A stretch of DNA of 64,000 nt, taken from Dinoroseobacter shibae DFL 12 = DSM 16493 (GTDB lineage: Bacteria; Pseudomonadota; Alphaproteobacteria; Rhodobacterales; Rhodobacteraceae). Each line of letters begins with the position of its first letter. Within the stretch, counting starts at the first letter, position 1. The stretch covers positions 2,046,001-2,110,000 of the forward strand of contig NC_009952.1 in assembly GCF_000018145.1 (NCBI RefSeq), read 5' to 3'. Of the stretch, positions 1 through 64,000 are shown one piece after another. The notes beneath the pieces were generated by a model that had not been told where the DNA came from, made no database searches, and saw only the letters and a program-made list of their open reading frames with translations. A program made the position numbers and the translations under genes.

Positions 1-2
1 CG

Positions 3-332
3 GGCGAGCGGGTGCCGATGTCGATGCAATGGGGCGTCGACTGGTTCGCCAGCCGCGGGGTGGAGCCGAAATACCTCGATACCTGGCCGCTGATCGAGAA
101 GAACGCCGACAAGGTCACGGCGGTGAAGATGTACTACTCGCCCGATGACGAGGTGGATTCGACGCAAACCCTGCACGTCGCCCGCCTGCCCCATGTCCGG
201 GCCATCGCCCGGCCGGGAACTTCGCACCGCTACATCGCGTTGCAGCTGGTGAGGGACGGCACGCTTGCGCGGGATTTCGCGACGCCCACGGATCAGCTGC
301 TGTCGCTCGACCCGGAGGCTGCTATCGTCTAG
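3..332 (+). CDS. 3' part of a hypothetical protein (5' end outside the window)
   Basis: The frame is open to the left edge, with in-frame codons before the first ATG/GTG, so this is the C-terminal ~109 residues of a longer protein. It ends at a TAG (330-332). The visible part includes YSPDDEVDS and RPGTSHRYIALQLV. An acidic loop followed by a late GTSH histidine is reminiscent of the last catalytic segment of alpha/beta hydrolases, but nothing is diagnostic. It is followed by 53 bases and then a PHB-depolymerase-like gene on the same strand, so it may belong to the same transcript. I do not recognise the family, and the function is unknown. Confidence 0.6.
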   Translation, partial: GERVPMSMQWGVDWFASRGVEPKYLDTWPLIEKNADKVTAVKMYYSPDDEVDSTQTLHVARLPHVRAIARPGTSHRYIALQLVRDGTLARDFATPTDQLLSLDPEAAIV

Positions 333-385
333 CAGTCGACCCGCCCCTATCTGTCGGGCATCACATAAAAGAGCAGGATTCTGTA

Positions 386-1312
386 ATGGTGATCGTTTCT
401 ACCCCCCTGTCCCGCTGGCTGACCCGGTGCGGCGGCCTTTTGCTGGCGGGTCTGGTCCTCGTGCTGGGCGCGGCAGGCGCGGAGGCCGCCACCCAGAAGG
501 TCGAGCGCAAGATCTCCGTCGGCGGGATGGAGCGGTCCTATATCGCCTATGTGCCCGACAGCGCGCGCTCGGCCGCGGAGGTTCCGGTGCTGTTCGCCTT
601 CCATCCGGGCTTCGGCAGTGCCGACGCCTTCAGCGGTCAGATCAACATCCACCGCGCCCCGGGGGCCGACAGTTTCATCGTGGTCTATCCGGAGGGGTTT
701 CGGCGGTCGTGGAACAGCGGCGATTGCTGCGGTCCGGCCATGCGGCGCGGCATCGACGACATCAGTTTCGTCAAGGCGATGCTCGAAGATCTCAGGCGGT
801 TCGGCAATATCAGCCCCAACCGCAATTTCGCCACCGGGTTTTCCAACGGGTTTGCCTTCAGCCAACACCTGGCCTGCAACCTGCCCGACAGTTTCGCCGC
901 CATTGCAGGCGGCGGCGGGGTCAAGGACACCAGCAAGCAATGCGCCAACCCCAAACCGATCTCGGTCATGGTGATGCACGGGCTGATCGACGAGCATTCG
1001 CCCTTTGACGGCGGCCAGAGCAAGATCGAGCGGGCGGGTTTTCGCGTCTCGGTCCAGACGGTGGAGACCTTCTGGCAGCGGCAGAACCGCTGTTCGGGGA
1101 CGCGCACGACCTCCAACCTGGACGGTGTCAGCTGCACGACCCATACCGGCTGCACCGGCGGCACCGAGGTGGTGATCTGCCCGGTCCCCGAGATGGGCCA
1201 TTGGTGGCCGGGCCATGAAGGATCGCGGGCGGGCGAACGCGCCCTCGGACCGTCGCGGGGCGATCTGAACGGGTCGGCGGCGGTGGTCCGGTTCTTCCGC
1301 TCTCATTTCTGA
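386..1312 (+). CDS. secreted PHB-depolymerase-like / feruloyl-esterase-like serine esterase
   Basis: A 308-residue alpha/beta hydrolase of the extracellular PHB depolymerase (LpqC-like) family. Residues 1-35 form a signal peptide with a hydrophobic stretch (GGLLLAGLVLVLGAAGAEA). The body shows AFHPGFG (oxyanion region), the nucleophile elbow GFSNG with Ser153, and a late GHWWPG carrying the probable catalytic His. Several cysteines (SGDCCG, CSGTRTT, CTTHTGCTGG) suggest disulfides, in line with export. Family members cleave short polyester or aryl-ester bonds; the substrate here cannot be told. The SDR gene starts 31 bases downstream, and both genes have an AGCAGGATT-type leader before the ATG, so they are probably cotranscribed. 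They point toward the lipid/polyketide operon and end next to it, but a role there is only inference. Confidence 0.85.
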   Translation: MVIVSTPLSRWLTRCGGLLLAGLVLVLGAAGAEAATQKVERKISVGGMERSYIAYVPDSARSAAEVPVLFAFHPGFGSADAFSGQINIHRAPGADSFIVVYPEGFRRSWNSGDCCGPAMRRGIDDISFVKAMLEDLRRFGNISPNRNFATGFSNGFAFSQHLACNLPDSFAAIAGGGGVKDTSKQCANPKPISVMVMHGLIDEHSPFDGGQSKIERAGFRVSVQTVETFWQRQNRCSGTRTTSNLDGVSCTTHTGCTGGTEVVICPVPEMGHWWPGHEGSRAGERALGPSRGDLNGSAAVVRFFRSHF

Positions 1313-1343
1313 GGCGGCCACGCGACAACAAGCAGGATTTCAG

Positions 1344-2147
1344 ATGACGCCATTTCTTGACGGGACCGTCGCGATCGTGACCGGCGCGAGCAGCGGCCTT
1401 GGCCGGTCGACCGCCCTTCTTCTGGCCCGTGCGGGGGCGTCGGTCGTGCTGGTTGCGCGCAGCCAGGCCGGGCTCGACGCGGTCGCGGGGGACATTGCGG
1501 AGGATGGCGGCGCCTGCCTTGCGGTGGCGGCCGATCTCGGCGCGGATGCCGATGTGGCCTGGGCGGTGGCCGCGGCGGTGGAGCGGTTCGGGCGCATCGA
1601 CTTCCTGCTCAATTGCGGCGGCAATATCGCCGGGCTGGGCAAGCTGCTGTGGGAGATCACGCCGGAGGAGTGGGAGACCAGCTTCCATGCCAATGCGACC
1701 GGGGTTCTGAACCTGATCCGCCACGTGGCGCCGGTGATGATCGACCAGGGTCACGGGCGGATGCAGTTCCTGACGACCTCGGCCACGCTGGTGCCGAAGG
1801 AGAAGACCGCCTGCTACGCCTCGGCCAAATCCGTGGCCAACCACATGGTGCAGACCCTGGTCGAGGAGGTCGGCGCGCGCGGGGTGACGGCCAATGTCTT
1901 CAACCCCGGCCCGATCGACACGGAAAGCTATCGCGAGATGACAAGTTCGATCGAGTTGACCGCGCAGAACCAGCAGACCGCGCCGCAGAGCCCGGATGTG
2001 GCGGCGCGGCTGCTGCTGTGGCTCTGCGCGCCGGAGACGGCGGATGTGACCGGCGAATTCATCTATTGGAACCACCCCAATACCCGCGCGGCGTTCCAGG
2101 ACTTCCTCGGGCGCTACCAGATCGGCACGCCGGTCCTGACCGCCTGA
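1344..2147 (+). CDS. classical SDR-family oxidoreductase
   Basis: A 267-residue short-chain dehydrogenase/reductase. It shows the NAD(P)-binding TGASSGLG motif at residues ~14-21, an NCGGN variant of the NNAG motif, a Ser in LTTSAT and the catalytic CYASAK (Tyr-x-x-x-Lys). The size is normal for the family, and FabG-like 3-oxoacyl reductases look like this, but substrate specificity cannot be read from sequence. The start has an AGGA upstream (AGCAGGATTTCAG). Its stop lies four bases from the stop of the convergent double-Rossmann gene, with no hairpin terminator between them, so the transcripts probably overlap. The neighbourhood suggests a ketone or alcohol step on an acyl or sugar substrate. 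Confidence 0.88.
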   Translation: MTPFLDGTVAIVTGASSGLGRSTALLLARAGASVVLVARSQAGLDAVAGDIAEDGGACLAVAADLGADADVAWAVAAAVERFGRIDFLLNCGGNIAGLGKLLWEITPEEWETSFHANATGVLNLIRHVAPVMIDQGHGRMQFLTTSATLVPKEKTACYASAKSVANHMVQTLVEEVGARGVTANVFNPGPIDTESYREMTSSIELTAQNQQTAPQSPDVAARLLLWLCAPETADVTGEFIYWNHPNTRAAFQDFLGRYQIGTPVLTA

Positions 2148-2151
2148 GCGG

Positions 2152-3948
2152 TCAGGCGGAGGCCGGGGTCAGCCCGGTGATCTGCGCGCTCCATTCCCAG
2201 ATCTGCCAGGCCCAATCCTCGTCATAGGTGGCCTCGTGAGACTGCTTGATCTCGTCGGTATCGAGGTAGAGCCCGCTCTGGCCTTCGTAGTCCGGTGCGG
2301 TGGCGAGGCTGGCGAGGTAGACGGCGGAAAACTCCGGCGAGATCATCCGCTGTTGCGCGCGTTCGCGGGCCTGGGCGGGGACCTGGGGCGCGCCGTCGGT
2401 GTTGCGGGTCGAGATGCCCGTGCGGACCACCCCGGGATGGATCGCGTTCACGGTCACGTTGGTGCCGTCCAGCAGGGCGGCCATGGCGTAGGTGATCTGC
2501 AAATTCATGAACTTGGCCCGGCAATAGGCCTCGCCCGTGCGATAGCCGCTCTCCATCTGCAGGTCGTGCATGTCCGGCAGGGAGCGGCGGTGCCAGTCGG
2601 AATTCACCATGATGATCCGCGCCGCCGGGGCCGCCTTCAGCGGGCCCGCCAGCAGGTTGGTCAGCAAGAAGGGCGCGAAATGGTTGATCGCCAGGGTGGC
2701 CTCGACCCCGTCCTCGGTCAGGCGCCGGGTGGGGAAGTTCGCGCCCGCATTGTTGATCAGGATGTCGATCCGCGGAAAGCGCGTGGCGAGGTCGGCGGCG
2801 AGGGTGCGGATCCGGGCAAAGGACATCAGGTCGGCCTGGATGAAATGGCCGGGCACGGTGTGGCGGCCTTCGGCCAGGGCCGCTTCCCAGGCTTCCCCGG
2901 CCTCGGCATTGCGGGCGATGCCCACCACCGTGGCCCCGAGCCGCGACAGCAGCAGGCTGGTCGCGCGGCCGATGCCGGAGGTCACGCCGGTGATCACCGC
3001 GGTCTTGCCGGCGAGCAGTTTTTGCCCCAACTCCACTGCCTTGACGACCGGGTTGATCTTCTCGGGCAGCGGCGGGAGGGTGCCGTCGGCGCGCAGGTCC
3101 TTCATCACCTGCTGCATCGTCTCGGCGAGGCTGACCCAGATCGGCCGCGTCGGGGTGACGCCGGTCAGGCGCGCGAGCTTGTCCGTGGCCAGCACCGGGT
3201 CCGCGACCTGGTGGGGCGGGCGGAGCTTGTCCTGCGGCGTGGCCTCGTCGTTCAGCAGCCGCGCGAGCCGGCCCAGCTCCTGGTCCAGGGTCCGGGCGGC
3301 GAGGGCCGCGGGGGCGGCGATGTTGAACACCTGCCCCCCTGCGCGGTCGTGCGTGCCGAGGGTGGCCAGGGCCGTGGCCACGTCCCGGGCATCGACCGGG
3401 TGGAACCGGGCGGGCGACGGGGCGTCGTCGATCAGGATGCGGCGGAAGAGGGCCTTGGCCTCGGCGCTGTCGGGGGCGAGGATCATCGGCGCGCGCAGGA
3501 TTGTCCAGTCGAGCCCCGCGCCGGCGCGCAGGCTCTCCTCCAGCGCGAGGGCCGCCGCCGCAGGTGGGGCGAGGTCGGCGGGCGCGGCGGTGGCCGAGCG
3601 TTCCAGCAGCGTCTTGTCGGCCAGAAGCGCGGGGTCGTAGATATCGGCGCGCCCCAGCAGGACGAACCGGCCGCACCCGGCCTTGCCCGCCGCAACCCGC
3701 AGCTTGTCCAGACGTTTGAGCAGCGCCGGGGCCGCGTCCGGCGCGACCGTCGCCAGGTCCACCGCGCAGATCACGTCCACCCCCGCCAGCGCCCTGGCCA
3801 GCACGTCCGCACGGGTGGGCCAGGCCCGGCTGGCCACCCCATTGACGGGGCTGTCCGAGAAGGCCAGCACCTCGTGCCCCGCGGCCACAAGGGTCGCGGC
3901 GAGGCGATGCCCGACCGCGCCCGCCGCATCCGTCACAAGGTATTTCAT
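2152..3948 (-). CDS. double Rossmann-fold protein: degenerate NmrA/epimerase-like domain fused to an SDR
   Basis: 598 residues in two halves. The N-terminal half (1-~290) is an extended-SDR/NmrA-like fold starting MKYLVTDAAGAVG, in which the first Gly of the TGxxGxxG fingerprint is Asp. Where Tyr-x-x-x-Lys is expected there is an Ala/Leu-rich stretch, so it is probably non-catalytic or NAD(P)-sensing. The C-terminal half (~315-598) is a complete SDR of the retinol-dehydrogenase/WW-oxidoreductase type: TGVTSGIG, NNAG, VNSDWH and YCRAK (Tyr near 474). It is the last gene of the minus-strand synthase operon, 25 bases after the epimerase-like gene. A two-domain reductase with one dead site may bind its partner epimerase or hold two ends of a substrate; that is inference. 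Confidence 0.8.
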   Translation of the reverse strand: MKYLVTDAAGAVGHRLAATLVAAGHEVLAFSDSPVNGVASRAWPTRADVLARALAGVDVICAVDLATVAPDAAPALLKRLDKLRVAAGKAGCGRFVLLGRADIYDPALLADKTLLERSATAAPADLAPPAAAALALEESLRAGAGLDWTILRAPMILAPDSAEAKALFRRILIDDAPSPARFHPVDARDVATALATLGTHDRAGGQVFNIAAPAALAARTLDQELGRLARLLNDEATPQDKLRPPHQVADPVLATDKLARLTGVTPTRPIWVSLAETMQQVMKDLRADGTLPPLPEKINPVVKAVELGQKLLAGKTAVITGVTSGIGRATSLLLSRLGATVVGIARNAEAGEAWEAALAEGRHTVPGHFIQADLMSFARIRTLAADLATRFPRIDILINNAGANFPTRRLTEDGVEATLAINHFAPFLLTNLLAGPLKAAPAARIIMVNSDWHRRSLPDMHDLQMESGYRTGEAYCRAKFMNLQITYAMAALLDGTNVTVNAIHPGVVRTGISTRNTDGAPQVPAQARERAQQRMISPEFSAVYLASLATAPDYEGQSGLYLDTDEIKQSHEATYDEDWAWQIWEWSAQITGLTPASA

Positions 3949-3973
3949 CGCCTGTTTTCCCCGTTCATCTCGA

Positions 3974-4936
3974 TCAGTCGCCGACCATGTGCGCCGGCAG
4001 CTTGATGCTGGCCGAGGAGTAGAACTCCAACCGGCCGAGCACCTCGGTAATGCAGGATTTCACGTCCACCCGGGGTGCCCAGCCAAGCGCGCGCAGCTTG
4101 CGCGGCTCGAACTTGCACAGGCCGAGATTGTTGCGCTCGGCGATGTCCCGGTGAGGATTGTCGCTCTTGCCGACATTCATGATGTCCCAGATATGGGCCT
4201 GCACGTCGTAGATCGTGATCGGCTCGCTGCCGGCCACGAGGAAGCACTGGTTCGCGGCCTCGGGATGCTCGCCGACCAGCAACGCCGCCGCCGCGATGTC
4301 GGAGCCGTGGGCCCATTGCATCGTGTCCCACATCCGGCGCTGGACCTCGATGGTCTCGGGTTGCTGCAGGATCGAGATGATCATCTGCTCCACGAAGGGG
4401 CATTTGCGGCCCGCCACCACGGTCGGGCGCAGGATGGCATAGTCCTGGCCGTCGCGGGCCTGGGCCTCGAACACCGCATCCTCGGCGGCGATCAGCGACT
4501 CGCCCAGCGCCACCTGTTGCGGGTTGCCATGGGCCTCGCGCAGGGCATCGTCCAGCAGCGGCCACATGGCGGGCGCGCGGTGCGGGGTGTAGACGTTGTT
4601 CGAGCTACACAGCACGACACGCTGCACCCGGCCCGCCGCATGGCGCAGCAGGTTGCGGGTGCCCTCGGCGTTCACATGCATCATGTGATCGGCCGACATC
4701 GCCGGGGGCGGGCCCACCAGGGCGCAATGGTAGATGATGTCGACCCCCTCCACCGCCTCGGCGAGGGAGATGTCGTCCGACAGCTCCCCCATCACGATCT
4801 CGATCCGGTCGCGGAAATTGATGCGGTGCAGGCTGTCCGGCAGGGACAGCACGCGCACGTCATGGTCGGTCTGCATCAGTCCTTCGAGGACATATTGCCC
4901 GATGGCGCCGGTCGGTCCGGTCACGAGAATGCGCAC
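3974..4936 (-). CDS. NAD-dependent epimerase/dehydratase-like (extended SDR) protein
   Basis: 320 residues. The N terminus MRILVTGPTGAIG is a good extended-SDR dinucleotide site, and the CSSNNVY segment is like the catalytic Ser/Thr region of UDP-sugar epimerases. However, the position normally holding Tyr-x-x-x-Lys reads NPQQVALGESL, with neither residue present, so classical epimerase chemistry is doubtful. It follows the TPR gene by 68 bases and precedes the double-Rossmann gene by 25 bases on the same strand. Family members act on nucleotide sugars, 3-beta-hydroxysteroids or aryl alcohols. In this locus a carbonyl/hydroxyl modification of a lipid or its headgroup is possible, but the missing dyad keeps that open. 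Confidence 0.8.
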   Translation of the reverse strand: MRILVTGPTGAIGQYVLEGLMQTDHDVRVLSLPDSLHRINFRDRIEIVMGELSDDISLAEAVEGVDIIYHCALVGPPPAMSADHMMHVNAEGTRNLLRHAAGRVQRVVLCSSNNVYTPHRAPAMWPLLDDALREAHGNPQQVALGESLIAAEDAVFEAQARDGQDYAILRPTVVAGRKCPFVEQMIISILQQPETIEVQRRMWDTMQWAHGSDIAAAALLVGEHPEAANQCFLVAGSEPITIYDVQAHIWDIMNVGKSDNPHRDIAERNNLGLCKFEPRKLRALGWAPRVDVKSCITEVLGRLEFYSSASIKLPAHMVGD

Positions 4937-5004
4937 TTGGATCTCTCCGCAAAAGTCTGCCCCGGGCGCGGCTGCGCCCGGGTTCGAGGCTCAGGTGGTT
5001 CCGG

Positions 5005-6432
5005 TCAGGACTGGGCGCCCGGGGGGGTGCCCCGCCGCCGGGCGATCAGGTTGCGCAACCGGCCGCCCCCGCCACCGCGCGGCGGGATCACCTCCCCGGT
5101 CACGCCGCCGGCGGCCGCCGGGGCGGTCCCGGCCGCTTGCTGGGCGCGCCGCTCCTGGATGCGGGCGCGCAATCCGCCGCCGGCCTGGGGCCCCGCCGCG
5201 GTGCCGGTCGCATTGTTGGCGCGCCGCTGCTGGGCAAGCCGCTGCAACACCTGGCGACGCCGCTCCGCATTGGGACCGTCGCGCCGCTCCGCCCGGGCGG
5301 CCCTGCGCCGTTCGCGCGCCTCGGCCGGATCCTGGGCCTGGCGCTGCGCGACCTGCTCGGCCCGGCGCGCCTCGAACGCGTCGGTGTAGATCTTCATCAG
5401 GTCCGCGCCCGTCGCCTTGGGGTTGGCGGCCTTCTGGGCGTCGATCCTGGCCAGCATCTCGTCGCCGCCTTCGCGCAGGGCCGAGACCGCCGCGCGATAG
5501 GATTTCTCCGCCGCGCTCCATTTCTCTTCGGCCACGAACGCGTCGCCATAGAGACGATGCACCAGCGAGGGCGTCCGCGCCCCGCGCGAGGAGCTTGCCA
5601 GCAGCGTCCGCGCCTCGGTCAGCTTGCCCTGCGGGATCAGCGCCTGGACCAGCGCGATCCGCGCCATGCCGCCGCGCTGCCCGGTGGTCAGGGGCCGCAA
5701 GGTCGCCTCGGCCCCGGCGTAATCCTCCGCCCGCAGGCGCATCCGGCCCAGCGACATGGTCAGGCGACGATTGTCGGGCTGGGCTTCGAGCGCGGTCTCG
5801 AGCACCTGGATCGCCTCGGCGGTATCCCCGGCGCGCATGCAGATATTGGCCAGCTGCACCGACGCGCCCTGGTCGTTCGGGTTCGCGGTGAGCGCCGCGC
5901 GCAGCTGCGCCTTGGCCTCTTCGGTCTTCTCGGTCCGCTGCAGCAGTGTGGCCAACTGGCGCCGGACACGGGCGGATTGCGGATCCACCTCCAGCGCGGT
6001 CTGCAGCACCTCGATCGCCGCCTCGGGCTTCTGGTTCTGGCCGTGCAGCCGTGCCAACCCCATCAGCGCGCGCATGTTGCGCGGATCGGCCTGCAGCGCC
6101 TTGTGGTAATGCGCCTCGGCATATTCGGCATTGCCGCCGCGCACGCCGATCTGGGCGCCCATCAGGGCGGCGGTGGTATTGCCCGGCTCGACCTCGAGCG
6201 CGCGCTCGACATACGGCGCGGCCTCTTCGAGCCGCTGCTCGCGCACCAGCGACATCGCGAAGGCCATCATCGCCCGGGTGTCCTGGGGGTCTGCCTCGAT
6301 CATCATCTGCAACTCGGCCCGCGCCTCGTCCGTGCGGCCCTCGCGCAGCAGACTGCGGACGTAGTTCATGGCTTCGTTCTGATTGCCACCAACTTGCTGA
6401 ACGTTCGGTGTCCATTCCTGAGTATCGGACAT
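5005..6432 (-). CDS. tetratricopeptide-repeat protein with a basic, Gly/Arg-rich tail
   Basis: 475 residues with the start at MSDTQEWTPN, chosen because AGAGGAG lies seven bases upstream; a longer in-frame start would lack this site. Residues ~15-300 are consecutive TPR units (for example LREGRTDEARAELQMMIEAD and ALEVEPGNTTAALMGAQ), giving a superhelical protein-interaction scaffold. The C-terminal ~130 residues are Arg/Ala/Gln-rich (ARERRRAARAERR) and end in a Gly/Arg segment, probably disordered and strongly basic. There is no signal peptide, so it is expected in the cytoplasm. It lies between the propeller-epimerase and the epimerase-like gene in the synthase operon, and a role as assembly platform for the pathway enzymes is plausible but unproven. 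Confidence 0.85.
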   Translation of the reverse strand: MSDTQEWTPNVQQVGGNQNEAMNYVRSLLREGRTDEARAELQMMIEADPQDTRAMMAFAMSLVREQRLEEAAPYVERALEVEPGNTTAALMGAQIGVRGGNAEYAEAHYHKALQADPRNMRALMGLARLHGQNQKPEAAIEVLQTALEVDPQSARVRRQLATLLQRTEKTEEAKAQLRAALTANPNDQGASVQLANICMRAGDTAEAIQVLETALEAQPDNRRLTMSLGRMRLRAEDYAGAEATLRPLTTGQRGGMARIALVQALIPQGKLTEARTLLASSSRGARTPSLVHRLYGDAFVAEEKWSAAEKSYRAAVSALREGGDEMLARIDAQKAANPKATGADLMKIYTDAFEARRAEQVAQRQAQDPAEARERRRAARAERRDGPNAERRRQVLQRLAQQRRANNATGTAAGPQAGGGLRARIQERRAQQAAGTAPAAAGGVTGEVIPPRGGGGGRLRNLIARRRGTPPGAQS

Positions 6433-6490
6433 AGACGTTGCTCCTCTGTTGTTGTCGGACTGCATTCTGCACCCCGCTTCTTTCAATGTG

Positions 6491-9142
6491 TTACTCGGCG
6501 CTGATCGCAGCGCCCCTTGTCTCTTGTGGCAGGTCCGCCGCATCCGCGCCCTGCCCCTCGGTCAGGACGCGCTGGGGACGGTCGACACCCGGTCTGGCCA
6601 GGCGCGGCGCCTGGCCGGGGCGCGGAAGCTCCCCCTTGGCCTGGGCCGCCTCGACAATCTCCCGCAAGCCCTCTGCAAACGGGACTGAGGGATAAAATTT
6701 GAGTTTATTCTTCCCTTTCGAAATATCGTATTGTTGCACGTAGCGGCGCCAGACGCGGGTGCGGTCCGGGTCCAGGTCATCCTTGCTGGCCTTGCCGATC
6801 GCGATGCGGGTCATCCGCCCCATGTCACGATAGGTGATCACGTCCGGCCCCGCCACGGTGAAGGTCTCGTTCCGGGCGCCGGGCTCGAAACAGGCGCGCA
6901 GGATCGCCTCCACCGCGTCGGTGACATGGACGAACTGGCGCGGCTGCTCGCCCTGCTGGCCCTTGCCGAACTCCGGCTTGGGCGCTTCGGTCTTGACCAT
7001 GGGATCGACCAGCGGATCGCCCACGCCGTAGACAAGGGCAAAGCGCAGGATGGCGTGCTCGTAGCCGAACTTGCGGCCGTAGAACCGCGCGAGGTTCTCG
7101 CCCGCGATCTTGGTCATGCCGTAATCGGACAGGTCGTGCCCGCCATCCACACGCAGGGCGGAGCTTTCGTGGATCGGCCATTCCGCCTCGGCGAACTGGT
7201 TCTGGTAGGCCGCGACCGAGGAGCAGAACACAAAGCGCGCGCAGGCGCCCGCAGCGTTGACCGCCCGGATCAGGTTGTGGGTGCCTTCCACGTTGGTCTC
7301 GCGCAGCTCGACCAGGGTGCAGGACCCCGCCAGCCGCGCGGCCATGTGCAGGACAACCCGCGCGCCCTCCACCAGCCGGGCCAGCGCGTCGGTATCCCCC
7401 AGCCCGCCCTCGATCAGCTCGATCTGCGGGCTGTCGGGCAGCACGTCGCCCGTGCCCGGCAGCACCAGCGCCCGGATGGTGTAGCCCTTCGCCAACAGCT
7501 TGGGGATCAGGTTGGTGCCGATGAACCCGGTGCAGCCGGTGATCGCGATGTCGCAGCGGCGGGTGCGTTTGGGGGCGGCGATATCGGCCACCTCGGCGCT
7601 GCGCACGGGTGCGGGGGTCTCGTAGGGCTTGATGTTGTGATCGCCCAGCAGGATCTCGGTGCCGCCATCGGGGTTCTCGACATATTGCCAGCCCGAGGCG
7701 AAGCGCGCCGGGCTCTTGCCGCCGAACACGTTGGCGGTGCCCACCGCCAGGCCGTGCGGGGTGGAGACCATGGTGCGGCCGCCGTAATTGTAGGGGTTGT
7801 TGAGCCCGTTGATCGTCACCGGCTGCCAGTTCACCCCGTCCTTGGTGCGCCAGAGCTCAAAGCCGCCGCCGACCTCCGCCAGCTGCTCGAAGCTGACCGC
7901 GTCGACCAGTCGTTTGGCCGTGGGCGACGGGCGGTGGGCGTATTGCAGGAAGACCGACCAGTCGAAGGTGGTGACATAAAGCCAGCCGTCATGGACGCAC
8001 ATCCGCCAGGTGTAGCCCGAGAAGATGTTGTCGAAGCCCGGTGCGATCCCCGAGAGCGGGTATTTGAACCCCTGCGGCGTGTCCCGCGGCATCCCGATCA
8101 GCAGATCCCAGCTGTCATCGGGCCAGATGCGGATGATTTCCCCCGCGCCGGGACCCACCAGGTTGGTGCGGTCATAGCCGCCGTTCTGGATCGAGGAGCC
8201 GACATAGAGTGCGCCGTTGAATTCCACCATGCCCATGGCGATCTCCGACAGCGGGCCGCGATAGGCGCCCTTCTCGATCACCCGGCGCCATTGCAGGGGC
8301 CCGTCGCCGCACCGCGGCGTGGTCCAGACCTGGTAGCCTTCGTAATTGTTGAACGTCCCGGCATAGAGCTGGTCGTTGGCCTTGGCCATCATGAAGATGC
8401 CGTTGTTGGTCTTGTCGCCGAAGCCCAGGTCGCAGGCGGTCTCCCAGTTGCCGGGGCGCGGGTCGTTGGAGCGTTTCAGCACGCCGGTGCGGTTGGAGTT
8501 GAACTGGATCCCCTCGCCCGCGGGGGGCGCGTAGAGGTAGCCGTCGAAATCCACCAGCTCCCGGAAGGTCGAGATGTTGTCGTTGCCGATGCCCGGCTCG
8601 CAGGCAGGCTCGAAATTCAGCCCGTCCTCGGAGCGCAGGACATGGGCCGCACAGCCGCGCAGCACCGTGGACATGGTCGAGACATAAAGGTTCGGCTTGC
8701 GGTCGGACTTGCCCTGGAACACCCGCATGCCGCGGTAGCCGAGGTCGCGCGGCGCCTCCTCTCCGGTCTTGCCCTCGATCAGCGGCGAGCGATAGGCCAT
8801 TTCCCAACTGTCGTCTTCGGGGGTCCAGCGCCAGATCTGGCCCTGCATGTCGAGATCGCGCACATTGGGGGGCACGTCCACCGGCCAGGGGTCCAGCGCA
8901 GGCGGGTCAATCGGCGGGAAAAGGTTGAGCAGTTTGAATGAGTTGCGGGTCATGCCACAATAAAGACGGCCCTCGAAATACTCCATGCCGTGGACATAGG
9001 CATTGGCCGGATCGCCGATGCCGTTCTTGGCCAGACGCCGGAAATTGCCCGCGGTCAGGGCCGGGCCCGCCTCCGGGTGCGGCCGCACACCCCGCAGCGG
9101 ATCGACCCCGTCTGAGCCGCCTTCTTTACGCAAATCGGTCAC
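6491..9142 (-). CDS. beta-propeller / NAD-dependent epimerase fusion protein
   Basis: 883 residues starting with GTG; GTGA overlaps the stop of the upstream hydrolase, and MTDLRKEGG is the N terminus. Residues ~45-500 show repeated blade-like strands (GRLYCGM, GYLYAPP, QLYAGTF, ALYVGSS, WLYVTTF) and Asp-box-like turns (SEDGLNFE, TKDGVNWQ), indicating a beta-propeller. From ~528 it becomes an extended SDR: CDIAITGCTGFIG for NAD(P), CSSVAAY, and DYGMTK with Tyr near 674 and Lys near 678, so this half looks catalytically complete. There is no signal peptide, so the propeller should be cytoplasmic. Fusion of a sialidase/galactose-oxidase-like propeller to a nucleotide-sugar-type epimerase is unusual. 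The propeller may bind a carbohydrate or a carrier-linked substrate, which is inference. Confidence 0.85.
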   Translation of the reverse strand: MTDLRKEGGSDGVDPLRGVRPHPEAGPALTAGNFRRLAKNGIGDPANAYVHGMEYFEGRLYCGMTRNSFKLLNLFPPIDPPALDPWPVDVPPNVRDLDMQGQIWRWTPEDDSWEMAYRSPLIEGKTGEEAPRDLGYRGMRVFQGKSDRKPNLYVSTMSTVLRGCAAHVLRSEDGLNFEPACEPGIGNDNISTFRELVDFDGYLYAPPAGEGIQFNSNRTGVLKRSNDPRPGNWETACDLGFGDKTNNGIFMMAKANDQLYAGTFNNYEGYQVWTTPRCGDGPLQWRRVIEKGAYRGPLSEIAMGMVEFNGALYVGSSIQNGGYDRTNLVGPGAGEIIRIWPDDSWDLLIGMPRDTPQGFKYPLSGIAPGFDNIFSGYTWRMCVHDGWLYVTTFDWSVFLQYAHRPSPTAKRLVDAVSFEQLAEVGGGFELWRTKDGVNWQPVTINGLNNPYNYGGRTMVSTPHGLAVGTANVFGGKSPARFASGWQYVENPDGGTEILLGDHNIKPYETPAPVRSAEVADIAAPKRTRRCDIAITGCTGFIGTNLIPKLLAKGYTIRALVLPGTGDVLPDSPQIELIEGGLGDTDALARLVEGARVVLHMAARLAGSCTLVELRETNVEGTHNLIRAVNAAGACARFVFCSSVAAYQNQFAEAEWPIHESSALRVDGGHDLSDYGMTKIAGENLARFYGRKFGYEHAILRFALVYGVGDPLVDPMVKTEAPKPEFGKGQQGEQPRQFVHVTDAVEAILRACFEPGARNETFTVAGPDVITYRDMGRMTRIAIGKASKDDLDPDRTRVWRRYVQQYDISKGKNKLKFYPSVPFAEGLREIVEAAQAKGELPRPGQAPRLARPGVDRPQRVLTEGQGADAADLPQETRGAAISAE

Positions 9143-10056
9143 AAACTCGCTCGCTCATTCCTTGCCCAGCGCCGCCCGGGCGCCGGAGGGTCCGGTGTCT
9201 CCAGCGCACTCAGGAGCGCGTCCGGGTTCAGCAACGGGAAGAAGTGCCCCGCATTGGGCACCGTGATGCTGCGCGCCTCGGGCATCAACCGCGCCAGCCC
9301 GTCGCGCGTATCGAGATACCGCGAGCGCGCGCCGTAAACCAGGTCGACCCGGCGCGTGAAGCTGCGGATGCGGTCCTCTTCGAGCCCGGTGGGATCGTGC
9401 AGCTCCTCATGGGCGTTGGTGCGCGCCATCAACTCGCGCCAGCGGCGCATGGCGCGGGACGGGCGCCGGTCCCGACCCGCGCTCACGGGCATGGCCGCCA
9501 GCACCGCCGCATCGCCGAAGCCGCGGGCCTGCCCACGCGAGGGGCCGCGATCGGTCTCCAGCAGTTCCTCGAAAAACCCGTGGGCGACGCGGGGCAGCTC
9601 CCCCTCGATGACGATGCCCCGCTCCCGCAGGCGTTTTTGCAGGGCGGGCCAGGAGCTGGTATCCGACAAAGGCGGCATCTTCTGCAGCGAGGGCACCCAG
9701 GCATCCACGAGGCTCAGGCGCCGGACCTTGTCGGAGCCGATCGTGGCCACGGCGAGCGCCACGGCCCCGCCGAAGCTGTGCCCGATCACATGGGCCTTCT
9801 CGATCCCGAGATGGTCCATCAGTGCGACCACGTCGCCCGCCAGGTCCACCGTGCGGTAGCCTTCGTCGGACATCGCCGAGAACCCGTGCCCGCGCAAATC
9901 GAGCGCGGTCACGCGGAACCGCTCGGCCAGTTGGGGCGCCACGCGGAACCACCAGAAGGCGATGTTGCAGAACAACCCATGGATCAGCACCACATCGGGA
10001 CCGTCCCCGATCTGCTGGTAATGGATCGTATGCCCGCGCAGGGAAGCTCTCGGCAT
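9139..10056 (-). CDS. alpha/beta-fold hydrolase
   Basis: 305 residues with no signal peptide. It shows LIHGLFC (oxyanion HG motif), LDLRGHG, the nucleophile elbow GHSFGG (Ser94), DLVYG (acid region) and NAGHFFP (catalytic His). This is the pattern of haloperoxidase/epoxide-hydrolase/MhpC-type esterases. It starts three bases after the alkaline-phosphatase-superfamily gene and its stop overlaps the GTG of the propeller-epimerase gene, so it is translationally coupled on both sides. Neither synthase contains a thioesterase domain, so this enzyme is a natural candidate for releasing the acyl product from the carrier protein. That role is inferred from position only. Confidence 0.87.
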   Translation of the reverse strand: MPRASLRGHTIHYQQIGDGPDVVLIHGLFCNIAFWWFRVAPQLAERFRVTALDLRGHGFSAMSDEGYRTVDLAGDVVALMDHLGIEKAHVIGHSFGGAVALAVATIGSDKVRRLSLVDAWVPSLQKMPPLSDTSSWPALQKRLRERGIVIEGELPRVAHGFFEELLETDRGPSRGQARGFGDAAVLAAMPVSAGRDRRPSRAMRRWRELMARTNAHEELHDPTGLEEDRIRSFTRRVDLVYGARSRYLDTRDGLARLMPEARSITVPNAGHFFPLLNPDALLSALETPDPPAPGRRWARNERASL

Positions 10057-10059
10057 GGC

Positions 10060-11664
10060 TCAGAGATACCCGAGGGATTTCAGGCGTTCGCGGATCTGCT
10101 CTTCGGCGTCGCCGGTCAGGGCCGCGTCGTCGGTATCGCCCGCCGCCGCCCCCTCGCCCGCGGTATAACGGATCGGGTTGTCAGCCTTGTAGGCCTCGGC
10201 GAAGGCCTGCTCGGCCACCTTGCCCTCCATCTCCGAGGGCACCTCGACCCCGCAGGAATAGAGCGCCGTGGGCGCCACGTCGGCGATCTGCAGCCGGTCG
10301 AGCGCCGTGCCCGCCGCGATCCCCGGCCCGGTGGCCACGAAGATGCCGTCCGGGTGGTGGGTGGCATAGGGCACGCGCCGGTCCTTGATCGGCTGGTCCG
10401 CGCGCAGCACCGACAGGAAGCTGTAATCATGGAGCTGCAGGGTCAGGTCCGGGGCGCGCTCGGTCTGGGTGCCGGGGAAGGCATCTTCGCGCTTGAACAC
10501 CGACTTGATCACCGGCTTGCCGGTCTCGGGGTCGGTGAAGGCCAGAAGCTGCGCGATCAGGTCGTCGCGGAACGCCTCGTACGCCGCATCGGTGACGCCG
10601 GGATCGCCCGGCTTGGCCGCGCGGCGGATGAAGATCGCGTTGGAGGAGGAACTGAGCGAATAAGCCTTGGTCTCGGCCCAGTCGATCAGGGTGCTGGCCT
10701 CGGTATTCTCGTCGAGCGCCACGCGGCCCTGGTCGTCCATTGCCACGCCCGCGTTCCAGGTCAGGAGCCCCGCATGTTCCAGGAAGGTATTGGCATAGAA
10801 GATCCGCGTGCCCGAGCGGGTAAAGCCGTGATCGGACACGATGAAGACCTGCGCCTGGGGCCCGGCCTTGTCGATGATCTGCACCAGGTAGTCGTCCACG
10901 TTGCGGAAATATTGCAGCACCAGCTCCCGTGCCGCCACCGACTCCGGCGTGGTGTAGTCGTCCCGGCTGACCGGGTCGATCAGGTGCCAGCAGAGGTGCT
11001 GGATCCGGTCGACGCCGTCGAACAGAACGGCTGTCAGCTCTGACGGCTCTTCCTCCATCAGGGTCAGCAGGATGTCCTGCCAGCGCTGTTCCCGCGTGAT
11101 GTGGAACTGCACCCAATCGGTCAGCTGGTTCTCCGACAGGCCCTGCACGGCCTTGCGCTCATGCTGCCAGTCGGTGGACATCTCGGAGGCCTTGAAGACC
11201 CCCTTGGCCTTCAGCATCTTGAAGGTCTCGCGCGGGTGGATGGCGCGGCCGAGATAGGACCAGGGCACATAGCCCGGGATCACCACCCCGTCGATCGGCT
11301 TGGCCGGGAACATCACCGGGTAGTTCAGGGTCGTCGCCCGCTTGCCGGCGGCGCTCGCGATCTGCCAGATGGTCGGCACCTTCACATCCGCCGAGGTCGC
11401 CAGCGTGTAGCTGGGCTTGGACCCTTCGCGGTCGACCCGGATGAAGTCGAACACACCGTGATTGCCGGGGCTGCGCCCGGTCATCAGCGTGGCCCAGGCC
11501 GGCGGGGTCAGCGGGTGGATCGTCGAGGCCAGGATCCCGCGCGCGCCTTCGGCCATGATACGCCCCAAATTGGGCATGACCCCCTCCGCGACCAGGTGGT
11601 CGAGCATGTCGTAGGTCGCCCCATCAAGGCCAATGATAACCGTCTGAATTTTCGTCTGTGACAT
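10060..11664 (-). CDS. alkaline-phosphatase-superfamily phosphodiesterase/phosphatase
   Basis: 534 residues of the type I phosphodiesterase/nucleotide pyrophosphatase family. The metal-site Asp lies in IIGLDGATYD near the N terminus. The nucleophile region is HPLTPPAWATLMTGRSPGNHG with a Thr nucleophile. Further metal ligands are in DGVDRIQHLCWH, VSDHGF and THHPDG. There is no signal peptide, so it acts in the cytoplasm. Relatives hydrolyse phosphate mono- or diesters, and some transfer phospho-headgroups. It is 14 bases after the ACP gene and three before the hydrolase. With FkbH and a sulfotransferase in the same locus, removal or transfer of a phosphate or sulfate headgroup would make sense. 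The exact reaction is not readable. Confidence 0.85.
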   Translation of the reverse strand: MSQTKIQTVIIGLDGATYDMLDHLVAEGVMPNLGRIMAEGARGILASTIHPLTPPAWATLMTGRSPGNHGVFDFIRVDREGSKPSYTLATSADVKVPTIWQIASAAGKRATTLNYPVMFPAKPIDGVVIPGYVPWSYLGRAIHPRETFKMLKAKGVFKASEMSTDWQHERKAVQGLSENQLTDWVQFHITREQRWQDILLTLMEEEPSELTAVLFDGVDRIQHLCWHLIDPVSRDDYTTPESVAARELVLQYFRNVDDYLVQIIDKAGPQAQVFIVSDHGFTRSGTRIFYANTFLEHAGLLTWNAGVAMDDQGRVALDENTEASTLIDWAETKAYSLSSSSNAIFIRRAAKPGDPGVTDAAYEAFRDDLIAQLLAFTDPETGKPVIKSVFKREDAFPGTQTERAPDLTLQLHDYSFLSVLRADQPIKDRRVPYATHHPDGIFVATGPGIAAGTALDRLQIADVAPTALYSCGVEVPSEMEGKVAEQAFAEAYKADNPIRYTAGEGAAAGDTDDAALTGDAEEQIRERLKSLGYL

Positions 11665-11678
11665 CTCCGGGTCCTTCC

Positions 11679-11969
11679 TCAGGCGTTCTGCCGGGCGCTG
11701 AGCGCGACCACCGCTTTGAGGATATCGTCTACGGTCATATCCTTGAGAAGCTGATCCTCTTCGCGCATCTTCCGAAACAGCTGGTCGCCCAGCCCGTAAT
11801 TCTGTTGCAACTCGGAAATCAGGTAGACGAGGCTGATGGATTCCACCCCGAGGTCGAGCACCTTACTCTCGGGTTTCAGGTCGATCTCGTCCTCGCCCAG
11901 GTCGTCGGCAAGATCCTCGAAAATCTCCTGCATCACCTTGTAGGCGTCATCATAGCTCACGGGTGTCAT
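11679..11969 (-). CDS. free-standing acyl carrier protein
   Basis: 96 residues, acidic and helical, ending in an Ala/Arg tail. The phosphopantetheine site is LGVESISLVYL with Ser44, where the usual D-S is E-S. The length fits discrete ACPs of polyketide and lipid pathways. It sits 19 bases after the second synthase and 14 before the phosphatase-like gene. The synthase pair already carries two internal ACPs, so a separate ACP suggests a special starter or extender unit; the FkbH-like protein upstream would be an obvious loader with a glyceryl group. The phosphopantetheinyl transferase fused to the second synthase probably activates it. Function is inferred from family and context. Confidence 0.9.
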   Translation of the reverse strand: MTPVSYDDAYKVMQEIFEDLADDLGEDEIDLKPESKVLDLGVESISLVYLISELQQNYGLGDQLFRKMREEDQLLKDMTVDDILKAVVALSARQNA

Positions 11970-11988
11970 GGTTTTATCCTCTGGCCTT

Positions 11989-14900
11989 TCAATTTCCTGC
12001 GTCCTGCGGTCTGAGCACGACGGCGGCGATCAGGCCCGGCGCAAGCTCGGCCATCGCGGTCACCGCAATATCGGTGTGTGTTGACAGATCCCGAACAATC
12101 ACGGGCGGGGCGTCCGTTCCATCACCCTGAACCTCGAAACGATCAAGGGCCTGGGCGAGGCCGAGCCCGAAGCTTTTGCCGACTGCTTCCTTTGCGCACC
12201 AATAGCGGGTCGCTGCCGTATCGCGCGGCTGTCCTTCGGGCAGGGCCATGATCGAGGCGCGCTCGGCGGGGGTGAAGGCGGTCTGCAGGAACGCGGGCGT
12301 GCGCGGCGCGATCTCTTCGAGATCCACGCCCACCCCGGCATAGCGGCGCGGATCGGCCGCCAGGCCCAGGGCGCGCGCACCCTTGTGGGCGATCGAGATA
12401 AGCGGCGCAGGCCCCCAGGCGGGCGGCAGGGTCGGGTCGATCACCGGGCCTGCATCCTCCCCCGGCACGACCAGGGGAATGTCCGCGGGCGCGAGCGCGC
12501 GGCCCAGCACCGCGCGGGCCGCATCCTTGGCCGCCGCGCGCCCGCGCAGCCATTCCCAGCGCCGCTTGTCCGTGGCCCCGTCCATGGCGGCGAATTCCGC
12601 CCGCTCGGCCCGGGACAGGACAAGCCCCGCCAGCACCTTGGCCCAGATCCCACCGGAGCCGTCCAGCAGATCGTCACCGATCTCGTCACAGAGCTGCAGC
12701 GCGCAGCCCTCGGGCAACGGCGCGCCCCCCGGCAGCACGATGGGCGCCGAGAGCGGATTGCGCGGCGGGTCGAGCCGGGCCCGGAAGAACCGCTCGGGCA
12801 GGTTGAACCGCTTGTCCCACCAGCCCGCGATCCGGCATTGCAGCCGCCCGTCGGCCGAGACCACGTCGATATCGGCGCGCATCTCGTCCGCGCCCACCAG
12901 ATCGATGGTCGCGCGGCAGCGCGCGCGCTCGCCGGGGGCGAGGCGGTCGCGGAAGATCTCCAGCGCCTCGACCCGGAAGGGGAAGATGTGGAACGCCTCG
13001 GGCAGCATTTCCGCCGACCAGACGCCGACCAGCTGGCCCACCGCGTCAAGGGTGATCGCGTCGGTCTCGAAGCCCGGGTCGGCGACCCCGGCATAGAGCG
13101 CGTCATGGGGCAGCCCGATCAGGGTGCCTTCCACCCCGCCTGCGCCGACCACATCCATGGCCTCCACCGCCTGCAGCTTGGGACCGTGGAACATGATCTT
13201 GCCGTAGACATCCGCAAGCGACCAGGGCGCGTCGCGCAGGGCGCCATAGCTCTGGGGCTGGGCCAGGGGCGCCTCCGGGCGCGCTTGGGCCAGGGTCACA
13301 TCCGCCTCGATCAGGGTCGGGCGCAGCGCCGGGCCATCGGCGGCGCGGATCCGCACGCGCACCACGGTCACGGGCCCCTCTTCGCGCAGTTCCGCCGCAG
13401 CCTCCACCACCAGGGGCGGGCGATCCAGGGCGAACCAGCGCGAGGCGCGCACCTCCCGCATCCCCGTCACCACCAGGTCCGGGCGCAGGGCCGCGGCGGC
13501 CTCGGCCAGCGCCTCCATCGAGAAGGTCAGCGGCACCACCGGCAGGCCGGTCAGCTCCGGGTCGCGCTGGGAAATGCCGTGGCCGAAGCTGTGATCGCGC
13601 AGGTAGGGCGCGCGGGCCGGGTCGATCTCGATCCGGGCGGTCAGGCTGCGACCGTCGGGGGCCGGGGTCACCGCCCCGAGCATCGGGAACCGCCGGGGCG
13701 CTTGGGTCTGTGGAGTGGGCATGGGCGTGGGGGCCGCGTCCGCCTGTCCCGGCACCGTGCCGAGATAGGCGGCCATGATCTCGGTCTCGGAGGCGAGGAA
13801 GCCCTCCAGCGTGTCGAAATAGGCGTCGACCACCGCTTCGGCCTCTGCCGGGGGCGCGGCGGGCGCGGGCTGCGGCCGGGGTGCCGCGGCGACCGTCACC
13901 GGCATCTTCGGCGGTGTCGGGGCGGCGGGCGAGTTGGCGGTGGGACGGGTTTGCGACGCGGCGGGGGGCGGTGCCGCGGGGGCGGGTTTCGGCGCGGGCG
14001 GTGCCTTGGACGGCGCGCTCTGCGCCCGCTTGGGAACCGACGCGATATCCATGGGCTGCACCCCCATCTTGAGCACCTGCGGACGGCTCGGACCGGCCGG
14101 CTTCGCCACCGCCCGCACCGGGGCCGCCAGCGCGCCGAGGTCGAGCGTCACCCCCTCCACCACCAGCTGGGCGGCCATGTGGTGCAGCTGGTCGAGCCCC
14201 TGCAAGGACGGCGTGTCCACCGCCACCGCCACATGATCGCGCCCGCGCAGGATGTCGTTCACGAAGGCCGACAGGTTGTTGCGCGGCCCGCATTCGACGA
14301 AGACCCGCGCCCCGTCCGCATACATCCGCTCCACCGTCTCGACGAAACGCACCCGCCCGGACCATTGGTCGGCGGTCAGCTTGCGGATCGCGTCGGGCGA
14401 GTCTGGAAAGGGCGCGGTGCTCAGGCAGGAATAGACCGGGCGTTCGGGGGCCGCGACCTGCATCCCCGCGAGGAACCCTTCGAGCCGCGCGCTGAACGGT
14501 GCGAAGGCCGGGCTGTGATAGGCGCGCGAGAACGGCAAGAGCTCGTCGAACCCGCCCAGCGCGGGCGCGAGGCTCAGGGCATAGTCGCGGCCCGCGTCGG
14601 AAAACGCCGCCACGACCTTCTGGTTGGGGCAGTTGTCCATGGCCAGATAAACATCGTCGCGCCCGGCCAGCTTGTCCTCCAGCGCCGCGCCATCCACCGC
14701 GCCGAGCGCCACCAGCGCGCCCTCGGCGATCAGCCCCTCGGCCGCCATCGCCTCGTATTCCGCGTTGAGCGCGCGCATCTCCGCCTGGAGAACGGCCGGA
14801 TCTTCGCGCCGCGTCACCCCGGCGGCAAAGAGCGCCGAGTATTCCCCCGTGGAATGGCCGACCAGCATGTCCGGGCGCAAGCCGATGCTTTCATACAGCG

Positions 14901-16884
14901 CCGCAACCGATTGATTTGCGGCGAAAATCGCCTCTGGCCCGATATCCATCCGCCACAGCGCGCCGCCCTCTTCGGCGGTGCCGGGGGGCGGGAAGATCAC
15001 CTGGCTCGGCAGCAGGTTGCGGCCATGGCCCGCGAAGGCCCCGTCCACCAGGTCGAACCACTGCCGCATCCGGGGGTAATGCAGCATGATCTCGCGCAGC
15101 ATGCCCAGATGCTGGCTCCCCTCCCCGGGGAACATGAAGGCGACCTTGCCCGTGGCGGCCAGCGGTGCCGCGTTCAGATACGCCCCCTTGCGATCCCTGA
15201 GCCGGTCCTTGCCGCTGGCGATCCGGCCGAGGATCTTGTCGATCTTGGCCATGGCATCGCCCGCGTCCCGGGCCACGATGGCCGCGCGCCAGGGGCCGGG
15301 GCACGGGGCGGCATTCTCGACCCGCGCGACCTCTGCCGGGGGCATGTCGCCAGATAGCGCGGTTTTCAGCGCCTCCAGCCGTGCGCTCAGTCCCGACGCA
15401 TCCGGCGCGCCCGCCACCAGAAGCTCGCTCGACCGGGTGAGGTTCGGTGCAGGCTCCGCCCCGCCGCGATATTCTTCCAGCACCGTATGGGCATTGATCC
15501 CGCCGAAGCCGAAGGCGTTCACCCCCGCCCGCCGGGGCGTGTCCAGCCCGTGGATCCAGGGTCGGGTTTCGGTGTTCAGGTAGAGCGGCGAGCCTTCGAT
15601 CCCCAACTCAGGGTTCGCCTCGTCCAGCAAGGTGGGCGGCAGGGTCTTGTGATAGAGCGCCAGCGCGGTCTTGATGATTCCGGCCGAGCCCGAGGCGGGC
15701 AGGCAATGCCCGATCATCGACTTCACCGAGCCCAGCGCGCAGGACGGCGCGTCGCTGTCGCGCGTCCCCATCAGGCCCACGAGCGCCTCGACCTCCGTCG
15801 CGTCGCCCAGGGCGGTCGCCGTGCCATGGGCCTCGATCAGACCCACGGTGGCCGGATCGACCCCGGCATCCTCATAGGCGCGCTGGAGCGCGAGTGTCTC
15901 CCCCTCTATCCGGGGGGCGAGAATGCCCAGCCCCTTGCCGTCGCTGGCCACGCCGACCCCGCGCACCAGCGCGTAGATCCGGTCGCCCGCGGCCTCCGCA
16001 TCGGAAAGCCGCTTGATGCACATCAGCCCGACGCCCTCGCCCAGAAGCGTGCCATCGGCATTGGCCGAGAACGGTTTGATCGACCCCTTCCGCGACAGCG
16101 CTTCGAGCTGGCAGAAGATCTGGTAGATCGGTGCGGGGGTGGAGGCATGCACACCGCCCACCACCGCCATGTCGCACCGCCCCGCCCGCAGGTCCGCAAC
16201 CCCGCGATCCATGGCGATGAGCGACGAGGCGCAGGCCGCGTCCACGATGTAATTGGCGCCCTTGAAGTCCAGCCGGTTGGAGATCCGCCCCGTCACCAGG
16301 TTCGGCACCAGGGCCGGGGCCATTTCCGCATTGAAGGGCGGCAGGGAGGCCTTGAGCTGCGCCTTGACCTCGGCCAGCTCTTCCGCGTCGGTGTCGGGAT
16401 GGAGCTTTTTCAGGATCGACAGGAAGCGATCCACCATGATCCCGTGCTGCACCACGCTGGTGAAGCCGCGGTTGATATAGGTGCCGCGGCCCAGGATCAC
16501 CGCCACCCGTTCGCCGGGGACGGGGCGCGCGGCGAAACCGGCATCCTCCACCGCGTCGGCGGCCACCTGCAACGCGAGGAACTGGTCCGGCTCCCCCCCG
16601 TCGATGGAGGTCGGCATGACCCCGTGGCGCAGCGGGTCGAACACCGCGAGATCGCGCAGGAACCCACCGCGCTTGGTGTAGATCCGGTCGTTATCCGCGC
16701 TCTCGGGGTCAAAGAACAGATCCGCGCACCAATCGGCCGGCGCATCGGCCACCGCATCCACCTTGTCGGTGATGTTGCGCCAATAGGTGGCCGTGTCCGG
16801 CGCCTCGGGATAGATCGAGGCGATGCCTACGATTGCAATCGGTTCGTTGTCAGCGTGGCGCGTGTGGGCACCGTCTGCTGTCAT
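11989..16884 (-). CDS. multidomain lipid/polyketide synthase: KS-AT-DH-phosphopantetheinyl transferase
   Basis: 1631 residues; the ATG overlaps the upstream synthase stop (ATGA), so I start at MTADGAHTRH. KS (~15-470) has VDAACASSL with Cys218, EAHGTATALGD and KSMIGHCLPASG, a complete Cys-His-His set. AT (~590-900) has FMFPGEGSQ and GHSTGEY with Ser678. A Pro/Ala-rich linker covers ~960-1060. A double-hotdog DH (~1080-1370) has His1098 in LRDHSFG, a MFHGPKLQ strand and Asp1280 in TLDAVGQL. The C terminus (~1410-1631) is a Sfp-type PPTase: GVGVDLEE (Asp1521) and WCAKEAVGK (Lys1565, Glu1566). It has no ACP, so it must work on the ACPs of the partner synthase and the free ACP. The closest theme is PfaC/PfaE of PUFA-type synthases. 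The presence of a second, apparently active KS and an AT differs from PfaC's chain-length factor. Confidence 0.88.
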   Translation of the reverse strand: MTADGAHTRHADNEPIAIVGIASIYPEAPDTATYWRNITDKVDAVADAPADWCADLFFDPESADNDRIYTKRGGFLRDLAVFDPLRHGVMPTSIDGGEPDQFLALQVAADAVEDAGFAARPVPGERVAVILGRGTYINRGFTSVVQHGIMVDRFLSILKKLHPDTDAEELAEVKAQLKASLPPFNAEMAPALVPNLVTGRISNRLDFKGANYIVDAACASSLIAMDRGVADLRAGRCDMAVVGGVHASTPAPIYQIFCQLEALSRKGSIKPFSANADGTLLGEGVGLMCIKRLSDAEAAGDRIYALVRGVGVASDGKGLGILAPRIEGETLALQRAYEDAGVDPATVGLIEAHGTATALGDATEVEALVGLMGTRDSDAPSCALGSVKSMIGHCLPASGSAGIIKTALALYHKTLPPTLLDEANPELGIEGSPLYLNTETRPWIHGLDTPRRAGVNAFGFGGINAHTVLEEYRGGAEPAPNLTRSSELLVAGAPDASGLSARLEALKTALSGDMPPAEVARVENAAPCPGPWRAAIVARDAGDAMAKIDKILGRIASGKDRLRDRKGAYLNAAPLAATGKVAFMFPGEGSQHLGMLREIMLHYPRMRQWFDLVDGAFAGHGRNLLPSQVIFPPPGTAEEGGALWRMDIGPEAIFAANQSVAALYESIGLRPDMLVGHSTGEYSALFAAGVTRREDPAVLQAEMRALNAEYEAMAAEGLIAEGALVALGAVDGAALEDKLAGRDDVYLAMDNCPNQKVVAAFSDAGRDYALSLAPALGGFDELLPFSRAYHSPAFAPFSARLEGFLAGMQVAAPERPVYSCLSTAPFPDSPDAIRKLTADQWSGRVRFVETVERMYADGARVFVECGPRNNLSAFVNDILRGRDHVAVAVDTPSLQGLDQLHHMAAQLVVEGVTLDLGALAAPVRAVAKPAGPSRPQVLKMGVQPMDIASVPKRAQSAPSKAPPAPKPAPAAPPPAASQTRPTANSPAAPTPPKMPVTVAAAPRPQPAPAAPPAEAEAVVDAYFDTLEGFLASETEIMAAYLGTVPGQADAAPTPMPTPQTQAPRRFPMLGAVTPAPDGRSLTARIEIDPARAPYLRDHSFGHGISQRDPELTGLPVVPLTFSMEALAEAAAALRPDLVVTGMREVRASRWFALDRPPLVVEAAAELREEGPVTVVRVRIRAADGPALRPTLIEADVTLAQARPEAPLAQPQSYGALRDAPWSLADVYGKIMFHGPKLQAVEAMDVVGAGGVEGTLIGLPHDALYAGVADPGFETDAITLDAVGQLVGVWSAEMLPEAFHIFPFRVEALEIFRDRLAPGERARCRATIDLVGADEMRADIDVVSADGRLQCRIAGWWDKRFNLPERFFRARLDPPRNPLSAPIVLPGGAPLPEGCALQLCDEIGDDLLDGSGGIWAKVLAGLVLSRAERAEFAAMDGATDKRRWEWLRGRAAAKDAARAVLGRALAPADIPLVVPGEDAGPVIDPTLPPAWGPAPLISIAHKGARALGLAADPRRYAGVGVDLEEIAPRTPAFLQTAFTPAERASIMALPEGQPRDTAATRYWCAKEAVGKSFGLGLAQALDRFEVQGDGTDAPPVIVRDLSTHTDIAVTAMAELAPGLIAAVVLRPQDAGN

Positions 16885-19800
16885 TCCGCCGCCTCTCTGG
16901 TGCCGCCTGCGCCGTAGGTGCGGGCGTAGGTCTCCGCATCCGTCTCCCACGGGCCGCGTCCCCAAACCACCTCCGGGGCGCTCGCCCTGCCGCGGGTGAT
17001 CTCGAACTCCAGCGCCCGAACCCCGAGGCGGGGATCGATGGGCTCGATGTTCATGGCGTCGAACTGGGCCTTGATCTCGGCCGAGACCATGCCGCCGCTG
17101 TCCCAGGGACCCCAGCTGACCGCGGTCACCCGGCCCGGCCAGCGCGCGTCGAGCACGCGGGCGAGCTTGGAGACGGTCTCGTTCGCCGCACCGTAATCCC
17201 CCTGCCCGCGATTGCCGAACCGGCCCGCGACAGAGGTGAAGAACACCAGGAATTTCAGCCCCTCGGGCCGCAGCGCCCGGCTCAGGGCAAAGGCGCTCTC
17301 GGTCTTGGTGCGGGTGACGTTGTCGAAGCTCTCGACGGTCTTGTCGAGCACCAGCTTGTCCTCGATCACCCCGGCGCCGTGCAGCACCCCGTCGATCCGA
17401 CCGTGCCGCGCGTAGATGTCGGCCACCATCGCCTCCAGCGCATCCTGGTCGCGCACATCACAGGCGACATATTCCGCCGTCGCGCCCGCCGCCGCGATGG
17501 CCGCCATGGCGCTGCGGATGTCACGCGCCTTGAGGGTCGCGCGATAGTCCGCCTCGATAGCCGCGGGCGTGATGGGCCGTCCCGCCGCCTTGGCCGCCGC
17601 GATCAGCGCGGCCTTCAGCGCCCGGTCCTCGGCGATCCCGGCGATCTCCGGCGCCTCGGGCCCCTCGGGCGGCGGCGTCGATCCGGCCAGCACGAAATGA
17701 GGTTTGTGCAGCTCGGCCAGATGCCGGGCGATCTTGGCGGTGATGCCGCGCGCGCCCCCGGTCACGAGGACGACCGCCCCCGGTGGCAAGTCCAGCGTCA
17801 CGGGATCCTCGGCCCCGAGCGGCGCAGGCTCGGCAAATAGACCATGGCGCGCCTCGTCGAGATAGCCGATCTCCACCGGCGCGTCCCGGAACCCCGCCTC
17901 GGCCAGCACCAGCTCGGCCTTGCGCGCGGCCTCCAGCGCCGGGGCGAAATCCACCGCGCGGCACTGCACGTCCAGCCATTCCTTCGCCACGGTCTTCAGC
18001 AGCCCGGGCGCCCCGCCCGCCGCCGGCGCCGCGGGCACGGTGCCATCGAAGCCGAACGCGCCCCCCATGGCCGAGGCGCAGACCACGACCGCGTCCGTCC
18101 GCGCGCTCAGCCCCTCGCCCAGCTCGTTCAGCAAGCTGTAGAAGGCCCGCGTGCAGCGATCGACCGAGGCCCGCCAGGCGTCCCGGTCCATCTCTTCGAA
18201 CAGCGGCTCTGGGCGCAGGGGGGCCAGATGGAAGACCCCGGCCACCGCCCCGTCCATCTCCCGCACCGCCGCACGCAGGGGCGCGTCGTCGGAAAAGTCG
18301 AGGGTCGCGGGCGACAGGAGCCGCACACCGGCACCCTGGGATTGCAGATGGGCCGCGACCGCCTCGGCCACGCCAGCCTCATCATCGGTCAGGATATAGG
18401 TGGCCCCGGGCACGATCCAGTTTTCCGCCGCGGGCGCAGGCACTGGGCGCGCGGACATGATGAAGCGCGGACGCCAACTGTCGGGATCGACCGCGAGGGG
18501 GGCTTCGGCCTGCGCAGCCACCGGGGTCGCCGCCGCTGCGGGCGCGGGGGCTGTAGCCGGCGCCGTGAACTCCGCGACCACTTCCATGAACTTCGCGACG
18601 ATCCCGCGCACGGTGCGTTCCCGCGACACCGGACCCATCTTCTCCCGCGCGGCCTCGCCCGCATCGGGCAGAAGGTCGCCGCGCAGGGCGCCCAGAATTT
18701 CCACCCGCTTGATCGAGTCGACCCCGAGATCGGCCTCGAGATTCAGGTCCGGATCGAGCATGTCCGTGGGATACCCCGTCCGGTCCGAGATCAGCGCCAG
18801 GAGAGCGTCTGTCACTGCCGTCTCGGACAGGGCCGGCGTGGCGGGCGCAGACGCGGCTACCTCTGGCGCGGGGGCCGTAGCCGGGGTCGCGAACTCCGCA
18901 ACCACTTCCATGAACTTCGCCACGATCCCGCGCACGGTGCGTTCGCGCGAGACCGGGCCCATCTTCTCCCGCGCGGCCTCGCCCGCATCGGGCAGAAGGT
19001 CGCCGCGCAGGGCGCCGAGGATTTCCACCCGCTTGATCGAGTCGACCCCGAGATCGGCCTCGAGGTTGAGGTCCGGGTCGAGCATGTCCGTCGGATACCC
19101 CGTGCGGTCCGAGATCAGCGCCAGAAGGGCGTCGGTCACCGCCGTCTCGGAGAGCGCAGGTTCCGGCACCGGGACGGGTGCGGGCGTCGCCACGGGCTGG
19201 GGCTGCGCCGCCGCCGGGGCAGCTTGCGGTGCTGGCGCGGGGGACGGCGCGGGGGCTGGGGCCACCGCAGGCGGGGTCGGCACAGGTGCGACCGGCGCGG
19301 CGGCATGCGGCACGGGCATCGGCGCAGCAACACCCGGCGCGGCCTGACCGGCGGCCAGCCACTGCATCATCACCGCGCGATTGTTGTCGAGGAACTTCGC
19401 CATCAGCTCCTGGTGACGCTTCATCACGCTGTCGGCCAAGGCCGCGGAGACCGGCTGCGACGCGGCCCCAAGGGCCGTCGCGGGCCCCGCCGGGGCCACC
19501 ACGGGCGCGGGCCGAGGGGCGTCTAGTTGCGCAGGATCCGCGCTCGCCGCAGGGGCGGCAGCCGGGGGCGGCGTCGGGACGGGGGCAGTCTGGGGCATGG
19601 GGTCCTCTTCAAGTCGCGCCGCAAAACCCTTGCGCGGCGGCACACCATCGATGGGGCGGGCATTGGCGGCATCGAGCTTCCAAAGCATCGCGCGCTGCGG
19701 ATCTTCGGGCAGGCTCAGGTTCCAACCGGTCACGTCCAGATCGCGCGTCTCCCGCCCGTCCCAGAGCCGCGCGAGGTCGATCTCCAGCCCCGCGGCGGCA

Positions 19801-22800
19801 GAGCCACCCAACAGGCACAGGAACTGCTGGATACCGGAGCGTCCCTTCATGTCTGCGGTCAGGGCGAGATGGGGCTTGTCCTCCAGAATGCGGTTGGTCA
19901 GGCGCGACAGGACGGCCCCCGGCCCGATCTCAAGGAAAAGCCGCGCGCCCGCGTCGTGCATCGCGCGGACGCTGCCGAGGAAATCCACCGGATCGACCAG
20001 GTGCCGGGCCAGCTGCGCGCGCACGTCCTCCGGCACCTCGGGATACACCTGTGCGGTGGCATTGGCATAGACCACGCGCCCGGGTGCGGCGATCTCGGCG
20101 GTCTCCAGCGCGGCGGCCAGCCGGTCGCGGGCCGGGGCCACACAATCCGAATGGAACCCGCAGGCCACGGGCAAAAGCCTGGCACTCAGCCCCGCGGCAC
20201 TCAGCCGCTGCTCGGCGGCCAGAACCGCCTGGGTCGGCCCGGCGATCACCGTCTGATCCGGCGCGTTCATGTTGGCCAGCGTCACCTCGGGCGCATCGCC
20301 CAGGGCCGCGCGCACCGCCTCCGGCCCCGCATTGACCGCCGCCATGGTGCCCAGGTCGTCGCCGCCCGCCTGCACGATGGCATCGCCGCGCGCATGGGCC
20401 AGCCCCAGCAGGGTCGCCGCATCGAAACTGCCCGCCGCGTGGAGCGCGGTGTATTCCCCGAAACTGTGCCCGGCCATCCGGTGGGCCTCCAGACCGAAGC
20501 TCCGCACCAGGTTCAGCAGCGCGAGCGACACGGCCCCGATCGCGGGCTGGGCCACGTCCGTGCGCTTCAATGCCTCGATCTGCGCGTCACGCTCCTCAGG
20601 ATCGAGGGTGGGCCGCGGGAAGATCCGCTCCGACAGGGGCGTGTCCAGCCGCGCCGACAGGGTCCGTGTCGCCGCCTCCAGGTCCTCGCGCACCTGCGGG
20701 AAGGTCATGGTCAGGTCCGCCGCCATGCCGGGATACTGCGACCCCTGCCCCGGGAAGAGGAACGCCACCTGCTCGGGCGTCACCGGCGCCTCGGCAGAGA
20801 AAAACGCACCCATGGGATCGACCGAGCGCAGATCGCCCGCGTCCGAGCGCAGCCCCTCGGCCGCCCGGGCAATGCGCGCGCTGGCATCCTCGAGCGAGCC
20901 CGCCACGATCGCGAACCGCGCCTTGGCGCTCGGGTCGAACCGCTTGGCCAGGCTCGCCGCAACATCCGCCGCGCGCACACCGCTGGGGGCTTGCGCCATG
21001 GCCGCGGAGGCCCGTTTCAGCGCGTCGGCAAGATCCGTCTGCGAGGCGGCCGAGAACACGAACAGCTCATGGGTCCAGTCCCGCCGGAACGGGGCCTGGT
21101 GCCGGGGCAGGTAGCCGCCGGTATATTCCTCCAGCACCACGTGGAAATTCGTGCCGCCAAAGCCGAAGGCACTCACCCCCGCCCGGCGCGGCGTGTCGGT
21201 CGGGTTGAGCCAGGGCCGCGTCTCGGTCAGCACGTAGAAAGGGCTGTTGGGAAAATCCGCCGACGGGTTCGGCTCGGTGACATTGAGGGTCGCGGGCAGC
21301 ACCCGGTGATGCAGCGCCATGGCCATCTTGATCATGCCTGCGCAACCCGCCGCCGCTTTGGTATGGCCGATCATCGACTTGACCGACCCCACGCCGCAGA
21401 ACTGCCGGTCGTCGCGGGCCTCGGCAAAGACCTTAGACAGGCTCTGGATCTCGGTGCGGTCGCCGACCACGGTGCCGGTGCCATGCGCCTCCACCGCGCC
21501 CACGGTGCCCGGCGAGATCCCCGCATGGGCATAGGCCCGGCGCAGCGCTTCCTGCTGGCCCTCGGCCCGCGGCGCCGTCAGGGACAAATCCTTGCCGTCC
21601 GACGACCCCGCAACCCCGCGCAGCACCGCGTAGATCCGGTCGCCCGCCGCCTCGGCCGCATCAAGACGCCGCAGCACCATCATCGCCAGGCCCTCGGAGA
21701 TCGCGATCCCGTCCGCGCTGGCATCGAAAGTCCGGCAGCGGCCCCGGGGGGACAGCGCCCGCGTCTTGGAAAACGCCACAAAATCAAAGGGGTTCTGGAA
21801 GCTGTCGGCGCCGCCGACGATCACCATGTCCGAGGTATGGTTCTCCAACTCCCGCGAGGCCATCATCACGGCGGCGAGCGACGAGCCACAAGCCGCGTCC
21901 ACCGTGAAGTTCACACCGCCCAGATCGAACCGGTTCGCCACGCGCCCGGCAATGACGTTCAGCAGGATCCCGGGGAAGCTGTCCTCGGTCCAGGTCGGCA
22001 GCCGGGCATCGGCCACCTCGGTCATGGCGCCATTGATCGCGGGCATGGACGAGCGCACCGCGTAACGCTGGCCCAAGGGCCCCGCGCCGCCGCCCACACC
22101 GATGATGACGGAGGTCTTGCGCCGCAGTTCCGCATCCTCGATCACGCCGTCCTTGAAGCCCGCGTTCTCGAGGGCCTGGCGCACCGTCTCCAGCGCCAGA
22201 AGCTGCAGCGGCTCGATACTCGGCATGGTCTTGGGCGGTATGCCGTATTTGACCGGGTTGAAATCGATCTCGTCGAGAAAACCGCCCCATTTGGAATAGA
22301 TCTTGTCCGGCGCGTCGCGGTTCTCGTCGAAATACCGCCGCCAGTCCCAGCGTCGCTCCGGCACCTCCTCGATCGCGTCCACCGCGTCGAGGATGTTCTC
22401 CCAATAGGCCGCGAAATCCCGCGCCTTGGGCAGGATCGTGCCCACCCCGGTGATCGCGATCCGCGCGCCGGGGCCTTCCTCGGGCGGGGTCATGGGCCGG
22501 GCCGCGGGCGCGGGTGCGGCCGCCTGCAACAGCGCCGCGGAGTCGGTGCAGATCGCGCCGTGCAACGCGGCAATCGTCGTGGGCTCGGAATGCAGGCTCG
22601 CCGCCTGCCCGATCATGTAGACGCCGAGCTTTTCCTGCGCCTCCGGCGTCATGGCGACGAATTTCTCCGCCCCCGCGACCTTGCCGTAATCCGGGTTGCG
22701 GTCGATCCCCTTGGAGGCGATCCGCGACCGGCCGACATTCAGCCGCTCCAACCGGTCCTTGATCTCGTCCGGGTCGACCTTTTCCGAGCGCAGCCGCGCC

Positions 22801-24548
22801 TTTTCGGCGAAGAACTCGTCCACGATCGGGCTTTCGACCACGCGGGTCGCATGCCCCGGCGCGGATTCCAGCAGCATCGTCTTGGCCGAGGTCAGCGCCA
22901 GCTCCTGGTACTTCTGCAGCACCGCGCCGCTGGCGACCGCCTCGCGCGTCAGGATATAGCCCGTGCCGACCACGACACCGATCTTCGCCCCCCGCGCCGC
23001 CAGCCCCGCCGAGAGCGCCGAGACCATCGCGCCGGAGGTGGCGTCATGCACCCCGCCCGCGAAAAGAAGCTCGCAATCGATCGGCGCGTCCGGGCCGTAG
23101 TAAGCCTCCAGCGCGTCGATGGCCTGCTGCCACAGAACGGCGCTGGACCGCGGGCCCACATGGCTGCCGCATTCGCGCCCCTCGAAGATGAACCGCCGCG
23201 CGCCGCTTTCGAGAAACAGCGCCAGCAGCCCCGGCGACGGCACGTGCAGCCAGGTGGGGATGCCTTCGGCCTCCAGCGCCAGCGCCTGGTCGGGCCGTCC
23301 GCCCGCAATCAGGGCGAAATCGGGTTTATGGGCGGCGATCACCGCTGTCTGTTCGGCCCGCAAGGCGTCGTCCACGAACCCCAGGATCCCCACGCCCAGG
23401 GGCTTGCCGCCGATCCGCGCCTTGGTCTCTTCGAGCAGCGCAGCGCATTCCGCCTCGCGCATCAGCGCAAACGCCAAAAACGGCAGCGCCCCGCCCTCGG
23501 CCACCGACACGGCAAACTCCGCCACATCGCTGACCCGGGTCATCGGACCCTGGATGATGGGATAACGCGTGCCCGTCACCTCCGTCAGGGGGCTGCCCTC
23601 GGCGAGCGGCGTGGTCGCGCGCGCCTGGGCCACCAGCGCCTCGGCGCCCGCCGCGAGCCCGTCGAGCAGCGCGGGCAAGGTGCCGAACCGCGCCTTGAGC
23701 CCGGCGGCAAAAGCCGCGTCCTGCCCCACGAGCCAGACCGGATCGTCGGCATTCACCGCCGCCTTCACCGCGGCGCGAAACGCCACCGGATCGCTGCCGG
23801 GAATGTCGAGCATGTCCAACGCCCGCGCAGGCTTGTGGTCGGCCCGCCAGAACACCCGATGCCCGGCGCCGAAATCCTGGCCCAGACAGTTGGTCTCGCT
23901 GCCATCCATCCGCGTGATCGCGCGCAGCATCGGCGAGGGCAACTCCGCCTCCTCGAAGGCGCAAAGTGGCCAGTCCAGCAGAATGCCCCGCGCCCCGGCC
24001 ACCTTCAGCGCGGCCGCCGTGTTGACCGACACTCCGCCGGCCGCGATCACCGGCAAATCGGTTGCTTTCGTCAAGCGCTGGAGCAGCAGGAACGTGGTCT
24101 CGTCCCCGACCCGTCCGCCCGCCTCGTGCCCCTTGGCCACGACCCCGTCGACCCCGGCAGCCTCCGCCGCGGCGAGGAAGGTGGTATCGATGAGCTCCAC
24201 CAGAACACTTGCGTCCGGAACCGCGGCGCGCACAGCGTCCACGGCGCAGGCGAGCGAGGTCGCGTCCTGGGGAACGAGAATGACACAAGCGGGCTCCGAC
24301 ACGGACTGTGCTGCACCTGCAACAAACTCCGCCGCGGATCCGCTGGACAGCTTCAGCCCCCAGCGTCCGCGGGCCTTGGCCGCGACGTCCGTCAGTGCCC
24401 GGCGAACCGCTGGCGCAGCCGCATCCGCAAACTCGAGGTCGAGAATCCCCCAATGGCCCGCACGGCTGGCGGAAATCGCAATCCCCGGAGTGATCTTGTT
24501 GGGAACCGAACTGGCGAAGATCAGAAAATCACTCTTCGTCAATGGCAT
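16881..24548 (-). CDS. multidomain lipid/polyketide synthase: NMO/ER-NMO/ER-KS-AT-ACP-ACP-KR
   Basis: 2555 residues starting at MPLTKSDFLIF, with GGAG nine bases before the ATG. Two nitronate-monooxygenase/PfaD-type flavin barrels come first: ~10-300 with AKGHEAGGRVG (His near 143) and ~325-640 with FEGRECGSHVG (near 455). KS (~695-1150) has VDAACGSSL with Cys887, EAHGTGTVVGD and KSMIGHTKAAAG. AT (~1258-1560) has FLFPGQGSQ and GHSFGEYTALH with Ser1362. After a Pro/Ala linker come two ACPs (1799-1886 and 1907-1994; Ser1837 and Ser1945 in LGVDSIKR). The KR (~2040-2530) has VTGGARGI and QGDYGAANE (Tyr2452). The parts match PfaA plus PfaD of PUFA-type secondary-lipid synthases, but the ER leads the chain instead of being a separate protein. 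It probably builds a reduced or partly unsaturated acyl chain iteratively with the downstream partner. Confidence 0.9.
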   Translation of the reverse strand: MPLTKSDFLIFASSVPNKITPGIAISASRAGHWGILDLEFADAAAPAVRRALTDVAAKARGRWGLKLSSGSAAEFVAGAAQSVSEPACVILVPQDATSLACAVDAVRAAVPDASVLVELIDTTFLAAAEAAGVDGVVAKGHEAGGRVGDETTFLLLQRLTKATDLPVIAAGGVSVNTAAALKVAGARGILLDWPLCAFEEAELPSPMLRAITRMDGSETNCLGQDFGAGHRVFWRADHKPARALDMLDIPGSDPVAFRAAVKAAVNADDPVWLVGQDAAFAAGLKARFGTLPALLDGLAAGAEALVAQARATTPLAEGSPLTEVTGTRYPIIQGPMTRVSDVAEFAVSVAEGGALPFLAFALMREAECAALLEETKARIGGKPLGVGILGFVDDALRAEQTAVIAAHKPDFALIAGGRPDQALALEAEGIPTWLHVPSPGLLALFLESGARRFIFEGRECGSHVGPRSSAVLWQQAIDALEAYYGPDAPIDCELLFAGGVHDATSGAMVSALSAGLAARGAKIGVVVGTGYILTREAVASGAVLQKYQELALTSAKTMLLESAPGHATRVVESPIVDEFFAEKARLRSEKVDPDEIKDRLERLNVGRSRIASKGIDRNPDYGKVAGAEKFVAMTPEAQEKLGVYMIGQAASLHSEPTTIAALHGAICTDSAALLQAAAPAPAARPMTPPEEGPGARIAITGVGTILPKARDFAAYWENILDAVDAIEEVPERRWDWRRYFDENRDAPDKIYSKWGGFLDEIDFNPVKYGIPPKTMPSIEPLQLLALETVRQALENAGFKDGVIEDAELRRKTSVIIGVGGGAGPLGQRYAVRSSMPAINGAMTEVADARLPTWTEDSFPGILLNVIAGRVANRFDLGGVNFTVDAACGSSLAAVMMASRELENHTSDMVIVGGADSFQNPFDFVAFSKTRALSPRGRCRTFDASADGIAISEGLAMMVLRRLDAAEAAGDRIYAVLRGVAGSSDGKDLSLTAPRAEGQQEALRRAYAHAGISPGTVGAVEAHGTGTVVGDRTEIQSLSKVFAEARDDRQFCGVGSVKSMIGHTKAAAGCAGMIKMAMALHHRVLPATLNVTEPNPSADFPNSPFYVLTETRPWLNPTDTPRRAGVSAFGFGGTNFHVVLEEYTGGYLPRHQAPFRRDWTHELFVFSAASQTDLADALKRASAAMAQAPSGVRAADVAASLAKRFDPSAKARFAIVAGSLEDASARIARAAEGLRSDAGDLRSVDPMGAFFSAEAPVTPEQVAFLFPGQGSQYPGMAADLTMTFPQVREDLEAATRTLSARLDTPLSERIFPRPTLDPEERDAQIEALKRTDVAQPAIGAVSLALLNLVRSFGLEAHRMAGHSFGEYTALHAAGSFDAATLLGLAHARGDAIVQAGGDDLGTMAAVNAGPEAVRAALGDAPEVTLANMNAPDQTVIAGPTQAVLAAEQRLSAAGLSARLLPVACGFHSDCVAPARDRLAAALETAEIAAPGRVVYANATAQVYPEVPEDVRAQLARHLVDPVDFLGSVRAMHDAGARLFLEIGPGAVLSRLTNRILEDKPHLALTADMKGRSGIQQFLCLLGGSAAAGLEIDLARLWDGRETRDLDVTGWNLSLPEDPQRAMLWKLDAANARPIDGVPPRKGFAARLEEDPMPQTAPVPTPPPAAAPAASADPAQLDAPRPAPVVAPAGPATALGAASQPVSAALADSVMKRHQELMAKFLDNNRAVMMQWLAAGQAAPGVAAPMPVPHAAAPVAPVPTPPAVAPAPAPSPAPAPQAAPAAAQPQPVATPAPVPVPEPALSETAVTDALLALISDRTGYPTDMLDPDLNLEADLGVDSIKRVEILGALRGDLLPDAGEAAREKMGPVSRERTVRGIVAKFMEVVAEFATPATAPAPEVAASAPATPALSETAVTDALLALISDRTGYPTDMLDPDLNLEADLGVDSIKRVEILGALRGDLLPDAGEAAREKMGPVSRERTVRGIVAKFMEVVAEFTAPATAPAPAAAATPVAAQAEAPLAVDPDSWRPRFIMSARPVPAPAAENWIVPGATYILTDDEAGVAEAVAAHLQSQGAGVRLLSPATLDFSDDAPLRAAVREMDGAVAGVFHLAPLRPEPLFEEMDRDAWRASVDRCTRAFYSLLNELGEGLSARTDAVVVCASAMGGAFGFDGTVPAAPAAGGAPGLLKTVAKEWLDVQCRAVDFAPALEAARKAELVLAEAGFRDAPVEIGYLDEARHGLFAEPAPLGAEDPVTLDLPPGAVVLVTGGARGITAKIARHLAELHKPHFVLAGSTPPPEGPEAPEIAGIAEDRALKAALIAAAKAAGRPITPAAIEADYRATLKARDIRSAMAAIAAAGATAEYVACDVRDQDALEAMVADIYARHGRIDGVLHGAGVIEDKLVLDKTVESFDNVTRTKTESAFALSRALRPEGLKFLVFFTSVAGRFGNRGQGDYGAANETVSKLARVLDARWPGRVTAVSWGPWDSGGMVSAEIKAQFDAMNIEPIDPRLGVRALEFEITRGRASAPEVVWGRGPWETDAETYARTYGAGGTREAAE
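18567..18830 (-). repeat. ACP repeat copy 2 (within the first synthase)
   Basis: This is the second of two 88-codon carrier-protein units, offset by 324 bases from the first (18891-19154). The translated units are identical over all 88 residues. I counted 17 base differences in 264, all silent. Both carry the Ser in LGVDSIKR. Confidence 0.95.
18891..19154 (-). repeat. ACP repeat copy 1 (within the first synthase)
   Basis: First of the two tandem carrier-protein units in the synthase gene, identical in protein to the unit at 18567-18830. The linker between the two units is Ala/Pro/Glu-rich and differs from the flanking linkers. Confidence 0.95.
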
Positions 24549-24770
24549 ACAGGTCACTCCTACAATGAAATTCACAAATACTCGGCCTTCTGCCCCGCTC
24601 GTCGGGCGCAACCACCGTGCTCTGTCTACACCCTTGGACGGGCCAGAAGACCCCCCATCTCACACTTGCGCGCTTTCAGCACCATGACTGTCTATCCACC
24701 GGCGCGTTACCGCAACGTTAGCGGACCACCGCCCGCGAAGATCAAATTCCATCAGCGCCCGAAGGCCCCG

Positions 24771-24800
24771 CGTATATTGCAATGCAGCATATCTTGGCAA
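24771..24800 (-). promoter_or_regulatory. candidate promoter of the synthase operon
   Basis: On the minus strand TTGCCA (24800-24795) and TATACG (24776-24771) are separated by 18 bases, a moderate match to a housekeeping promoter. A transcript from here would have a ~215-base leader before the first synthase. The match is not strong enough to be sure. Confidence 0.3.
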
Positions 24801-24992
24801 AACCAATCCTGACAGCCTATCGCTTCGGCGCAATTCTATCAAGTTTCGCACCTGCACAGAGGCTGCAACTTGGCCAAAACGCGCCCATGTCCCGATCACG
24901 TGCGGCCCCTTTCCTTCTGCAGATCTGCCTGACGGTAAAAGGTTACGCATTCGTAAACTCGATCCCACACATGCCCCCCTTTGATGGATAGC

Positions 24993-25008
24993 CTTGACCC
25001 TTGTCAAG
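24993..25008. promoter_or_regulatory. perfect inverted repeat, candidate operator
   Basis: CTTGAC and GTCAAG form a perfect 6-base inverted repeat around a CCTT centre. It lies between the FkbH-like gene and the synthase operon. No regulator gene is adjacent, so the binding protein is unknown. It lacks a T-run on either side, which argues against a terminator. Confidence 0.4.
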
Positions 25009-25114
25009 AAATCTCCCCCCGAGGGCGCACAGGAAGCGAGCAAATTGCGCGAGGCGCCCAGGAATTAATCACATCATGGGAGCCACTTTCCCGGCAGCGG
25101 ACCGCACAGGCGTG

Positions 25115-26833
25115 TTACTCCGCCGCGACATCCGCGGCGGCCCCCGACTGGTCGGCCATGTAGTCGTTCACGCATTTCGCGATCTTGAAATAGCCCGCGC
25201 GCGTGTAGTGGTCGCTGTCCTGGAAATCCTCTTCCAGCAGGACCTCGTCCAGATCGACCAGATGGGCCTGGGCGTGGCCCGCGCAGAACGCCTTGCACAT
25301 CGCGTTATAGGCCGCGCGCATCTCGCCCGTCCGCTCTGCCTGCATCCCGGTCTTGGTCGCCGCCGTCAGCACAAAGACCTGTGCGTCCGGCTTCACGAGG
25401 CTCATCGCCCGCTCCATGCTCCGGCGCGTCAGTTCAAGGCTCTCCTCCAGCGTGTAGCGCCGGTGATAGAAGGACTTGGCAAACCACAACGCCTGGTCGG
25501 ACTTGATGAACTTCTTCAGCGTGCGCGGCGGCACCTTGACCAGGTATTCCCCGCCCCACTCCTTGCCGCCGAAGGTAAAGAACGTGTCCCCCGGCACCGC
25601 GTAATAGAGCGACAGCAGCACGACATCGGAGTCCGCCAGGGCAACATCAAGATCCTCCATGTCCTGCCAGGACCAGGTGGGAAACTTCTTCAACGTCTGA
25701 TCATGTTTCAAAGGCTTGCGCGGGTTCAGGAAAAACCCCGGATCGTCATAGCGCACGAGGTATCCGCGATCCTCCTTGTTGACGAATTCATGCCGGTTGG
25801 TGCCGCAGTAAAACGACACCTGCAGCAGGTCGCACCCGCCGACAAGGCACAGGGTCCGATCGTCCTGCTCGGAAAACACCTGGTCCGACGACGACGCCTC
25901 CGCGATCCAGTCCACCTCCGCGCCTGCGTCCAGCTGGCTTGCCACCGGGCCTTTGAAGTCGAATTCCGGCGCACCGATCCGCTGCCAGACGAACTGCTCC
26001 ACCCCCATGTTGAGCGTCCGGCATGAAAAGCAGAAATGATGCACGGTTGTGCCGCTGTATTTCACCCGCGCGGCAAAGAAGCCCACGATCCCGTAATCGC
26101 CGTAGCGGTCCGTCACCCGCACCAGCCCCGCATGCACCCCCGAGGTTGCCAGGAGCGCGTCCAACTCCGCCCGCGCCTCCGGCGTCTCCACCCGATTCTT
26201 GGTGAAGTTCAGCTGGTTCGTGCGATTGATCAGCTCCAGAACCCGGTCCATATGCGGCTCCAGATCGGTCAGGATCTCGACCCGGATCTGCGATTGGCGC
26301 AGGAACGCCATGTTGTCGAGCGCGCCCTCGGCTTGCGCGGCCTGCTTGGTCTCCAGCATCTTGTATTGGGCCAGTCGGGAATGGGCGCGGTCGTCCTTGC
26401 CCTTCATCTGCGGCAGATCGAGCAGCCCGGCGAGCGGCTGGGTCGCATCCACGCACATCAGCCCCTCGTTGAAGAACGCGGCCTCTTCGAGGTTCATGTG
26501 ATTGTCGTCGAGAAACACCACGTTCGGCGCCCGCAACCCCATGGCCGACAGCATGGTCTTGATCGCCTGGCCTTTCGGGGTCCAGTCGATATGGGGAAAC
26601 ACGATGTAGTCCCAGACGCCGAGCCTCTCCAACTCCGCCTTGGCGGTGTCGAAATCGTTCTTGGAACAGATCGACGACATGATCCCGCGATCCGCGAGCG
26701 TCTTGATCATCTCTGCATGGGCCGGGATCGGCGTAATGCCCCCTTCGGACAAGGTGCCCTGCCAGAAGGTCTCGTCCAGGTCCCAGATCACCAGCTTGAC
26801 CTGCGCCGTTATCGCCTCGAATCCCGTGCTCAC
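25115..26833 (-). CDS. FkbH-like HAD-IIIC protein with a C-terminal SGNH-like domain
   Basis: 572 residues. Residues ~12-200 are a HAD-IIIC/FkbH domain with VIWDLDETFWQG (catalytic Asp pair) and VVFLDDNHMN. Residues ~200-310 are the usual FkbH C-terminal segment (NRTNQLNFTKNR, RYGDYGIVGFF, FSCRTLNMGVEQ). FkbH proteins take 1,3-bisphosphoglycerate and load a glyceryl group on an ACP. The last ~230 residues look like an SGNH fold: LCLVGGCDLLQ where GDSL would be, and DSDHYTRAGY as the Asp-x-x-His block. The nucleophile position therefore appears to be Cys, not Ser. No glyceryl-ACP dehydrogenase or methyltransferase for methoxymalonyl formation is visible nearby, so the glyceryl group may be used directly, for example as a headgroup. 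It is 105 bases downstream of the sulfotransferase. Confidence 0.82.
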   Translation of the reverse strand: MSTGFEAITAQVKLVIWDLDETFWQGTLSEGGITPIPAHAEMIKTLADRGIMSSICSKNDFDTAKAELERLGVWDYIVFPHIDWTPKGQAIKTMLSAMGLRAPNVVFLDDNHMNLEEAAFFNEGLMCVDATQPLAGLLDLPQMKGKDDRAHSRLAQYKMLETKQAAQAEGALDNMAFLRQSQIRVEILTDLEPHMDRVLELINRTNQLNFTKNRVETPEARAELDALLATSGVHAGLVRVTDRYGDYGIVGFFAARVKYSGTTVHHFCFSCRTLNMGVEQFVWQRIGAPEFDFKGPVASQLDAGAEVDWIAEASSSDQVFSEQDDRTLCLVGGCDLLQVSFYCGTNRHEFVNKEDRGYLVRYDDPGFFLNPRKPLKHDQTLKKFPTWSWQDMEDLDVALADSDVVLLSLYYAVPGDTFFTFGGKEWGGEYLVKVPPRTLKKFIKSDQALWFAKSFYHRRYTLEESLELTRRSMERAMSLVKPDAQVFVLTAATKTGMQAERTGEMRAAYNAMCKAFCAGHAQAHLVDLDEVLLEEDFQDSDHYTRAGYFKIAKCVNDYMADQSGAAADVAAE

Positions 26834-26938
26834 CGATCCGTTCCTCTCATGCGTGCGTGGTCAGGTCCCGACCGGGCCTGCCAAACTCAACCACGGTTTG
26901 ACACGAATTTGCAAACCAATGGTTTCCCGACGCGGGTT

Positions 26939-27871
26939 TCAGCCCCCCTGCGCCGGCCCGCCATCCTCATAGCCGAAAAATTGCGCCATTTCGATCACGT
27001 GATCGGCGAACCCGACCCCATCCTCGCGCCAGGGCAAAGGCCCGCTCAGCCGCTCGGGCTTGATGGTGTAGGGCCGCAGGGCCGGGTTGTCCTGGTAGCT
27101 CGGGTCGCCCCCCCATTGGGCATTCTGTGGCCCGGGCCGGGCGAAGGGCGAGGTTTCGGGGTGCTTCATCGCCTCGATCGCCGCAGGGCCCGTATCCACC
27201 CCGAGCCAGGCGCAGATCCGCGCCAGCCAGGTGTCGGGATCGGCCAGCAGGTCCTCGCCGCGCAGCCGCATCTGCCGATCCGCCGGAATGGTGTCGAGGA
27301 AGTTCAGCAGCCGCTCATGGGCCTCGAACCAATGCACCTGCGGATCCAGAACCGGCGGGTCCATGCGCCGGTCCCAGGAGTCGCCCACGGGCGAGCGCAG
27401 GATCATCGTGTACCACTTCGCGTCGATCATCGACCGGCCGGCGGACATCGGGTGGCGGGTGATGTGGATGTATTTCGCCCCGGGCAGGATCTGCTCCTGC
27501 CGGAACGGAAAATGCGCATCCGCCGCGATTGCCGGGCTTTTCTCGACGATCGCTTTCGGCGCCACCATGTCCTGGAGCGCCGCCATCAACTCCCGCGTGG
27601 TCATGTCCCGGTTTGCGTGCAGAAAGGCGCGCATCTCCTCCACGCCCCTTGCGGTGACCTCGCCAAACTCCAGCTGCGCCATGGCCCGCACAATCCCGTG
27701 GGCCAGCCCGTTGCGACCGCCCATGGTCATGGCCAGAAACTCCCCCACCGTGTCGCCCAAGGCCAGGTTCAGCTCCGGCATCCCGTAATGTTGCGGATGC
27801 TGGCCAAGCATCCCCGCGGCAACGGTCGTGAAAGAGCGGCCGGGGCCAAGCAGAACGACGGGATCGGGCAT
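26939..27871 (-). CDS. PAPS-dependent sulfotransferase
   Basis: 310 residues starting at MPDPVVLLGPG, chosen because CAGAGG lies eight bases upstream and the family's first strand begins here; a longer frame upstream is Arg/Pro-rich and unlike protein. VLLGPGRSFTTVAAGML is the 5'-phosphosulfate loop, and ITRHPMSAGRSMID is the 3'-phosphate motif with Arg and Ser. The fold is that of cytosolic sulfotransferases, which move sulfate from PAPS to a hydroxyl or amine. It is separated from lpdA by a strong hairpin, so it starts its own transcript, with the FkbH-like gene 105 bases behind it. Its place suggests sulfation of the lipid made by the synthase pair, which is inference. Confidence 0.85.
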   Translation of the reverse strand: MPDPVVLLGPGRSFTTVAAGMLGQHPQHYGMPELNLALGDTVGEFLAMTMGGRNGLAHGIVRAMAQLEFGEVTARGVEEMRAFLHANRDMTTRELMAALQDMVAPKAIVEKSPAIAADAHFPFRQEQILPGAKYIHITRHPMSAGRSMIDAKWYTMILRSPVGDSWDRRMDPPVLDPQVHWFEAHERLLNFLDTIPADRQMRLRGEDLLADPDTWLARICAWLGVDTGPAAIEAMKHPETSPFARPGPQNAQWGGDPSYQDNPALRPYTIKPERLSGPLPWREDGVGFADHVIEMAQFFGYEDGGPAQGG

Positions 27872-28080
27872 GAAATCAACCTCTGAAATGGGGCGCACCG
27901 GGGCCGGGCACCGAAAATCCTGGATAAACGCACAGAACCACAGCCCCCGTGCTGCGCAAAGCGCCGGGACCGGAATTCGCGGCAAACGGGACAAACTGTG
28001 GCAGCCCCGCGCGCCCGGACCGCGCCGCACTGCCGGTTCTGGCACGCCCCGGTTAACAAATCCCCGCACCCCCAACGCAA

Positions 28081-28108
28081 GACGCCGCGCCCCGGGGGGC
28101 ACGGCGTC
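28081..28108 (-). terminator. hairpin terminator after lpdA
   Basis: A 13-base-pair GC-rich stem (GACGCCG... against ...CGGCGTC, one G-T wobble) with a two-base gap lies 23 bases past the lpdA stop. The T-run after it is weak on the minus strand, so termination may be partial. It separates the pyruvate dehydrogenase operon from the sulfotransferase gene. Confidence 0.6.
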
Positions 28109-28130
28109 CGGGTCTTGACCCTAAGAGAGC

Positions 28131-29873
28131 CTAGTGGGCCTTTTTCTTCTTCGGCGGCATCAGGTCGGTGATCGTGCCCTCGAACATCTCGGCGGCGAAA
28201 TTCACCGTCTCCGACAGGGTCGGGTGCGGGTGGATGGTGTGGCCCAGATCGACCGCATCCGCGCCCATTTCGATGGCCAGCGCCACCTCCGAGATCAGAT
28301 CGCCCGCATTGGTGCCCACGATGCAGGCCCCGATCACCCGGTCGTCCTCGGGGTCGAACAGCAGCTTCGTAATCCCCTCGGACCGGCCATTGGAAAGGGA
28401 CCGCCCCGACGCCGCCCAGGGAAAGACCCCCTTCTCGTAGGCGATGCCCTTGGCCTTGGCGTCGGTCTCCGTCACGCCGCACCAGGCGACCTCAGGGTCG
28501 GTATAGGCCACGGAGGGGATCAGCCGCGCATCGAAATGGCGGTTGTGACCCGCGCAGACCTCTGCCGCGACCTTGCCCTCATGCACCGCCTTGTGCGCCA
28601 GCATCGGCTGGCCCACCAGGTCACCGATGGCGAAGATATGCGCAACACCCGTGCGCTGCTGGCTGTCCACGGCGATGAAGCCGCGCTCGTCCACGGCGAC
28701 CCCGGCCTTCTCGGCATCGATCAGCGCGCCGTTCGGCTTGCGCCCCACGGCCACGAGCACCTTGTCGAAGGTGTCCGTGGTGAGCTCACCCTTGGCGTCC
28801 TCGAAAGTGACCTTCAGCCCCTTCTTGAGCGCCTCGACCCCGGTCACCTTGGTCTTGAGCAGGATGTTCTCGTACCGGCCCTCGATCCGCTTGTGCAGCG
28901 GCTTGACGATGTCCTTGTCGGCCCCCGGCATCAGCTGATCCATGAACTCGACCACGGTGATGTCCGAGCCCAGCGCATCATAGACACAGGCCATTTCCAG
29001 CCCGATGATACCGCCGCCCAGGATCAGCATCCGCTTGGGGATGTCCTTGAGCTCCAGCGCGCCGGTGCTGTCGATGATCCGGTCATCCTCGGGCAGAAAC
29101 GGCAGGTTCACCGGCTCGGAGCCTGCCGCGATGATGCACTGGTCGAAGCTGACCGTCGTGACGCCATCCTCGCCTTCCACCGCGATCATGTTCGGCCCGG
29201 TGAACTTGCCATAGCCGGTGACGACCTCGACCTTGCGGCCCTTGGCCAAACCGCTCAGGCCGCCGGTCAACTGACCGATCACGCTGTCCTTGAAGGCGCG
29301 CAATTCGTCCAGATCCACCTTCGGCTTGCCGAAACTGACGCCGTGCGCGCCCATCTCTTCAGCCTCGGTGATGACCTTGGCGACATGCAGAAGCGCCTTG
29401 GACGGAATACAGCCGACGTTGAGGCAGACCCCACCCAGAGACGGGTAGCGCTCGATCAGAACCACCTTCTTGCCCAGATCCGCCGCCCGGAACGCCGCGG
29501 TGTAGCCCCCGGGGCCGGAGCCCAGCACCACCACCTCGCCATGCACATCCCCCGGGCCGGTCGCGGTACCGGTCGCGGCCACGGCCTCGGGGGCAGCGGC
29601 GGCTGCGGGGGCCTCATCAGCCCCTTTCGGGGCTTCTTCGGCGCCTGAACTCTCGAACACCATGATCACGGTGCCTTCCGAGACGTTGTCGCCCTCGGCC
29701 ACCTTGATCTCCTTGACGACACCGGCGGCCGGTGACGGCACCTCCATGGTCGCCTTGTCACTCTCCAGCTCGATCAGCGGGTCTTCCTCGGCCACCGTGT
29801 CGCCCACGGCCACAAGGATCGAGACGACCGGCACATCGGTGAAATCCCCGATATCGGGTACTTTAATGTCCAT
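28131..29873 (-). CDS. lpdA: dihydrolipoyl dehydrogenase (PDH E3) with an N-terminal lipoyl domain
   Basis: 580 residues. Residues 1-~80 form a lipoyl domain with the lysine in ESDKATMEVPSP, followed by an Ala/Glu/Pro linker. From ~118 it is a flavoprotein disulfide reductase: VVLGSGPGGYTAAFRAADLG (FAD), GGVCLNVGCIPSK (redox disulfide), LGGGIIGLEMA (NAD) and AIGDLVGQPMLAHKA. It reoxidises dihydrolipoamide of the E2 subunit and makes NADH. It starts 12 bases after aceF and is the last gene of aceE-aceF-lpdA. The fused lipoyl domain distinguishes PDH-dedicated E3 proteins from the general E3 of oxoglutarate dehydrogenase. It ends with a Lys-rich tail (PPKKKKAH). Confidence 0.96.
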   Translation of the reverse strand: MDIKVPDIGDFTDVPVVSILVAVGDTVAEEDPLIELESDKATMEVPSPAAGVVKEIKVAEGDNVSEGTVIMVFESSGAEEAPKGADEAPAAAAAPEAVAATGTATGPGDVHGEVVVLGSGPGGYTAAFRAADLGKKVVLIERYPSLGGVCLNVGCIPSKALLHVAKVITEAEEMGAHGVSFGKPKVDLDELRAFKDSVIGQLTGGLSGLAKGRKVEVVTGYGKFTGPNMIAVEGEDGVTTVSFDQCIIAAGSEPVNLPFLPEDDRIIDSTGALELKDIPKRMLILGGGIIGLEMACVYDALGSDITVVEFMDQLMPGADKDIVKPLHKRIEGRYENILLKTKVTGVEALKKGLKVTFEDAKGELTTDTFDKVLVAVGRKPNGALIDAEKAGVAVDERGFIAVDSQQRTGVAHIFAIGDLVGQPMLAHKAVHEGKVAAEVCAGHNRHFDARLIPSVAYTDPEVAWCGVTETDAKAKGIAYEKGVFPWAASGRSLSNGRSEGITKLLFDPEDDRVIGACIVGTNAGDLISEVALAIEMGADAVDLGHTIHPHPTLSETVNFAAEMFEGTITDLMPPKKKKAH

Positions 29874-29885
29874 CGGTCCGTCTCC

Positions 29886-31160
29886 TTACCACATCAACTT
29901 GCGCATATCGCCGAGCAGGGTCTTGAGCGTCACGCAGAACCGCGCCGCCAGGGCCCCGTCCACCGCCCGGTGGTCATAGCTCAGCGAGAGCGGCTGCATC
30001 AGGCGCGGCACGAACTCCTCGCCATTCCAGACCGGCGCCATCTTCGAGCGTGTCAGGCCCAGGATCGCCACCTCGGGTGCGTTGACGATGGGCGTGAAGG
30101 ACGTCCCGCCAATCCCGCCGAGCGACGAGATGGTGAAGGTCGCGCCCTGCATGTCCGGCCCCTTCAACTCACCCGCACGGGCCTTGGCCGACAGCTCCAT
30201 CAGCTCCTTGGAAATCTCCACCAGCCCCTTGCGGTCCGCATCCTTGATCACCGGCACCATCAGCCCGTTGGGCGTGTCCGCCGCAAAGCCGATATTGTAG
30301 AACGCCTTCTTGATCAGCTTGTCGCCGTCGGGATGGATCGAGCTGTTGAATTCCCAATGGGTCTTCAATGCCGAGACGCTCGCCTTGATCACGAAAGACA
30401 GAAGCGTCACCCGGTAGCCGTCTTCCTTGGCCTGGGTGTCCATCTCCTTGCGGTACTTGTCGAGATCGGTGATGTCCGCCTCGTCGTTATGGGTGACGTG
30501 CGGGATGTTCAGCCAGGACCGGTGCAACGCAGGGCCGGAAATCTTCTTGATCCGCGGCATCTCCACGTCCTCGACCGGGCCGAATTTCGAGAAATCCACC
30601 ACCGGGATCGGCGGAATACCCATGCCCCCGGACGCAGCCCCCCCCTTGGCGGGTGCAGGCGCCGTGCTGGATTTCAGATAGGCGGTCACATCCTCGCGCA
30701 GGATGCGCCCCTTGCGGCCGGTGCCGTTGACCTTGCTCAGATCGATCTCCAGGGACCGGGCGAAGGCCCGCACCGAGGGGCTCGCATGGGCCTTGCCGAA
30801 GCCCGCATCGGTCACCGGCGCAGGCTTGGGGTCGGTGGGGGCCGCGGGCGCGGCAGCGGACGGGGCCGCGGGCGCCGAGGCGGCTGGTGCCGAAGGCGCC
30901 GGCTCCGAGGCGCCCGCCGCGCCATCTTCGGCCTCCATCATCATGATCAGCGTACCTTCGGAAACGGTATCGCCCTCGGCCACCTTGATCTCGACCACCT
31001 TGCCCGCAACGGGGCTGGGCACTTCCATGGTCGCCTTGTCGCTCTCCAGTTCCAGCAAGGGGTCTTCTTCGGCGACCACATCGCCGACCGAAACCAGGAT
31101 GCTGACCACCGGAACATCGGTGAAATCGCCGATATCGGGCACGTTTACTTCGATTGCCAT
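29886..31160 (-). CDS. aceF: pyruvate dehydrogenase E2, dihydrolipoyl acetyltransferase
   Basis: 424 residues starting at MAIEVNVPDIG, with AAGGA seven bases upstream. There is one lipoyl domain (~1-80, lysine in ESDKATMEVPSP), an Ala/Pro hinge, a peripheral-subunit-binding domain (~125-165, SPSVRAFARSLEIDLSKVNG) and the catalytic core ending in SYDHRAVDGALAARF with the active-site His. It transfers the acetyl group to CoA and forms the core of the complex. A single lipoyl domain is fewer than the three of E. coli AceF; the extra lipoyl domain on the E3 subunit here partly compensates. The gap to aceE is 81 bases and to lpdA 12 bases. Confidence 0.95.
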   Translation of the reverse strand: MAIEVNVPDIGDFTDVPVVSILVSVGDVVAEEDPLLELESDKATMEVPSPVAGKVVEIKVAEGDTVSEGTLIMMMEAEDGAAGASEPAPSAPAASAPAAPSAAAPAAPTDPKPAPVTDAGFGKAHASPSVRAFARSLEIDLSKVNGTGRKGRILREDVTAYLKSSTAPAPAKGGAASGGMGIPPIPVVDFSKFGPVEDVEMPRIKKISGPALHRSWLNIPHVTHNDEADITDLDKYRKEMDTQAKEDGYRVTLLSFVIKASVSALKTHWEFNSSIHPDGDKLIKKAFYNIGFAADTPNGLMVPVIKDADRKGLVEISKELMELSAKARAGELKGPDMQGATFTISSLGGIGGTSFTPIVNAPEVAILGLTRSKMAPVWNGEEFVPRLMQPLSLSYDHRAVDGALAARFCVTLKTLLGDMRKLMW

Positions 31161-31241
31161 TGTCTTGTCCTTCTCATTCCCTGGCATCCGCCGGCCCTGT
31201 CCCGCGCCGCGCGCAGGCCGGGCCGGACGGACGCGTCCCGA

Positions 31242-33899
31242 TCACACCAGACGGGGGTTCGGCTTGTTGCTGTCGATCTCGTACCGGGCGAGCGCCTTTT
31301 TCAGCACCGCATCGGTGACGGTCCCCTGCCTGTGCAGCGCGACCATGGCCGCGGCGGCGATGTGGTTGGAATCCACCTCGAAGAACCGGCGCAGGTTGAC
31401 CCGGCTGTCGGACCGCCCGAACCCGTCGGTGCCCAGGACCGTGAAGTCCTGCGGCACGAACGCGCGGATCTGTTCGGCATAGTTCTTCATGTAATCGGTG
31501 GCCGCGATGACCGGTCCGGTCACCCCTTCAAGCTGTTGCGTGACAAACGGCACCTTCTGATCTCCAAGGGGGTCGAGCCGGTTGGCCCGTGCGCAATCCT
31601 GCCCGTCGCGGGCCAGCTCGTTCATCGAGGTCGCCGACCAGATGTCCGAGGTCACGCCGAAGTCTTCCTTCAGCATCTCGGCCGCCTTGATCGCCTGCAC
31701 CAGGATCGTGCCCGACCCCATCAGGTTGACATGCTTCTTGTTCGGCTTGGCGGTTTTCGAGAACCGGTAAAGCCCCTTGATGATGTCCTCTTCTACACCC
31801 ATCGGCATGTCCGGATGGGTGTAGTTCTCGTTCATCAGCGTCAGGTAGAAATACACGTCGTCCTGCTCGACATACATCCGCTTGAGCCCGTGATGGACGA
31901 TCACCGCCACCTCGTAGCTGAAGGTCGGATCGTAGCTGATGCAGTTCGGGATGGTGCCCGCCAGGATGTGGGAATGCCCGTCCTCGTGCTGCAGCCCCTC
32001 GCCGTTCAGCGTCGTGCGCCCGGCGGTGCCGCCCAGCATGAAGCCCCGCGCACGGCTGTCGCCCGCGGCCCAGGCCAGGTCGCCGATCCGCTGGAACCCG
32101 AACATAGAGTAGTAGATGAAGAACGGGATCATCGGCACGCCGTGGTTGGAGTACGACGTGGCCGCCGCGATCCAGTCGGCCATGGCCCCGGCCTCGTTGA
32201 TGCCCTCCTGCAGGACCTGTCCCGTCTCGCTCTCCTTGTAATAGGACATCTGGTCCCGGTCTTCGGGGATGTAGGTCTGCCCCATCGGGTTGTAGATCCC
32301 CACCGAGCGGAACAAGCCTTCCATCCCGAAGGTGCGGCTCTCGTCCGGCACGATCGGCACGACCTGCTTGCCGATGTTCTTGTCGCGCAAGAGCGTCGTC
32401 AGTATCCGCACGAAGGCCATGGTGGTCGAAATCTCACGCGTGCCGGTGGATTTCAGCTCCTTGCCGAACGCCTCCAGCGCAGGGATCTCCAGCTTGGGGG
32501 TGTCGCGCCATTCGCGCTTCGGGAACTCGCCGCCCAGCTCCTTGCGCCGCTCCAGGATATAGGCCTTCTGCGCGTTGTTCAGCGCCACGAACGGGGCCTT
32601 GCCGACATCCTCGTCGCTGACAGGGATCTTGAACCGGTCGCGGAAGGCGCGCAACTGCTCCTCGTTCATCTTCTTTTGCTGGTGGGTGGTGTTCTGGCCC
32701 TCGCCGGCCGTGCCCATCCCGTGACCCTTCACGGTCTTGACCAGCAGACAGCTCGGCTGCCCCTTGGTCTCGGTCGCCTTCTTGAACGCGGTATAGACCT
32801 TTTGCGGATCGTGCCCGCCCCGGCGCAGCGCCCAGATCTGCTCATCGGTCCAGTCCTCGACCAGCGCCGCGGTCTCGGGATACTTGCCAAAGAAATGCTT
32901 GCGGATATAGGCGCCGTCCTTGGATTTGAACGTCTGGTAATCGCCGTCCACGGTCTCGTCCATCAGCTGGCGCAACCGGCCCGAGACGTCTTTCTCCAGC
33001 AATTCGTCCCAACCCTTGCCCCAGAGCAGCTTGATGACGTTCCAGCCCGCGCCGCGGAAGTCGCCTTCCAGCTCCTGCACGATCTTGCCATTGCCGCGCA
33101 CCGGTCCGTCGAGCCGTTGCAAGTTGCAGTTGATCACGAAGATCAGGTTGTCCAGCCCCTCGCGCACCGCGAGGTCAATGGCGCCCCGGCTTTCCGGCTC
33201 GTCCATCTCGCCATCGCCCAGGAAACACCACACCTTGCGGTCGGCCATGTCGATGAGGCCCCGGCTGTGCATGTATTTCATGAACCGCGCCTGGTAGATC
33301 GCCATGAGCGGGCCGAGCCCCATCGACACGGTCGGGAACTGCCAGTAGTCCGGCATCAGCCAAGGGTGCGGATAGGATGACAGGCCGGACCCGTCGACTT
33401 CGGAGCGGAAATTTTCCAGCTGCTCCTCGCTGATCCGGCCTTCCATGAAGGACCGCGCATAGATCCCCGGGATCACATGGCCCTGGAAGAACACGAGATC
33501 CCCACCGTGGATCGCCGATTTCGAGCGCCAGAAGTGGTTCAGACCCACGTCATACATCACCGCCGAGGACGCAAAGGACGCGATATGCCCGCCATATTCC
33601 GAGCTGACCTTGTTGCGGCGCACGACCGTGGCCATGGCGTTCCAGCGGTTGATGGTGCGGATCCGCCATTCCATCTCCAGGTCGCCGGGGAAGTCGTACT
33701 GGTCATCGGCGGGAATGGTGTTCTGGTAGGGCGTGGTGGCCGAGAACGGCAGGGTCGCGCCCGCCGCGCGGGCCTGCTGCACCGCCTTGTCCAGAAGGTA
33801 ATGGGCGCGATCCGCGCCGTCCCGGGCGATCACATCCTCGATGGCTTCCTGCCATTCCTGGGATTCCACCGGGTCGATATCGTGCTTGGTGTCCGTCAT
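31242..33899 (-). CDS. aceE: pyruvate dehydrogenase E1, homodimeric type
   Basis: 885 residues, matching homodimeric E1 (AceE) proteins rather than the split alpha/beta type. The thiamine-diphosphate motif is CFLGDGEMDEPES followed by the NLIFVINCN segment. It decarboxylates pyruvate and acetylates the E2 lipoyl group. The start has AGAGGA before the ATG, and the MTDTKHDIDPVESQEWQ N terminus is typical of the family. It is the first gene of the PDH operon. The 228 bases upstream separate it from the D-lactate dehydrogenase gene and hold a TTGGTATGCA motif shared with the lactate-regulator region. Confidence 0.96.
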   Translation of the reverse strand: MTDTKHDIDPVESQEWQEAIEDVIARDGADRAHYLLDKAVQQARAAGATLPFSATTPYQNTIPADDQYDFPGDLEMEWRIRTINRWNAMATVVRRNKVSSEYGGHIASFASSAVMYDVGLNHFWRSKSAIHGGDLVFFQGHVIPGIYARSFMEGRISEEQLENFRSEVDGSGLSSYPHPWLMPDYWQFPTVSMGLGPLMAIYQARFMKYMHSRGLIDMADRKVWCFLGDGEMDEPESRGAIDLAVREGLDNLIFVINCNLQRLDGPVRGNGKIVQELEGDFRGAGWNVIKLLWGKGWDELLEKDVSGRLRQLMDETVDGDYQTFKSKDGAYIRKHFFGKYPETAALVEDWTDEQIWALRRGGHDPQKVYTAFKKATETKGQPSCLLVKTVKGHGMGTAGEGQNTTHQQKKMNEEQLRAFRDRFKIPVSDEDVGKAPFVALNNAQKAYILERRKELGGEFPKREWRDTPKLEIPALEAFGKELKSTGTREISTTMAFVRILTTLLRDKNIGKQVVPIVPDESRTFGMEGLFRSVGIYNPMGQTYIPEDRDQMSYYKESETGQVLQEGINEAGAMADWIAAATSYSNHGVPMIPFFIYYSMFGFQRIGDLAWAAGDSRARGFMLGGTAGRTTLNGEGLQHEDGHSHILAGTIPNCISYDPTFSYEVAVIVHHGLKRMYVEQDDVYFYLTLMNENYTHPDMPMGVEEDIIKGLYRFSKTAKPNKKHVNLMGSGTILVQAIKAAEMLKEDFGVTSDIWSATSMNELARDGQDCARANRLDPLGDQKVPFVTQQLEGVTGPVIAATDYMKNYAEQIRAFVPQDFTVLGTDGFGRSDSRVNLRRFFEVDSNHIAAAAMVALHRQGTVTDAVLKKALARYEIDSNKPNPRLV

Positions 33900-34107
33900 G
33901 ATCCTCTGTCCCTTGGTCCGGACTCTGCGGCCCAGCCATTTCGTTCAGCATTAAATTAATCGCTGTAACCGGATGGGAATTTCCTCCTCCCTCCCGCTCG
34001 ACCCCCACCGGGGCCGTGCGATCAACGCATGCCGCGTGATGATATGTGGATAACACGGGGGTCGTTAGGTCAGAACCCCTGCCAGATGCATAGCGCTACG
34101 CAGCTGA

Positions 34108-34117
34108 TGCATACCAA
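34108..34117 (-). promoter_or_regulatory. TTGGTATGCA motif upstream of aceE
   Basis: On the minus strand this reads TTGGTATGCA, preceded by CCA. The same ten bases occur on the plus strand at 39317-39326 in the regulator-TRAP intergenic region. TTGGT is the half-site core of PdhR/LldR-type FCD regulators, but no good second half is seen here. Confidence 0.3.
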
Positions 34118-34127
34118 TGGTTCAACA

Positions 34128-35828
34128 TTAAACTTCCTCCCGTTTTGCGCCGTAATGCTTGCACTTCGACATCTTCCCGATCCCGGGATTCATGGAATTC
34201 GTCGGATCCACGCTCTTGTAGAACGCAGCAAGGTCCGGTTTGGCTCCATAAAGATGTCCGACATTGTGCTCGGCGGGGTATTCCGCACCCCGTTTGTCAA
34301 GCAATTCAAGCATTTCCGCCTTCAGCGCCTTCACGTCGACGCCCTTCTTGACGATGTAATCCTGGTGCAGAACGTGGCACATGAAGTGCCCGTAATAGAG
34401 CTTGTGCACCAGCTTGTCCGCGATATGCGGCGGCAGTTCTTCGAGCCAGGCACGCTCGTTCCGCTTCAAGGCAATATCCAGCGCAAGGATATCCTCCACC
34501 TGGTCCGCATGGATGTTTTGGTACCGGATCGCCGCACCGGCGGCGGCAAACCGGTGCAGCCCGGCGATCTTGCCCTCCTTGGCCGTGCACTCGAAATAAT
34601 CGCCACCCCGCCCCGCGAAGAACGCGCCCAGGAAATCGCGCGCCTCGTCGATCCCCTCGTCCCGCATCTTCAGAATCAGGTGATGCTCGAACCGGTCGCG
34701 ATACGCCATCATCCGCTTGGGGATCAGCCGGGGCACCACGGCACTGGCAAGCTGCATGAACTTGTCGGTGAACCCGCGCGTCAACGCGAACTTGTTCAGC
34801 CGCGCATCCACCGCCCCCTTCATGGCAAAGAACATCGGCAGCTTGTCGGTGCCGAGCCAGTTGATCATCATCACCGTGTCTTTCCCGTACTTCTCGGAGA
34901 TGTCGAAAATCTCTCTGGCCATGTATTCGGCCGACACCGGTAGGGATTTGAACTCCGCCAGCATGTGCCGGCGCAGCTCGGTCAGTTCATCGGGGTCATT
35001 CGTGCCGATATAGAACACCTGCTCGGCGTCGTTCTTGGGGTAGGTGTCGAGCCGCACGGCGAACACCGCCAGCTTGCCCGCGCATCCCGCCGCCTCGTAA
35101 AGCCGCCGCTTGTCGGCGTTGAACCGGGCGGGCGTGTCGGCCTCCACATCGCGCACGCGGGTGGCGTATTCGGTATCCGAGGCCTGCTTGTTGGAATACT
35201 CCACATCTGCGTCGGCGAACCTGCCCTCCTGCAACCGCGTCAGGATCTCTTCGGGCGTCTCGCCGAGGTTGATGCCGAGGTGATTGACCAGCTCCAGCTG
35301 CCCATCCGCCGTGATCTGCGCAAAAAGCGACAGCTCGGTATAGGACGGCCCCCGCTCGATCAGCGCGCCGCCCGAATTGTTGCACACCCCGCCGACGATC
35401 GACGCCCCGATGCAGGACGACCCGATCACCGAATGGGGCTGCCGGCCCAGGGGGGCCAGCAGTTTCTCCAACGCGAACAGGGTCGCACCCGGCAGGCTCA
35501 CCACCTGCCGCCCACCGTCCAGCACCGTCAGCTGGTCCATCCGCCGGGTGTTGATCAGCACCACGTCCCGGTCATACCCGCCATTGGGGGTCGACCCCTC
35601 GGTCAGCCCGGTATTGGCCGCCTGCATGATGACGATCTTGTCCGCCTTCACGCAGGCCTGCAGGACGCGCCACTGCTCCAGGATGGTGCCGGGCTGGACC
35701 ACGGCCAGCGCCTCGCCCTCGCCCGATCGAAACCCCTTGCGGAACCGCTCGGTCTTGCGCGGGTCGGTCATCAGGTGCCGGGCCCCGACGATCCCGCGCA
35801 GGGTTTCGATCAGATCTGCGTCGGTCAT
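34128..35828 (-). CDS. dld: quinone-dependent D-lactate dehydrogenase
   Basis: 566 residues starting at MTDADLIETL, because GGAGG sits eight bases before this ATG; an ATG five codons earlier overlaps the TRAP stop codon (TGATG) and is the alternative. It is the Dld family: an FAD-binding PCMH domain with VVQPGTILEQWRVLQAC, AANTGLTEGSTPNGGYDRDVV and SVIGSSCIGASIVGGVCNNSGG, then a membrane-associating substrate domain ending NSMNPGIGKMSKCKHYG. The enzyme oxidises D-lactate to pyruvate and reduces quinone at the inner membrane. It is the third gene of dctP-dctQM-dld, so the imported substrate is probably lactate or a related 2-hydroxy acid. The pyruvate would feed the PDH encoded next door. Confidence 0.93.
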   Translation of the reverse strand: MTDADLIETLRGIVGARHLMTDPRKTERFRKGFRSGEGEALAVVQPGTILEQWRVLQACVKADKIVIMQAANTGLTEGSTPNGGYDRDVVLINTRRMDQLTVLDGGRQVVSLPGATLFALEKLLAPLGRQPHSVIGSSCIGASIVGGVCNNSGGALIERGPSYTELSLFAQITADGQLELVNHLGINLGETPEEILTRLQEGRFADADVEYSNKQASDTEYATRVRDVEADTPARFNADKRRLYEAAGCAGKLAVFAVRLDTYPKNDAEQVFYIGTNDPDELTELRRHMLAEFKSLPVSAEYMAREIFDISEKYGKDTVMMINWLGTDKLPMFFAMKGAVDARLNKFALTRGFTDKFMQLASAVVPRLIPKRMMAYRDRFEHHLILKMRDEGIDEARDFLGAFFAGRGGDYFECTAKEGKIAGLHRFAAAGAAIRYQNIHADQVEDILALDIALKRNERAWLEELPPHIADKLVHKLYYGHFMCHVLHQDYIVKKGVDVKALKAEMLELLDKRGAEYPAEHNVGHLYGAKPDLAAFYKSVDPTNSMNPGIGKMSKCKHYGAKREEV

Positions 35829-35842
35829 GCGTCCAGCCTCCA

Positions 35843-37909
35843 TCAGTAGGCCACCGACGGCAGCCAGGTTGCGAGCGCAGGCAGCAGGAACACCAACGCC
35901 AACCCCGTGAGCTGCAGCAGGACAAACGGGATGATCCCCTTGTAGATGTCCAGCAGCTTGATCTCCGGCGGGCAAACTCCCTTGAGATAGAACAGGGCAA
36001 ACCCGACCGGCGGAGTCAAGAATGATGTCTGCAAGGTGACTGCGACAAGAATGACGAACCACACCAGCGTCGGCTCATCCAGCACCCCGAAACCGGGGAT
36101 ATCCATGCCCAGCGCGTTCACGATGGGCCGCATCAGCGGCAGCACGATCAGCGTGATCTCGATCCAGTCCAGAACGAAGCCCAACAGGAACACGATGAAC
36201 AGGATGAACAGGATCGTGCCGTTGGGGCCCAGCCCCGTGGCCGCGATCATGTGCTCGATCAACGCGTCCCCGCCCAGCTCGCGCAGGACGTAAGAGAACA
36301 CCGTCGCCCCGAGGAAGATCGCGAAGATATAGGCGGTGGTGTTGAAGGTCGACACCAGCACATTGACCAGCTTGTGCAGGGTCAGCTTCCGATACCCCAG
36401 CGCCAGCAGGGTCGCGCCCAGCGCGCCGATGCCCGAAGCTTCGGTCGGCGTGCAGATACCTGCGAAAATCGACCCCAACACCGCCAGGATCAGGCCCAGC
36501 GTCGGCAGCACCGCGACCATCACGTCCTTGACCGCCTGCCAATCGGGCGATTGCGCACCCTCCGGCACCGGGGCCACGTCGGGCTTCAGGTACGAGATCA
36601 CGAAGATATAGACCAGGTAGAGCCCCCCGATGATCACCCCCGGGAACACCGCGGCCATGAACAGATCGCCCACCGACAGCGCCATCTGGTCCGCCATGAT
36701 GACCAGCATGATCGACGGCGGAATGAGGATGCCCAGGGTGCCCGAGGCCGACACGACCCCCGCGGCCAGGCGCGGCGAGTATTTCTGCTGCATCATCGCC
36801 GGCAGGGACAGAACCCCCAGCAGCACAACGGATGCCCCGATGATCCCCGTGGAGGCCGCAAGGATGATCCCGATCATCGTCACCGTGATCGCCAGCCCTC
36901 CGCGCGTCTTGCCGAAAAGCCGCTGCATCGAGGTCATCAGCCGCTCCGCGACCCCGCTCTCGTCCAGCATCAGCCCCATGAAGATGAACATCGGCAGGGC
37001 CACCAGAACCGCGTTCGACATGGTCGCATAGACCCGGTTCACCGTGGCGCCCAGGGTCAGGTAATCCAGCCCCGTGAGCGTGCCTTCCAGCCCGGTCCAC
37101 AGCATCAGGTCGTTGTCGAACAGGAACGCGAGCCCGCAATAGGCCACACCCACCCCCGACAGCACCCAGGCCACCGGGTACCCGGTGAACAAGAGCGCGA
37201 TGAAGGTGATGAACATCGCCACCACCAGCTTCTCTTCCGTCGTCTCCACCAGGAAACTCAGACCGAAGCCCACGACCGCGAAGGCCAGCAGCGCCATCAG
37301 CACCACACCCAGCCCGCGGCCCGGACGTTCATCCTCGTACCCGACCCAGAGCGCATGGGCATCATGGATCAACCGCGCCACTGCCGCGATGCCCAGCAAA
37401 ACGAAACTGATGGGAATGATCGCCTTGAACGCCCAGCGCAGGGGCAGACCCGTGGGGCTGTCGGAGCGCTCGTTCACCCGGTAGCTCTCGTAAAAATAAT
37501 CCCAGCCCTGGTCCACCATCAGGTAGATCAGCGGCACCAGCAGGAACAGGATGCCCAGCACCTCGATGATCCGCTGGGACCGGCGGCTGAGTTGCATGTG
37601 CAAGAGATCGACCCGCACATGGCTGTCCGTGACCAGCGCGTAGGAGATGCCGATCATCGTCACCGCGCCGTAGAAATGCCACTGGATCTCGTCCAGCTTG
37701 GGGAAGTTCTGGTTCAGCAGGTAGCGGAACAGCACCTGCGCCACGATGGCGGCAATGAGCGCGATATTGGCCCACATCACCACATGGCCCACGCCCTTTA
37801 CCGCATTGTCCAGCGCCACCGCCACCGGCTGCCTGTCGCGCTCCTCGTGTTCGAGAATATGCTCGTAGGTTTCGAGCGGGTCCTCGATCTGGGGGATGTC
37901 CACCGCCAT
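35843..37909 (-). CDS. dctQM: TRAP transporter fused small and large membrane subunits (DctQ-DctM)
   Basis: 688 residues starting at MAVDIPQIEDP, with GAGG just before the ATG. The N-terminal ~200 residues are a DctQ-type four-helix unit (ALDNAVKGVGHVVMWAN, VLFRYLLNQNFPKLDEIQW), and the rest is DctM with about twelve helices. DctM features include GYPVAWVLSGVG, LVALPMFIFMGLM, SASGTLGILIPPSIM and FAGICTPTEASGIGALG. It is a sodium-driven importer that accepts substrate from the periplasmic DctP protein. Fused QM proteins are common in taurine- and keto-acid-type TRAP systems. Its stop shares bases with an ATG before dld. The hairpin between dctP and this gene suggests less membrane protein than binding protein is made. 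Confidence 0.93.
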   Translation of the reverse strand: MAVDIPQIEDPLETYEHILEHEERDRQPVAVALDNAVKGVGHVVMWANIALIAAIVAQVLFRYLLNQNFPKLDEIQWHFYGAVTMIGISYALVTDSHVRVDLLHMQLSRRSQRIIEVLGILFLLVPLIYLMVDQGWDYFYESYRVNERSDSPTGLPLRWAFKAIIPISFVLLGIAAVARLIHDAHALWVGYEDERPGRGLGVVLMALLAFAVVGFGLSFLVETTEEKLVVAMFITFIALLFTGYPVAWVLSGVGVAYCGLAFLFDNDLMLWTGLEGTLTGLDYLTLGATVNRVYATMSNAVLVALPMFIFMGLMLDESGVAERLMTSMQRLFGKTRGGLAITVTMIGIILAASTGIIGASVVLLGVLSLPAMMQQKYSPRLAAGVVSASGTLGILIPPSIMLVIMADQMALSVGDLFMAAVFPGVIIGGLYLVYIFVISYLKPDVAPVPEGAQSPDWQAVKDVMVAVLPTLGLILAVLGSIFAGICTPTEASGIGALGATLLALGYRKLTLHKLVNVLVSTFNTTAYIFAIFLGATVFSYVLRELGGDALIEHMIAATGLGPNGTILFILFIVFLLGFVLDWIEITLIVLPLMRPIVNALGMDIPGFGVLDEPTLVWFVILVAVTLQTSFLTPPVGFALFYLKGVCPPEIKLLDIYKGIIPFVLLQLTGLALVFLLPALATWLPSVAY

Positions 37910-37993
37910 CGTTCCTCTCCTCTGGTCCTTGAATGGCGGACGCATCTGTCCAGCCGGATTTGTGCAACTGTCTGAAAAATCAGGAAATCAGGA

Positions 37994-38020
37994 GGGGCGA
38001 CGCCACATGGGCGCCGCCCC
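37994..38020 (-). terminator. hairpin between dctP and dctQM
   Basis: An 11-base-pair stem (GGGGCG... with one G-T wobble) and five-base loop begin ten bases after the dctP stop on the minus strand, with a short T-run further on (GATTTTTC). It probably ends part of the transcripts or protects the dctP message from 3' decay, so the binding protein is made in excess. Confidence 0.6.
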
Positions 38021-38029
38021 GGGCCACGG

Positions 38030-39082
38030 TCAGTCCCGCGGCAGGAAGGCGTTGCGCTTCCACAGAGCGTAGCCGTCGCGGAACGTGGTCATGTCCGCCA
38101 GTACCTTGGCGAAGAATTCATCGTTCGCGGCTTCTTCTGCGGCCACCTCGTCCCAAGTCGCCCGGAACAGCTCTAGCATCTCCGGCGACCACTGCTTCAT
38201 CTCGACACCGTTCTTTTCCACGTTGTCGATCAGCGCCGCGTGCTGGATCGCCTCACCCTCGGCGAAGCTGTCGGCCATGGACGCCTTGCAGGCGCTCTCG
38301 ATGATCGCCTTGTGCTGCTCGCTGGCGTCGTTCCAGACGTCCTTGTTGATCATCAACTCGAACACGGTCGCCTGCTGGTGCCAGCCGGGGAAGTAGTTGA
38401 ACTTCACCAGCTTGTGGAAACCGAGCCGTGCATCGATGGCGGGCATCGAGAACTCGGTCGCGTCGATGGCGCCCTTCTCCAGCGCCGGGAAGATCTCGCC
38501 GCCGGGCAGCAGCGATGTGGCCACGCCCAACTTCTGCATCACCTTGCCGCCCAACCCGAAGAACCGCATCTTCAGCCCGTTCAGATCTTCGGCCGACGTG
38601 ATCTCCTTGGCGAACCAGCCCGAGGTTTCGGGCGCCAGGATCGCGCAGGGCAGCACATGCACGTTGTAGCCGGCCTGGTCATACATCTCCTGATAGAGAT
38701 CCATGCCGTTGCCGTAATAGAGCCATGCCATGTACTCGCCCGCCTCGGGGCCAAAGGGCACAGCCGAGAACAGGGGGGCCGCCGGGATCTTGCCCGCCCA
38801 ATACCCGGCGGTGGTGTAGCCGGAGTTGATCTTGCCCGAGGACACCGCATCCAGGATCTCGAAGGCCGGGACCAGCTTGCCGGGCTCGTACACCTTCATC
38901 TTCAGCGTTCCGCCGGACATGGTCGCCAGCGCATCGGCCACCCGCGGGATCGGCGTGCCCAGCCCCGGCAGGGCCGTCGAGAACGCAATCGGGGTCTTCA
39001 GCAGCATCTTGTCGGCGGCATGGGCCATGGGCGCGGTCAGCATCGTCGCCGCGGCCAGCAGGCAGGTCAGGGTCTTTTTCAT
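38030..39082 (-). CDS. dctP: TRAP transporter periplasmic substrate-binding protein (TakP-like)
   Basis: 350 residues starting at MKKTLTCLLAAATM, with GGAGG close before the ATG; longer frames lack a signal. Residues 1-23 are a signal peptide cut after APMAHA. The mature protein is a DctP-fold receptor, with the Arg that binds the substrate carboxylate most likely in LKMRFFGLGGKVMQKLG and the gating segment PGGEIFPALEKGAIDATEFSMP. It resembles TakP-type receptors for 2-oxo acids and lactate-binding TRAP proteins. It is the first gene of the dctP-dctQM-dld operon and is divergent from the FCD GntR regulator. The linked D-lactate dehydrogenase makes lactate the best guess. Confidence 0.92.
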   Translation of the reverse strand: MKKTLTCLLAAATMLTAPMAHAADKMLLKTPIAFSTALPGLGTPIPRVADALATMSGGTLKMKVYEPGKLVPAFEILDAVSSGKINSGYTTAGYWAGKIPAAPLFSAVPFGPEAGEYMAWLYYGNGMDLYQEMYDQAGYNVHVLPCAILAPETSGWFAKEITSAEDLNGLKMRFFGLGGKVMQKLGVATSLLPGGEIFPALEKGAIDATEFSMPAIDARLGFHKLVKFNYFPGWHQQATVFELMINKDVWNDASEQHKAIIESACKASMADSFAEGEAIQHAALIDNVEKNGVEMKQWSPEMLELFRATWDEVAAEEAANDEFFAKVLADMTTFRDGYALWKRNAFLPRD

Positions 39083-39185
39083 GTTTCCTCCACGAGTTTT
39101 TTCGGCCCTCCGGGGTCTTGCATCGGGGCCAGTGTCAGGGCCGGTGCCGGGATCGTTTTCCGCCACCTTGCCGTGGTTCATAAAC

Positions 39186-39214
39186 TTGACCATCCCCTTG
39201 CGGCAAACTTTATT
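39186..39214 (+). promoter_or_regulatory. candidate promoter, plus strand
   Basis: TTGACC (39186-39191) and TTTATT (39209-39214) are 17 bases apart. The first TTATTTACCGG copy overlaps the -10 position, which would fit regulation at this site. The ~220-base leader to the regulator gene is long, so this is tentative. Confidence 0.35.
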
Positions 39215-39316
39215 TACCGGCCGCGACAATTCGTGCGCATGGCCCCTCTGCACCGGGTGCATGGCTCTGAGCCCGAAAAATAAGGTATATTTTTTGCCCT
39301 CATTTCCCTAACCCCC

Positions 39317-39326
39317 TTGGTATGCA
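39317..39326 (+). promoter_or_regulatory. TTGGTATGCA motif upstream of the FCD regulator
   Basis: Identical to the motif at 34108-34117 before aceE. It is followed by ACGG, giving an imperfect TTGGT...ACGG symmetry like a degenerate PdhR/LldR-type box. It may be the site of the adjacent regulator. Confidence 0.3.
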
Positions 39327-39433
39327 ACGGTATTCCCCAGCTGACCCCAGGCAAGCAACCCTTGAAGTCACACCCAAAAGGACAATATTATTTACCGGAC
39401 CCCCGCGCCGCCAAACGCTACCGGAGACCGCCC

Positions 39434-40216
39434 ATGCCCACCGATCCGCACATCTTCCAGCCCATCGACCACGATTCGGTCGCCGACGCCGTGGTCACGC
39501 AGATCGAGGATCTGATCGTCTCCCGCGTGCTGCGCCAGGGCGCGCGCCTGCCCGCCGAACGGGACCTGGCCGAGGCCCTCGGCGTCTCCCGCCCCAAGCT
39601 GCGCGAGGCGCTCAAACGGCTGGAGGACGAAGGCCTGCTGGAGACCCGCAAGGGCGAAGGCTCCTTCGTCGCGCAACTGACCAATACCGCCATGTCCCCG
39701 GCGCTGCTGGACCTGTTCTCCCGCCATGGCGAGGCGTTCTTCGAGTACCTCGAATACCGCAAGGAACAGGAGGCCTTCGCCGCCCGTCTCGCCGCGGAAC
39801 GCCACACCGATTTCGACGCCCAGGCGATCTCGCAACACCTAGCGAACATGCGCATAGCCCAGGACCGCGACGATGCCCGCGCCTCCATGGAAAGCGACAT
39901 CGCCTTTCACTCGGCCATCGTCGACGCATCGCACAACACCATGCTCAGTCACATGATGTCCTCGATCTACGAGCTGACCCGCCGCGGCGTGTTCTACAAC
40001 CGCGACTACCTGCGCGCCATCGACGGCACGGGCGAGATGCTGCTGGCCCAGCACGAGGCGATTGGCGCCGCCATCCTCGCCCGCGACCCCGACGCCGCCG
40101 AGGCCGCCGCCCGCGCCCATATCGACTTTGTCGGCGCCTCGTTCCGCAAGGGCGAGGAACAGCAACGCCGCGAAGCGCTCGCCGAGAAACGCTACGCCCT
40201 GACCCGGCCCGCCTGA
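39434..40216 (+). CDS. FCD-type GntR transcriptional regulator of the lactate/TRAP operon
   Basis: 260 residues starting at MPTDPHIFQP. Residues ~10-80 form the winged helix (GARLPAERDLAEALGVSRPKLREALKRLEDEGLLE), and ~100-250 the helical FCD effector domain with metal-ligand histidines in DIAFHSAIVDASHN and later LLAQHEAI. PdhR, LldR and FadR are built the same way and respond to pyruvate, lactate or acyl-CoA. It is divergent from dctP-dctQM-dld, so lactate or pyruvate is the likely effector and the TRAP operon the likely target. I do not assign lldR or pdhR because the two cannot be told apart by eye. Confidence 0.92.
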   Translation: MPTDPHIFQPIDHDSVADAVVTQIEDLIVSRVLRQGARLPAERDLAEALGVSRPKLREALKRLEDEGLLETRKGEGSFVAQLTNTAMSPALLDLFSRHGEAFFEYLEYRKEQEAFAARLAAERHTDFDAQAISQHLANMRIAQDRDDARASMESDIAFHSAIVDASHNTMLSHMMSSIYELTRRGVFYNRDYLRAIDGTGEMLLAQHEAIGAAILARDPDAAEAAARAHIDFVGASFRKGEEQQRREALAEKRYALTRPA

Positions 40217-40275
40217 CGTCCGCTCGACGCGCCCCGCCCCCGCCCTAGCTCTGGTCCAGACCGGAAAGGACAGGC

Positions 40276-41394
40276 ATGGCCCTCAACGCGATGACAGTTT
40301 CCGCGGGCACCGCCCTCGACGTGCTCCGCACCGCCTGGGCGGCGCAGCGCGCCGGGCGCCTGACGGCGGCCTACATGCTCCACGGCGCGCCCGGGGTCGG
40401 CAAATCCCAGATCGTGGCGCAACTGGCCGAAGAAATCGGCGCGCGCCTTTTCGATCTGCGCCTGACCACCATCGAGCCGCAGGATCTGCGCGGCCTGCCC
40501 TATTACGACCACGACGCCCGCAAGACCGTCTGGTACCGCCCCGAGGACCTGCCGGACGACCCCGACGCGCCCTCGGTGCTGTTTCTCGACGAACTCACCG
40601 CCGCGGCGCCCAGCCTGCAACCCACGGTCTATGGCCTGCTGCAGGAACGCCGCGTGGGCCAGCACCGCCTGCCCGACAGCGTGTTCCTCGTCGCTGCCGG
40701 AAACACGGTCGAGGACGGCGCCATCGCCTACGAGATGGGCAGCGCGCTGTCGGACCGGCTGGTGCATCTGCACGTCACCGCCTCGGCCACCGACTGGCTG
40801 GAAAACTTCGCCGTCCCCCGCGGCCTGCACCCGGCCGTCATCGCCTTCCTGCGCAGCCGCGGCGATCTTCTGTCCACCGGGGCCGCGGCCCAGGAACGCG
40901 ACGAGATCATCGCCGCCACCCCCCGCGCCTGGGAACGGGTCAGCGACATCCTCCGCGCAGTGCCCGACCGCCGCCAGCGCAACATCCTCGTGGCCGGCAC
41001 CGTGGGCGAGGCGATCGGCGCCGAATTCGCCCTCGTGGCCGACGAGGTCGCGGCCTCGGTCAAGATCGAGGAGTTGCTCGCCACCGACCGGGGCCGCCGC
41101 GCGCCACTCTATCCCGACACGATGCACGGGCTGCACGCGCTGGTCTACGGGCTGATCGGCGCGCTGACGGCCCAGACCGCGCCGCGCATCATCGAATGCA
41201 TGGCCGACCTCGCCACCCTGCCCGATGCGCGCCCCGAGCCGGTCTTCCGCACCCTGCCGCTGGAAGAATTGCGCACCCACGGGTTCGAGTTGCTGATCCA
41301 GCAGGCGCTCGCCCGCGACCTCGCCGACGCCTTCCTCGACAGCCCGGTCTATGCCGACTACGCCCGCGCGCGGGAGGATGCAGGCCTCGCATGA
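40276..41394 (+). CDS. MoxR-type AAA+ ATPase
   Basis: 372 residues. Walker A is GAPGVGKS (37-44), Walker B VLFLDELTAA (near 97-104), and the sensor region is FLVAAGNTVEDGA; the EMGSALSDRLVHLHV stretch is the usual arginine-finger neighbourhood. MoxR ATPases work with VWA-domain partners as chaperones that insert metals or mature enzyme complexes. The stop overlaps the ATG of the VWA gene (ATGA), as expected for such a pair. It is 59 bases downstream of the GntR gene, so read-through is possible, but it need not belong to lactate metabolism. No client enzyme is encoded next to it. Confidence 0.9.
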   Translation: MALNAMTVSAGTALDVLRTAWAAQRAGRLTAAYMLHGAPGVGKSQIVAQLAEEIGARLFDLRLTTIEPQDLRGLPYYDHDARKTVWYRPEDLPDDPDAPSVLFLDELTAAAPSLQPTVYGLLQERRVGQHRLPDSVFLVAAGNTVEDGAIAYEMGSALSDRLVHLHVTASATDWLENFAVPRGLHPAVIAFLRSRGDLLSTGAAAQERDEIIAATPRAWERVSDILRAVPDRRQRNILVAGTVGEAIGAEFALVADEVAASVKIEELLATDRGRRAPLYPDTMHGLHALVYGLIGALTAQTAPRIIECMADLATLPDARPEPVFRTLPLEELRTHGFELLIQQALARDLADAFLDSPVYADYARAREDAGLA

Positions 41395-42665
41395 GCCGCG
41401 CGCAATCCCACAGCCGCCGCGCCACCCATGCGCTGCAAAAGCTGTCGGAGGCCGATCCGGCGCTCGCCGCTCTCGCGCTCTGGTGCGCCCACCGCGACGC
41501 CGATCTTGCGGGCGACCTGCCCGCCGACAGCGACGGGCACACCATCCGCTACGCACCCGGCTTCGCGGCGCTGTCGCTGCCGGAGCAGATGGGCCTCTGC
41601 GCCCACCACATCCTGCACATCGCCCTGCGCCATTCCGCCCGCAGCGAAACGCTCCGCCTGCGGCTCGGACCCGGCTTCGATCCGGACCTCTTCGGCATCG
41701 CCGCCGACATCCTGATCAACGAAACCCTGCTGCAGGCGGGCTATATCCAGCCCCGCCCCCATGTCAGCCACGCCACCGTGAAACGCGAGCTTGGCATCGA
41801 CAGCCCCGCCGACCTGCTCCGGAGCTTCGACGCCGAACGCCTCTTCACGGAGATGCGCCGCGACGCCGCCGCGAAGCCCGAGGGCCAGGGCAAGACCGAC
41901 AAGATCAAGGCCATGGCGGGCGCGGACGGCTTTCGGCCCGACATCGCCCCCAGCCCCACGGGCGAGGACGGCGACGAGGACACGCCCGAGGCCCGCGATT
42001 TCGAGTGGCGCCAGCACCTCGCCCGGGCGCTGGAGGCCGGCAAACTGGCTGGCCGGGGGATCGGCGCGCTCGGCTTCCGGCTCGCCGACATCCCCGAGAC
42101 CACCACCCCGTGGGAGGTGATCCTGCGCGGCCTGCTGGACCGCGCGACACGGGCCGACCCGCGCCGCAGCTTCCGCCGCCCCGCGGGCCGCTGGGTCGCG
42201 GGCGAGGCCGAGGCGCGCGCACGCGGCCGCCCCGTCCCGGTCTTCGAGCCCGCCCTGCAGCGCGAGACGACCCAGCCCCGGATCGTGCTGGCCATCGACA
42301 GCTCCGGCTCGGTCACCGGCGATCAGCTGGCCCATTTCGCCGCGCAAATCGCCCGGATCGGGCGCCGGGTGCTGGCCGAGATCCACGTGCTGATCTTCGA
42401 CGAGACCGTGCAATCGGCCCACAAGATGCGCGGCACCCACTGGGCCGCGACCCTGGCGGGCTGGGACTTCGCCCGCGACGGTGGGACGAGTTTCGTCGAT
42501 GTGCTGGAACGCGCCGCCGCGCTGACCCCCTCGGCGGTCGTGGTGCTCACCGATCTCGACGGCCCCATGGGCGCCGCACCCGGCCGCGCCCCGGTAATCT
42601 GGGCCTGCCCCAAACCACCCGAGAGCCCCCCACCCTTCGGTCGCGTGCTGGTGCTGGACCGCTGA
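41391..42665 (+). CDS. VWA-like / putative metallopeptidase (DUF2201-type) protein, MoxR partner
   Basis: 424 residues starting at MSRAQSHSRRATHALQ, where ATGA overlaps the MoxR stop. The N-terminal part has CAHHILHIALRH, like the HExxH-type helix of DUF2201 but with His where the catalytic Glu would stand, and IAADILINETLL. The C-terminal ~150 residues are VWA-like with the metal-site motif IDSSGSV (near 303), DGGTSF and VVVLTDLDG. Such proteins are partners of MoxR ATPases and sit on the client complex. Peptidase activity is doubtful without the Glu. The long acidic/basic stretch in the middle (ARTDKIKAM to GEDGDEDTPEARD) looks flexible. Confidence 0.87.
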   Translation: MSRAQSHSRRATHALQKLSEADPALAALALWCAHRDADLAGDLPADSDGHTIRYAPGFAALSLPEQMGLCAHHILHIALRHSARSETLRLRLGPGFDPDLFGIAADILINETLLQAGYIQPRPHVSHATVKRELGIDSPADLLRSFDAERLFTEMRRDAAAKPEGQGKTDKIKAMAGADGFRPDIAPSPTGEDGDEDTPEARDFEWRQHLARALEAGKLAGRGIGALGFRLADIPETTTPWEVILRGLLDRATRADPRRSFRRPAGRWVAGEAEARARGRPVPVFEPALQRETTQPRIVLAIDSSGSVTGDQLAHFAAQIARIGRRVLAEIHVLIFDETVQSAHKMRGTHWAATLAGWDFARDGGTSFVDVLERAAALTPSAVVVLTDLDGPMGAAPGRAPVIWACPKPPESPPPFGRVLVLDR

Positions 42666-42989
42666 CAGGGCGCGCACGCCTCTCCTTCTTTTGTGCAAAA
42701 ATACTCACGACACGCCGCCCGCCGGCCCAAAGCGACACAAGCGTATCGCCGGGCCGCGGTGCGGCGCTTCACCATCCCATAGGATACGCCAGCGCAGGAC
42801 AAGGCGCAGCCGCCGCGCACCGCCGGGCCGCCCACCGGCACGGCGATCCGGATGGGCCTGTGCTGCCGCAGGCTCGTCGTCCCATGGTGGCCCCATATAC
42901 CGCGCCGCACGGCCCGAGGATCGCCGTACCGCGCCCCGCCGCCGCGCTCTGTCGTATCAAGGGGCAAACGTCGCGCCGCGAAACCGTCC
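42666..42989. other. 324-base intergenic region with no gene seen
   Basis: It lies between the convergent VWA gene and the 230-residue membrane protein. Short frames here are poor in coding character. Just after the VWA stop, CTTCTTTTGTGCAAAAATAC (42685-42704) is followed by TC and resembles CTTCATCTGTGTCAAAATAC at 53250-53269, also followed by TC just after another stop codon. No strong terminator hairpin is seen. Confidence 0.55.
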
Positions 42990-43682
42990 TTACCCCCGCG
43001 CCCGGGCCATGGCCGCCAGCCGCTCATGGGCGGAGACCGCCGCGGGGTCGAAGGACACGCTCCATTCCAGCTTGTTCTGGGCAAGGCTCGCCAGTTGCAG
43101 CTGCTGCTCGGTCAACTCGGCGTCGAACAGGGTCTCGGCCAGCATCGCCCGCTCGGCGGCGTCGAGTTCGAGGAACCGCGGGCTCTCCCCGCCCATTTGC
43201 ACCGACACGAAGGTCAGCTGCGGCACCCGCACCAGACCCGACTGCTCGATCACGAGGTGCAGCTCCCCCCGGGTCATCCCGCGCGCCGCCGCCACCCGCG
43301 CCAGCACCATGCGCGCCCGGCTGCGGAACAGGTCCATGGCCCGGGCGATCTCGGTCTCGCTGGCCAGCGCCCGGCGCTTGTCGCGGTCCGACACGGTCAG
43401 CACATAGGTCTCGATGATCAGCACGAAGCCGAACATCGCCAGCGGCGCCTGGCTGAGCGCCAGCGCCCAGTCGGGCCGCGCCAGCATCATCAGCGGAAAG
43501 GGGATCAGCGCGATCACGTAGCGCGTCAGGGATTTCTCGAACACGATCCGCCAGAACAGTTTCGAAAACCAGCGCCCGCGCGGATAGACCATCGCGCCCA
43601 GCGACAAGAGCTTGCGCGGCACATAGGTGGTGTCGAGCGTGCGGCGGCCGACGACGGTCTCCGGGGTGACGACGAAGATCAT
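42990..43682 (-). CDS. hypothetical membrane protein with a cytoplasmic helical tail
   Basis: 230 residues. A basic N terminus (~1-52) is followed by two hydrophobic segments, roughly 53-70 (RYVIALIPFPLMMLA) and 77-97 (ALSQAPLAMFGFVLIIETYVLTV), then a ~130-residue charged, helical region (SDRDKRRALASETEIARAMDLF to LAAMARARG). I do not recognise a family. The start is MIFVVTPETVVG, 60 bases downstream of the ribokinase-like gene on the same strand, so cotranscription is possible. A membrane anchor with a cytoplasmic helical domain could be a sensor or scaffold; this is not more than a description. Confidence 0.65.
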   Translation of the reverse strand: MIFVVTPETVVGRRTLDTTYVPRKLLSLGAMVYPRGRWFSKLFWRIVFEKSLTRYVIALIPFPLMMLARPDWALALSQAPLAMFGFVLIIETYVLTVSDRDKRRALASETEIARAMDLFRSRARMVLARVAAARGMTRGELHLVIEQSGLVRVPQLTFVSVQMGGESPRFLELDAAERAMLAETLFDAELTEQQLQLASLAQNKLEWSVSFDPAAVSAHERLAAMARARG

Positions 43683-43742
43683 GGGCGCGCCCTCCCTGGC
43701 GCCAAGGGGCCATGTACGCCGCGAAACGGCTCTGTCGAGGGC

Positions 43743-44660
43743 TCAGGCCAGCAGGGCGTCGATCTCGGCGCGGCTCGGCATGGACGGCCCCGCGCCGGGA
43801 CGGGTGACCGAGATCGACGCGGTCGCGCAGCCGAAGCGCAGGGCCGAGGCGGTGTCCTGTCCCTCGGCCAGGGCCGTCGCCAGCGCCCCGTTGAACGCAT
43901 CGCCCGCGCCCGTGGTCTCGACCACCGGCCCAGGGGTGAAGGCGGGCTGGTGGATGGTCTGCGTGGCGCTACGATAGAGAACGCCCTGCGCGCCGAGGGT
44001 GACGATCACAGCCCCCGGGCCCCGCGCCAGCAGGGCATCGGCGGCCCGCACCGCGTCGTCGGGGCCGGTGACGGGGTGGCCGGTGAGCGCCTCCGCCTCG
44101 GTCTCGTTCGGCGTGACGATATCGCAAAGCGCCAGCAGCGCGTCGTCGAGGGGGGCTGCGGGGGCGGGGTTGAGGATCGTGGTGACACCGGCAGCGCGGG
44201 CGATCTCGAGCCCGCGGCGGGCGGCGGGCATGGGCTGTTCGAGCTGCGTCAGAAACACGCCCGCCCCGCCGATCATCTCCGCCTGCGCGTCGAGGTCCGC
44301 AGGGCCGAGCAGCGCCGCCGCCCCCGGAGCCACGATGATCGCGTTGTCGCCGGTCGCCGGGTCGACATAGATATAGGCCGCCCCGGTATAGCTGGCCGGA
44401 TCGCGCGGCGCGGTGGCCCGCACCCCCGCCTCGGCCCAGATCGCCGCGGCCATGTCGGCAAAGGCATCCTCCCCGAGGCGTGTCAGAAACCGTGCGTCGC
44501 CGCCGGATTTCGCCGCGGCGATGGCCTGGTTGGAGCCCTTGCCGCCGGGGTTCAGCGCGAAGCTGTCGCCCAGAACGGTCTCGCCCATGCGCGGCGGGCG
44601 CGCGGCACGAAAGGCGCAATCGGCCACGAAGATACCCAGAATGACGATCGGTTTGCCCAT
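43743..44660 (-). CDS. PfkB-family sugar kinase, ribokinase-like
   Basis: 305 residues starting at MGKPIVILGIF, with GGGAGA upstream. It has the two PfkB signatures: NPGGKGSNQAIAAAKSGG near residue 40 (sugar and phosphate binding) and TTGAGDAFNGALATAL near 240, with the catalytic-base Asp. Ribokinases phosphorylate ribose at O5, but relatives act on deoxyribose, fructose or nucleosides. No ribose transporter is adjacent, so rbsK is not assigned. An 18-base palindrome at 44806-44823 upstream is a likely operator. Its neighbour downstream is the membrane protein of unknown function. Confidence 0.88.
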   Translation of the reverse strand: MGKPIVILGIFVADCAFRAARPPRMGETVLGDSFALNPGGKGSNQAIAAAKSGGDARFLTRLGEDAFADMAAAIWAEAGVRATAPRDPASYTGAAYIYVDPATGDNAIIVAPGAAALLGPADLDAQAEMIGGAGVFLTQLEQPMPAARRGLEIARAAGVTTILNPAPAAPLDDALLALCDIVTPNETEAEALTGHPVTGPDDAVRAADALLARGPGAVIVTLGAQGVLYRSATQTIHQPAFTPGPVVETTGAGDAFNGALATALAEGQDTASALRFGCATASISVTRPGAGPSMPSRAEIDALLA

Positions 44661-44805
44661 GATGCTCTCCCCTTGCCGCGCCAGTCTAGCGCGCGGGCGG
44701 CGGGGCGCAATCGCATGGGAGGTTAACAGGTGGCATGGATCGGGATCGGAATTTGCCGACAAGTTTTTCCGGGAAATCCGGGGGGATCAAGGGGATACAG
44801 AGATT

Positions 44806-44823
44806 TGTTTCGCGCGCGAAACA
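44806..44823. promoter_or_regulatory. perfect 18-base palindrome upstream of the kinase gene, probable operator
   Basis: TGTTTCGCG followed by CGCGAAACA is perfectly symmetric. It is ~146 bases before the ribokinase-like start, in a low-GC context. Dyads with TTTCG arms like this are typical of LacI-family or similar dimeric repressors. No such repressor is encoded next to it. Confidence 0.45.
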
Positions 44824-44857
44824 TTACGAGTCTTGAATAGGTTAACGGCCCAGGGAA

Positions 44858-44879
44858 CAAGGATTTTCGAAAATCCTTG
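44858..44879. repeat. 22-base perfect palindrome centred on TTCGAA (copy C)
   Basis: Left arm CAAGGATTTTC, right arm its exact complement. It has the same length, CAA/TTG ends and TTCGAA centre as the elements at 55885-55906 and 56023-56044, with different arm sequence. It lies on the far side of the livJ 3' hairpins. Confidence 0.75.
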
Positions 44880-44881
44880 GC

Positions 44882-44909
44882 CGCCCGGCAGGCCTTGGCC
44901 CGCCGGGCG
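44882..44909 (-). terminator. GC-rich hairpin downstream of livJ
   Basis: CGCCCGGC pairs perfectly with GCCGGGCG, and the inside can extend the stem by GGCC/GGCC across an A-C mismatch. It starts ~35 bases after the livJ stop on the minus strand. With the stem at 44913-44932 and the palindrome at 44858-44879 it forms a three-hairpin 3' end. Confidence 0.55.
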
Positions 44910-44912
44910 CGG

Positions 44913-44932
44913 GTCGGTCCGTCAGGACCGAC
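44913..44932 (-). terminator. hairpin just after livJ
   Basis: GTCGGTCC and GGACCGAC form a perfect 8-base-pair stem with a four-base loop, 12 bases past the livJ stop. It is the first of the hairpins after the transporter operon and probably part of its terminator or 3' protection structure. Confidence 0.55.
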
Positions 44933-44944
44933 ACCGACTTGCGA

Positions 44945-46207
44945 TCACTTCAACGACGCCATGAAGGCGTTCACCTCGTCGAGGGAGATGTATTCCTGCT
45001 CCGTGATGCCCTCTTCGGTAAAGCTCCAGATCACCGCAGGGGCCGACACGTCGCCGTTCTCGTCGAACTGCACGTTCCCGGTCGCGCCCTGGTAGAACAC
45101 GTCGCCGCCACTGCTGAGCACCTCGACAGCCGCGGCGAAACCGGCGCCATCGGCGCTGATCGGTGTGCCTTCGGGGTTGGTCACACGGCCCACTTGCGCG
45201 GCGATCTCGGCGCCCGAGGCCCCCTCGCCCGCCGCCTGCATTGCCAGAAGCGCGATCATTGTCGCGTCATAGCTGTTGGCGAGGCCCGGGCCGGTCGGCG
45301 CGCTCTCGAACCGTTCGGTATAGCGGGTCACGAAGGCATCCGCGGACTCTGCGCGCGGCGAGGCGGTGTCGGTGCCCAGGGTGTTGCCCAGGAATTGCAG
45401 CCCGACATTCTCGGCAAACTCGTCGGACTTCAGGGAATTCGCCACGATCATGTTCTGCGTCCCGCCGAGCGACAGCCATTCGCGCACCGCCGCGATCCCC
45501 TCCTTGGGATAAAGCGCAAGATAGATCGCCTCCGGCTGGCCCTGCAGCGCCTCGGTCACCTCGGCGCGGTAGGAAGGTTGGCCGTCATTCAGCGCGACCG
45601 ACCCCGTGACCTCGATCCCCAGCGCTTCGAGATCCGCGGCCACCAGCTTGCCGATGTCCTGGCCCCAGTCGTCGTTCTTGTAGAAGATCGCCACGGATTT
45701 GTAGCCCCGGTCCGCGGCCACCTTGGCGCCCATGGCCGCCTGCACGCCCGACGTGGCAAAGGTGCGGAACCACAGCCCCTCGGTCTTGCCCTCGGCGGCG
45801 AGTTGGGTGAAGGCGGTGGAGGACGAACAGCACGACATCTGCATCACGCCCGCAGGCAAGGTCACCGAAGTCAGGATCGGCATCGACACACCCGACGACA
45901 CCGCGCCCAGCAGCACCCGCACCCCGTCGAGATCCACCAGCGCCTTGGCCGCGTCCACGCCGACCTTCGGGTCGACTTGGGTGTCGCGCAGCACCATCTC
46001 GATCTGGCAGCCGTTCACACCGCCCGCCTCGTTTACCTGATCGACAGCAAATTGTGCCGTGGCCGCGATGGGCTTGCCCCAGTCGACGGAGGTCGGCAGC
46101 ACCGCGCCGATCTTGGTGGTGCAGGCACTGGCGGCCCCGGCGGTGACGAGCACGCCGAGGGCAGCCCCGAGCATGAGCCCCGTCCGGGCGAGAGTGGTCG
46201 TTTTCAT
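44945..46207 (-). CDS. livJ: ABC transporter periplasmic substrate-binding protein, branched-chain amino acid (LivJ-like) type
   Basis: 420 residues starting at MKTTTLARTG, with GGGAGA upstream. The signal peptide is cut after AGAASA. The mature protein has the Leu/Ile/Val-binding-protein-like fold (type 1 periplasmic receptor): IGAVLPTSVDWGKPIAATAQFAVDQVN, LLGAVSSGVSMPILTSVT and FYKNDDWGQDIGKLVAADLEALG. A CCSSST stretch near the cleft is unusual. It is the last gene of the transporter operon, 16 bases after livM. The operon also encodes aldo/keto reductases, so the ligand may be an aldehyde-forming or ketone-bearing small molecule and not a branched-chain amino acid; the family does take amides, urea and aromatic compounds. 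Confidence 0.9.
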   Translation of the reverse strand: MKTTTLARTGLMLGAALGVLVTAGAASACTTKIGAVLPTSVDWGKPIAATAQFAVDQVNEAGGVNGCQIEMVLRDTQVDPKVGVDAAKALVDLDGVRVLLGAVSSGVSMPILTSVTLPAGVMQMSCCSSSTAFTQLAAEGKTEGLWFRTFATSGVQAAMGAKVAADRGYKSVAIFYKNDDWGQDIGKLVAADLEALGIEVTGSVALNDGQPSYRAEVTEALQGQPEAIYLALYPKEGIAAVREWLSLGGTQNMIVANSLKSDEFAENVGLQFLGNTLGTDTASPRAESADAFVTRYTERFESAPTGPGLANSYDATMIALLAMQAAGEGASGAEIAAQVGRVTNPEGTPISADGAGFAAAVEVLSSGGDVFYQGATGNVQFDENGDVSAPAVIWSFTEEGITEQEYISLDEVNAFMASLK

Positions 46208-46223
46208 GGAAGTCTCCCTATTT

Positions 46224-47177
46224 TTATCTGTCGGTTTGGCCGGATTGTGACACAACCAGCCGCTCTGGGAAGAGGCCTTGGGGCCGCCAGAGCAACATGC
46301 CCACGATGACGCATCCGATCAGCACGAACTGGATCGATCCAGTGTAAAGCTGGACCTCGATCGGTGCGAAGCGCGACAGCGCCCATCCGCTGGCGGTCCA
46401 GGCGCCCCAGATCAGGAACGCCCCCGCGATGGCGCCGCGATTGTTGCCGGCACCGCCGACGATCAGCATCGCCCAGATCTGGAAGGTCAGGATCGGCAGG
46501 ACATCCTGCGGACTGATGAAGGCGTAGAAGGTGGCATAGAGCGCGCCCGCCAGCCCCAGGATCACCGAGCCGATCACGAAGGCGGTCAGGCGGATCCGGT
46601 CGGGGGATTTGCCAAGGGCCCGAGCGGCTGTTTCATCCTCGCGGATCGCGCGCAGCAGCCGTCCGAACGGGCCGCGGATCAGGCGCTCGAGCCCGAGATA
46701 GGTGGCGATCAGGGCGGCGAGCACGAAGGCGAAGAAGGCCGCGTTATAGGCCAGCCCCGGCGGGATCGTGTCGGCGAGCGGACGCTCGAACCCCCGCAGG
46801 CCCGAGGCGCCGCCGGCCAATCTTTGCGCGTTGCGCACCAGGTTCTCGAAGGCGACCGCGACCCCGAAGGTGGCGATGGCGAGGTAGTCATGCCTGAGCC
46901 GGATGGTCAGCAACCCGACGAGCCAGGCGAGGAGGCCCGCGATCACGAGCCCGCCGAGCAGCGCCAGCCCGTAGGGCAGCCCGAAGCCGCCGAGATGCGC
47001 CGCCTGGGGCGTGCCGCCGAGGATCAGCGTGGCGTAGCCGCCCGCCCCGAAGAAGGCCACGACGCCCCCGTTGAAAAGCCCCGTATTGCCCCAGTGCAGG
47101 TTCAGCCCCAGCACCGCGATCGCCAGGATGCTGGCGATGGTCGCGAAGAACACCAGGTAGGACACCAGCCCGATCAT
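46224..47177 (-). CDS. livM: branched-chain amino acid type ABC transporter permease (LivM-like)
   Basis: 317 residues starting at MIGLVSYLVF, where the ATG overlaps the livH stop (ATGA). A longer reading frame that runs upstream into livH is not used. It has about ten hydrophobic helices, the family motif GLNLHWGNTGLFNGGVVAFFGAGGYA and the cytoplasmic coupling region GLERLIRGPFGRLLRAIREDETAARALGKSPDRIRL followed by GLAGALYATF. It pairs with LivH to form the membrane channel. The protein ends in basic residues (ERLVVSQSGQTDR). It is cotranscribed with livJ, 16 bases away. Confidence 0.92.
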   Translation of the reverse strand: MIGLVSYLVFFATIASILAIAVLGLNLHWGNTGLFNGGVVAFFGAGGYATLILGGTPQAAHLGGFGLPYGLALLGGLVIAGLLAWLVGLLTIRLRHDYLAIATFGVAVAFENLVRNAQRLAGGASGLRGFERPLADTIPPGLAYNAAFFAFVLAALIATYLGLERLIRGPFGRLLRAIREDETAARALGKSPDRIRLTAFVIGSVILGLAGALYATFYAFISPQDVLPILTFQIWAMLIVGGAGNNRGAIAGAFLIWGAWTASGWALSRFAPIEVQLYTGSIQFVLIGCVIVGMLLWRPQGLFPERLVVSQSGQTDR

Positions 47178-48091
47178 GTGGCGCGCGCCTCGCCGAAAAG
47201 CCCATGGGGGCGCAGGACCAGCACCGCGACAAGGATCAGGAAGGGCACCGAGGGGCTGTAGCCCGAGGGCAGCACCACAAGTGCGAGGTTCGCGGCGATC
47301 CCCACCAGGAACCCGCCCAGGACCGCGCCATAAATGCTGCCGATGCCGCCGACGATGGTGGCCGCGAAGATCGGCAGCACGAGGTCGCGCCCGATCACCG
47401 GCGTGATCTGGTTGGTCAGCCCGTAGAACACGCCCGCCGCCGCGGCGAGCGTGCCGCCGAGGATCCAGATCAGCGCCACCATGCGTTGCAGGTTTATGCC
47501 CGACACCTGCGCCAGCACCGGGTTCTCGGCCACCGCGCGCAGGGAGTAGCCGAAGGTCGTGCGTGACAGCACGAGGTGCAACACGACCATGATCGCCAGC
47601 GCGGCGACAAGGGTGAAGACCTGGTCGGGTTTCACCAGGATCAGCGGATCGCGACTGAGCACGGTGGCGAAAACGATGTCGTCGGAATAGAGTTGCGTGT
47701 TCAGCCCGAAGCCCAGCCCGATCAGGTTGCGGATCACCATGGCCACCCCGAAGGACGCAAAGACCATGGACAGCTCGCCCCCCTTCTCGCGCACGCGTTT
47801 GAAGATCAGCCGGTCGATGGCGATGGCCGACAGGCCCGTCAGGGCCATGGACGCAACCGTGGCAAGGCTGAGCGTCCAGGTCAGGCTGAGGGGCGGGATC
47901 GCGGTTTGCAGAGCGGGCAGCAGGGCCGAGAACAGCGCGTCGAACACAAGTGCTGCATAGGCGCCGATGCTGAGGAGTTCCGCGTGGGAGAAGTTGGCAA
48001 AGCGCAGCATATGCATGGTGAGCGTCAGCCCGATCGCGCCCAGGGACAGGATCGCGCCCACGAGGATGCCGTCGAGCAGGTGCTGGATCAT
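47174..48091 (-). CDS. livH: branched-chain amino acid type ABC transporter permease (LivH-like)
   Basis: 305 residues with about eight helices. Family motifs are LLDGILVGAILSLGAIGLTLTMHMLRFANFSHAE at the N terminus and VLSRTTFGYSLRAVAENPVLAQVSGINLQRM in the coupling-helix region, followed by GGTLAAAAGVFYGL. The start overlaps the livF stop (ATGA) and its own stop overlaps livM the same way. It forms the translocation path together with LivM. Confidence 0.93.
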   Translation of the reverse strand: MIQHLLDGILVGAILSLGAIGLTLTMHMLRFANFSHAELLSIGAYAALVFDALFSALLPALQTAIPPLSLTWTLSLATVASMALTGLSAIAIDRLIFKRVREKGGELSMVFASFGVAMVIRNLIGLGFGLNTQLYSDDIVFATVLSRDPLILVKPDQVFTLVAALAIMVVLHLVLSRTTFGYSLRAVAENPVLAQVSGINLQRMVALIWILGGTLAAAAGVFYGLTNQITPVIGRDLVLPIFAATIVGGIGSIYGAVLGGFLVGIAANLALVVLPSGYSPSVPFLILVAVLVLRPHGLFGEARAT

Positions 48092-48810
48092 GAAGCCACC
48101 CGTTTGCCGCCGAGATAGATCTGGCCCACCACCGGATCGTCCAGCAGGTCGGCCGCCGGGCCGTCGATCTGGTTGCGGCCATCGGCGAGGATGTAGCAGT
48201 GATCCGACAGGCGCAGGGCCTGTTTGACGTTCTGTTCCACCAGCAGGATCGTCACCCCGGTCTCGGTCAGCGCACGGGCGTGTTCCAGCACCTCCTGGGC
48301 CGCCTTGGGCGCGAGGCCCGCAGACGGCTCGTCCATCAGGATCACGCTCGGGGCGGTGGCCAGCGCCATGGCCACGGCGAGGAATTGCCGCTGCCCGCCC
48401 GAGAGCGCCCCGGCCTTGTCGCCGAGCTTGTCGGCCAGCACCGGGAACTGATCGAGCAGCCCCGCGCGGCGGGCGGGGGCGTCGGCGCGCACGTGGCGCA
48501 GCACCAGGTCGAGGTTCTCGCGCACCGTGAGCGTGCGGAAGATGTTGTCGGACTGGGGGACATAGGCGATGCCGTGGCGCGCCAGAAGGTCCGGGCGCAG
48601 GCCGGTGATCTCGGTCTCGGCGGCGATGGTGCCGGAGGTGACCGGCACGAGGCCCGCGATGGCCTTGATCAGGGTGGATTTGCCCGCCCCGTTCGGGCCG
48701 ATGATCACTGTGACCCTGGCGGCGCGGGCGCGCAGGGACACGCCGTGCAGGATCGGCAGGCCGGGGCGATAGCCCGCGACCAGGTCGGTGATGGTGAGCG
48801 CGTCAGCCAT
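48088..48810 (-). CDS. livF: ABC transporter ATP-binding protein (LivF-like)
   Basis: 240 residues. Walker A is IGPNGAGKSTL (near 38-47), the Q-loop is in VPQSDNIF, the ABC signature ALSGGQRQFLAVAMAL, Walker B VILMDEPSAGL, and the switch His follows in the C-terminal third. The short length and the SDNIFRTLTVRENLDL stretch are typical of LivF. Its start overlaps the livG stop by eight bases. It energises import by the LivHM channel. Confidence 0.94.
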   Translation of the reverse strand: MADALTITDLVAGYRPGLPILHGVSLRARAARVTVIIGPNGAGKSTLIKAIAGLVPVTSGTIAAETEITGLRPDLLARHGIAYVPQSDNIFRTLTVRENLDLVLRHVRADAPARRAGLLDQFPVLADKLGDKAGALSGGQRQFLAVAMALATAPSVILMDEPSAGLAPKAAQEVLEHARALTETGVTILLVEQNVKQALRLSDHCYILADGRNQIDGPAADLLDDPVVGQIYLGGKRVAS

Positions 48811-49576
48811 GGGCCTGGGCCCCGAGATAGGCGTCGAGCAGCACGGGATCGGCCAGGGCCTGTTCCGGCGTGCCCTCGAAGATCACGCGCCCCTGGCCCA
48901 ACGCGATCACCGGGGTGCAGTGCTGCATGACGAAATCCATGTCATGCTCGATGATCACGAAGGTCGTGCCCGTTCGGTTCAGCGTCTCGATCTTGTCGAT
49001 CAGCACCTCGGTCAGCGCCGGGTTCACCCCCGCCGCGGGCTCGTCGAGCAGGATCAGGGTCGGATCGCCCATCAGCACCCGCGCGAGTTCCAGCAGTTTC
49101 ATCTGGCCGCCCGAGATCTCTCCGGCGGCCTGGTCGGCGAGCTTGGCGAGGGTGACGAATTCCAGCACCTCCATCGCCTTTTGCCGGATCGCGTTCTCTT
49201 GCGCGGCCATGGCGCGGGGGTTGAGGAAGGCGCCCCAGACCCGCTCGCCGATCTGGGCCTTGGGGGCCAGCATGACGTTTTCGAGCACGGTCATGCGAGC
49301 AAAGGGGCGCGGGATCTGGAAGCTGCGGGCGAGCCCCGCGCGAAAGAGCGCGTCGGGCGGCTGGCCGGTGATGTCGGTGCCTTGCAGGGTGACGGTGCCG
49401 GAAGTCGGGCGCAGCGCGCCGGTGAGCACGTTGAAGAGCGTGGACTTGCCCGCGCCATTGGGGCCGATCAGCCCGGTCATGGTGCCGGGCGCGACCTCAA
49501 GCGACACTCCATGAAGTGCCCGGAATGGCCCGAAATCATGGGTCAATCCGTGGGTAGCGAGGATCGGCTCAGCCAT
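48803..49576 (-). CDS. livG: ABC transporter ATP-binding protein (LivG-like)
   Basis: 257 residues. Walker A is IGPNGAGKSTLFNVLTG, a typical LivG insert follows the Q-loop (FARMTVLENVMLAPKAQIGERVWGAFLNPRAM), the signature is EISGGQMKLLELARVL, and Walker B LILLDEPAAGVNPAL. It pairs with LivF. Its start overlaps the stop of the upstream aldo/keto reductase gene by eight bases, so enzyme and transporter are translationally coupled. Confidence 0.94.
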   Translation of the reverse strand: MAEPILATHGLTHDFGPFRALHGVSLEVAPGTMTGLIGPNGAGKSTLFNVLTGALRPTSGTVTLQGTDITGQPPDALFRAGLARSFQIPRPFARMTVLENVMLAPKAQIGERVWGAFLNPRAMAAQENAIRQKAMEVLEFVTLAKLADQAAGEISGGQMKLLELARVLMGDPTLILLDEPAAGVNPALTEVLIDKIETLNRTGTTFVIIEHDMDFVMQHCTPVIALGQGRVIFEGTPEQALADPVLLDAYLGAQAHG

Positions 49577-50651
49577 CGGCCGCGCCCAGCACCGCGTCGT
49601 CGGGTTTGGTGTTGAGGTTGTATTTCATGATCCGGCCATGGCGGCTGGTGCGGTCCCGCTCCAACCCGTAGACCGGGCCGGTCGGGCCGTCGGCTTGCGC
49701 CAGGATTGCCGCCAGTGCCGCGCGGTCCTCGGCATCGAGGGCCAGGTCGAACACCTCCAGCGTGCGCGGCAGGTGGCGGGCATAGCGCGCCCCGACGATG
49801 GCCGCCGCGACCCCCGGCTGGTCGAGCACATGGCGCGTGGCGACGGCGCTGAGGCCCACGCCGTGCTTGTCGCCGATCGCCTTGAGAGTGCGCAGCAGGC
49901 TCTGGAAGCGGTCCCATCGGCCGAATTCATCGATGATCAGGCGATACTTGACGAGCGAGCGGTTCGCGAAGGCGAAGCCGGGGTCCGGGGCGCCGAGCCA
50001 GTGCTCGGTCAGGAACCCGCCCGCCAGGGTGCCGTAGCACAGAAGCTGCATGTCTTGGCCCGTGGCCCAGTCCGCCAGCCCGTTCGCGGGACGCGCGTCG
50101 AGGACGGAATACTGCACCTGGGTCGAGACCAGATCGAAGCCCGCCTCGGTGAAGCGCGCGGTCTCGGCGATGTCCCAATTGGTCACCCCGAGATTGCCGA
50201 TCTTGCCCTTGGCCTGCTCGTCCTTGAGCACCGAGAGAGCGGCGACCGCGTCGCCCTGCCCCAGGTCCCACCAGAAGAACTGCACCAGGTCGAGCCGGTC
50301 GACTTGAAGGCGCATCAGCGAGCGGTCGATGATCGCCACCACCTCCTCGGGGCGCAGGTCCGCAAGCCGCCCGAGGTCCGGGACCAGCTTGGTATGCACG
50401 CAGACGCGGTCCGCCACCGAGGCCCCGCGGCGGCGGCGCAGATCGGCGATGAAGGCCCCGATCATCTCTTCGACGCCCACATAGATGTCGGCGCAGTCGA
50501 AGGTGGTGATCCCGGCGTCGAGAAACGCCTCCATATCGCGGATGGCGGCGTCGCGGTCCACGGATCCGTGATCTCCGGCCAGCTGCCAGCCGCCCTTGAT
50601 CACGCGGCTGATCTCGTGATCGTGGCGCAGTTGCGCGGTCTCGGGGTTCAT
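49569..50651 (-). CDS. aldo/keto reductase-like protein lacking the catalytic His
   Basis: 360 residues starting at MNPETAQLRHD, where the ATG overlaps the upstream stop (ATGA). The TIM-barrel AKR pattern is clear: FDCADIY with Asp52 and Tyr57, HTKLV with Lys88, and LGVTNWD. The strand that normally carries the tetrad His (QxHW) reads DLVQFFWWD, putting Phe126 at that place. Its paralogue at 51774-53216 keeps His there. AKRs reduce aldehydes or ketones with NADPH; without the His the protein may be slow, act on another substrate or serve a regulatory role. It is second in the operon with the Liv transporter, so it probably handles the imported compound. Confidence 0.88.
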   Translation of the reverse strand: MNPETAQLRHDHEISRVIKGGWQLAGDHGSVDRDAAIRDMEAFLDAGITTFDCADIYVGVEEMIGAFIADLRRRRGASVADRVCVHTKLVPDLGRLADLRPEEVVAIIDRSLMRLQVDRLDLVQFFWWDLGQGDAVAALSVLKDEQAKGKIGNLGVTNWDIAETARFTEAGFDLVSTQVQYSVLDARPANGLADWATGQDMQLLCYGTLAGGFLTEHWLGAPDPGFAFANRSLVKYRLIIDEFGRWDRFQSLLRTLKAIGDKHGVGLSAVATRHVLDQPGVAAAIVGARYARHLPRTLEVFDLALDAEDRAALAAILAQADGPTGPVYGLERDRTSRHGRIMKYNLNTKPDDAVLGAADG

Positions 50652-51025
50652 GGTTCGCCCTCCCAGTACGGGGTGCCGCGGGCGTCGGGGAGCCCGGTGG
50701 TGGCGGCATGGGCGAACCAGCGGCGGCCTTCGCGGATGATGCGAAAACGGCCGCCGCAATGGGGGTCCGGGCAGGCGACCTCGGCATCGGTGGACATCCA
50801 GTCGCCCGGTGCGGTCTCGCGCTGTTTCGCGGGCAGGAGCGGCAGGAGCGCGGCGAGCGCGTACATCGACACCCGGGTTCCGGGGTCGAAGACCAGCGTC
50901 TCGCCCTCCACCCGGAAGCTTTCGCCCGCCACGTGGCGGCAGACCGGCGCGCGCTCGGGGTCGAGCACGGTTTCCACCCGCAGGTCATAGAGCCAGACGC
51001 CCGCCTCGTCGCTGTTGTCCTGCAT
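50648..51025 (-). CDS. TIGR04076-like small protein
   Basis: 125 residues. The pattern ESFRVEGETLVFDPGTRVSMYALAALLPLLPAKQRE...DWMSTDAEVACPDPHCGGRFRI fits the TIGR04076 family, a group of small proteins of unknown biochemistry often encoded with aldo/keto reductases. It is the first gene of the minus-strand AKR-Liv operon and divergent from the GntR regulator. The start has a GAGGA just upstream. The Cys-Pro-Asp-Pro-His-Cys segment could bind metal. Recognition is from memory of the family's sequence pattern. Confidence 0.7.
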   Translation of the reverse strand: MQDNSDEAGVWLYDLRVETVLDPERAPVCRHVAGESFRVEGETLVFDPGTRVSMYALAALLPLLPAKQRETAPGDWMSTDAEVACPDPHCGGRFRIIREGRRWFAHAATTGLPDARGTPYWEGEP

Positions 51026-51047
51026 GTCCTCGCCTGCGTGATCTGTG

Positions 51048-51070
51048 ATATCTTATCGTAGATAGGATAT
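51048..51070. promoter_or_regulatory. GntR operator: 23-base dyad between the two divergent operons
   Basis: Left arm ATATCTTATC and right arm GATAGGATAT, about a three-base centre (GTA). Of eleven symmetric positions nine match. It overlaps the -10 of the minus-strand promoter candidate and lies ~60 bases before the GntR gene. This is the expected place for the adjacent FCD regulator to bind and control both operons. Confidence 0.65.
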
Positions 51071-51084
51071 TCTTGACCTGTCAA
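51055..51084 (-). promoter_or_regulatory. promoter of the TIGR04076-AKR-Liv operon
   Basis: On the minus strand TTGACA (51084-51079) and TACGAT (51060-51055) are 18 bases apart; transcription would begin ~25 bases before the start codon. The operator dyad covers the -10 element, which fits repression by the GntR protein. Confidence 0.55.
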
Positions 51085-51129
51085 TCGGCCTGTGGTCCCC
51101 ATAGGACACCCAATCGCCGGAGGCCCCCC

Positions 51130-51777
51130 ATGTGTGCGCTCAACATTGCCCGGATCGACCCGGTTTCCCTGCGTGACACGGTGTATGCCGAGCTGCGCGG
51201 GGCGTTCACGCGCGGCGAGTTCGGCCCCGGCGACGCGGTCTCCCTGCGCGGGCTGGCCGAGATGCTGGGCACCTCGATGACCCCTGTGCGCGAGGCCGTG
51301 CGGCGGCTGGTGGCCGAGGGCGCGCTGGAGGATATGCCGAACCGCAGTCTGCGCGTGCCCGACCTGCCAGAGGCGCGCATCCGGGAGCTGTGGCGCGCGC
51401 GGCTGTCGCTGGAAGGGCTGGCGCTGGATCTCGCCATGGACCGGATGACCGATGCGGCCCGGGCCGAGCTGTCGGCGATCCTGACGCGCGAGGGGCCGCA
51501 GCCGGACCTGCAGCAGAATTACGACTTCCACCTGACGCTTTACCGGCAGAGCGAGAGCACGGTGATCCTGCCGCTGATCGAGGCGCTCTGGCTGCAATAC
51601 GGCGCCTGTTTGCATTTGGTGATGCAGCACCCGGACGCCCGCGAGATCGCGCAGCATACGCACCACCTGGAATTGCTGGCGGCATTGGAGCGTGGCGACC
51701 GGGCGGCAGCGCAGGCGGCGCTGGCCCGCGATATCGGCCGCAGTTTCGGGGTCTTGCTGCCGGAGGGCGTGGCATGA
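51130..51777 (+). CDS. FCD-type GntR transcriptional regulator
   Basis: 215 residues starting at MCALNIARID. The winged helix (~15-75) has GDAVSLRGLAEMLGTSMTPVREAVRRLVAEGALE, and the FCD helical domain follows with NYDFHLTLYRQSES and THHLELLAALERGD holding the usual effector or metal residues. It is divergent from the TIGR04076-AKR-Liv operon, and its stop overlaps the ATG of the AKR-RidA gene. It therefore most likely controls both, in response to the imported compound. The 104-base intergenic region has one strong dyad, taken as its operator. Confidence 0.92.
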   Translation: MCALNIARIDPVSLRDTVYAELRGAFTRGEFGPGDAVSLRGLAEMLGTSMTPVREAVRRLVAEGALEDMPNRSLRVPDLPEARIRELWRARLSLEGLALDLAMDRMTDAARAELSAILTREGPQPDLQQNYDFHLTLYRQSESTVILPLIEALWLQYGACLHLVMQHPDAREIAQHTHHLELLAALERGDRAAAQAALARDIGRSFGVLLPEGVA

Positions 51778-53216
51778 GCGCGCCGGACCGCGCGCGCCTG
51801 GGCTCGCTGGAGATTTCCCGCGCCCTGACCGGGCTTTGGCAGGTGGCGGATATGGAAAAGGACGGTGCGGTTTTGGACCCTGAGCGGGCCGCGGACGCGC
51901 TTGGGGCCTATGCGGCGGCGGGCTTCGACAGTTTCGACATGGCCGATCATTACGGCAGCGCCGAGATCATCGCCGGGCGGCTGCTTGCGCGGGGCACGCA
52001 GGCGACAGTGGCGACCAAGTGGTGCCCGCCCCCCGGGCCGATGAGCGCAGAGGTCGTGCGCGCGGGCGTGACCGAGCGGCTGGACCGGCTCGGCGTGGAC
52101 CGGGTCGATCTGCTGCAGTTCCATTGGTGGAGCTTTGCCCATCCCGCCTGGCTCGACGCGCTGCACGAGATGGCGCGGCTGCGCGACGAGGGGCTGATCG
52201 GCGAGATCGGGGTGACGAATTTCGACGCGGCCCACCTGGCGCTGGCGGTGGCGGACGGGGTGCCACTGGTCTCCAACCAGGTGTCGTTCTCCCTGCTCGA
52301 CCGGCGCGCGGCGGGGCCGCTGGCCGAGGTCTGCGCGGCGACCGGCGTGCGCCTGCTGGCTTACGGCACGCTCTGCGGCGGGTTCCTGTCGGAGCATTGG
52401 CTGGGTGCGCCGGACCCGGCCGGGATCGGCGACTGGTCGAAGATGAAATACCGCCGCTTCATCGCGGCAGCGGGCGGCTGGGACGGGTTCCAGCGGCTGC
52501 TGGCAGCGGCGGCGGAGGTCGCGGCCCGGCACGGGGTGTCGGTGGCCAACGTGGCGACCCGCTGGGTGCTGGCGCAGCCCCATGTGGCGGGCGTGATCAT
52601 CGGCGCGCGGCTCGGTGAGCGGGCCCATATGGCCGACAACGCCCGGCTCTTCGGCTTTGCGCTGGATGCGGCGGACCGCGCCACGCTGGAGGCCGGGTTC
52701 GCCGCCACCAGCCCGGTGCCTGGAGATTGCGGCGACGAGTACCGCAAGCCCCCCTTCCTGACCGCCTCGGGAGATCTCAGCCACCACCTGTCGGAGATGC
52801 CAAGCGCCGTGCGCGCCCGCCCGGGCCCGCGCGGGCCGCTGGTCACCACGGGCACGGAGTGGGAGGAGATCGCGGGCTACGCAAGGGCGCGGGCCGATGG
52901 CGACACGATCCGGGTTTCGGGCACCACGGCGACGGCGGGTGCGGACCGGGTCGTGGCCCCGGACGACGCGGGCGCGCAGACGACCTTCATCCTCGACCGG
53001 ATCGGGGCGAGCCTCGACGCCCTCGGCGCCCGCCTCGAAGACGTGGTGCGCACCCGGATCTACATCACCGATGCGCGGGACGTCGAGGCGGTCTCCCGCG
53101 CCCATGGCCGGGTCTTCGGCGCGATCAAGCCCGCCAACACGCTGGTGGTGGTGGCCGGCCTCATCGGCGGCTACCGGGTGGAGATCGAAGCCGAGGCCCA
53201 TCGCCCGGCCTCCTGA
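51774..53216 (+). CDS. aldo/keto reductase fused to a RidA-like domain
   Basis: 480 residues starting at MSAPDRARLG, where ATGA overlaps the GntR stop. Residues 1-~335 form an AKR barrel with a complete tetrad: FDMADHY (Asp55, Tyr60), ATKW (Lys82) and LLQFHWW (His117). Residues ~355-480 are a RidA/YjgF-like domain: DTIRVSGTTA, TFILDRIGASLDALGARLEDVVRTRIYITD, and the final AGLIGGYRVEIEAEA. The usual PAR motif of imine-hydrolysing RidA reads PAN (Asn455), so classical imine deaminase activity is unlikely. RidA folds often follow enzymes that make reactive enamines, imines or ketones. The fusion suggests that the AKR product or substrate is handed straight to the RidA pocket. Confidence 0.9.
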   Translation: MSAPDRARLGSLEISRALTGLWQVADMEKDGAVLDPERAADALGAYAAAGFDSFDMADHYGSAEIIAGRLLARGTQATVATKWCPPPGPMSAEVVRAGVTERLDRLGVDRVDLLQFHWWSFAHPAWLDALHEMARLRDEGLIGEIGVTNFDAAHLALAVADGVPLVSNQVSFSLLDRRAAGPLAEVCAATGVRLLAYGTLCGGFLSEHWLGAPDPAGIGDWSKMKYRRFIAAAGGWDGFQRLLAAAAEVAARHGVSVANVATRWVLAQPHVAGVIIGARLGERAHMADNARLFGFALDAADRATLEAGFAATSPVPGDCGDEYRKPPFLTASGDLSHHLSEMPSAVRARPGPRGPLVTTGTEWEEIAGYARARADGDTIRVSGTTATAGADRVVAPDDAGAQTTFILDRIGASLDALGARLEDVVRTRIYITDARDVEAVSRAHGRVFGAIKPANTLVVVAGLIGGYRVEIEAEAHRPAS

Positions 53217-53315
53217 ACCCCCGTCTCGGGCCCCAGCCCGCGCGGCCCCCTTCATCTGTGTCAAAATACTCCGGGGGCGCGCGGCCCCGCCGCGCGGGGG
53301 CAGCGCCCGCCCCCG

Positions 53316-53338
53316 GCGACGTGCGCAGCACGGCGCAA
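53316..53338. repeat. 23-base direct repeat, copy 1
   Basis: Begins GCGACGTGCGCAGC and is repeated exactly 34 bases further on (53350-53372). The unit holds GTGCGCAGCAC, which can itself pair as GTGC/GCAC. Its function is unknown. Confidence 0.8.
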
Positions 53339-53349
53339 AATCCAATCAC

Positions 53350-53372
53350 GCGACGTGCGCAGCACGGCGCAA
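53350..53372. repeat. 23-base direct repeat, copy 2
   Basis: Exact second copy of the unit at 53316-53338, with 11 bases between the copies. Confidence 0.8.
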
Positions 53373-53514
53373 GGCCTTCTTGGCATGACAATGGCAGCGT
53401 GGCACACCCTCGGTCGCGACCGGGGCGAGGCCCAGTCCGGGGCGTACCAACTCGGCTCGCGCGCAAAACCCGCCCCCGCGCCCGTTTGTCCCGTTGATCT
53501 CCCGCATGGGCTGA

Positions 53515-53543
53515 TTTACCCGGGGCGCAGATGTTGGTATACC
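53515..53543 (+). promoter_or_regulatory. candidate icd promoter with TTGGTATACC
   Basis: TTTACC (53515-53520) and TATACC (53538-53543) are 17 bases apart. The -10 lies in TTGGTATACC (53534-53543), whose TTGGTAT start is shared with the motifs before aceE and the lactate regulator. The leader to the icd start would be ~100 bases. Confidence 0.4.
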
Positions 53544-53647
53544 GTCGTGTACGGAACACCGACACCCCGAACTGAACCGCCCATGCGCGCGCCCCGCGCA
53601 TCTCCAGGGCACCGACCCGATCCAGAATCGCCCAAAGGTAGTTGAAC

Positions 53648-55816
<2,169 letters not shown>

Positions 55817-55834
55817 GCCGGGCGAAATACGGAT

Positions 55835-55862
55835 GAAAGGCCGTCCTTCGGGGCGGCCTTTC
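55835..55862 (+). terminator. icd terminator hairpin
   Basis: A 12-base-pair stem (GAAAGGCCGTCC against GGGCGGCCTTTC, one G-T wobble) closed by a TTCG tetraloop lies 18 bases past the icd stop. The A-run and T-run are inside the stem ends. It is a convincing intrinsic terminator. Confidence 0.8.
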
Positions 55863-55884
55863 GCGTGCCGCGACCCGAAGGGGC

Positions 55885-55906
55885 CAAGCGGTTTCGAAAC
55901 CGCTTG
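55885..55906. repeat. 22-base perfect palindrome centred on TTCGAA (copy A)
   Basis: Left arm CAAGCGGTTTC with an exactly complementary right arm. Same architecture as copies B and C. A second 12-base palindrome adjoins it directly. Confidence 0.75.
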
Positions 55907-56022
55907 ATCCGCGCGGATGGTCACCGGCACGCCCCGCAAGGCGCCGCGGCCCTGCCGGGTGTGCCGGCAACGACCCTGCATTCCCGGATCGCGACGCGGG
56001 AAATCCGCCCGGGGGCTGGGAC

Positions 56023-56044
56023 CAACGCGCTTCGAAGCGCATTG
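56023..56044. repeat. 22-base palindrome centred on TTCGAA (copy B)
   Basis: Left arm CAACGCGCTTC; the right arm is complementary except for one C-A pair near the ends. Same length, ends and centre as copies A and C but with different arms. Confidence 0.7.
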
Positions 56045-56172
56045 TCCGGCGCGGCCGCGACCGGGTGCGCCCCGCACACGGTCCCGTTTGTAATCCGGCC
56101 GCAACTGGCGCTATATCGAGGCGACGACCCGCAATCCCGGCCGAACCGCCGACCCGATCGAGGACCCCCGAC

Positions 56173-56721
56173 ATGAAGATCGCCTGCACCATGTCCAATG
56201 CGCGCGGCGGCACCGACCTGCTGCTCTGGAGCCTCGCGGCCCGGATGCAGGCAGCCGGCGTCACCCTGTGCGGCACAGTCCAGACCAACACCGATTGCGG
56301 CGACGACAAGCCCTGCGACATGGATGTCAAGATCCTGCCCGACGGGCCGGTGGTCCGCATCTCCCAAAGCCTCGGCGCGGGGTCCCGGGGGTGTCGGCTC
56401 GACCCGCAGGCCCTGGAAAGCGCGATCGGGCTGTCGGAGGCGTTCCTGCCCCAGGCGGACCTACTCTTTGTCAACAAGTTCGGCAAGCAGGAGGCCAGCG
56501 GCCGCGGCTTCCGGCCCCTGATCGCCGAGGCGCTGGCCCGCGACATCCCCGTGCTCGTGGGGCTCAACAGCCTCAATGCCGAGGCCTTCGAGACCTTCAC
56601 CGGCGGGATGGCCGAACGGCTGGAGCCGACCGAGGCCGCGGTGGAGGCATGGCTCTGGACCGCGCTCGGCAGTGACCCGGACCGCTGGGCCGCCACCCGC
56701 GGCGCGCGCCAGAGCGCCTGA
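56173..56721 (+). CDS. DUF2478-family protein
   Basis: 182 residues starting at MKIACTMSNARGG. The opening resembles the nucleotide-binding first strand of DUF2478, a group often encoded near molybdenum transport or cofactor genes. Other marks are GTVQTNTDCGDDKPCDMDVKILPDG and LFVNKFGKQEASGRGFRPLIAEAL, the latter like the NKFG/KxE loop of P-loop-like NTPases. Cys residues in DCGDDKPCD may bind metal. No molybdenum genes are in the window. It stands alone between icd and the small membrane protein gene, with 99 bases after its stop. Confidence 0.7.
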   Translation: MKIACTMSNARGGTDLLLWSLAARMQAAGVTLCGTVQTNTDCGDDKPCDMDVKILPDGPVVRISQSLGAGSRGCRLDPQALESAIGLSEAFLPQADLLFVNKFGKQEASGRGFRPLIAEALARDIPVLVGLNSLNAEAFETFTGGMAERLEPTEAAVEAWLWTALGSDPDRWAATRGARQSA

Positions 56722-56820
56722 GCCCCGCCCCACACCGCCCCGCGCAGAAGACGCTGGAAAACCGCCGGTCCCGCCACTAGCCTGCGGCCGCAGCACCCCC
56801 CGACCGGAAAGCCCGAGCCC

Positions 56821-57216
56821 ATGAGCACCGCCGCCGATATCCACCCGATGGCCCCCGCGCATTTGCCGCCCTATGTCGCGGGCGCCGATGGCAGCGACTT
56901 TCTGATGAGCTTCATGGTGGTGTTCCTGATCGCGGTGATCCTGGGGCTGGGCGTGGCCTATTTCACCCTGCATGCCCTGCCCGAGAAGATGGCGCACCGC
57001 TCCAACGCGGTGCAGCTGCAACTGATCAGCGTGCTGGCGATGCTGGCGCTTTTTACCCATAACAACCTGTTCTGGGTCGCGGCCCTGGTGCTGGCGGCCT
57101 TCCGTCCGCCGGATTTCATCACGCCGCTGAACTCCATCGCGCAATCGCTGCGCAACCTTGCCGGAGGGCCGCGACGCGACGAGGCCCCTGCCCCCACAGC
57201 CGAGAAAGAGGGCTGA
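56821..57216 (+). CDS. small inner-membrane protein paired with the HlyD-like gene
   Basis: 131 residues. Two hydrophobic segments lie at ~29-50 (FLMSFMVVFLIAVILGLGVAYF) and ~70-95 (LISVLAMLALFTHNNLFWVAALVLAAF), with a polar C terminus. It sits three bases ahead of the HlyD-like gene. Gene pairs of a small membrane protein and a HlyD-type protein are known from enteric bacteria (yiaW-yiaV and yibI-yibH), and this pair has the same layout; direct homology cannot be confirmed by eye. It probably forms or stabilises an inner-membrane part of an efflux or envelope complex. Confidence 0.75.
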   Translation: MSTAADIHPMAPAHLPPYVAGADGSDFLMSFMVVFLIAVILGLGVAYFTLHALPEKMAHRSNAVQLQLISVLAMLALFTHNNLFWVAALVLAAFRPPDFITPLNSIAQSLRNLAGGPRRDEAPAPTAEKEG

Positions 57217-57219
57217 GCC

Positions 57220-58452
57220 ATGCTGGAATTGATGCTGTGCTCGATGCTCACGGTGCTGCCCGATTACCTCTACCGCAGCCGGGTGCAGGGCAAGACCTGG
57301 GGGCAAGAGATCACCTTCTTCACCATGTGGTACGAGCTGCGCTGGGGCATCACCCTGTGCGCGATGCTGACCATCAGCCTGATCACCGTGGTGTTCTATT
57401 TCCACCCCAGCACGTCCAACGTGACCTCCTTCTTCCGCACGGTGACGATCCTGTCCGAAAGCGCGGGGCGCGTGGACAAGGTCTATGTGGATATCAACCA
57501 GGAGGTCGCCGCGGGCGATCCGATCTTCCGGCTCGACAGCTCCCGGCAGGAGGCCGCGGCCGAAACCGCCCGCCGCCAGATCGAGGAGGTCGATGCCGCA
57601 CTCCTGGTCGCGCAATCCGATCTGGGCGGGGCCACCGGCGCGCTGGAACAGGCGCAAGCCGCCTACCGGCAGATCGAGCAGGATCTGAACCGGCGCGAGA
57701 CGTTGCTGGCCGAAGGCTCCTCCGCCGTCACTCAGCGGGAGGTCGACACCCTGCGCAACCAGCTCGACGAGGCGCAAGGCGCGCTCGATGCCGCCGAGGC
57801 GAACCTGCGCTCGCTCCAGACCCGGATCGAGGTCGCCCTGCCCGCCCAACGCGCCACGGCCAAGGCCGCGCTGGCCCAGGCCGAGACCGAGATCGGGAAG
57901 ATGACCGTCTATGCCGGGATCGACGCCCGGATCGAGCAGTTCGATTTGCGCGTGGGCGATATCGTCAACCCGATCCTGCGCCCCGCCGGTGTGCTCGTGC
58001 CGCTGGATTCCGGGCGCAACCGCTTCCAGGCGGGTTTCCCGCAGGTCGCAGCGCAAGTGATCCGCCCCGGCAGCGTGGCCGAGATCGCCTGCGTCTCGCA
58101 GCCCTTCTCGATCGTGCCCATGGTGGTGGTGCAGGTGCAGGACGTGATCGCCGCAGGCCAGATCCGGCCGTCGGACCAGCTTCTGGATATCGGTGCCCAG
58201 GGCGCGCCCGGCACGGTCACGGTGTTCATGGAGCCGCTCTATCCCGGCACCACCGACCTGATCCCGCCGGGCAGCCGCTGCCTTGCCAATGCCTACACCA
58301 ACAACCACGAACGGCTGGAGACCGAGGATCTGGGCATTTTCCACCGGATCGGCCTGCACGTGGTCGACACGGTGGGCGTGGTCCATGCGGCGGGGCTGCG
58401 CCTGCGCGCGCTGCTGATGCCCTTCCAGCTGCTGGTCTTCACCGGTCATTGA
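57220..58452 (+). CDS. HlyD-family membrane fusion protein
   Basis: 410 residues. An N-terminal cytoplasmic piece is followed by a membrane segment near 38-60 (ITLCAMLTISLITVVFYF). Then comes a split lipoyl-like domain (SAGRVDKVYVDINQEVAAGDPIFRLDSS and its second half near MTVYAGIDARIEQFDLRVGDIV) around a long coiled coil (~105-225). The periplasmic beta-barrel part follows (AGVLVPLDSGRNRFQAGFPQVAAQVI). Such proteins bridge an inner-membrane unit and an outer channel. No transporter gene other than the preceding small membrane protein lies beside it. Confidence 0.88.
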   Translation: MLELMLCSMLTVLPDYLYRSRVQGKTWGQEITFFTMWYELRWGITLCAMLTISLITVVFYFHPSTSNVTSFFRTVTILSESAGRVDKVYVDINQEVAAGDPIFRLDSSRQEAAAETARRQIEEVDAALLVAQSDLGGATGALEQAQAAYRQIEQDLNRRETLLAEGSSAVTQREVDTLRNQLDEAQGALDAAEANLRSLQTRIEVALPAQRATAKAALAQAETEIGKMTVYAGIDARIEQFDLRVGDIVNPILRPAGVLVPLDSGRNRFQAGFPQVAAQVIRPGSVAEIACVSQPFSIVPMVVVQVQDVIAAGQIRPSDQLLDIGAQGAPGTVTVFMEPLYPGTTDLIPPGSRCLANAYTNNHERLETEDLGIFHRIGLHVVDTVGVVHAAGLRLRALLMPFQLLVFTGH

Positions 58453-58539
58453 GCCCTGCACCCGCCGGGACAATGGGAGGAGCATGTGCGGTAAAGCCCT
58501 GATCGGAAAAGGTTTTGCTGCGCCGCGCCGGAAACGGTC

Positions 58540-58569
58540 TTTACAAGCCCGCGCCATATGCCCTACCAA
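58540..58569 (+). promoter_or_regulatory. candidate tRNA promoter
   Basis: TTTACA (58540-58545) and TACCAA (58564-58569) are 18 bases apart, ending 10 bases before the tRNA, the usual spacing for a tRNA gene's own promoter. Confidence 0.45.
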
Positions 58570-58579
58570 ATCCGGGCGC

Positions 58580-58656
58580 GGTCCCTTAGCTCAGCTGGAT
58601 AGAGCAATCGCCTTCTAAGCGATCGGTCGAGGGTTCGAATCCTTCAGGGACCGCCA
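58580..58656 (+). tRNA. tRNA-Arg (anticodon TCT)
   Basis: A 77-base cloverleaf. The acceptor stem is GGTCCCT with AGGGACC, the D-arm GCTC...GAGC, and the anticodon stem ATCGC/GCGAT with loop CTTCTAA (anticodon TCT, reading AGA/AGG). The T-arm is GAGGG...CCTTC around TTCGAAT (one G-T pair), followed by G and an encoded CCA. It sits in the convergent gap between the HlyD-like and phosphotransferase genes. Confidence 0.97.
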
Positions 58657-58751
58657 ATCCGGCGCCTTTGCCACCTTCGCCTGTTGAACTCTGATGCACC
58701 AGGCTGGCCCGCCTGCCACTGGTCTGCGGATGTCGCGCCGGATGCGCCCTT

Positions 58752-60995
58752 TTATCCTGCGCGGGTCCGGGCGGCGGCCCCCGGTCGGGGCACCGACATC
58801 GCACAGGCAGGGTGCGGCGCGCGGCCCATGGCACCGCCGGGATCGAACCAGCGGGACAGCTCGGCGAGCAGCTTGGGATAGCAGGGTTTGCGGCTGGCGA
58901 TCCGGTCGCAGATGTGAAGATGGCGCGCCAGGGACACGTCCCGCAAAACGCGGACCGAGGCCATATCGAGCGTGCCCGCCTCCTGGTACCCTGCGAGGAA
59001 CGCGCGGGCATGGTCGTCGAAGACCTGCACCGCGCCGTGATCGCGCAGCCCCTGCTCATCAAGATGGGCAAGGAAATTGCCCACATCCACGTGCCGGTCC
59101 CCCATCGCCAGAAGGTCGAGGTCGATCATCCAAAGGCGGCTTTCCTCCACGAGCAGCTGGTCGGGATAGAAGTCGCGGTGCAGCAGGACATCCGGGCGCT
59201 TCGGCACCCGGTCGAGGGCAATCCGCGCCGCCCGGCGCAGGCCCGCCAGCGCCTCGGCATCGCCGGGATGCGCGTTCGCCGCATGGTCCAGCGCCCGCGC
59301 GAGCACGTCCCATTCGGCCTCCGGCGTCCAGCGCGGCACGCCCTCGACATGGCAGGCATGCAACGCGGCCAGCGCCCGCCCGGCTTGCCGGAACGGCGCC
59401 ACCGGGGCCTTGGGATGTAGGCAGGCGGTGAGGGTCCGACCGGGCACCTTCCGCATGCTCCAGGCGCGCAGACGCGGCGGGCCGGGCCATGCCTCGGGCA
59501 CGGCAAAGGCCCCTGCCCCGGTTTCGGTGAACCCGGCCGCACGCAACGCGGCATGGTATGCCGGGGTGGCATGATCGGCCCGTTTGGCGCGTGTCTTGAT
59601 AAGGTAGTCGGTCGCATCTCCTGCCGCGTCCCGCGCGGTCACGTCGATCAGTGCACGGCGTCCGGGTTTGTGGCGCCGGAGTTTGGGCGGCGCGACCACG
59701 GTCGGGCTTTGATGCGCCGCAAGGGCCTGCGCTGCCCCTTGCGGATCGAGCAATGTTGCGAGTTGGGGCAGTTCCGGATCGACCTGTGGCGCCGGAGCGG
59801 TGCGGAGGCCCGCTTCGACCCGGTCCAGCAGTGCGCAGGTCCGCGCGGGCCAATCGGGCAGCTGATGACGAAACGCTTCTCCCAACAGCAGGAAGAGATG
59901 GGCGGTTTCCTGCGCCGACCAGGACGCAGGCAGAGGCCGCACATCCCCGTAACCGGCAAGCAGGGCCTCGGTCGCGGTCTTCGCCGCCGCCTCGGGCAGG
60001 CCGTGCCACAGGCGCTGCACCTCCAGCCGGGCCAGCGCGCTGCCGAGATCGGACCCCTGATCGCCCATCGCGGCGCGATCCCAGTCGATGATGGTGATCG
60101 CGTCCTCTGCGCCCACCAGGATCTGGTCGGCCGAGAAATCCCCATGGATCAGGCCGTACTGCTCCGGCACCGACGCGAGGGCTGCGACGAGCCGCTCGGC
60201 AAGGTCGTTGGCGCGGGCGCGCTGCTCCGGCAGCAGGCGGCCGATGTCCTTGGCAAGGGCGCGCAGGCGGCGAACCGCATCGAACCGGGTGGCCTGAAAC
60301 GGCGTCCGAAGGCCGGCGCGATGGGCGGTGGCAAGGGCCGCTCCGGCCTGGCGGAAGGCGTGCGGGTCGAGCGCCGCATCGTTGGCCGGGCACAGGCTGC
60401 GCCCGTCGATCCAGTCGGACACGATCAGCCCACGCTCGGCGCAGGCCGCGAGAACGCGCCCATGCCCGAGCGTGGCGGCCAGCAGGATGCCCGACAATGC
60501 CTGTGCATGGGCCTTGCGCGTGTAAGCCTTCAGGAACGCCCGTGTGCCGCCCGCGTCGAGGCGCGCGACCAGACGGCGGGTCGGACGGTGGCTCAGGGGG
60601 TGCAGCACGGCCCGGGACAGGGGATGATCGCCCAGCAGGCGCGCCAGCTCCGCCGGCCTGCTTTGTTCGGGCCAGAGCCGTTTCAGACCGGGAATGTCCC
60701 GGTCCGCGGCGGGGGATTGCGCCACCACATGCCGGTCGCGCAACGCTTGGGGCGCAAGGTCCTGGCCGCGCGCAAGCACCTGGCCATGCCTGTCGCGGGT
60801 CAGCGCCTTGAGCCACAGATGGCGACCATCCGCCAGGCGCACGGCGCGGGTGCAGCTGGTGCCGGGCTTGTAGCGCAGCGACCCCAGCGCCGCGATGGGC
60901 GCGCCGAGACCGGCCTCCAGCGCCGAGCGGTCCAGCAGCAGCGCAAGCCCCGGCAAGCCCGGATCCCGCGCGATCAGCGCATCATTCTGCGGCAT
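58752..60995 (-). CDS. protein with two aminoglycoside-phosphotransferase (APH)-fold kinase domains
   Basis: 747 residues starting at MPQNDALIARD, overlapping the upstream ABC transporter gene by 14 bases; an ATG 14 codons earlier is possible but lies deeper in that gene. The first APH domain covers ~90-400 with HGDFSADQILV (near 285) and IIDWDRAAMGD. The second covers ~450-720 with HRDFYPDQLLV (near 602) and MIDLDLLAMGD. Both keep the catalytic Asp and the metal Asp, so both could be active. APH-fold enzymes phosphorylate sugars, choline, ethanolamine or antibiotics. With a glycosyltransferase and an exporter in the same operon, phosphorylation of a sugar or lipid carrier is a reasonable guess. 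Confidence 0.82.
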   Translation of the reverse strand: MPQNDALIARDPGLPGLALLLDRSALEAGLGAPIAALGSLRYKPGTSCTRAVRLADGRHLWLKALTRDRHGQVLARGQDLAPQALRDRHVVAQSPAADRDIPGLKRLWPEQSRPAELARLLGDHPLSRAVLHPLSHRPTRRLVARLDAGGTRAFLKAYTRKAHAQALSGILLAATLGHGRVLAACAERGLIVSDWIDGRSLCPANDAALDPHAFRQAGAALATAHRAGLRTPFQATRFDAVRRLRALAKDIGRLLPEQRARANDLAERLVAALASVPEQYGLIHGDFSADQILVGAEDAITIIDWDRAAMGDQGSDLGSALARLEVQRLWHGLPEAAAKTATEALLAGYGDVRPLPASWSAQETAHLFLLLGEAFRHQLPDWPARTCALLDRVEAGLRTAPAPQVDPELPQLATLLDPQGAAQALAAHQSPTVVAPPKLRRHKPGRRALIDVTARDAAGDATDYLIKTRAKRADHATPAYHAALRAAGFTETGAGAFAVPEAWPGPPRLRAWSMRKVPGRTLTACLHPKAPVAPFRQAGRALAALHACHVEGVPRWTPEAEWDVLARALDHAANAHPGDAEALAGLRRAARIALDRVPKRPDVLLHRDFYPDQLLVEESRLWMIDLDLLAMGDRHVDVGNFLAHLDEQGLRDHGAVQVFDDHARAFLAGYQEAGTLDMASVRVLRDVSLARHLHICDRIASRKPCYPKLLAELSRWFDPGGAMGRAPHPACAMSVPRPGAAARTRAG

Positions 60996-62817
60996 GGGCG
61001 ACCCCCGTCTGCATCTGCTCGGCCCAGAGCTTGGCATAGAGCCCGCCTTGCGCCAGAACGTCCTCGTGGCGACCGTTCGCGACGATCCGCCCGCCCTCCA
61101 GGCAGATCACCCGATCCGCCCGGGCCGCGAGATGGAGATCATGGGTCACCATCAAAAGCGTGCGGTTCTCGGTCAGCTGCCAGATCGCGTCTGCCAGGTT
61201 CGCCTGAGTGGTCGCATCCAGACCGGTGGTCGGCTCGTCCAGCAGGAAGATCGGCGCGTTCCTGAGAGCCGCGCGCGTGAAGGACAGGCGCTGGCGCTGG
61301 CCGCCCGACAGGGTGCTGCCGCGTTCCGCCAGCACCGTGTCATAGCCCTGGGGTTGCGACAGGATGAAGTCATGGGCCCCCGCAAGCTGCGCGGCCGCGA
61401 TGATCTCGTCTGGGGTCGGTTCGTGACGCGCGGCAATGCCCAGATTGCGCGCGATGCTGGCATGAAACAGCACCGGATCCTGCGGCACGAAGGCAAAGCT
61501 GTCGCGAACATCCTCCACCGCCAGGGCCCGCAGGTCCCGCCCGTCGAGGCGCACGGCCCCCGCATCGGGATCCTGCAAGCGCATCGCCAGGGACAGGAGC
61601 GTCGATTTGCCTGACCCAGACGGGCCGGTGATGGCAACCCGCTCGCCTGCGCGGATCGAGATCGAGATATCCTTCAGGATCTCGGAGCCGCCCAGGTTCA
61701 GAGACACGTTTTCGAACGCGATCCCCCCCTGGGTTTCGGGCAGTTTGACGGGCGTCGCGAGGCTGGTCAGCTTCGTGTCCTCGTCGAGCAACGCGATGAC
61801 CCGCTCCCCGGCCGCGGTCGCCTTGGCGAGGCGGGCGGCATATTTGGCGTAGTCGCGCACGGGTTTGAACGTGTTCTTGAGGTAGGTCAGAAAGACGATC
61901 AGATCCCCGGGCGTGGTGCGCCCGTCGAGGATGGACAGCCCCCCGAACAACAGCACCAGGCCGATGCCGACACCCACCAGGATATCGACCCGGCGTTCCA
62001 GCCCCGCGGTCAGCCGCTTGGACTGCACGCCCTGTTTCAACTCAGCGGCGTTGTCGCCGAGAAAATCCTTGCTCATCGCTTTCTCGAGGCCGAGCGCCTG
62101 GACGATGGCCACGTTCGACATCGCCTCGGATGCGGAGGCCGCCATGGCCCCTTCGGTTTTCCGGGTCTTGCGGCTGACCGACTGGATACGCCGCCCGATC
62201 CGCATCGTCATCAGCCACAGCACGGGCAAGGGTGACAGCGCGATCAGGGCAAGCTGCCAATCGATCCAGAGCATCACGGCGATCATGCCGACCAGCACCA
62301 GCGCATTCACGGCCAGCGGCAAGGCGGCGGTGACGGTGGTCTCCTTGAGCATGCCCACATCGGAAATCAGCCGCAGGGTCAGGTCACCGGGGCGGGATTT
62401 CTGGTGAAACGCCACGGGCAACCGTTGCAGATGCTCGAACAGCGTCGCGCGGACCTTCGCCAGAACCCGCGCCCCGGCGAGCGCGAAGGTCACCCGTGCG
62501 GTGAACTCGAACGTGGCGCGCAAGCCCATCACCAGGACTATGGACAGCGCACACAGCACCAGGAGCATGATCGGATCGGTCAGCCCGAAGGGCATCCCCG
62601 GCTCCGTTCCGCCCCGCCCGGGCACGAACATGTCGATCACGAACTTCAGCGGCCAGGGCTCGGCCAGCTTGGCGAAGACGGCCGCGAGCATGGCCAGCGC
62701 CCCGCCCGCGATCAGGGGACGCTCGTCGCGCATGAACGGGGCCAGTCGCCGCAACACCCGGCGCAAGCCGGGGGCGGTCTCCGCCAACGAGGACGGACGG
62801 CTGCCGGACCGGGCCAT
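60982..62817 (-). CDS. ABC transporter, fused membrane and ATPase domains (exporter type)
   Basis: 611 residues starting at MARSGSRPSS, where TGATG joins the stop of the glycosyltransferase gene with this ATG. Residues ~25-320 form the six-helix exporter membrane domain (PFMRDERPLIAGGALAMLAAVF at the start, RRIQSVSRKTRKTEGAMAASASEAMSN in the coupling region). The ATPase domain has Walker A ITGPSGSGKSTLL, signature TLSGGQRQRLSF, and Walker B IFLLDEPTTGLD. It is MsbA-like in layout and would export or flip a lipid, glycolipid or peptide. Both neighbours overlap it, so it is a middle gene of a tight operon. Confidence 0.92.
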   Translation of the reverse strand: MARSGSRPSSLAETAPGLRRVLRRLAPFMRDERPLIAGGALAMLAAVFAKLAEPWPLKFVIDMFVPGRGGTEPGMPFGLTDPIMLLVLCALSIVLVMGLRATFEFTARVTFALAGARVLAKVRATLFEHLQRLPVAFHQKSRPGDLTLRLISDVGMLKETTVTAALPLAVNALVLVGMIAVMLWIDWQLALIALSPLPVLWLMTMRIGRRIQSVSRKTRKTEGAMAASASEAMSNVAIVQALGLEKAMSKDFLGDNAAELKQGVQSKRLTAGLERRVDILVGVGIGLVLLFGGLSILDGRTTPGDLIVFLTYLKNTFKPVRDYAKYAARLAKATAAGERVIALLDEDTKLTSLATPVKLPETQGGIAFENVSLNLGGSEILKDISISIRAGERVAITGPSGSGKSTLLSLAMRLQDPDAGAVRLDGRDLRALAVEDVRDSFAFVPQDPVLFHASIARNLGIAARHEPTPDEIIAAAQLAGAHDFILSQPQGYDTVLAERGSTLSGGQRQRLSFTRAALRNAPIFLLDEPTTGLDATTQANLADAIWQLTENRTLLMVTHDLHLAARADRVICLEGGRIVANGRHEDVLAQGGLYAKLWAEQMQTGVAHAAE

Positions 62818-63965
62818 CAGGCGGCCAGGACCGAAGGGAGCGGCAGGCCGTTCAGGCTCGCCCGCAGGACGTGATCCCAACTGGCGGTGCGGATCACATG
62901 GGCGCGCCCGCGCTGGCCCTGCGCGCGCCCGACCGACGGGTTCTGCGCCAGGTGGATGATCGCCTCGGCCAGCGCAGCGGGGTCATCGGGCGGCACCACC
63001 GCGCCCGCCCGGGGCGGCAGGACCACATCGCGCATGTTGCCCCGGTCACTGACGAGAACGGGCAGGCCCGCCGCCATGTATTCGTAGATCTTGAGCGGCG
63101 AGAAATAGAACGGATCCCCCCCGCGATAGGGGGCGAGCCCCACATGCATCCGGGCCAGCAGCGCCGGGATGTCCTGCGACGGCGCCGCGCCATGGAAGTC
63201 GACCGCGTCGGCAAGACCGCCCTCGCGCGCCTGCGCCTCGAGGGCCGCGCGCTCCGGACCGTCGCCGACCACCAGCAGCCGCGCATCGCGCACCGAGCGC
63301 CGGACCAGCGTCAGCGCATCGATCAGGCAGGCCACATCGTGCCAGGGCTTGAGCGTGCCGACAAACCCGAGGGTGAAAGGCGGCCGGAACCCGGGTGGCA
63401 CCGCAAAGCGGTCCGCATCGACGCCATTCGGCACGACCTTGACCGACCGGGCGCCGAAGCCTTCGGCATAGGCGCCGACCGCATCGGAGACGGCGATGAT
63501 CCGATCCGCCGCCGAGATCGAGGACCGGGCACGAGCCGCCGCCTCGTCCGAATTCTGCAGAACCCGGTGGCGGCGCTGTTCTTCCAGAAGCGGCGCGTTG
63601 ACTTCCAGCACGCTGGGGATCCGGCGCGCCGCACCGAATTGCATGGCCGCGTCCGAAAACAGGGCGTGCCGCTCATAGATCAGATCGAAAGGTCCGTGGT
63701 CCTCCATCGCCTGCGCCAGGCGCGCATTGGCCGCGATCAGCGCGCGTTCGCGGACCTCGGGCGCGCCCTTGGCCGGTTTCGGCAGCGGCACCCAGGTCAC
63801 CGCGGCCAAATCCTCCGGCAACGGCGCGCGGGACGGGGGCGCGAACAATGTCACCTCTGCGCCCATGCGCAGCAACGCCCCGAGGATCGCGCGCACATGG
63901 ATCGACGCCCCCTTGGTGCCGGTGGGCGATATGCCGGGATCGGTCGAGACATAAGCTACGCGCAT
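62817..63965 (-). CDS. glycosyltransferase family 4-type (GT-B) protein
   Basis: 382 residues starting at MRVAYVSTDPG. The N-terminal half has GTKGASIHVRAIL and SVLEVNAPLLEEQRR; the C-terminal half has RIIAVSDAVGAYAEGFGARSVKVVPNGVDADRF, GFVGTLKPWHDV and the donor-binding PLKIYEYMAAGLPVLVSDRGNM. This is the classic GT4 pattern with a Glu in the KxxEYM block. It transfers a sugar from a nucleotide donor to a lipid, sugar or natural-product acceptor. It leads the visible GT-ABC-APH operon, and a probable upstream gene ends with TGATG at its start. Confidence 0.92.
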   Translation of the reverse strand: MRVAYVSTDPGISPTGTKGASIHVRAILGALLRMGAEVTLFAPPSRAPLPEDLAAVTWVPLPKPAKGAPEVRERALIAANARLAQAMEDHGPFDLIYERHALFSDAAMQFGAARRIPSVLEVNAPLLEEQRRHRVLQNSDEAAARARSSISAADRIIAVSDAVGAYAEGFGARSVKVVPNGVDADRFAVPPGFRPPFTLGFVGTLKPWHDVACLIDALTLVRRSVRDARLLVVGDGPERAALEAQAREGGLADAVDFHGAAPSQDIPALLARMHVGLAPYRGGDPFYFSPLKIYEYMAAGLPVLVSDRGNMRDVVLPPRAGAVVPPDDPAALAEAIIHLAQNPSVGRAQGQRGRAHVIRTASWDHVLRASLNGLPLPSVLAA

Positions 63966-64000
63966 CAGGCTGCTCCCTTCAGGCCGGCGGGCACAGGGCC
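63965..64000 (-). CDS. 3' end of an upstream gene running off the window
   Basis: On the minus strand the last 36 bases read as an open frame ending GLKGAA-stop, with its TGA sharing one base with the glycosyltransferase ATG (TGATG). The same junction occurs between the glycosyltransferase and the ABC transporter, which supports an overlapping upstream gene. Only 11 residues are visible and no function can be given. Confidence 0.35.
   Translation of the reverse strand, partial: GPVPAGLKGAA

Follow-up and report, generated by a model that had tools for sequence, protein, structure and literature searches.

A two-subunit secondary-lipid synthase with a tandem FabK-like enoyl reductase and candidate sulfation genes in Dinoroseobacter shibae

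What is made by a gene cluster of Dinoroseobacter shibae DFL 12 that combines two large synthases with a set of tailoring genes, and is its order of parts a new one? The window analysed here is a stretch of 64,000 nucleotides (NC_009952.1, positions 2,046,001 to 2,110,000); coordinates are window positions, and features of the cluster lie on the reverse strand unless marked (+). An earlier note, made from the sequence alone, had read this region as a PUFA-synthase-like secondary-lipid locus whose order of parts had not been described. The analysis indicates that the locus is real, is of a catalogued secondary-lipid type and is not a one-off. Probably the cluster makes a long-chain lipid and adds sulfate to it. 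As a whole, the explanation that we rate somewhat better than even is a sulfated, exported long-chain lipid, produced by a fatty-acid/polyketide synthase of the secondary-lipid (PUFA-synthase-like) kind that has two subunits, works iteratively and activates itself.

Synthase 1 (S1; 16881..24548) has the order ER1-ER2-KS-AT-ACP-ACP-KR and synthase 2 (S2; 11989..16884) the order KS-AT-DH-PPTase. Both orders had been proposed in the earlier note and are borne out by Pfam, in which S1 appears as an NMO-type ER in two stretches followed by KS-AT, two ACPs and KR, and S2 as KS-AT-PS-DH-PPTase. Against the PfaA family TIGR02813 (omega_3_PfaA), S1 scores 1134.5 bits, above the cut-off of 1010.1, and S2 scores 589 bits, below it. 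The S1 score upholds the likeness to PUFA synthases, and the role of the locus as a secondary-lipid synthase is well supported. The most likely start of S1 is the ATG at 24548, which is preceded by a ribosome-binding-site-like stretch, and S2 starts at 16884, overlapping the stop of S1. Within S1, KS1 (21132..22463) retains its active-site Cys (DAACGSS), AT1 (19878..20762) has the motif GHSFGEY, the ACP pair (18582..19169) consists of two near-identical domains with DLGVDSIKRVEI occurring twice, and the KR domain (17100..17777) is recognized by Pfam. The motifs of KR, DH, ER2, PPTase, KS and AT are intact, and S1 has orthologs in other Rhodobacterales at the 50-68% level. In large open frames of the D. 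shibae genome, no KS domains other than KS1 and KS2 were found. A chain-length factor (KS-CLF didomain) was rejected, because there are two KS in all and each has its Cys; S2 is not a chain-length factor, since KS2 carries the active-site Cys (DAACASS). In a KS tree, where the PfaA and Hgl reference rows sit on long branches, the relatives of KS1 and of KS2 form separate groups, those of KS2 being one supported clade.

The enoyl reductase part of S1 (22692..24530) had been taken for a fused PfaD. Sequence, structural model and Foldseek show instead a tandem FabK-like region, which matches the FabK family TIGR03151 and FabK structures, not the PfaD family. Its AlphaFold model has two barrels (pLDDT 88.7); with this model the best Foldseek match was FabK (E 9e-15), PfaD following at no better than E 3e-7. 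The PfaD family TIGR02814 has no match in the D. shibae genome, with positive controls in Fischerella and Sulfidibacter. A fused PfaD was therefore rejected as the ER of S1. Motif III, which bears the catalytic His of the ER (PMC13311796), reads RECGSH in ER2 and GGR, without His, in ER1. This division is general: RECG(G/S)H is found in ER2 in 62 of 62 cases, and ER1 has the His in one of 62. An ER pair with one barrel devoid of the catalytic His is a mechanistic oddity, and we infer that ER1 is a structural partner of ER2. The same features bear on the idea that the product is a membrane polyunsaturated fatty acid of the EPA/DHA kind. The passing score of S1 for TIGR02813 is what such a product would lead one to expect, but the locus has only two ACPs, one DH (a single PS-DH match in S2 and none in S1 by Pfam), a FabK-like ER and neither PfaD nor a chain-length factor. 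Moreover, published fatty-acid profiles of D. shibae contain ordinary C10-C18 acids and no long-chain PUFA (PMC7901474), and we consider this product highly improbable. Given that only C10-C18 acids have been published, the product of the locus must be scarce or have been missed by that method.

The composition of S2 invites another reading. The fused DH-PPTase at its C-terminus is a point of resemblance to enediyne PKSs, and its KS-AT-DH-PPTase chain as a whole is similar to a portion of an enediyne synthase. Even so, it is decidedly unlikely that the product is a polyene or enediyne-like polyketide and not a lipid: the synthase is divided between two subunits and has a conserved ER, and no enediyne accessory genes came up when the neighbourhood was scanned with Pfam.

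All the partners that the earlier note had named around the synthases were found by Pfam or NCBIfam. Next to S2 is a free acyl carrier protein (11679..11969; Pfam), the Ser44 of which is conserved in 23 of 23 aligned sequences. A type I phosphodiesterase of the alkaline phosphatase superfamily follows (10060..11664), whose putative metal ligands and Thr53 are shared by 18-19 of 19 sequences, and then an alpha/beta hydrolase, a thioesterase-like candidate (9139..10056), with Ser94 and His271 in 17 of 17. The next gene (6491..9142) encodes an N-terminal beta-propeller fused to an NAD-dependent epimerase/SDR (Pfam; propeller model pLDDT 86.9). In a fold search the propeller had 471 matches with E values up to 0.001; the ones listed were generic propellers with low TM. 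A TPR protein (5005..6543), an NAD-dependent epimerase/dehydratase (3974..4936; 59-71% in alphaproteobacterial and Lamprocystis clusters) and an epimerase-like + SDR fusion (2152..3948) complete this strand, all three being assigned by Pfam and by related clusters. An SDR (1344..2147, +) and a PHB-depolymerase-type esterase (386..1312, +) are homologous to SDRs and esterases of related clusters, among them the alphaproteobacterial and Lamprocystis ones. The cluster continues about 4.7 kb beyond the left edge of the window, with an M50/HlyD-type membrane protein (contig C1 of this genome, G000, 2041913-2045206) and a second, short sulfotransferase (C1, 2041261-2041860, +), and homologs of both flank related clusters; that of the membrane protein is present in alphaproteobacterial, Lamprocystis and several other clusters. 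The starts of neighbour genes, which come from a simple gene caller, are approximate.

The proposal of a single operon stands in part. From S1 to position 2152 the genes share a strand, with almost no space between them, but an FkbH-like gene and a sulfotransferase gene lie upstream of S1 across a gap of 570 bp, so these two need not share the S1 transcript; scanning this gap for sigma-70 promoters gave no match. The PDH genes further upstream (28131-33899) were rejected as cluster members, because they have no match in any related neighbourhood. Elsewhere in the window are a TRAP transporter with a fused DctQ-DctM and a DctP binding protein (35843-39262), and an unknown gene of 308 aa followed by a MoxR-like AAA ATPase (39322-41394).

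When about 85,000 species genomes were scanned with the ER-ER region, at least 541 relatives were recovered. The best 80 of these, a set weighted to near relatives, extend across about a dozen phyla as judged by the titles of their records, and most of them are adjoined by S2. The nearest relatives among the matches listed are in Actibacterium, Rhodovulum, Ruegeria profundi and Lamprocystis. The distribution of ER-ER is patchy despite the many relatives: besides D. shibae, S2 occurs in three of 198 genomes of its own family and ER-ER in nine of 398 genomes of its own phylum. Where relatives have sequence downstream, a conserved cassette of S1, S2, free ACP, phosphodiesterase, hydrolase and propeller can be read, from Alphaproteobacteria to more distant groups; with identities of 30-50% it is found in Tectomicrobia, Chloroflexota, Planctomycetota, Actinomycetota and gammaproteobacteria. 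In the phylum sample, with the D. shibae genome excluded, the propeller is found in 3/9 genomes with ER-ER and in 0/388 others (P 8e-6), and it lies 13-22 kb from the ER-ER locus on the same contig. The earlier note had proposed a genome-wide search for co-occurrence of both synthases with the propeller-epimerase and the FkbH protein. Both synthases do recur with the propeller, but its fusion to the epimerase, as in the window, is confined to alphaproteobacterial and Lamprocystis clusters, and FkbH is not conserved in the neighbourhoods examined. Several related loci have features of their own. A Candidatus Brocadia genome (G215) has, on a contig (C109) other than that of the scan, a second locus (L130) where the synthase is accompanied by ACP, phosphodiesterase, hydrolase and propeller. 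In planctomycete relatives, the flanking genes encode a Rieske-type oxygenase and an S49 peptidase (L072:7290-9614). Around the S1 relatives of Melainabacteria are genes for a GT2/GT21-type glycosyltransferase and for a GH3-family enzyme (L077:8302-9600, L086:6582-8300), which suggests a glycolipid product for those loci.

The sulfotransferase upstream of S1 (26939..about 27874) belongs to Sulfotransfer_3 (PF13469). Its orthologs are contained in proteins of 828-843 aa near the clusters of Rhodovulum adriaticum, Ruegeria profundi and Lamprocystis (L034:7325-9856, L125:17298-19784, L148:13871-16360); the R. adriaticum protein has a PQQ-type propeller domain by Pfam, and a related frame of 820 aa is present in one genome (G112) away from the cluster. 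Sulfotransferases are enriched near ER-ER loci, with 22 seen against 1.5 expected in 15 genomes, a figure that uses rounded window sizes and takes in three genomes (G217, G226, G241) whose pair is on a contig other than that of the scanned synthase. For Fischerella and two other genomes, the contig that carries the propeller-sulfotransferase pair is not that of the scanned synthase, which speaks against the preferred reading. In a tree built with a profile seeded with cluster members, the sulfotransferases linked to a synthase group in a single clade (94/98), separate from CurM/OLS and from those other genomic sulfotransferases, only some of the total, that were placeable. In a Chromatiaceae genome, propeller and sulfotransferase genes are repeated side by side (L133; G226 contigs C28 and C105). 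On sequence grounds a sulfation step at the locus is moderately supported, and this part of the earlier proposal of a sulfated and/or glycerate-headed lipid is favoured by the single clade and by the second sulfotransferase beyond the left edge. The most distant clusters, those of Chloroflexota, Planctomycetota and Actinomycetota, have no linked sulfotransferase, implying that sulfation is an addition outside the ancestral core.

Sulfate could also be transient. The only PDB sequence relatives of the window sulfotransferase are OLS (E 1e-20) and CurM (E 1e-17), and this kinship would fit an ST-TE-like route in which sulfation merely activates the final acyl-ACP at its beta-hydroxyl, and hydrolysis and decarboxylation then expel the sulfate to leave a terminal alkene; the product would then be an unsulfated long-chain olefin. 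The catalytic acid of the CurM TE is placed after strand 6. An acid (D/E) that may correspond to it follows beta6 in 17 of 17 members of the cluster hydrolase family, compared among themselves, but an acid in this place occurs in other hydrolase families too. The CurM and OLS enzymes fall outside the linked clade, clusters that lack a linked sulfotransferase have the hydrolase as well, and the sulfotransferase tracks the propeller. We regard the olefin route as unlikely.

The FkbH-like protein (25115..26833), with a HAD part first and an SGNH-like C-terminus, is of doubtful cluster membership. It passes the NCBIfam cut-off (TIGR01686), has a DxDxT motif and adjoins the cluster, which would fit the loading of a glyceryl unit by FkbH on the free ACP and thereby a glycerate-headed sulfated lipid. 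By eye, GGCDLL occupies the expected GDS site of the SGNH-like part. Near the related clusters examined, however, the sole FkbH homolog was in R. adriaticum, a 27% match located about 12 kb upstream. Clusters without FkbH keep the free ACP, and the 570-bp gap parts FkbH from S1. FkbH was rejected as a core part since it is not conserved in related neighbourhoods, and it may be a local add-on. The glycerate half of the earlier proposal does not hold up, and a glycerate head is very unlikely.

For the preferred product, a sulfated and exported long-chain lipid, a course of synthesis can be proposed. The domains, the conserved active-site motifs, the conserved cassette and the dedicated sulfotransferase clade are observed; we infer every reaction, the chain length, the sulfation site and export. 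The PPTase of S2 would arm the ACPs, AT1 would load malonyl units, and KS1 would elongate the chain on the two ACPs of S1. Each step would be reduced by KR (S1), DH (S2) and the FMN-dependent ER2 (S1), with ER1 paired to it within the protein in a chiefly structural role, to give a mostly saturated long chain. S2 would probably perform the last condensation or the hand-over to the free ACP, and the alpha/beta hydrolase may release or transfer the chain. Reductases and epimerases would then modify it, one or both sulfotransferases would add a sulfate ester, and the HlyD/M50 membrane protein may help the product outward. More tentatively, with a likelihood that we place clearly short of even, the tandem-FabK, CLF-free two-subunit synthase may define a bacterial lipid class of wide occurrence and uncharacterised chemistry, in part of which sulfate is added by a dedicated clade of sulfotransferases with a beta-propeller partner.

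In Table 2 of Shulse and Allen (2011; PMC3098273), D. shibae DFL 12 is listed under "Type O" secondary lipid synthases with an uncharacterised product, and the type also includes Parvularcula bermudensis and Gloeobacter violaceus. The window locus is taken as the D. shibae Type O locus of that table, because KS1 and KS2 are the only KS in large open frames of the genome. This listing, together with the occurrence of ER-ER in at least 541 places, leaves the claim that the order of parts was undescribed without support. For Type O the text of that paper mentions neither a tailoring cassette nor a product. In the literature searched, no description of a conserved, partly sulfotransferase-bearing cassette was found, nor any D. 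shibae lipid or sulfotransferase product. Type O synthases have been catalogued since 2011 with no product assigned, and the cassette yields testable predictions in a cultured marine alga-associated bacterium. The same core is present in about a dozen phyla, so that solving the structure of a single product would give an annotation to hundreds of loci.

The comparison with Type O covers the PPTase motifs as defined in PMC3098273. There, the Type O PPTase has the P1b' motif hShxH and is without P0; the PPTase domain of S2 (12082..12588; Pfam) has ISIAH, of the P1b' type, and no hRxhLS (P0). At the P1a motif, x(G/D)xP, it has EDAGP, one residue longer, where relatives have DDTP and GGKP. With Pfa/PUFA synthases (Types A/B, PfaABCDE) the locus shares S1, a PfaA-family protein with KS-AT-tandem ACP-KR, but it is without PfaD and the chain-length factor, has one DH in place of two DH/isomerase domains, and possesses a fused FabK-like ER pair and a fused PPTase. 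Heterocyst glycolipid synthases (hgl, Type F) belong to the same secondary-lipid synthase family; their PfaD-type ER and their KS-CLF protein without a second Cys are both absent from the window locus. The CurM and OLS sulfotransferases (PDB 4gbm, 4gox), which are polyketide-pathway enzymes, are the nearest solved relatives of the cluster sulfotransferase, but they are fused domains and the window enzyme is free. The ERb-ERc heterodimer of the thraustochytrid PUFA synthase (PMC13311796) resembles S1 in having two TIM-barrel ER domains per synthase, possibly paired, whereas those of S1 are fused in tandem, are FabK-like and carry the catalytic His in the second only.
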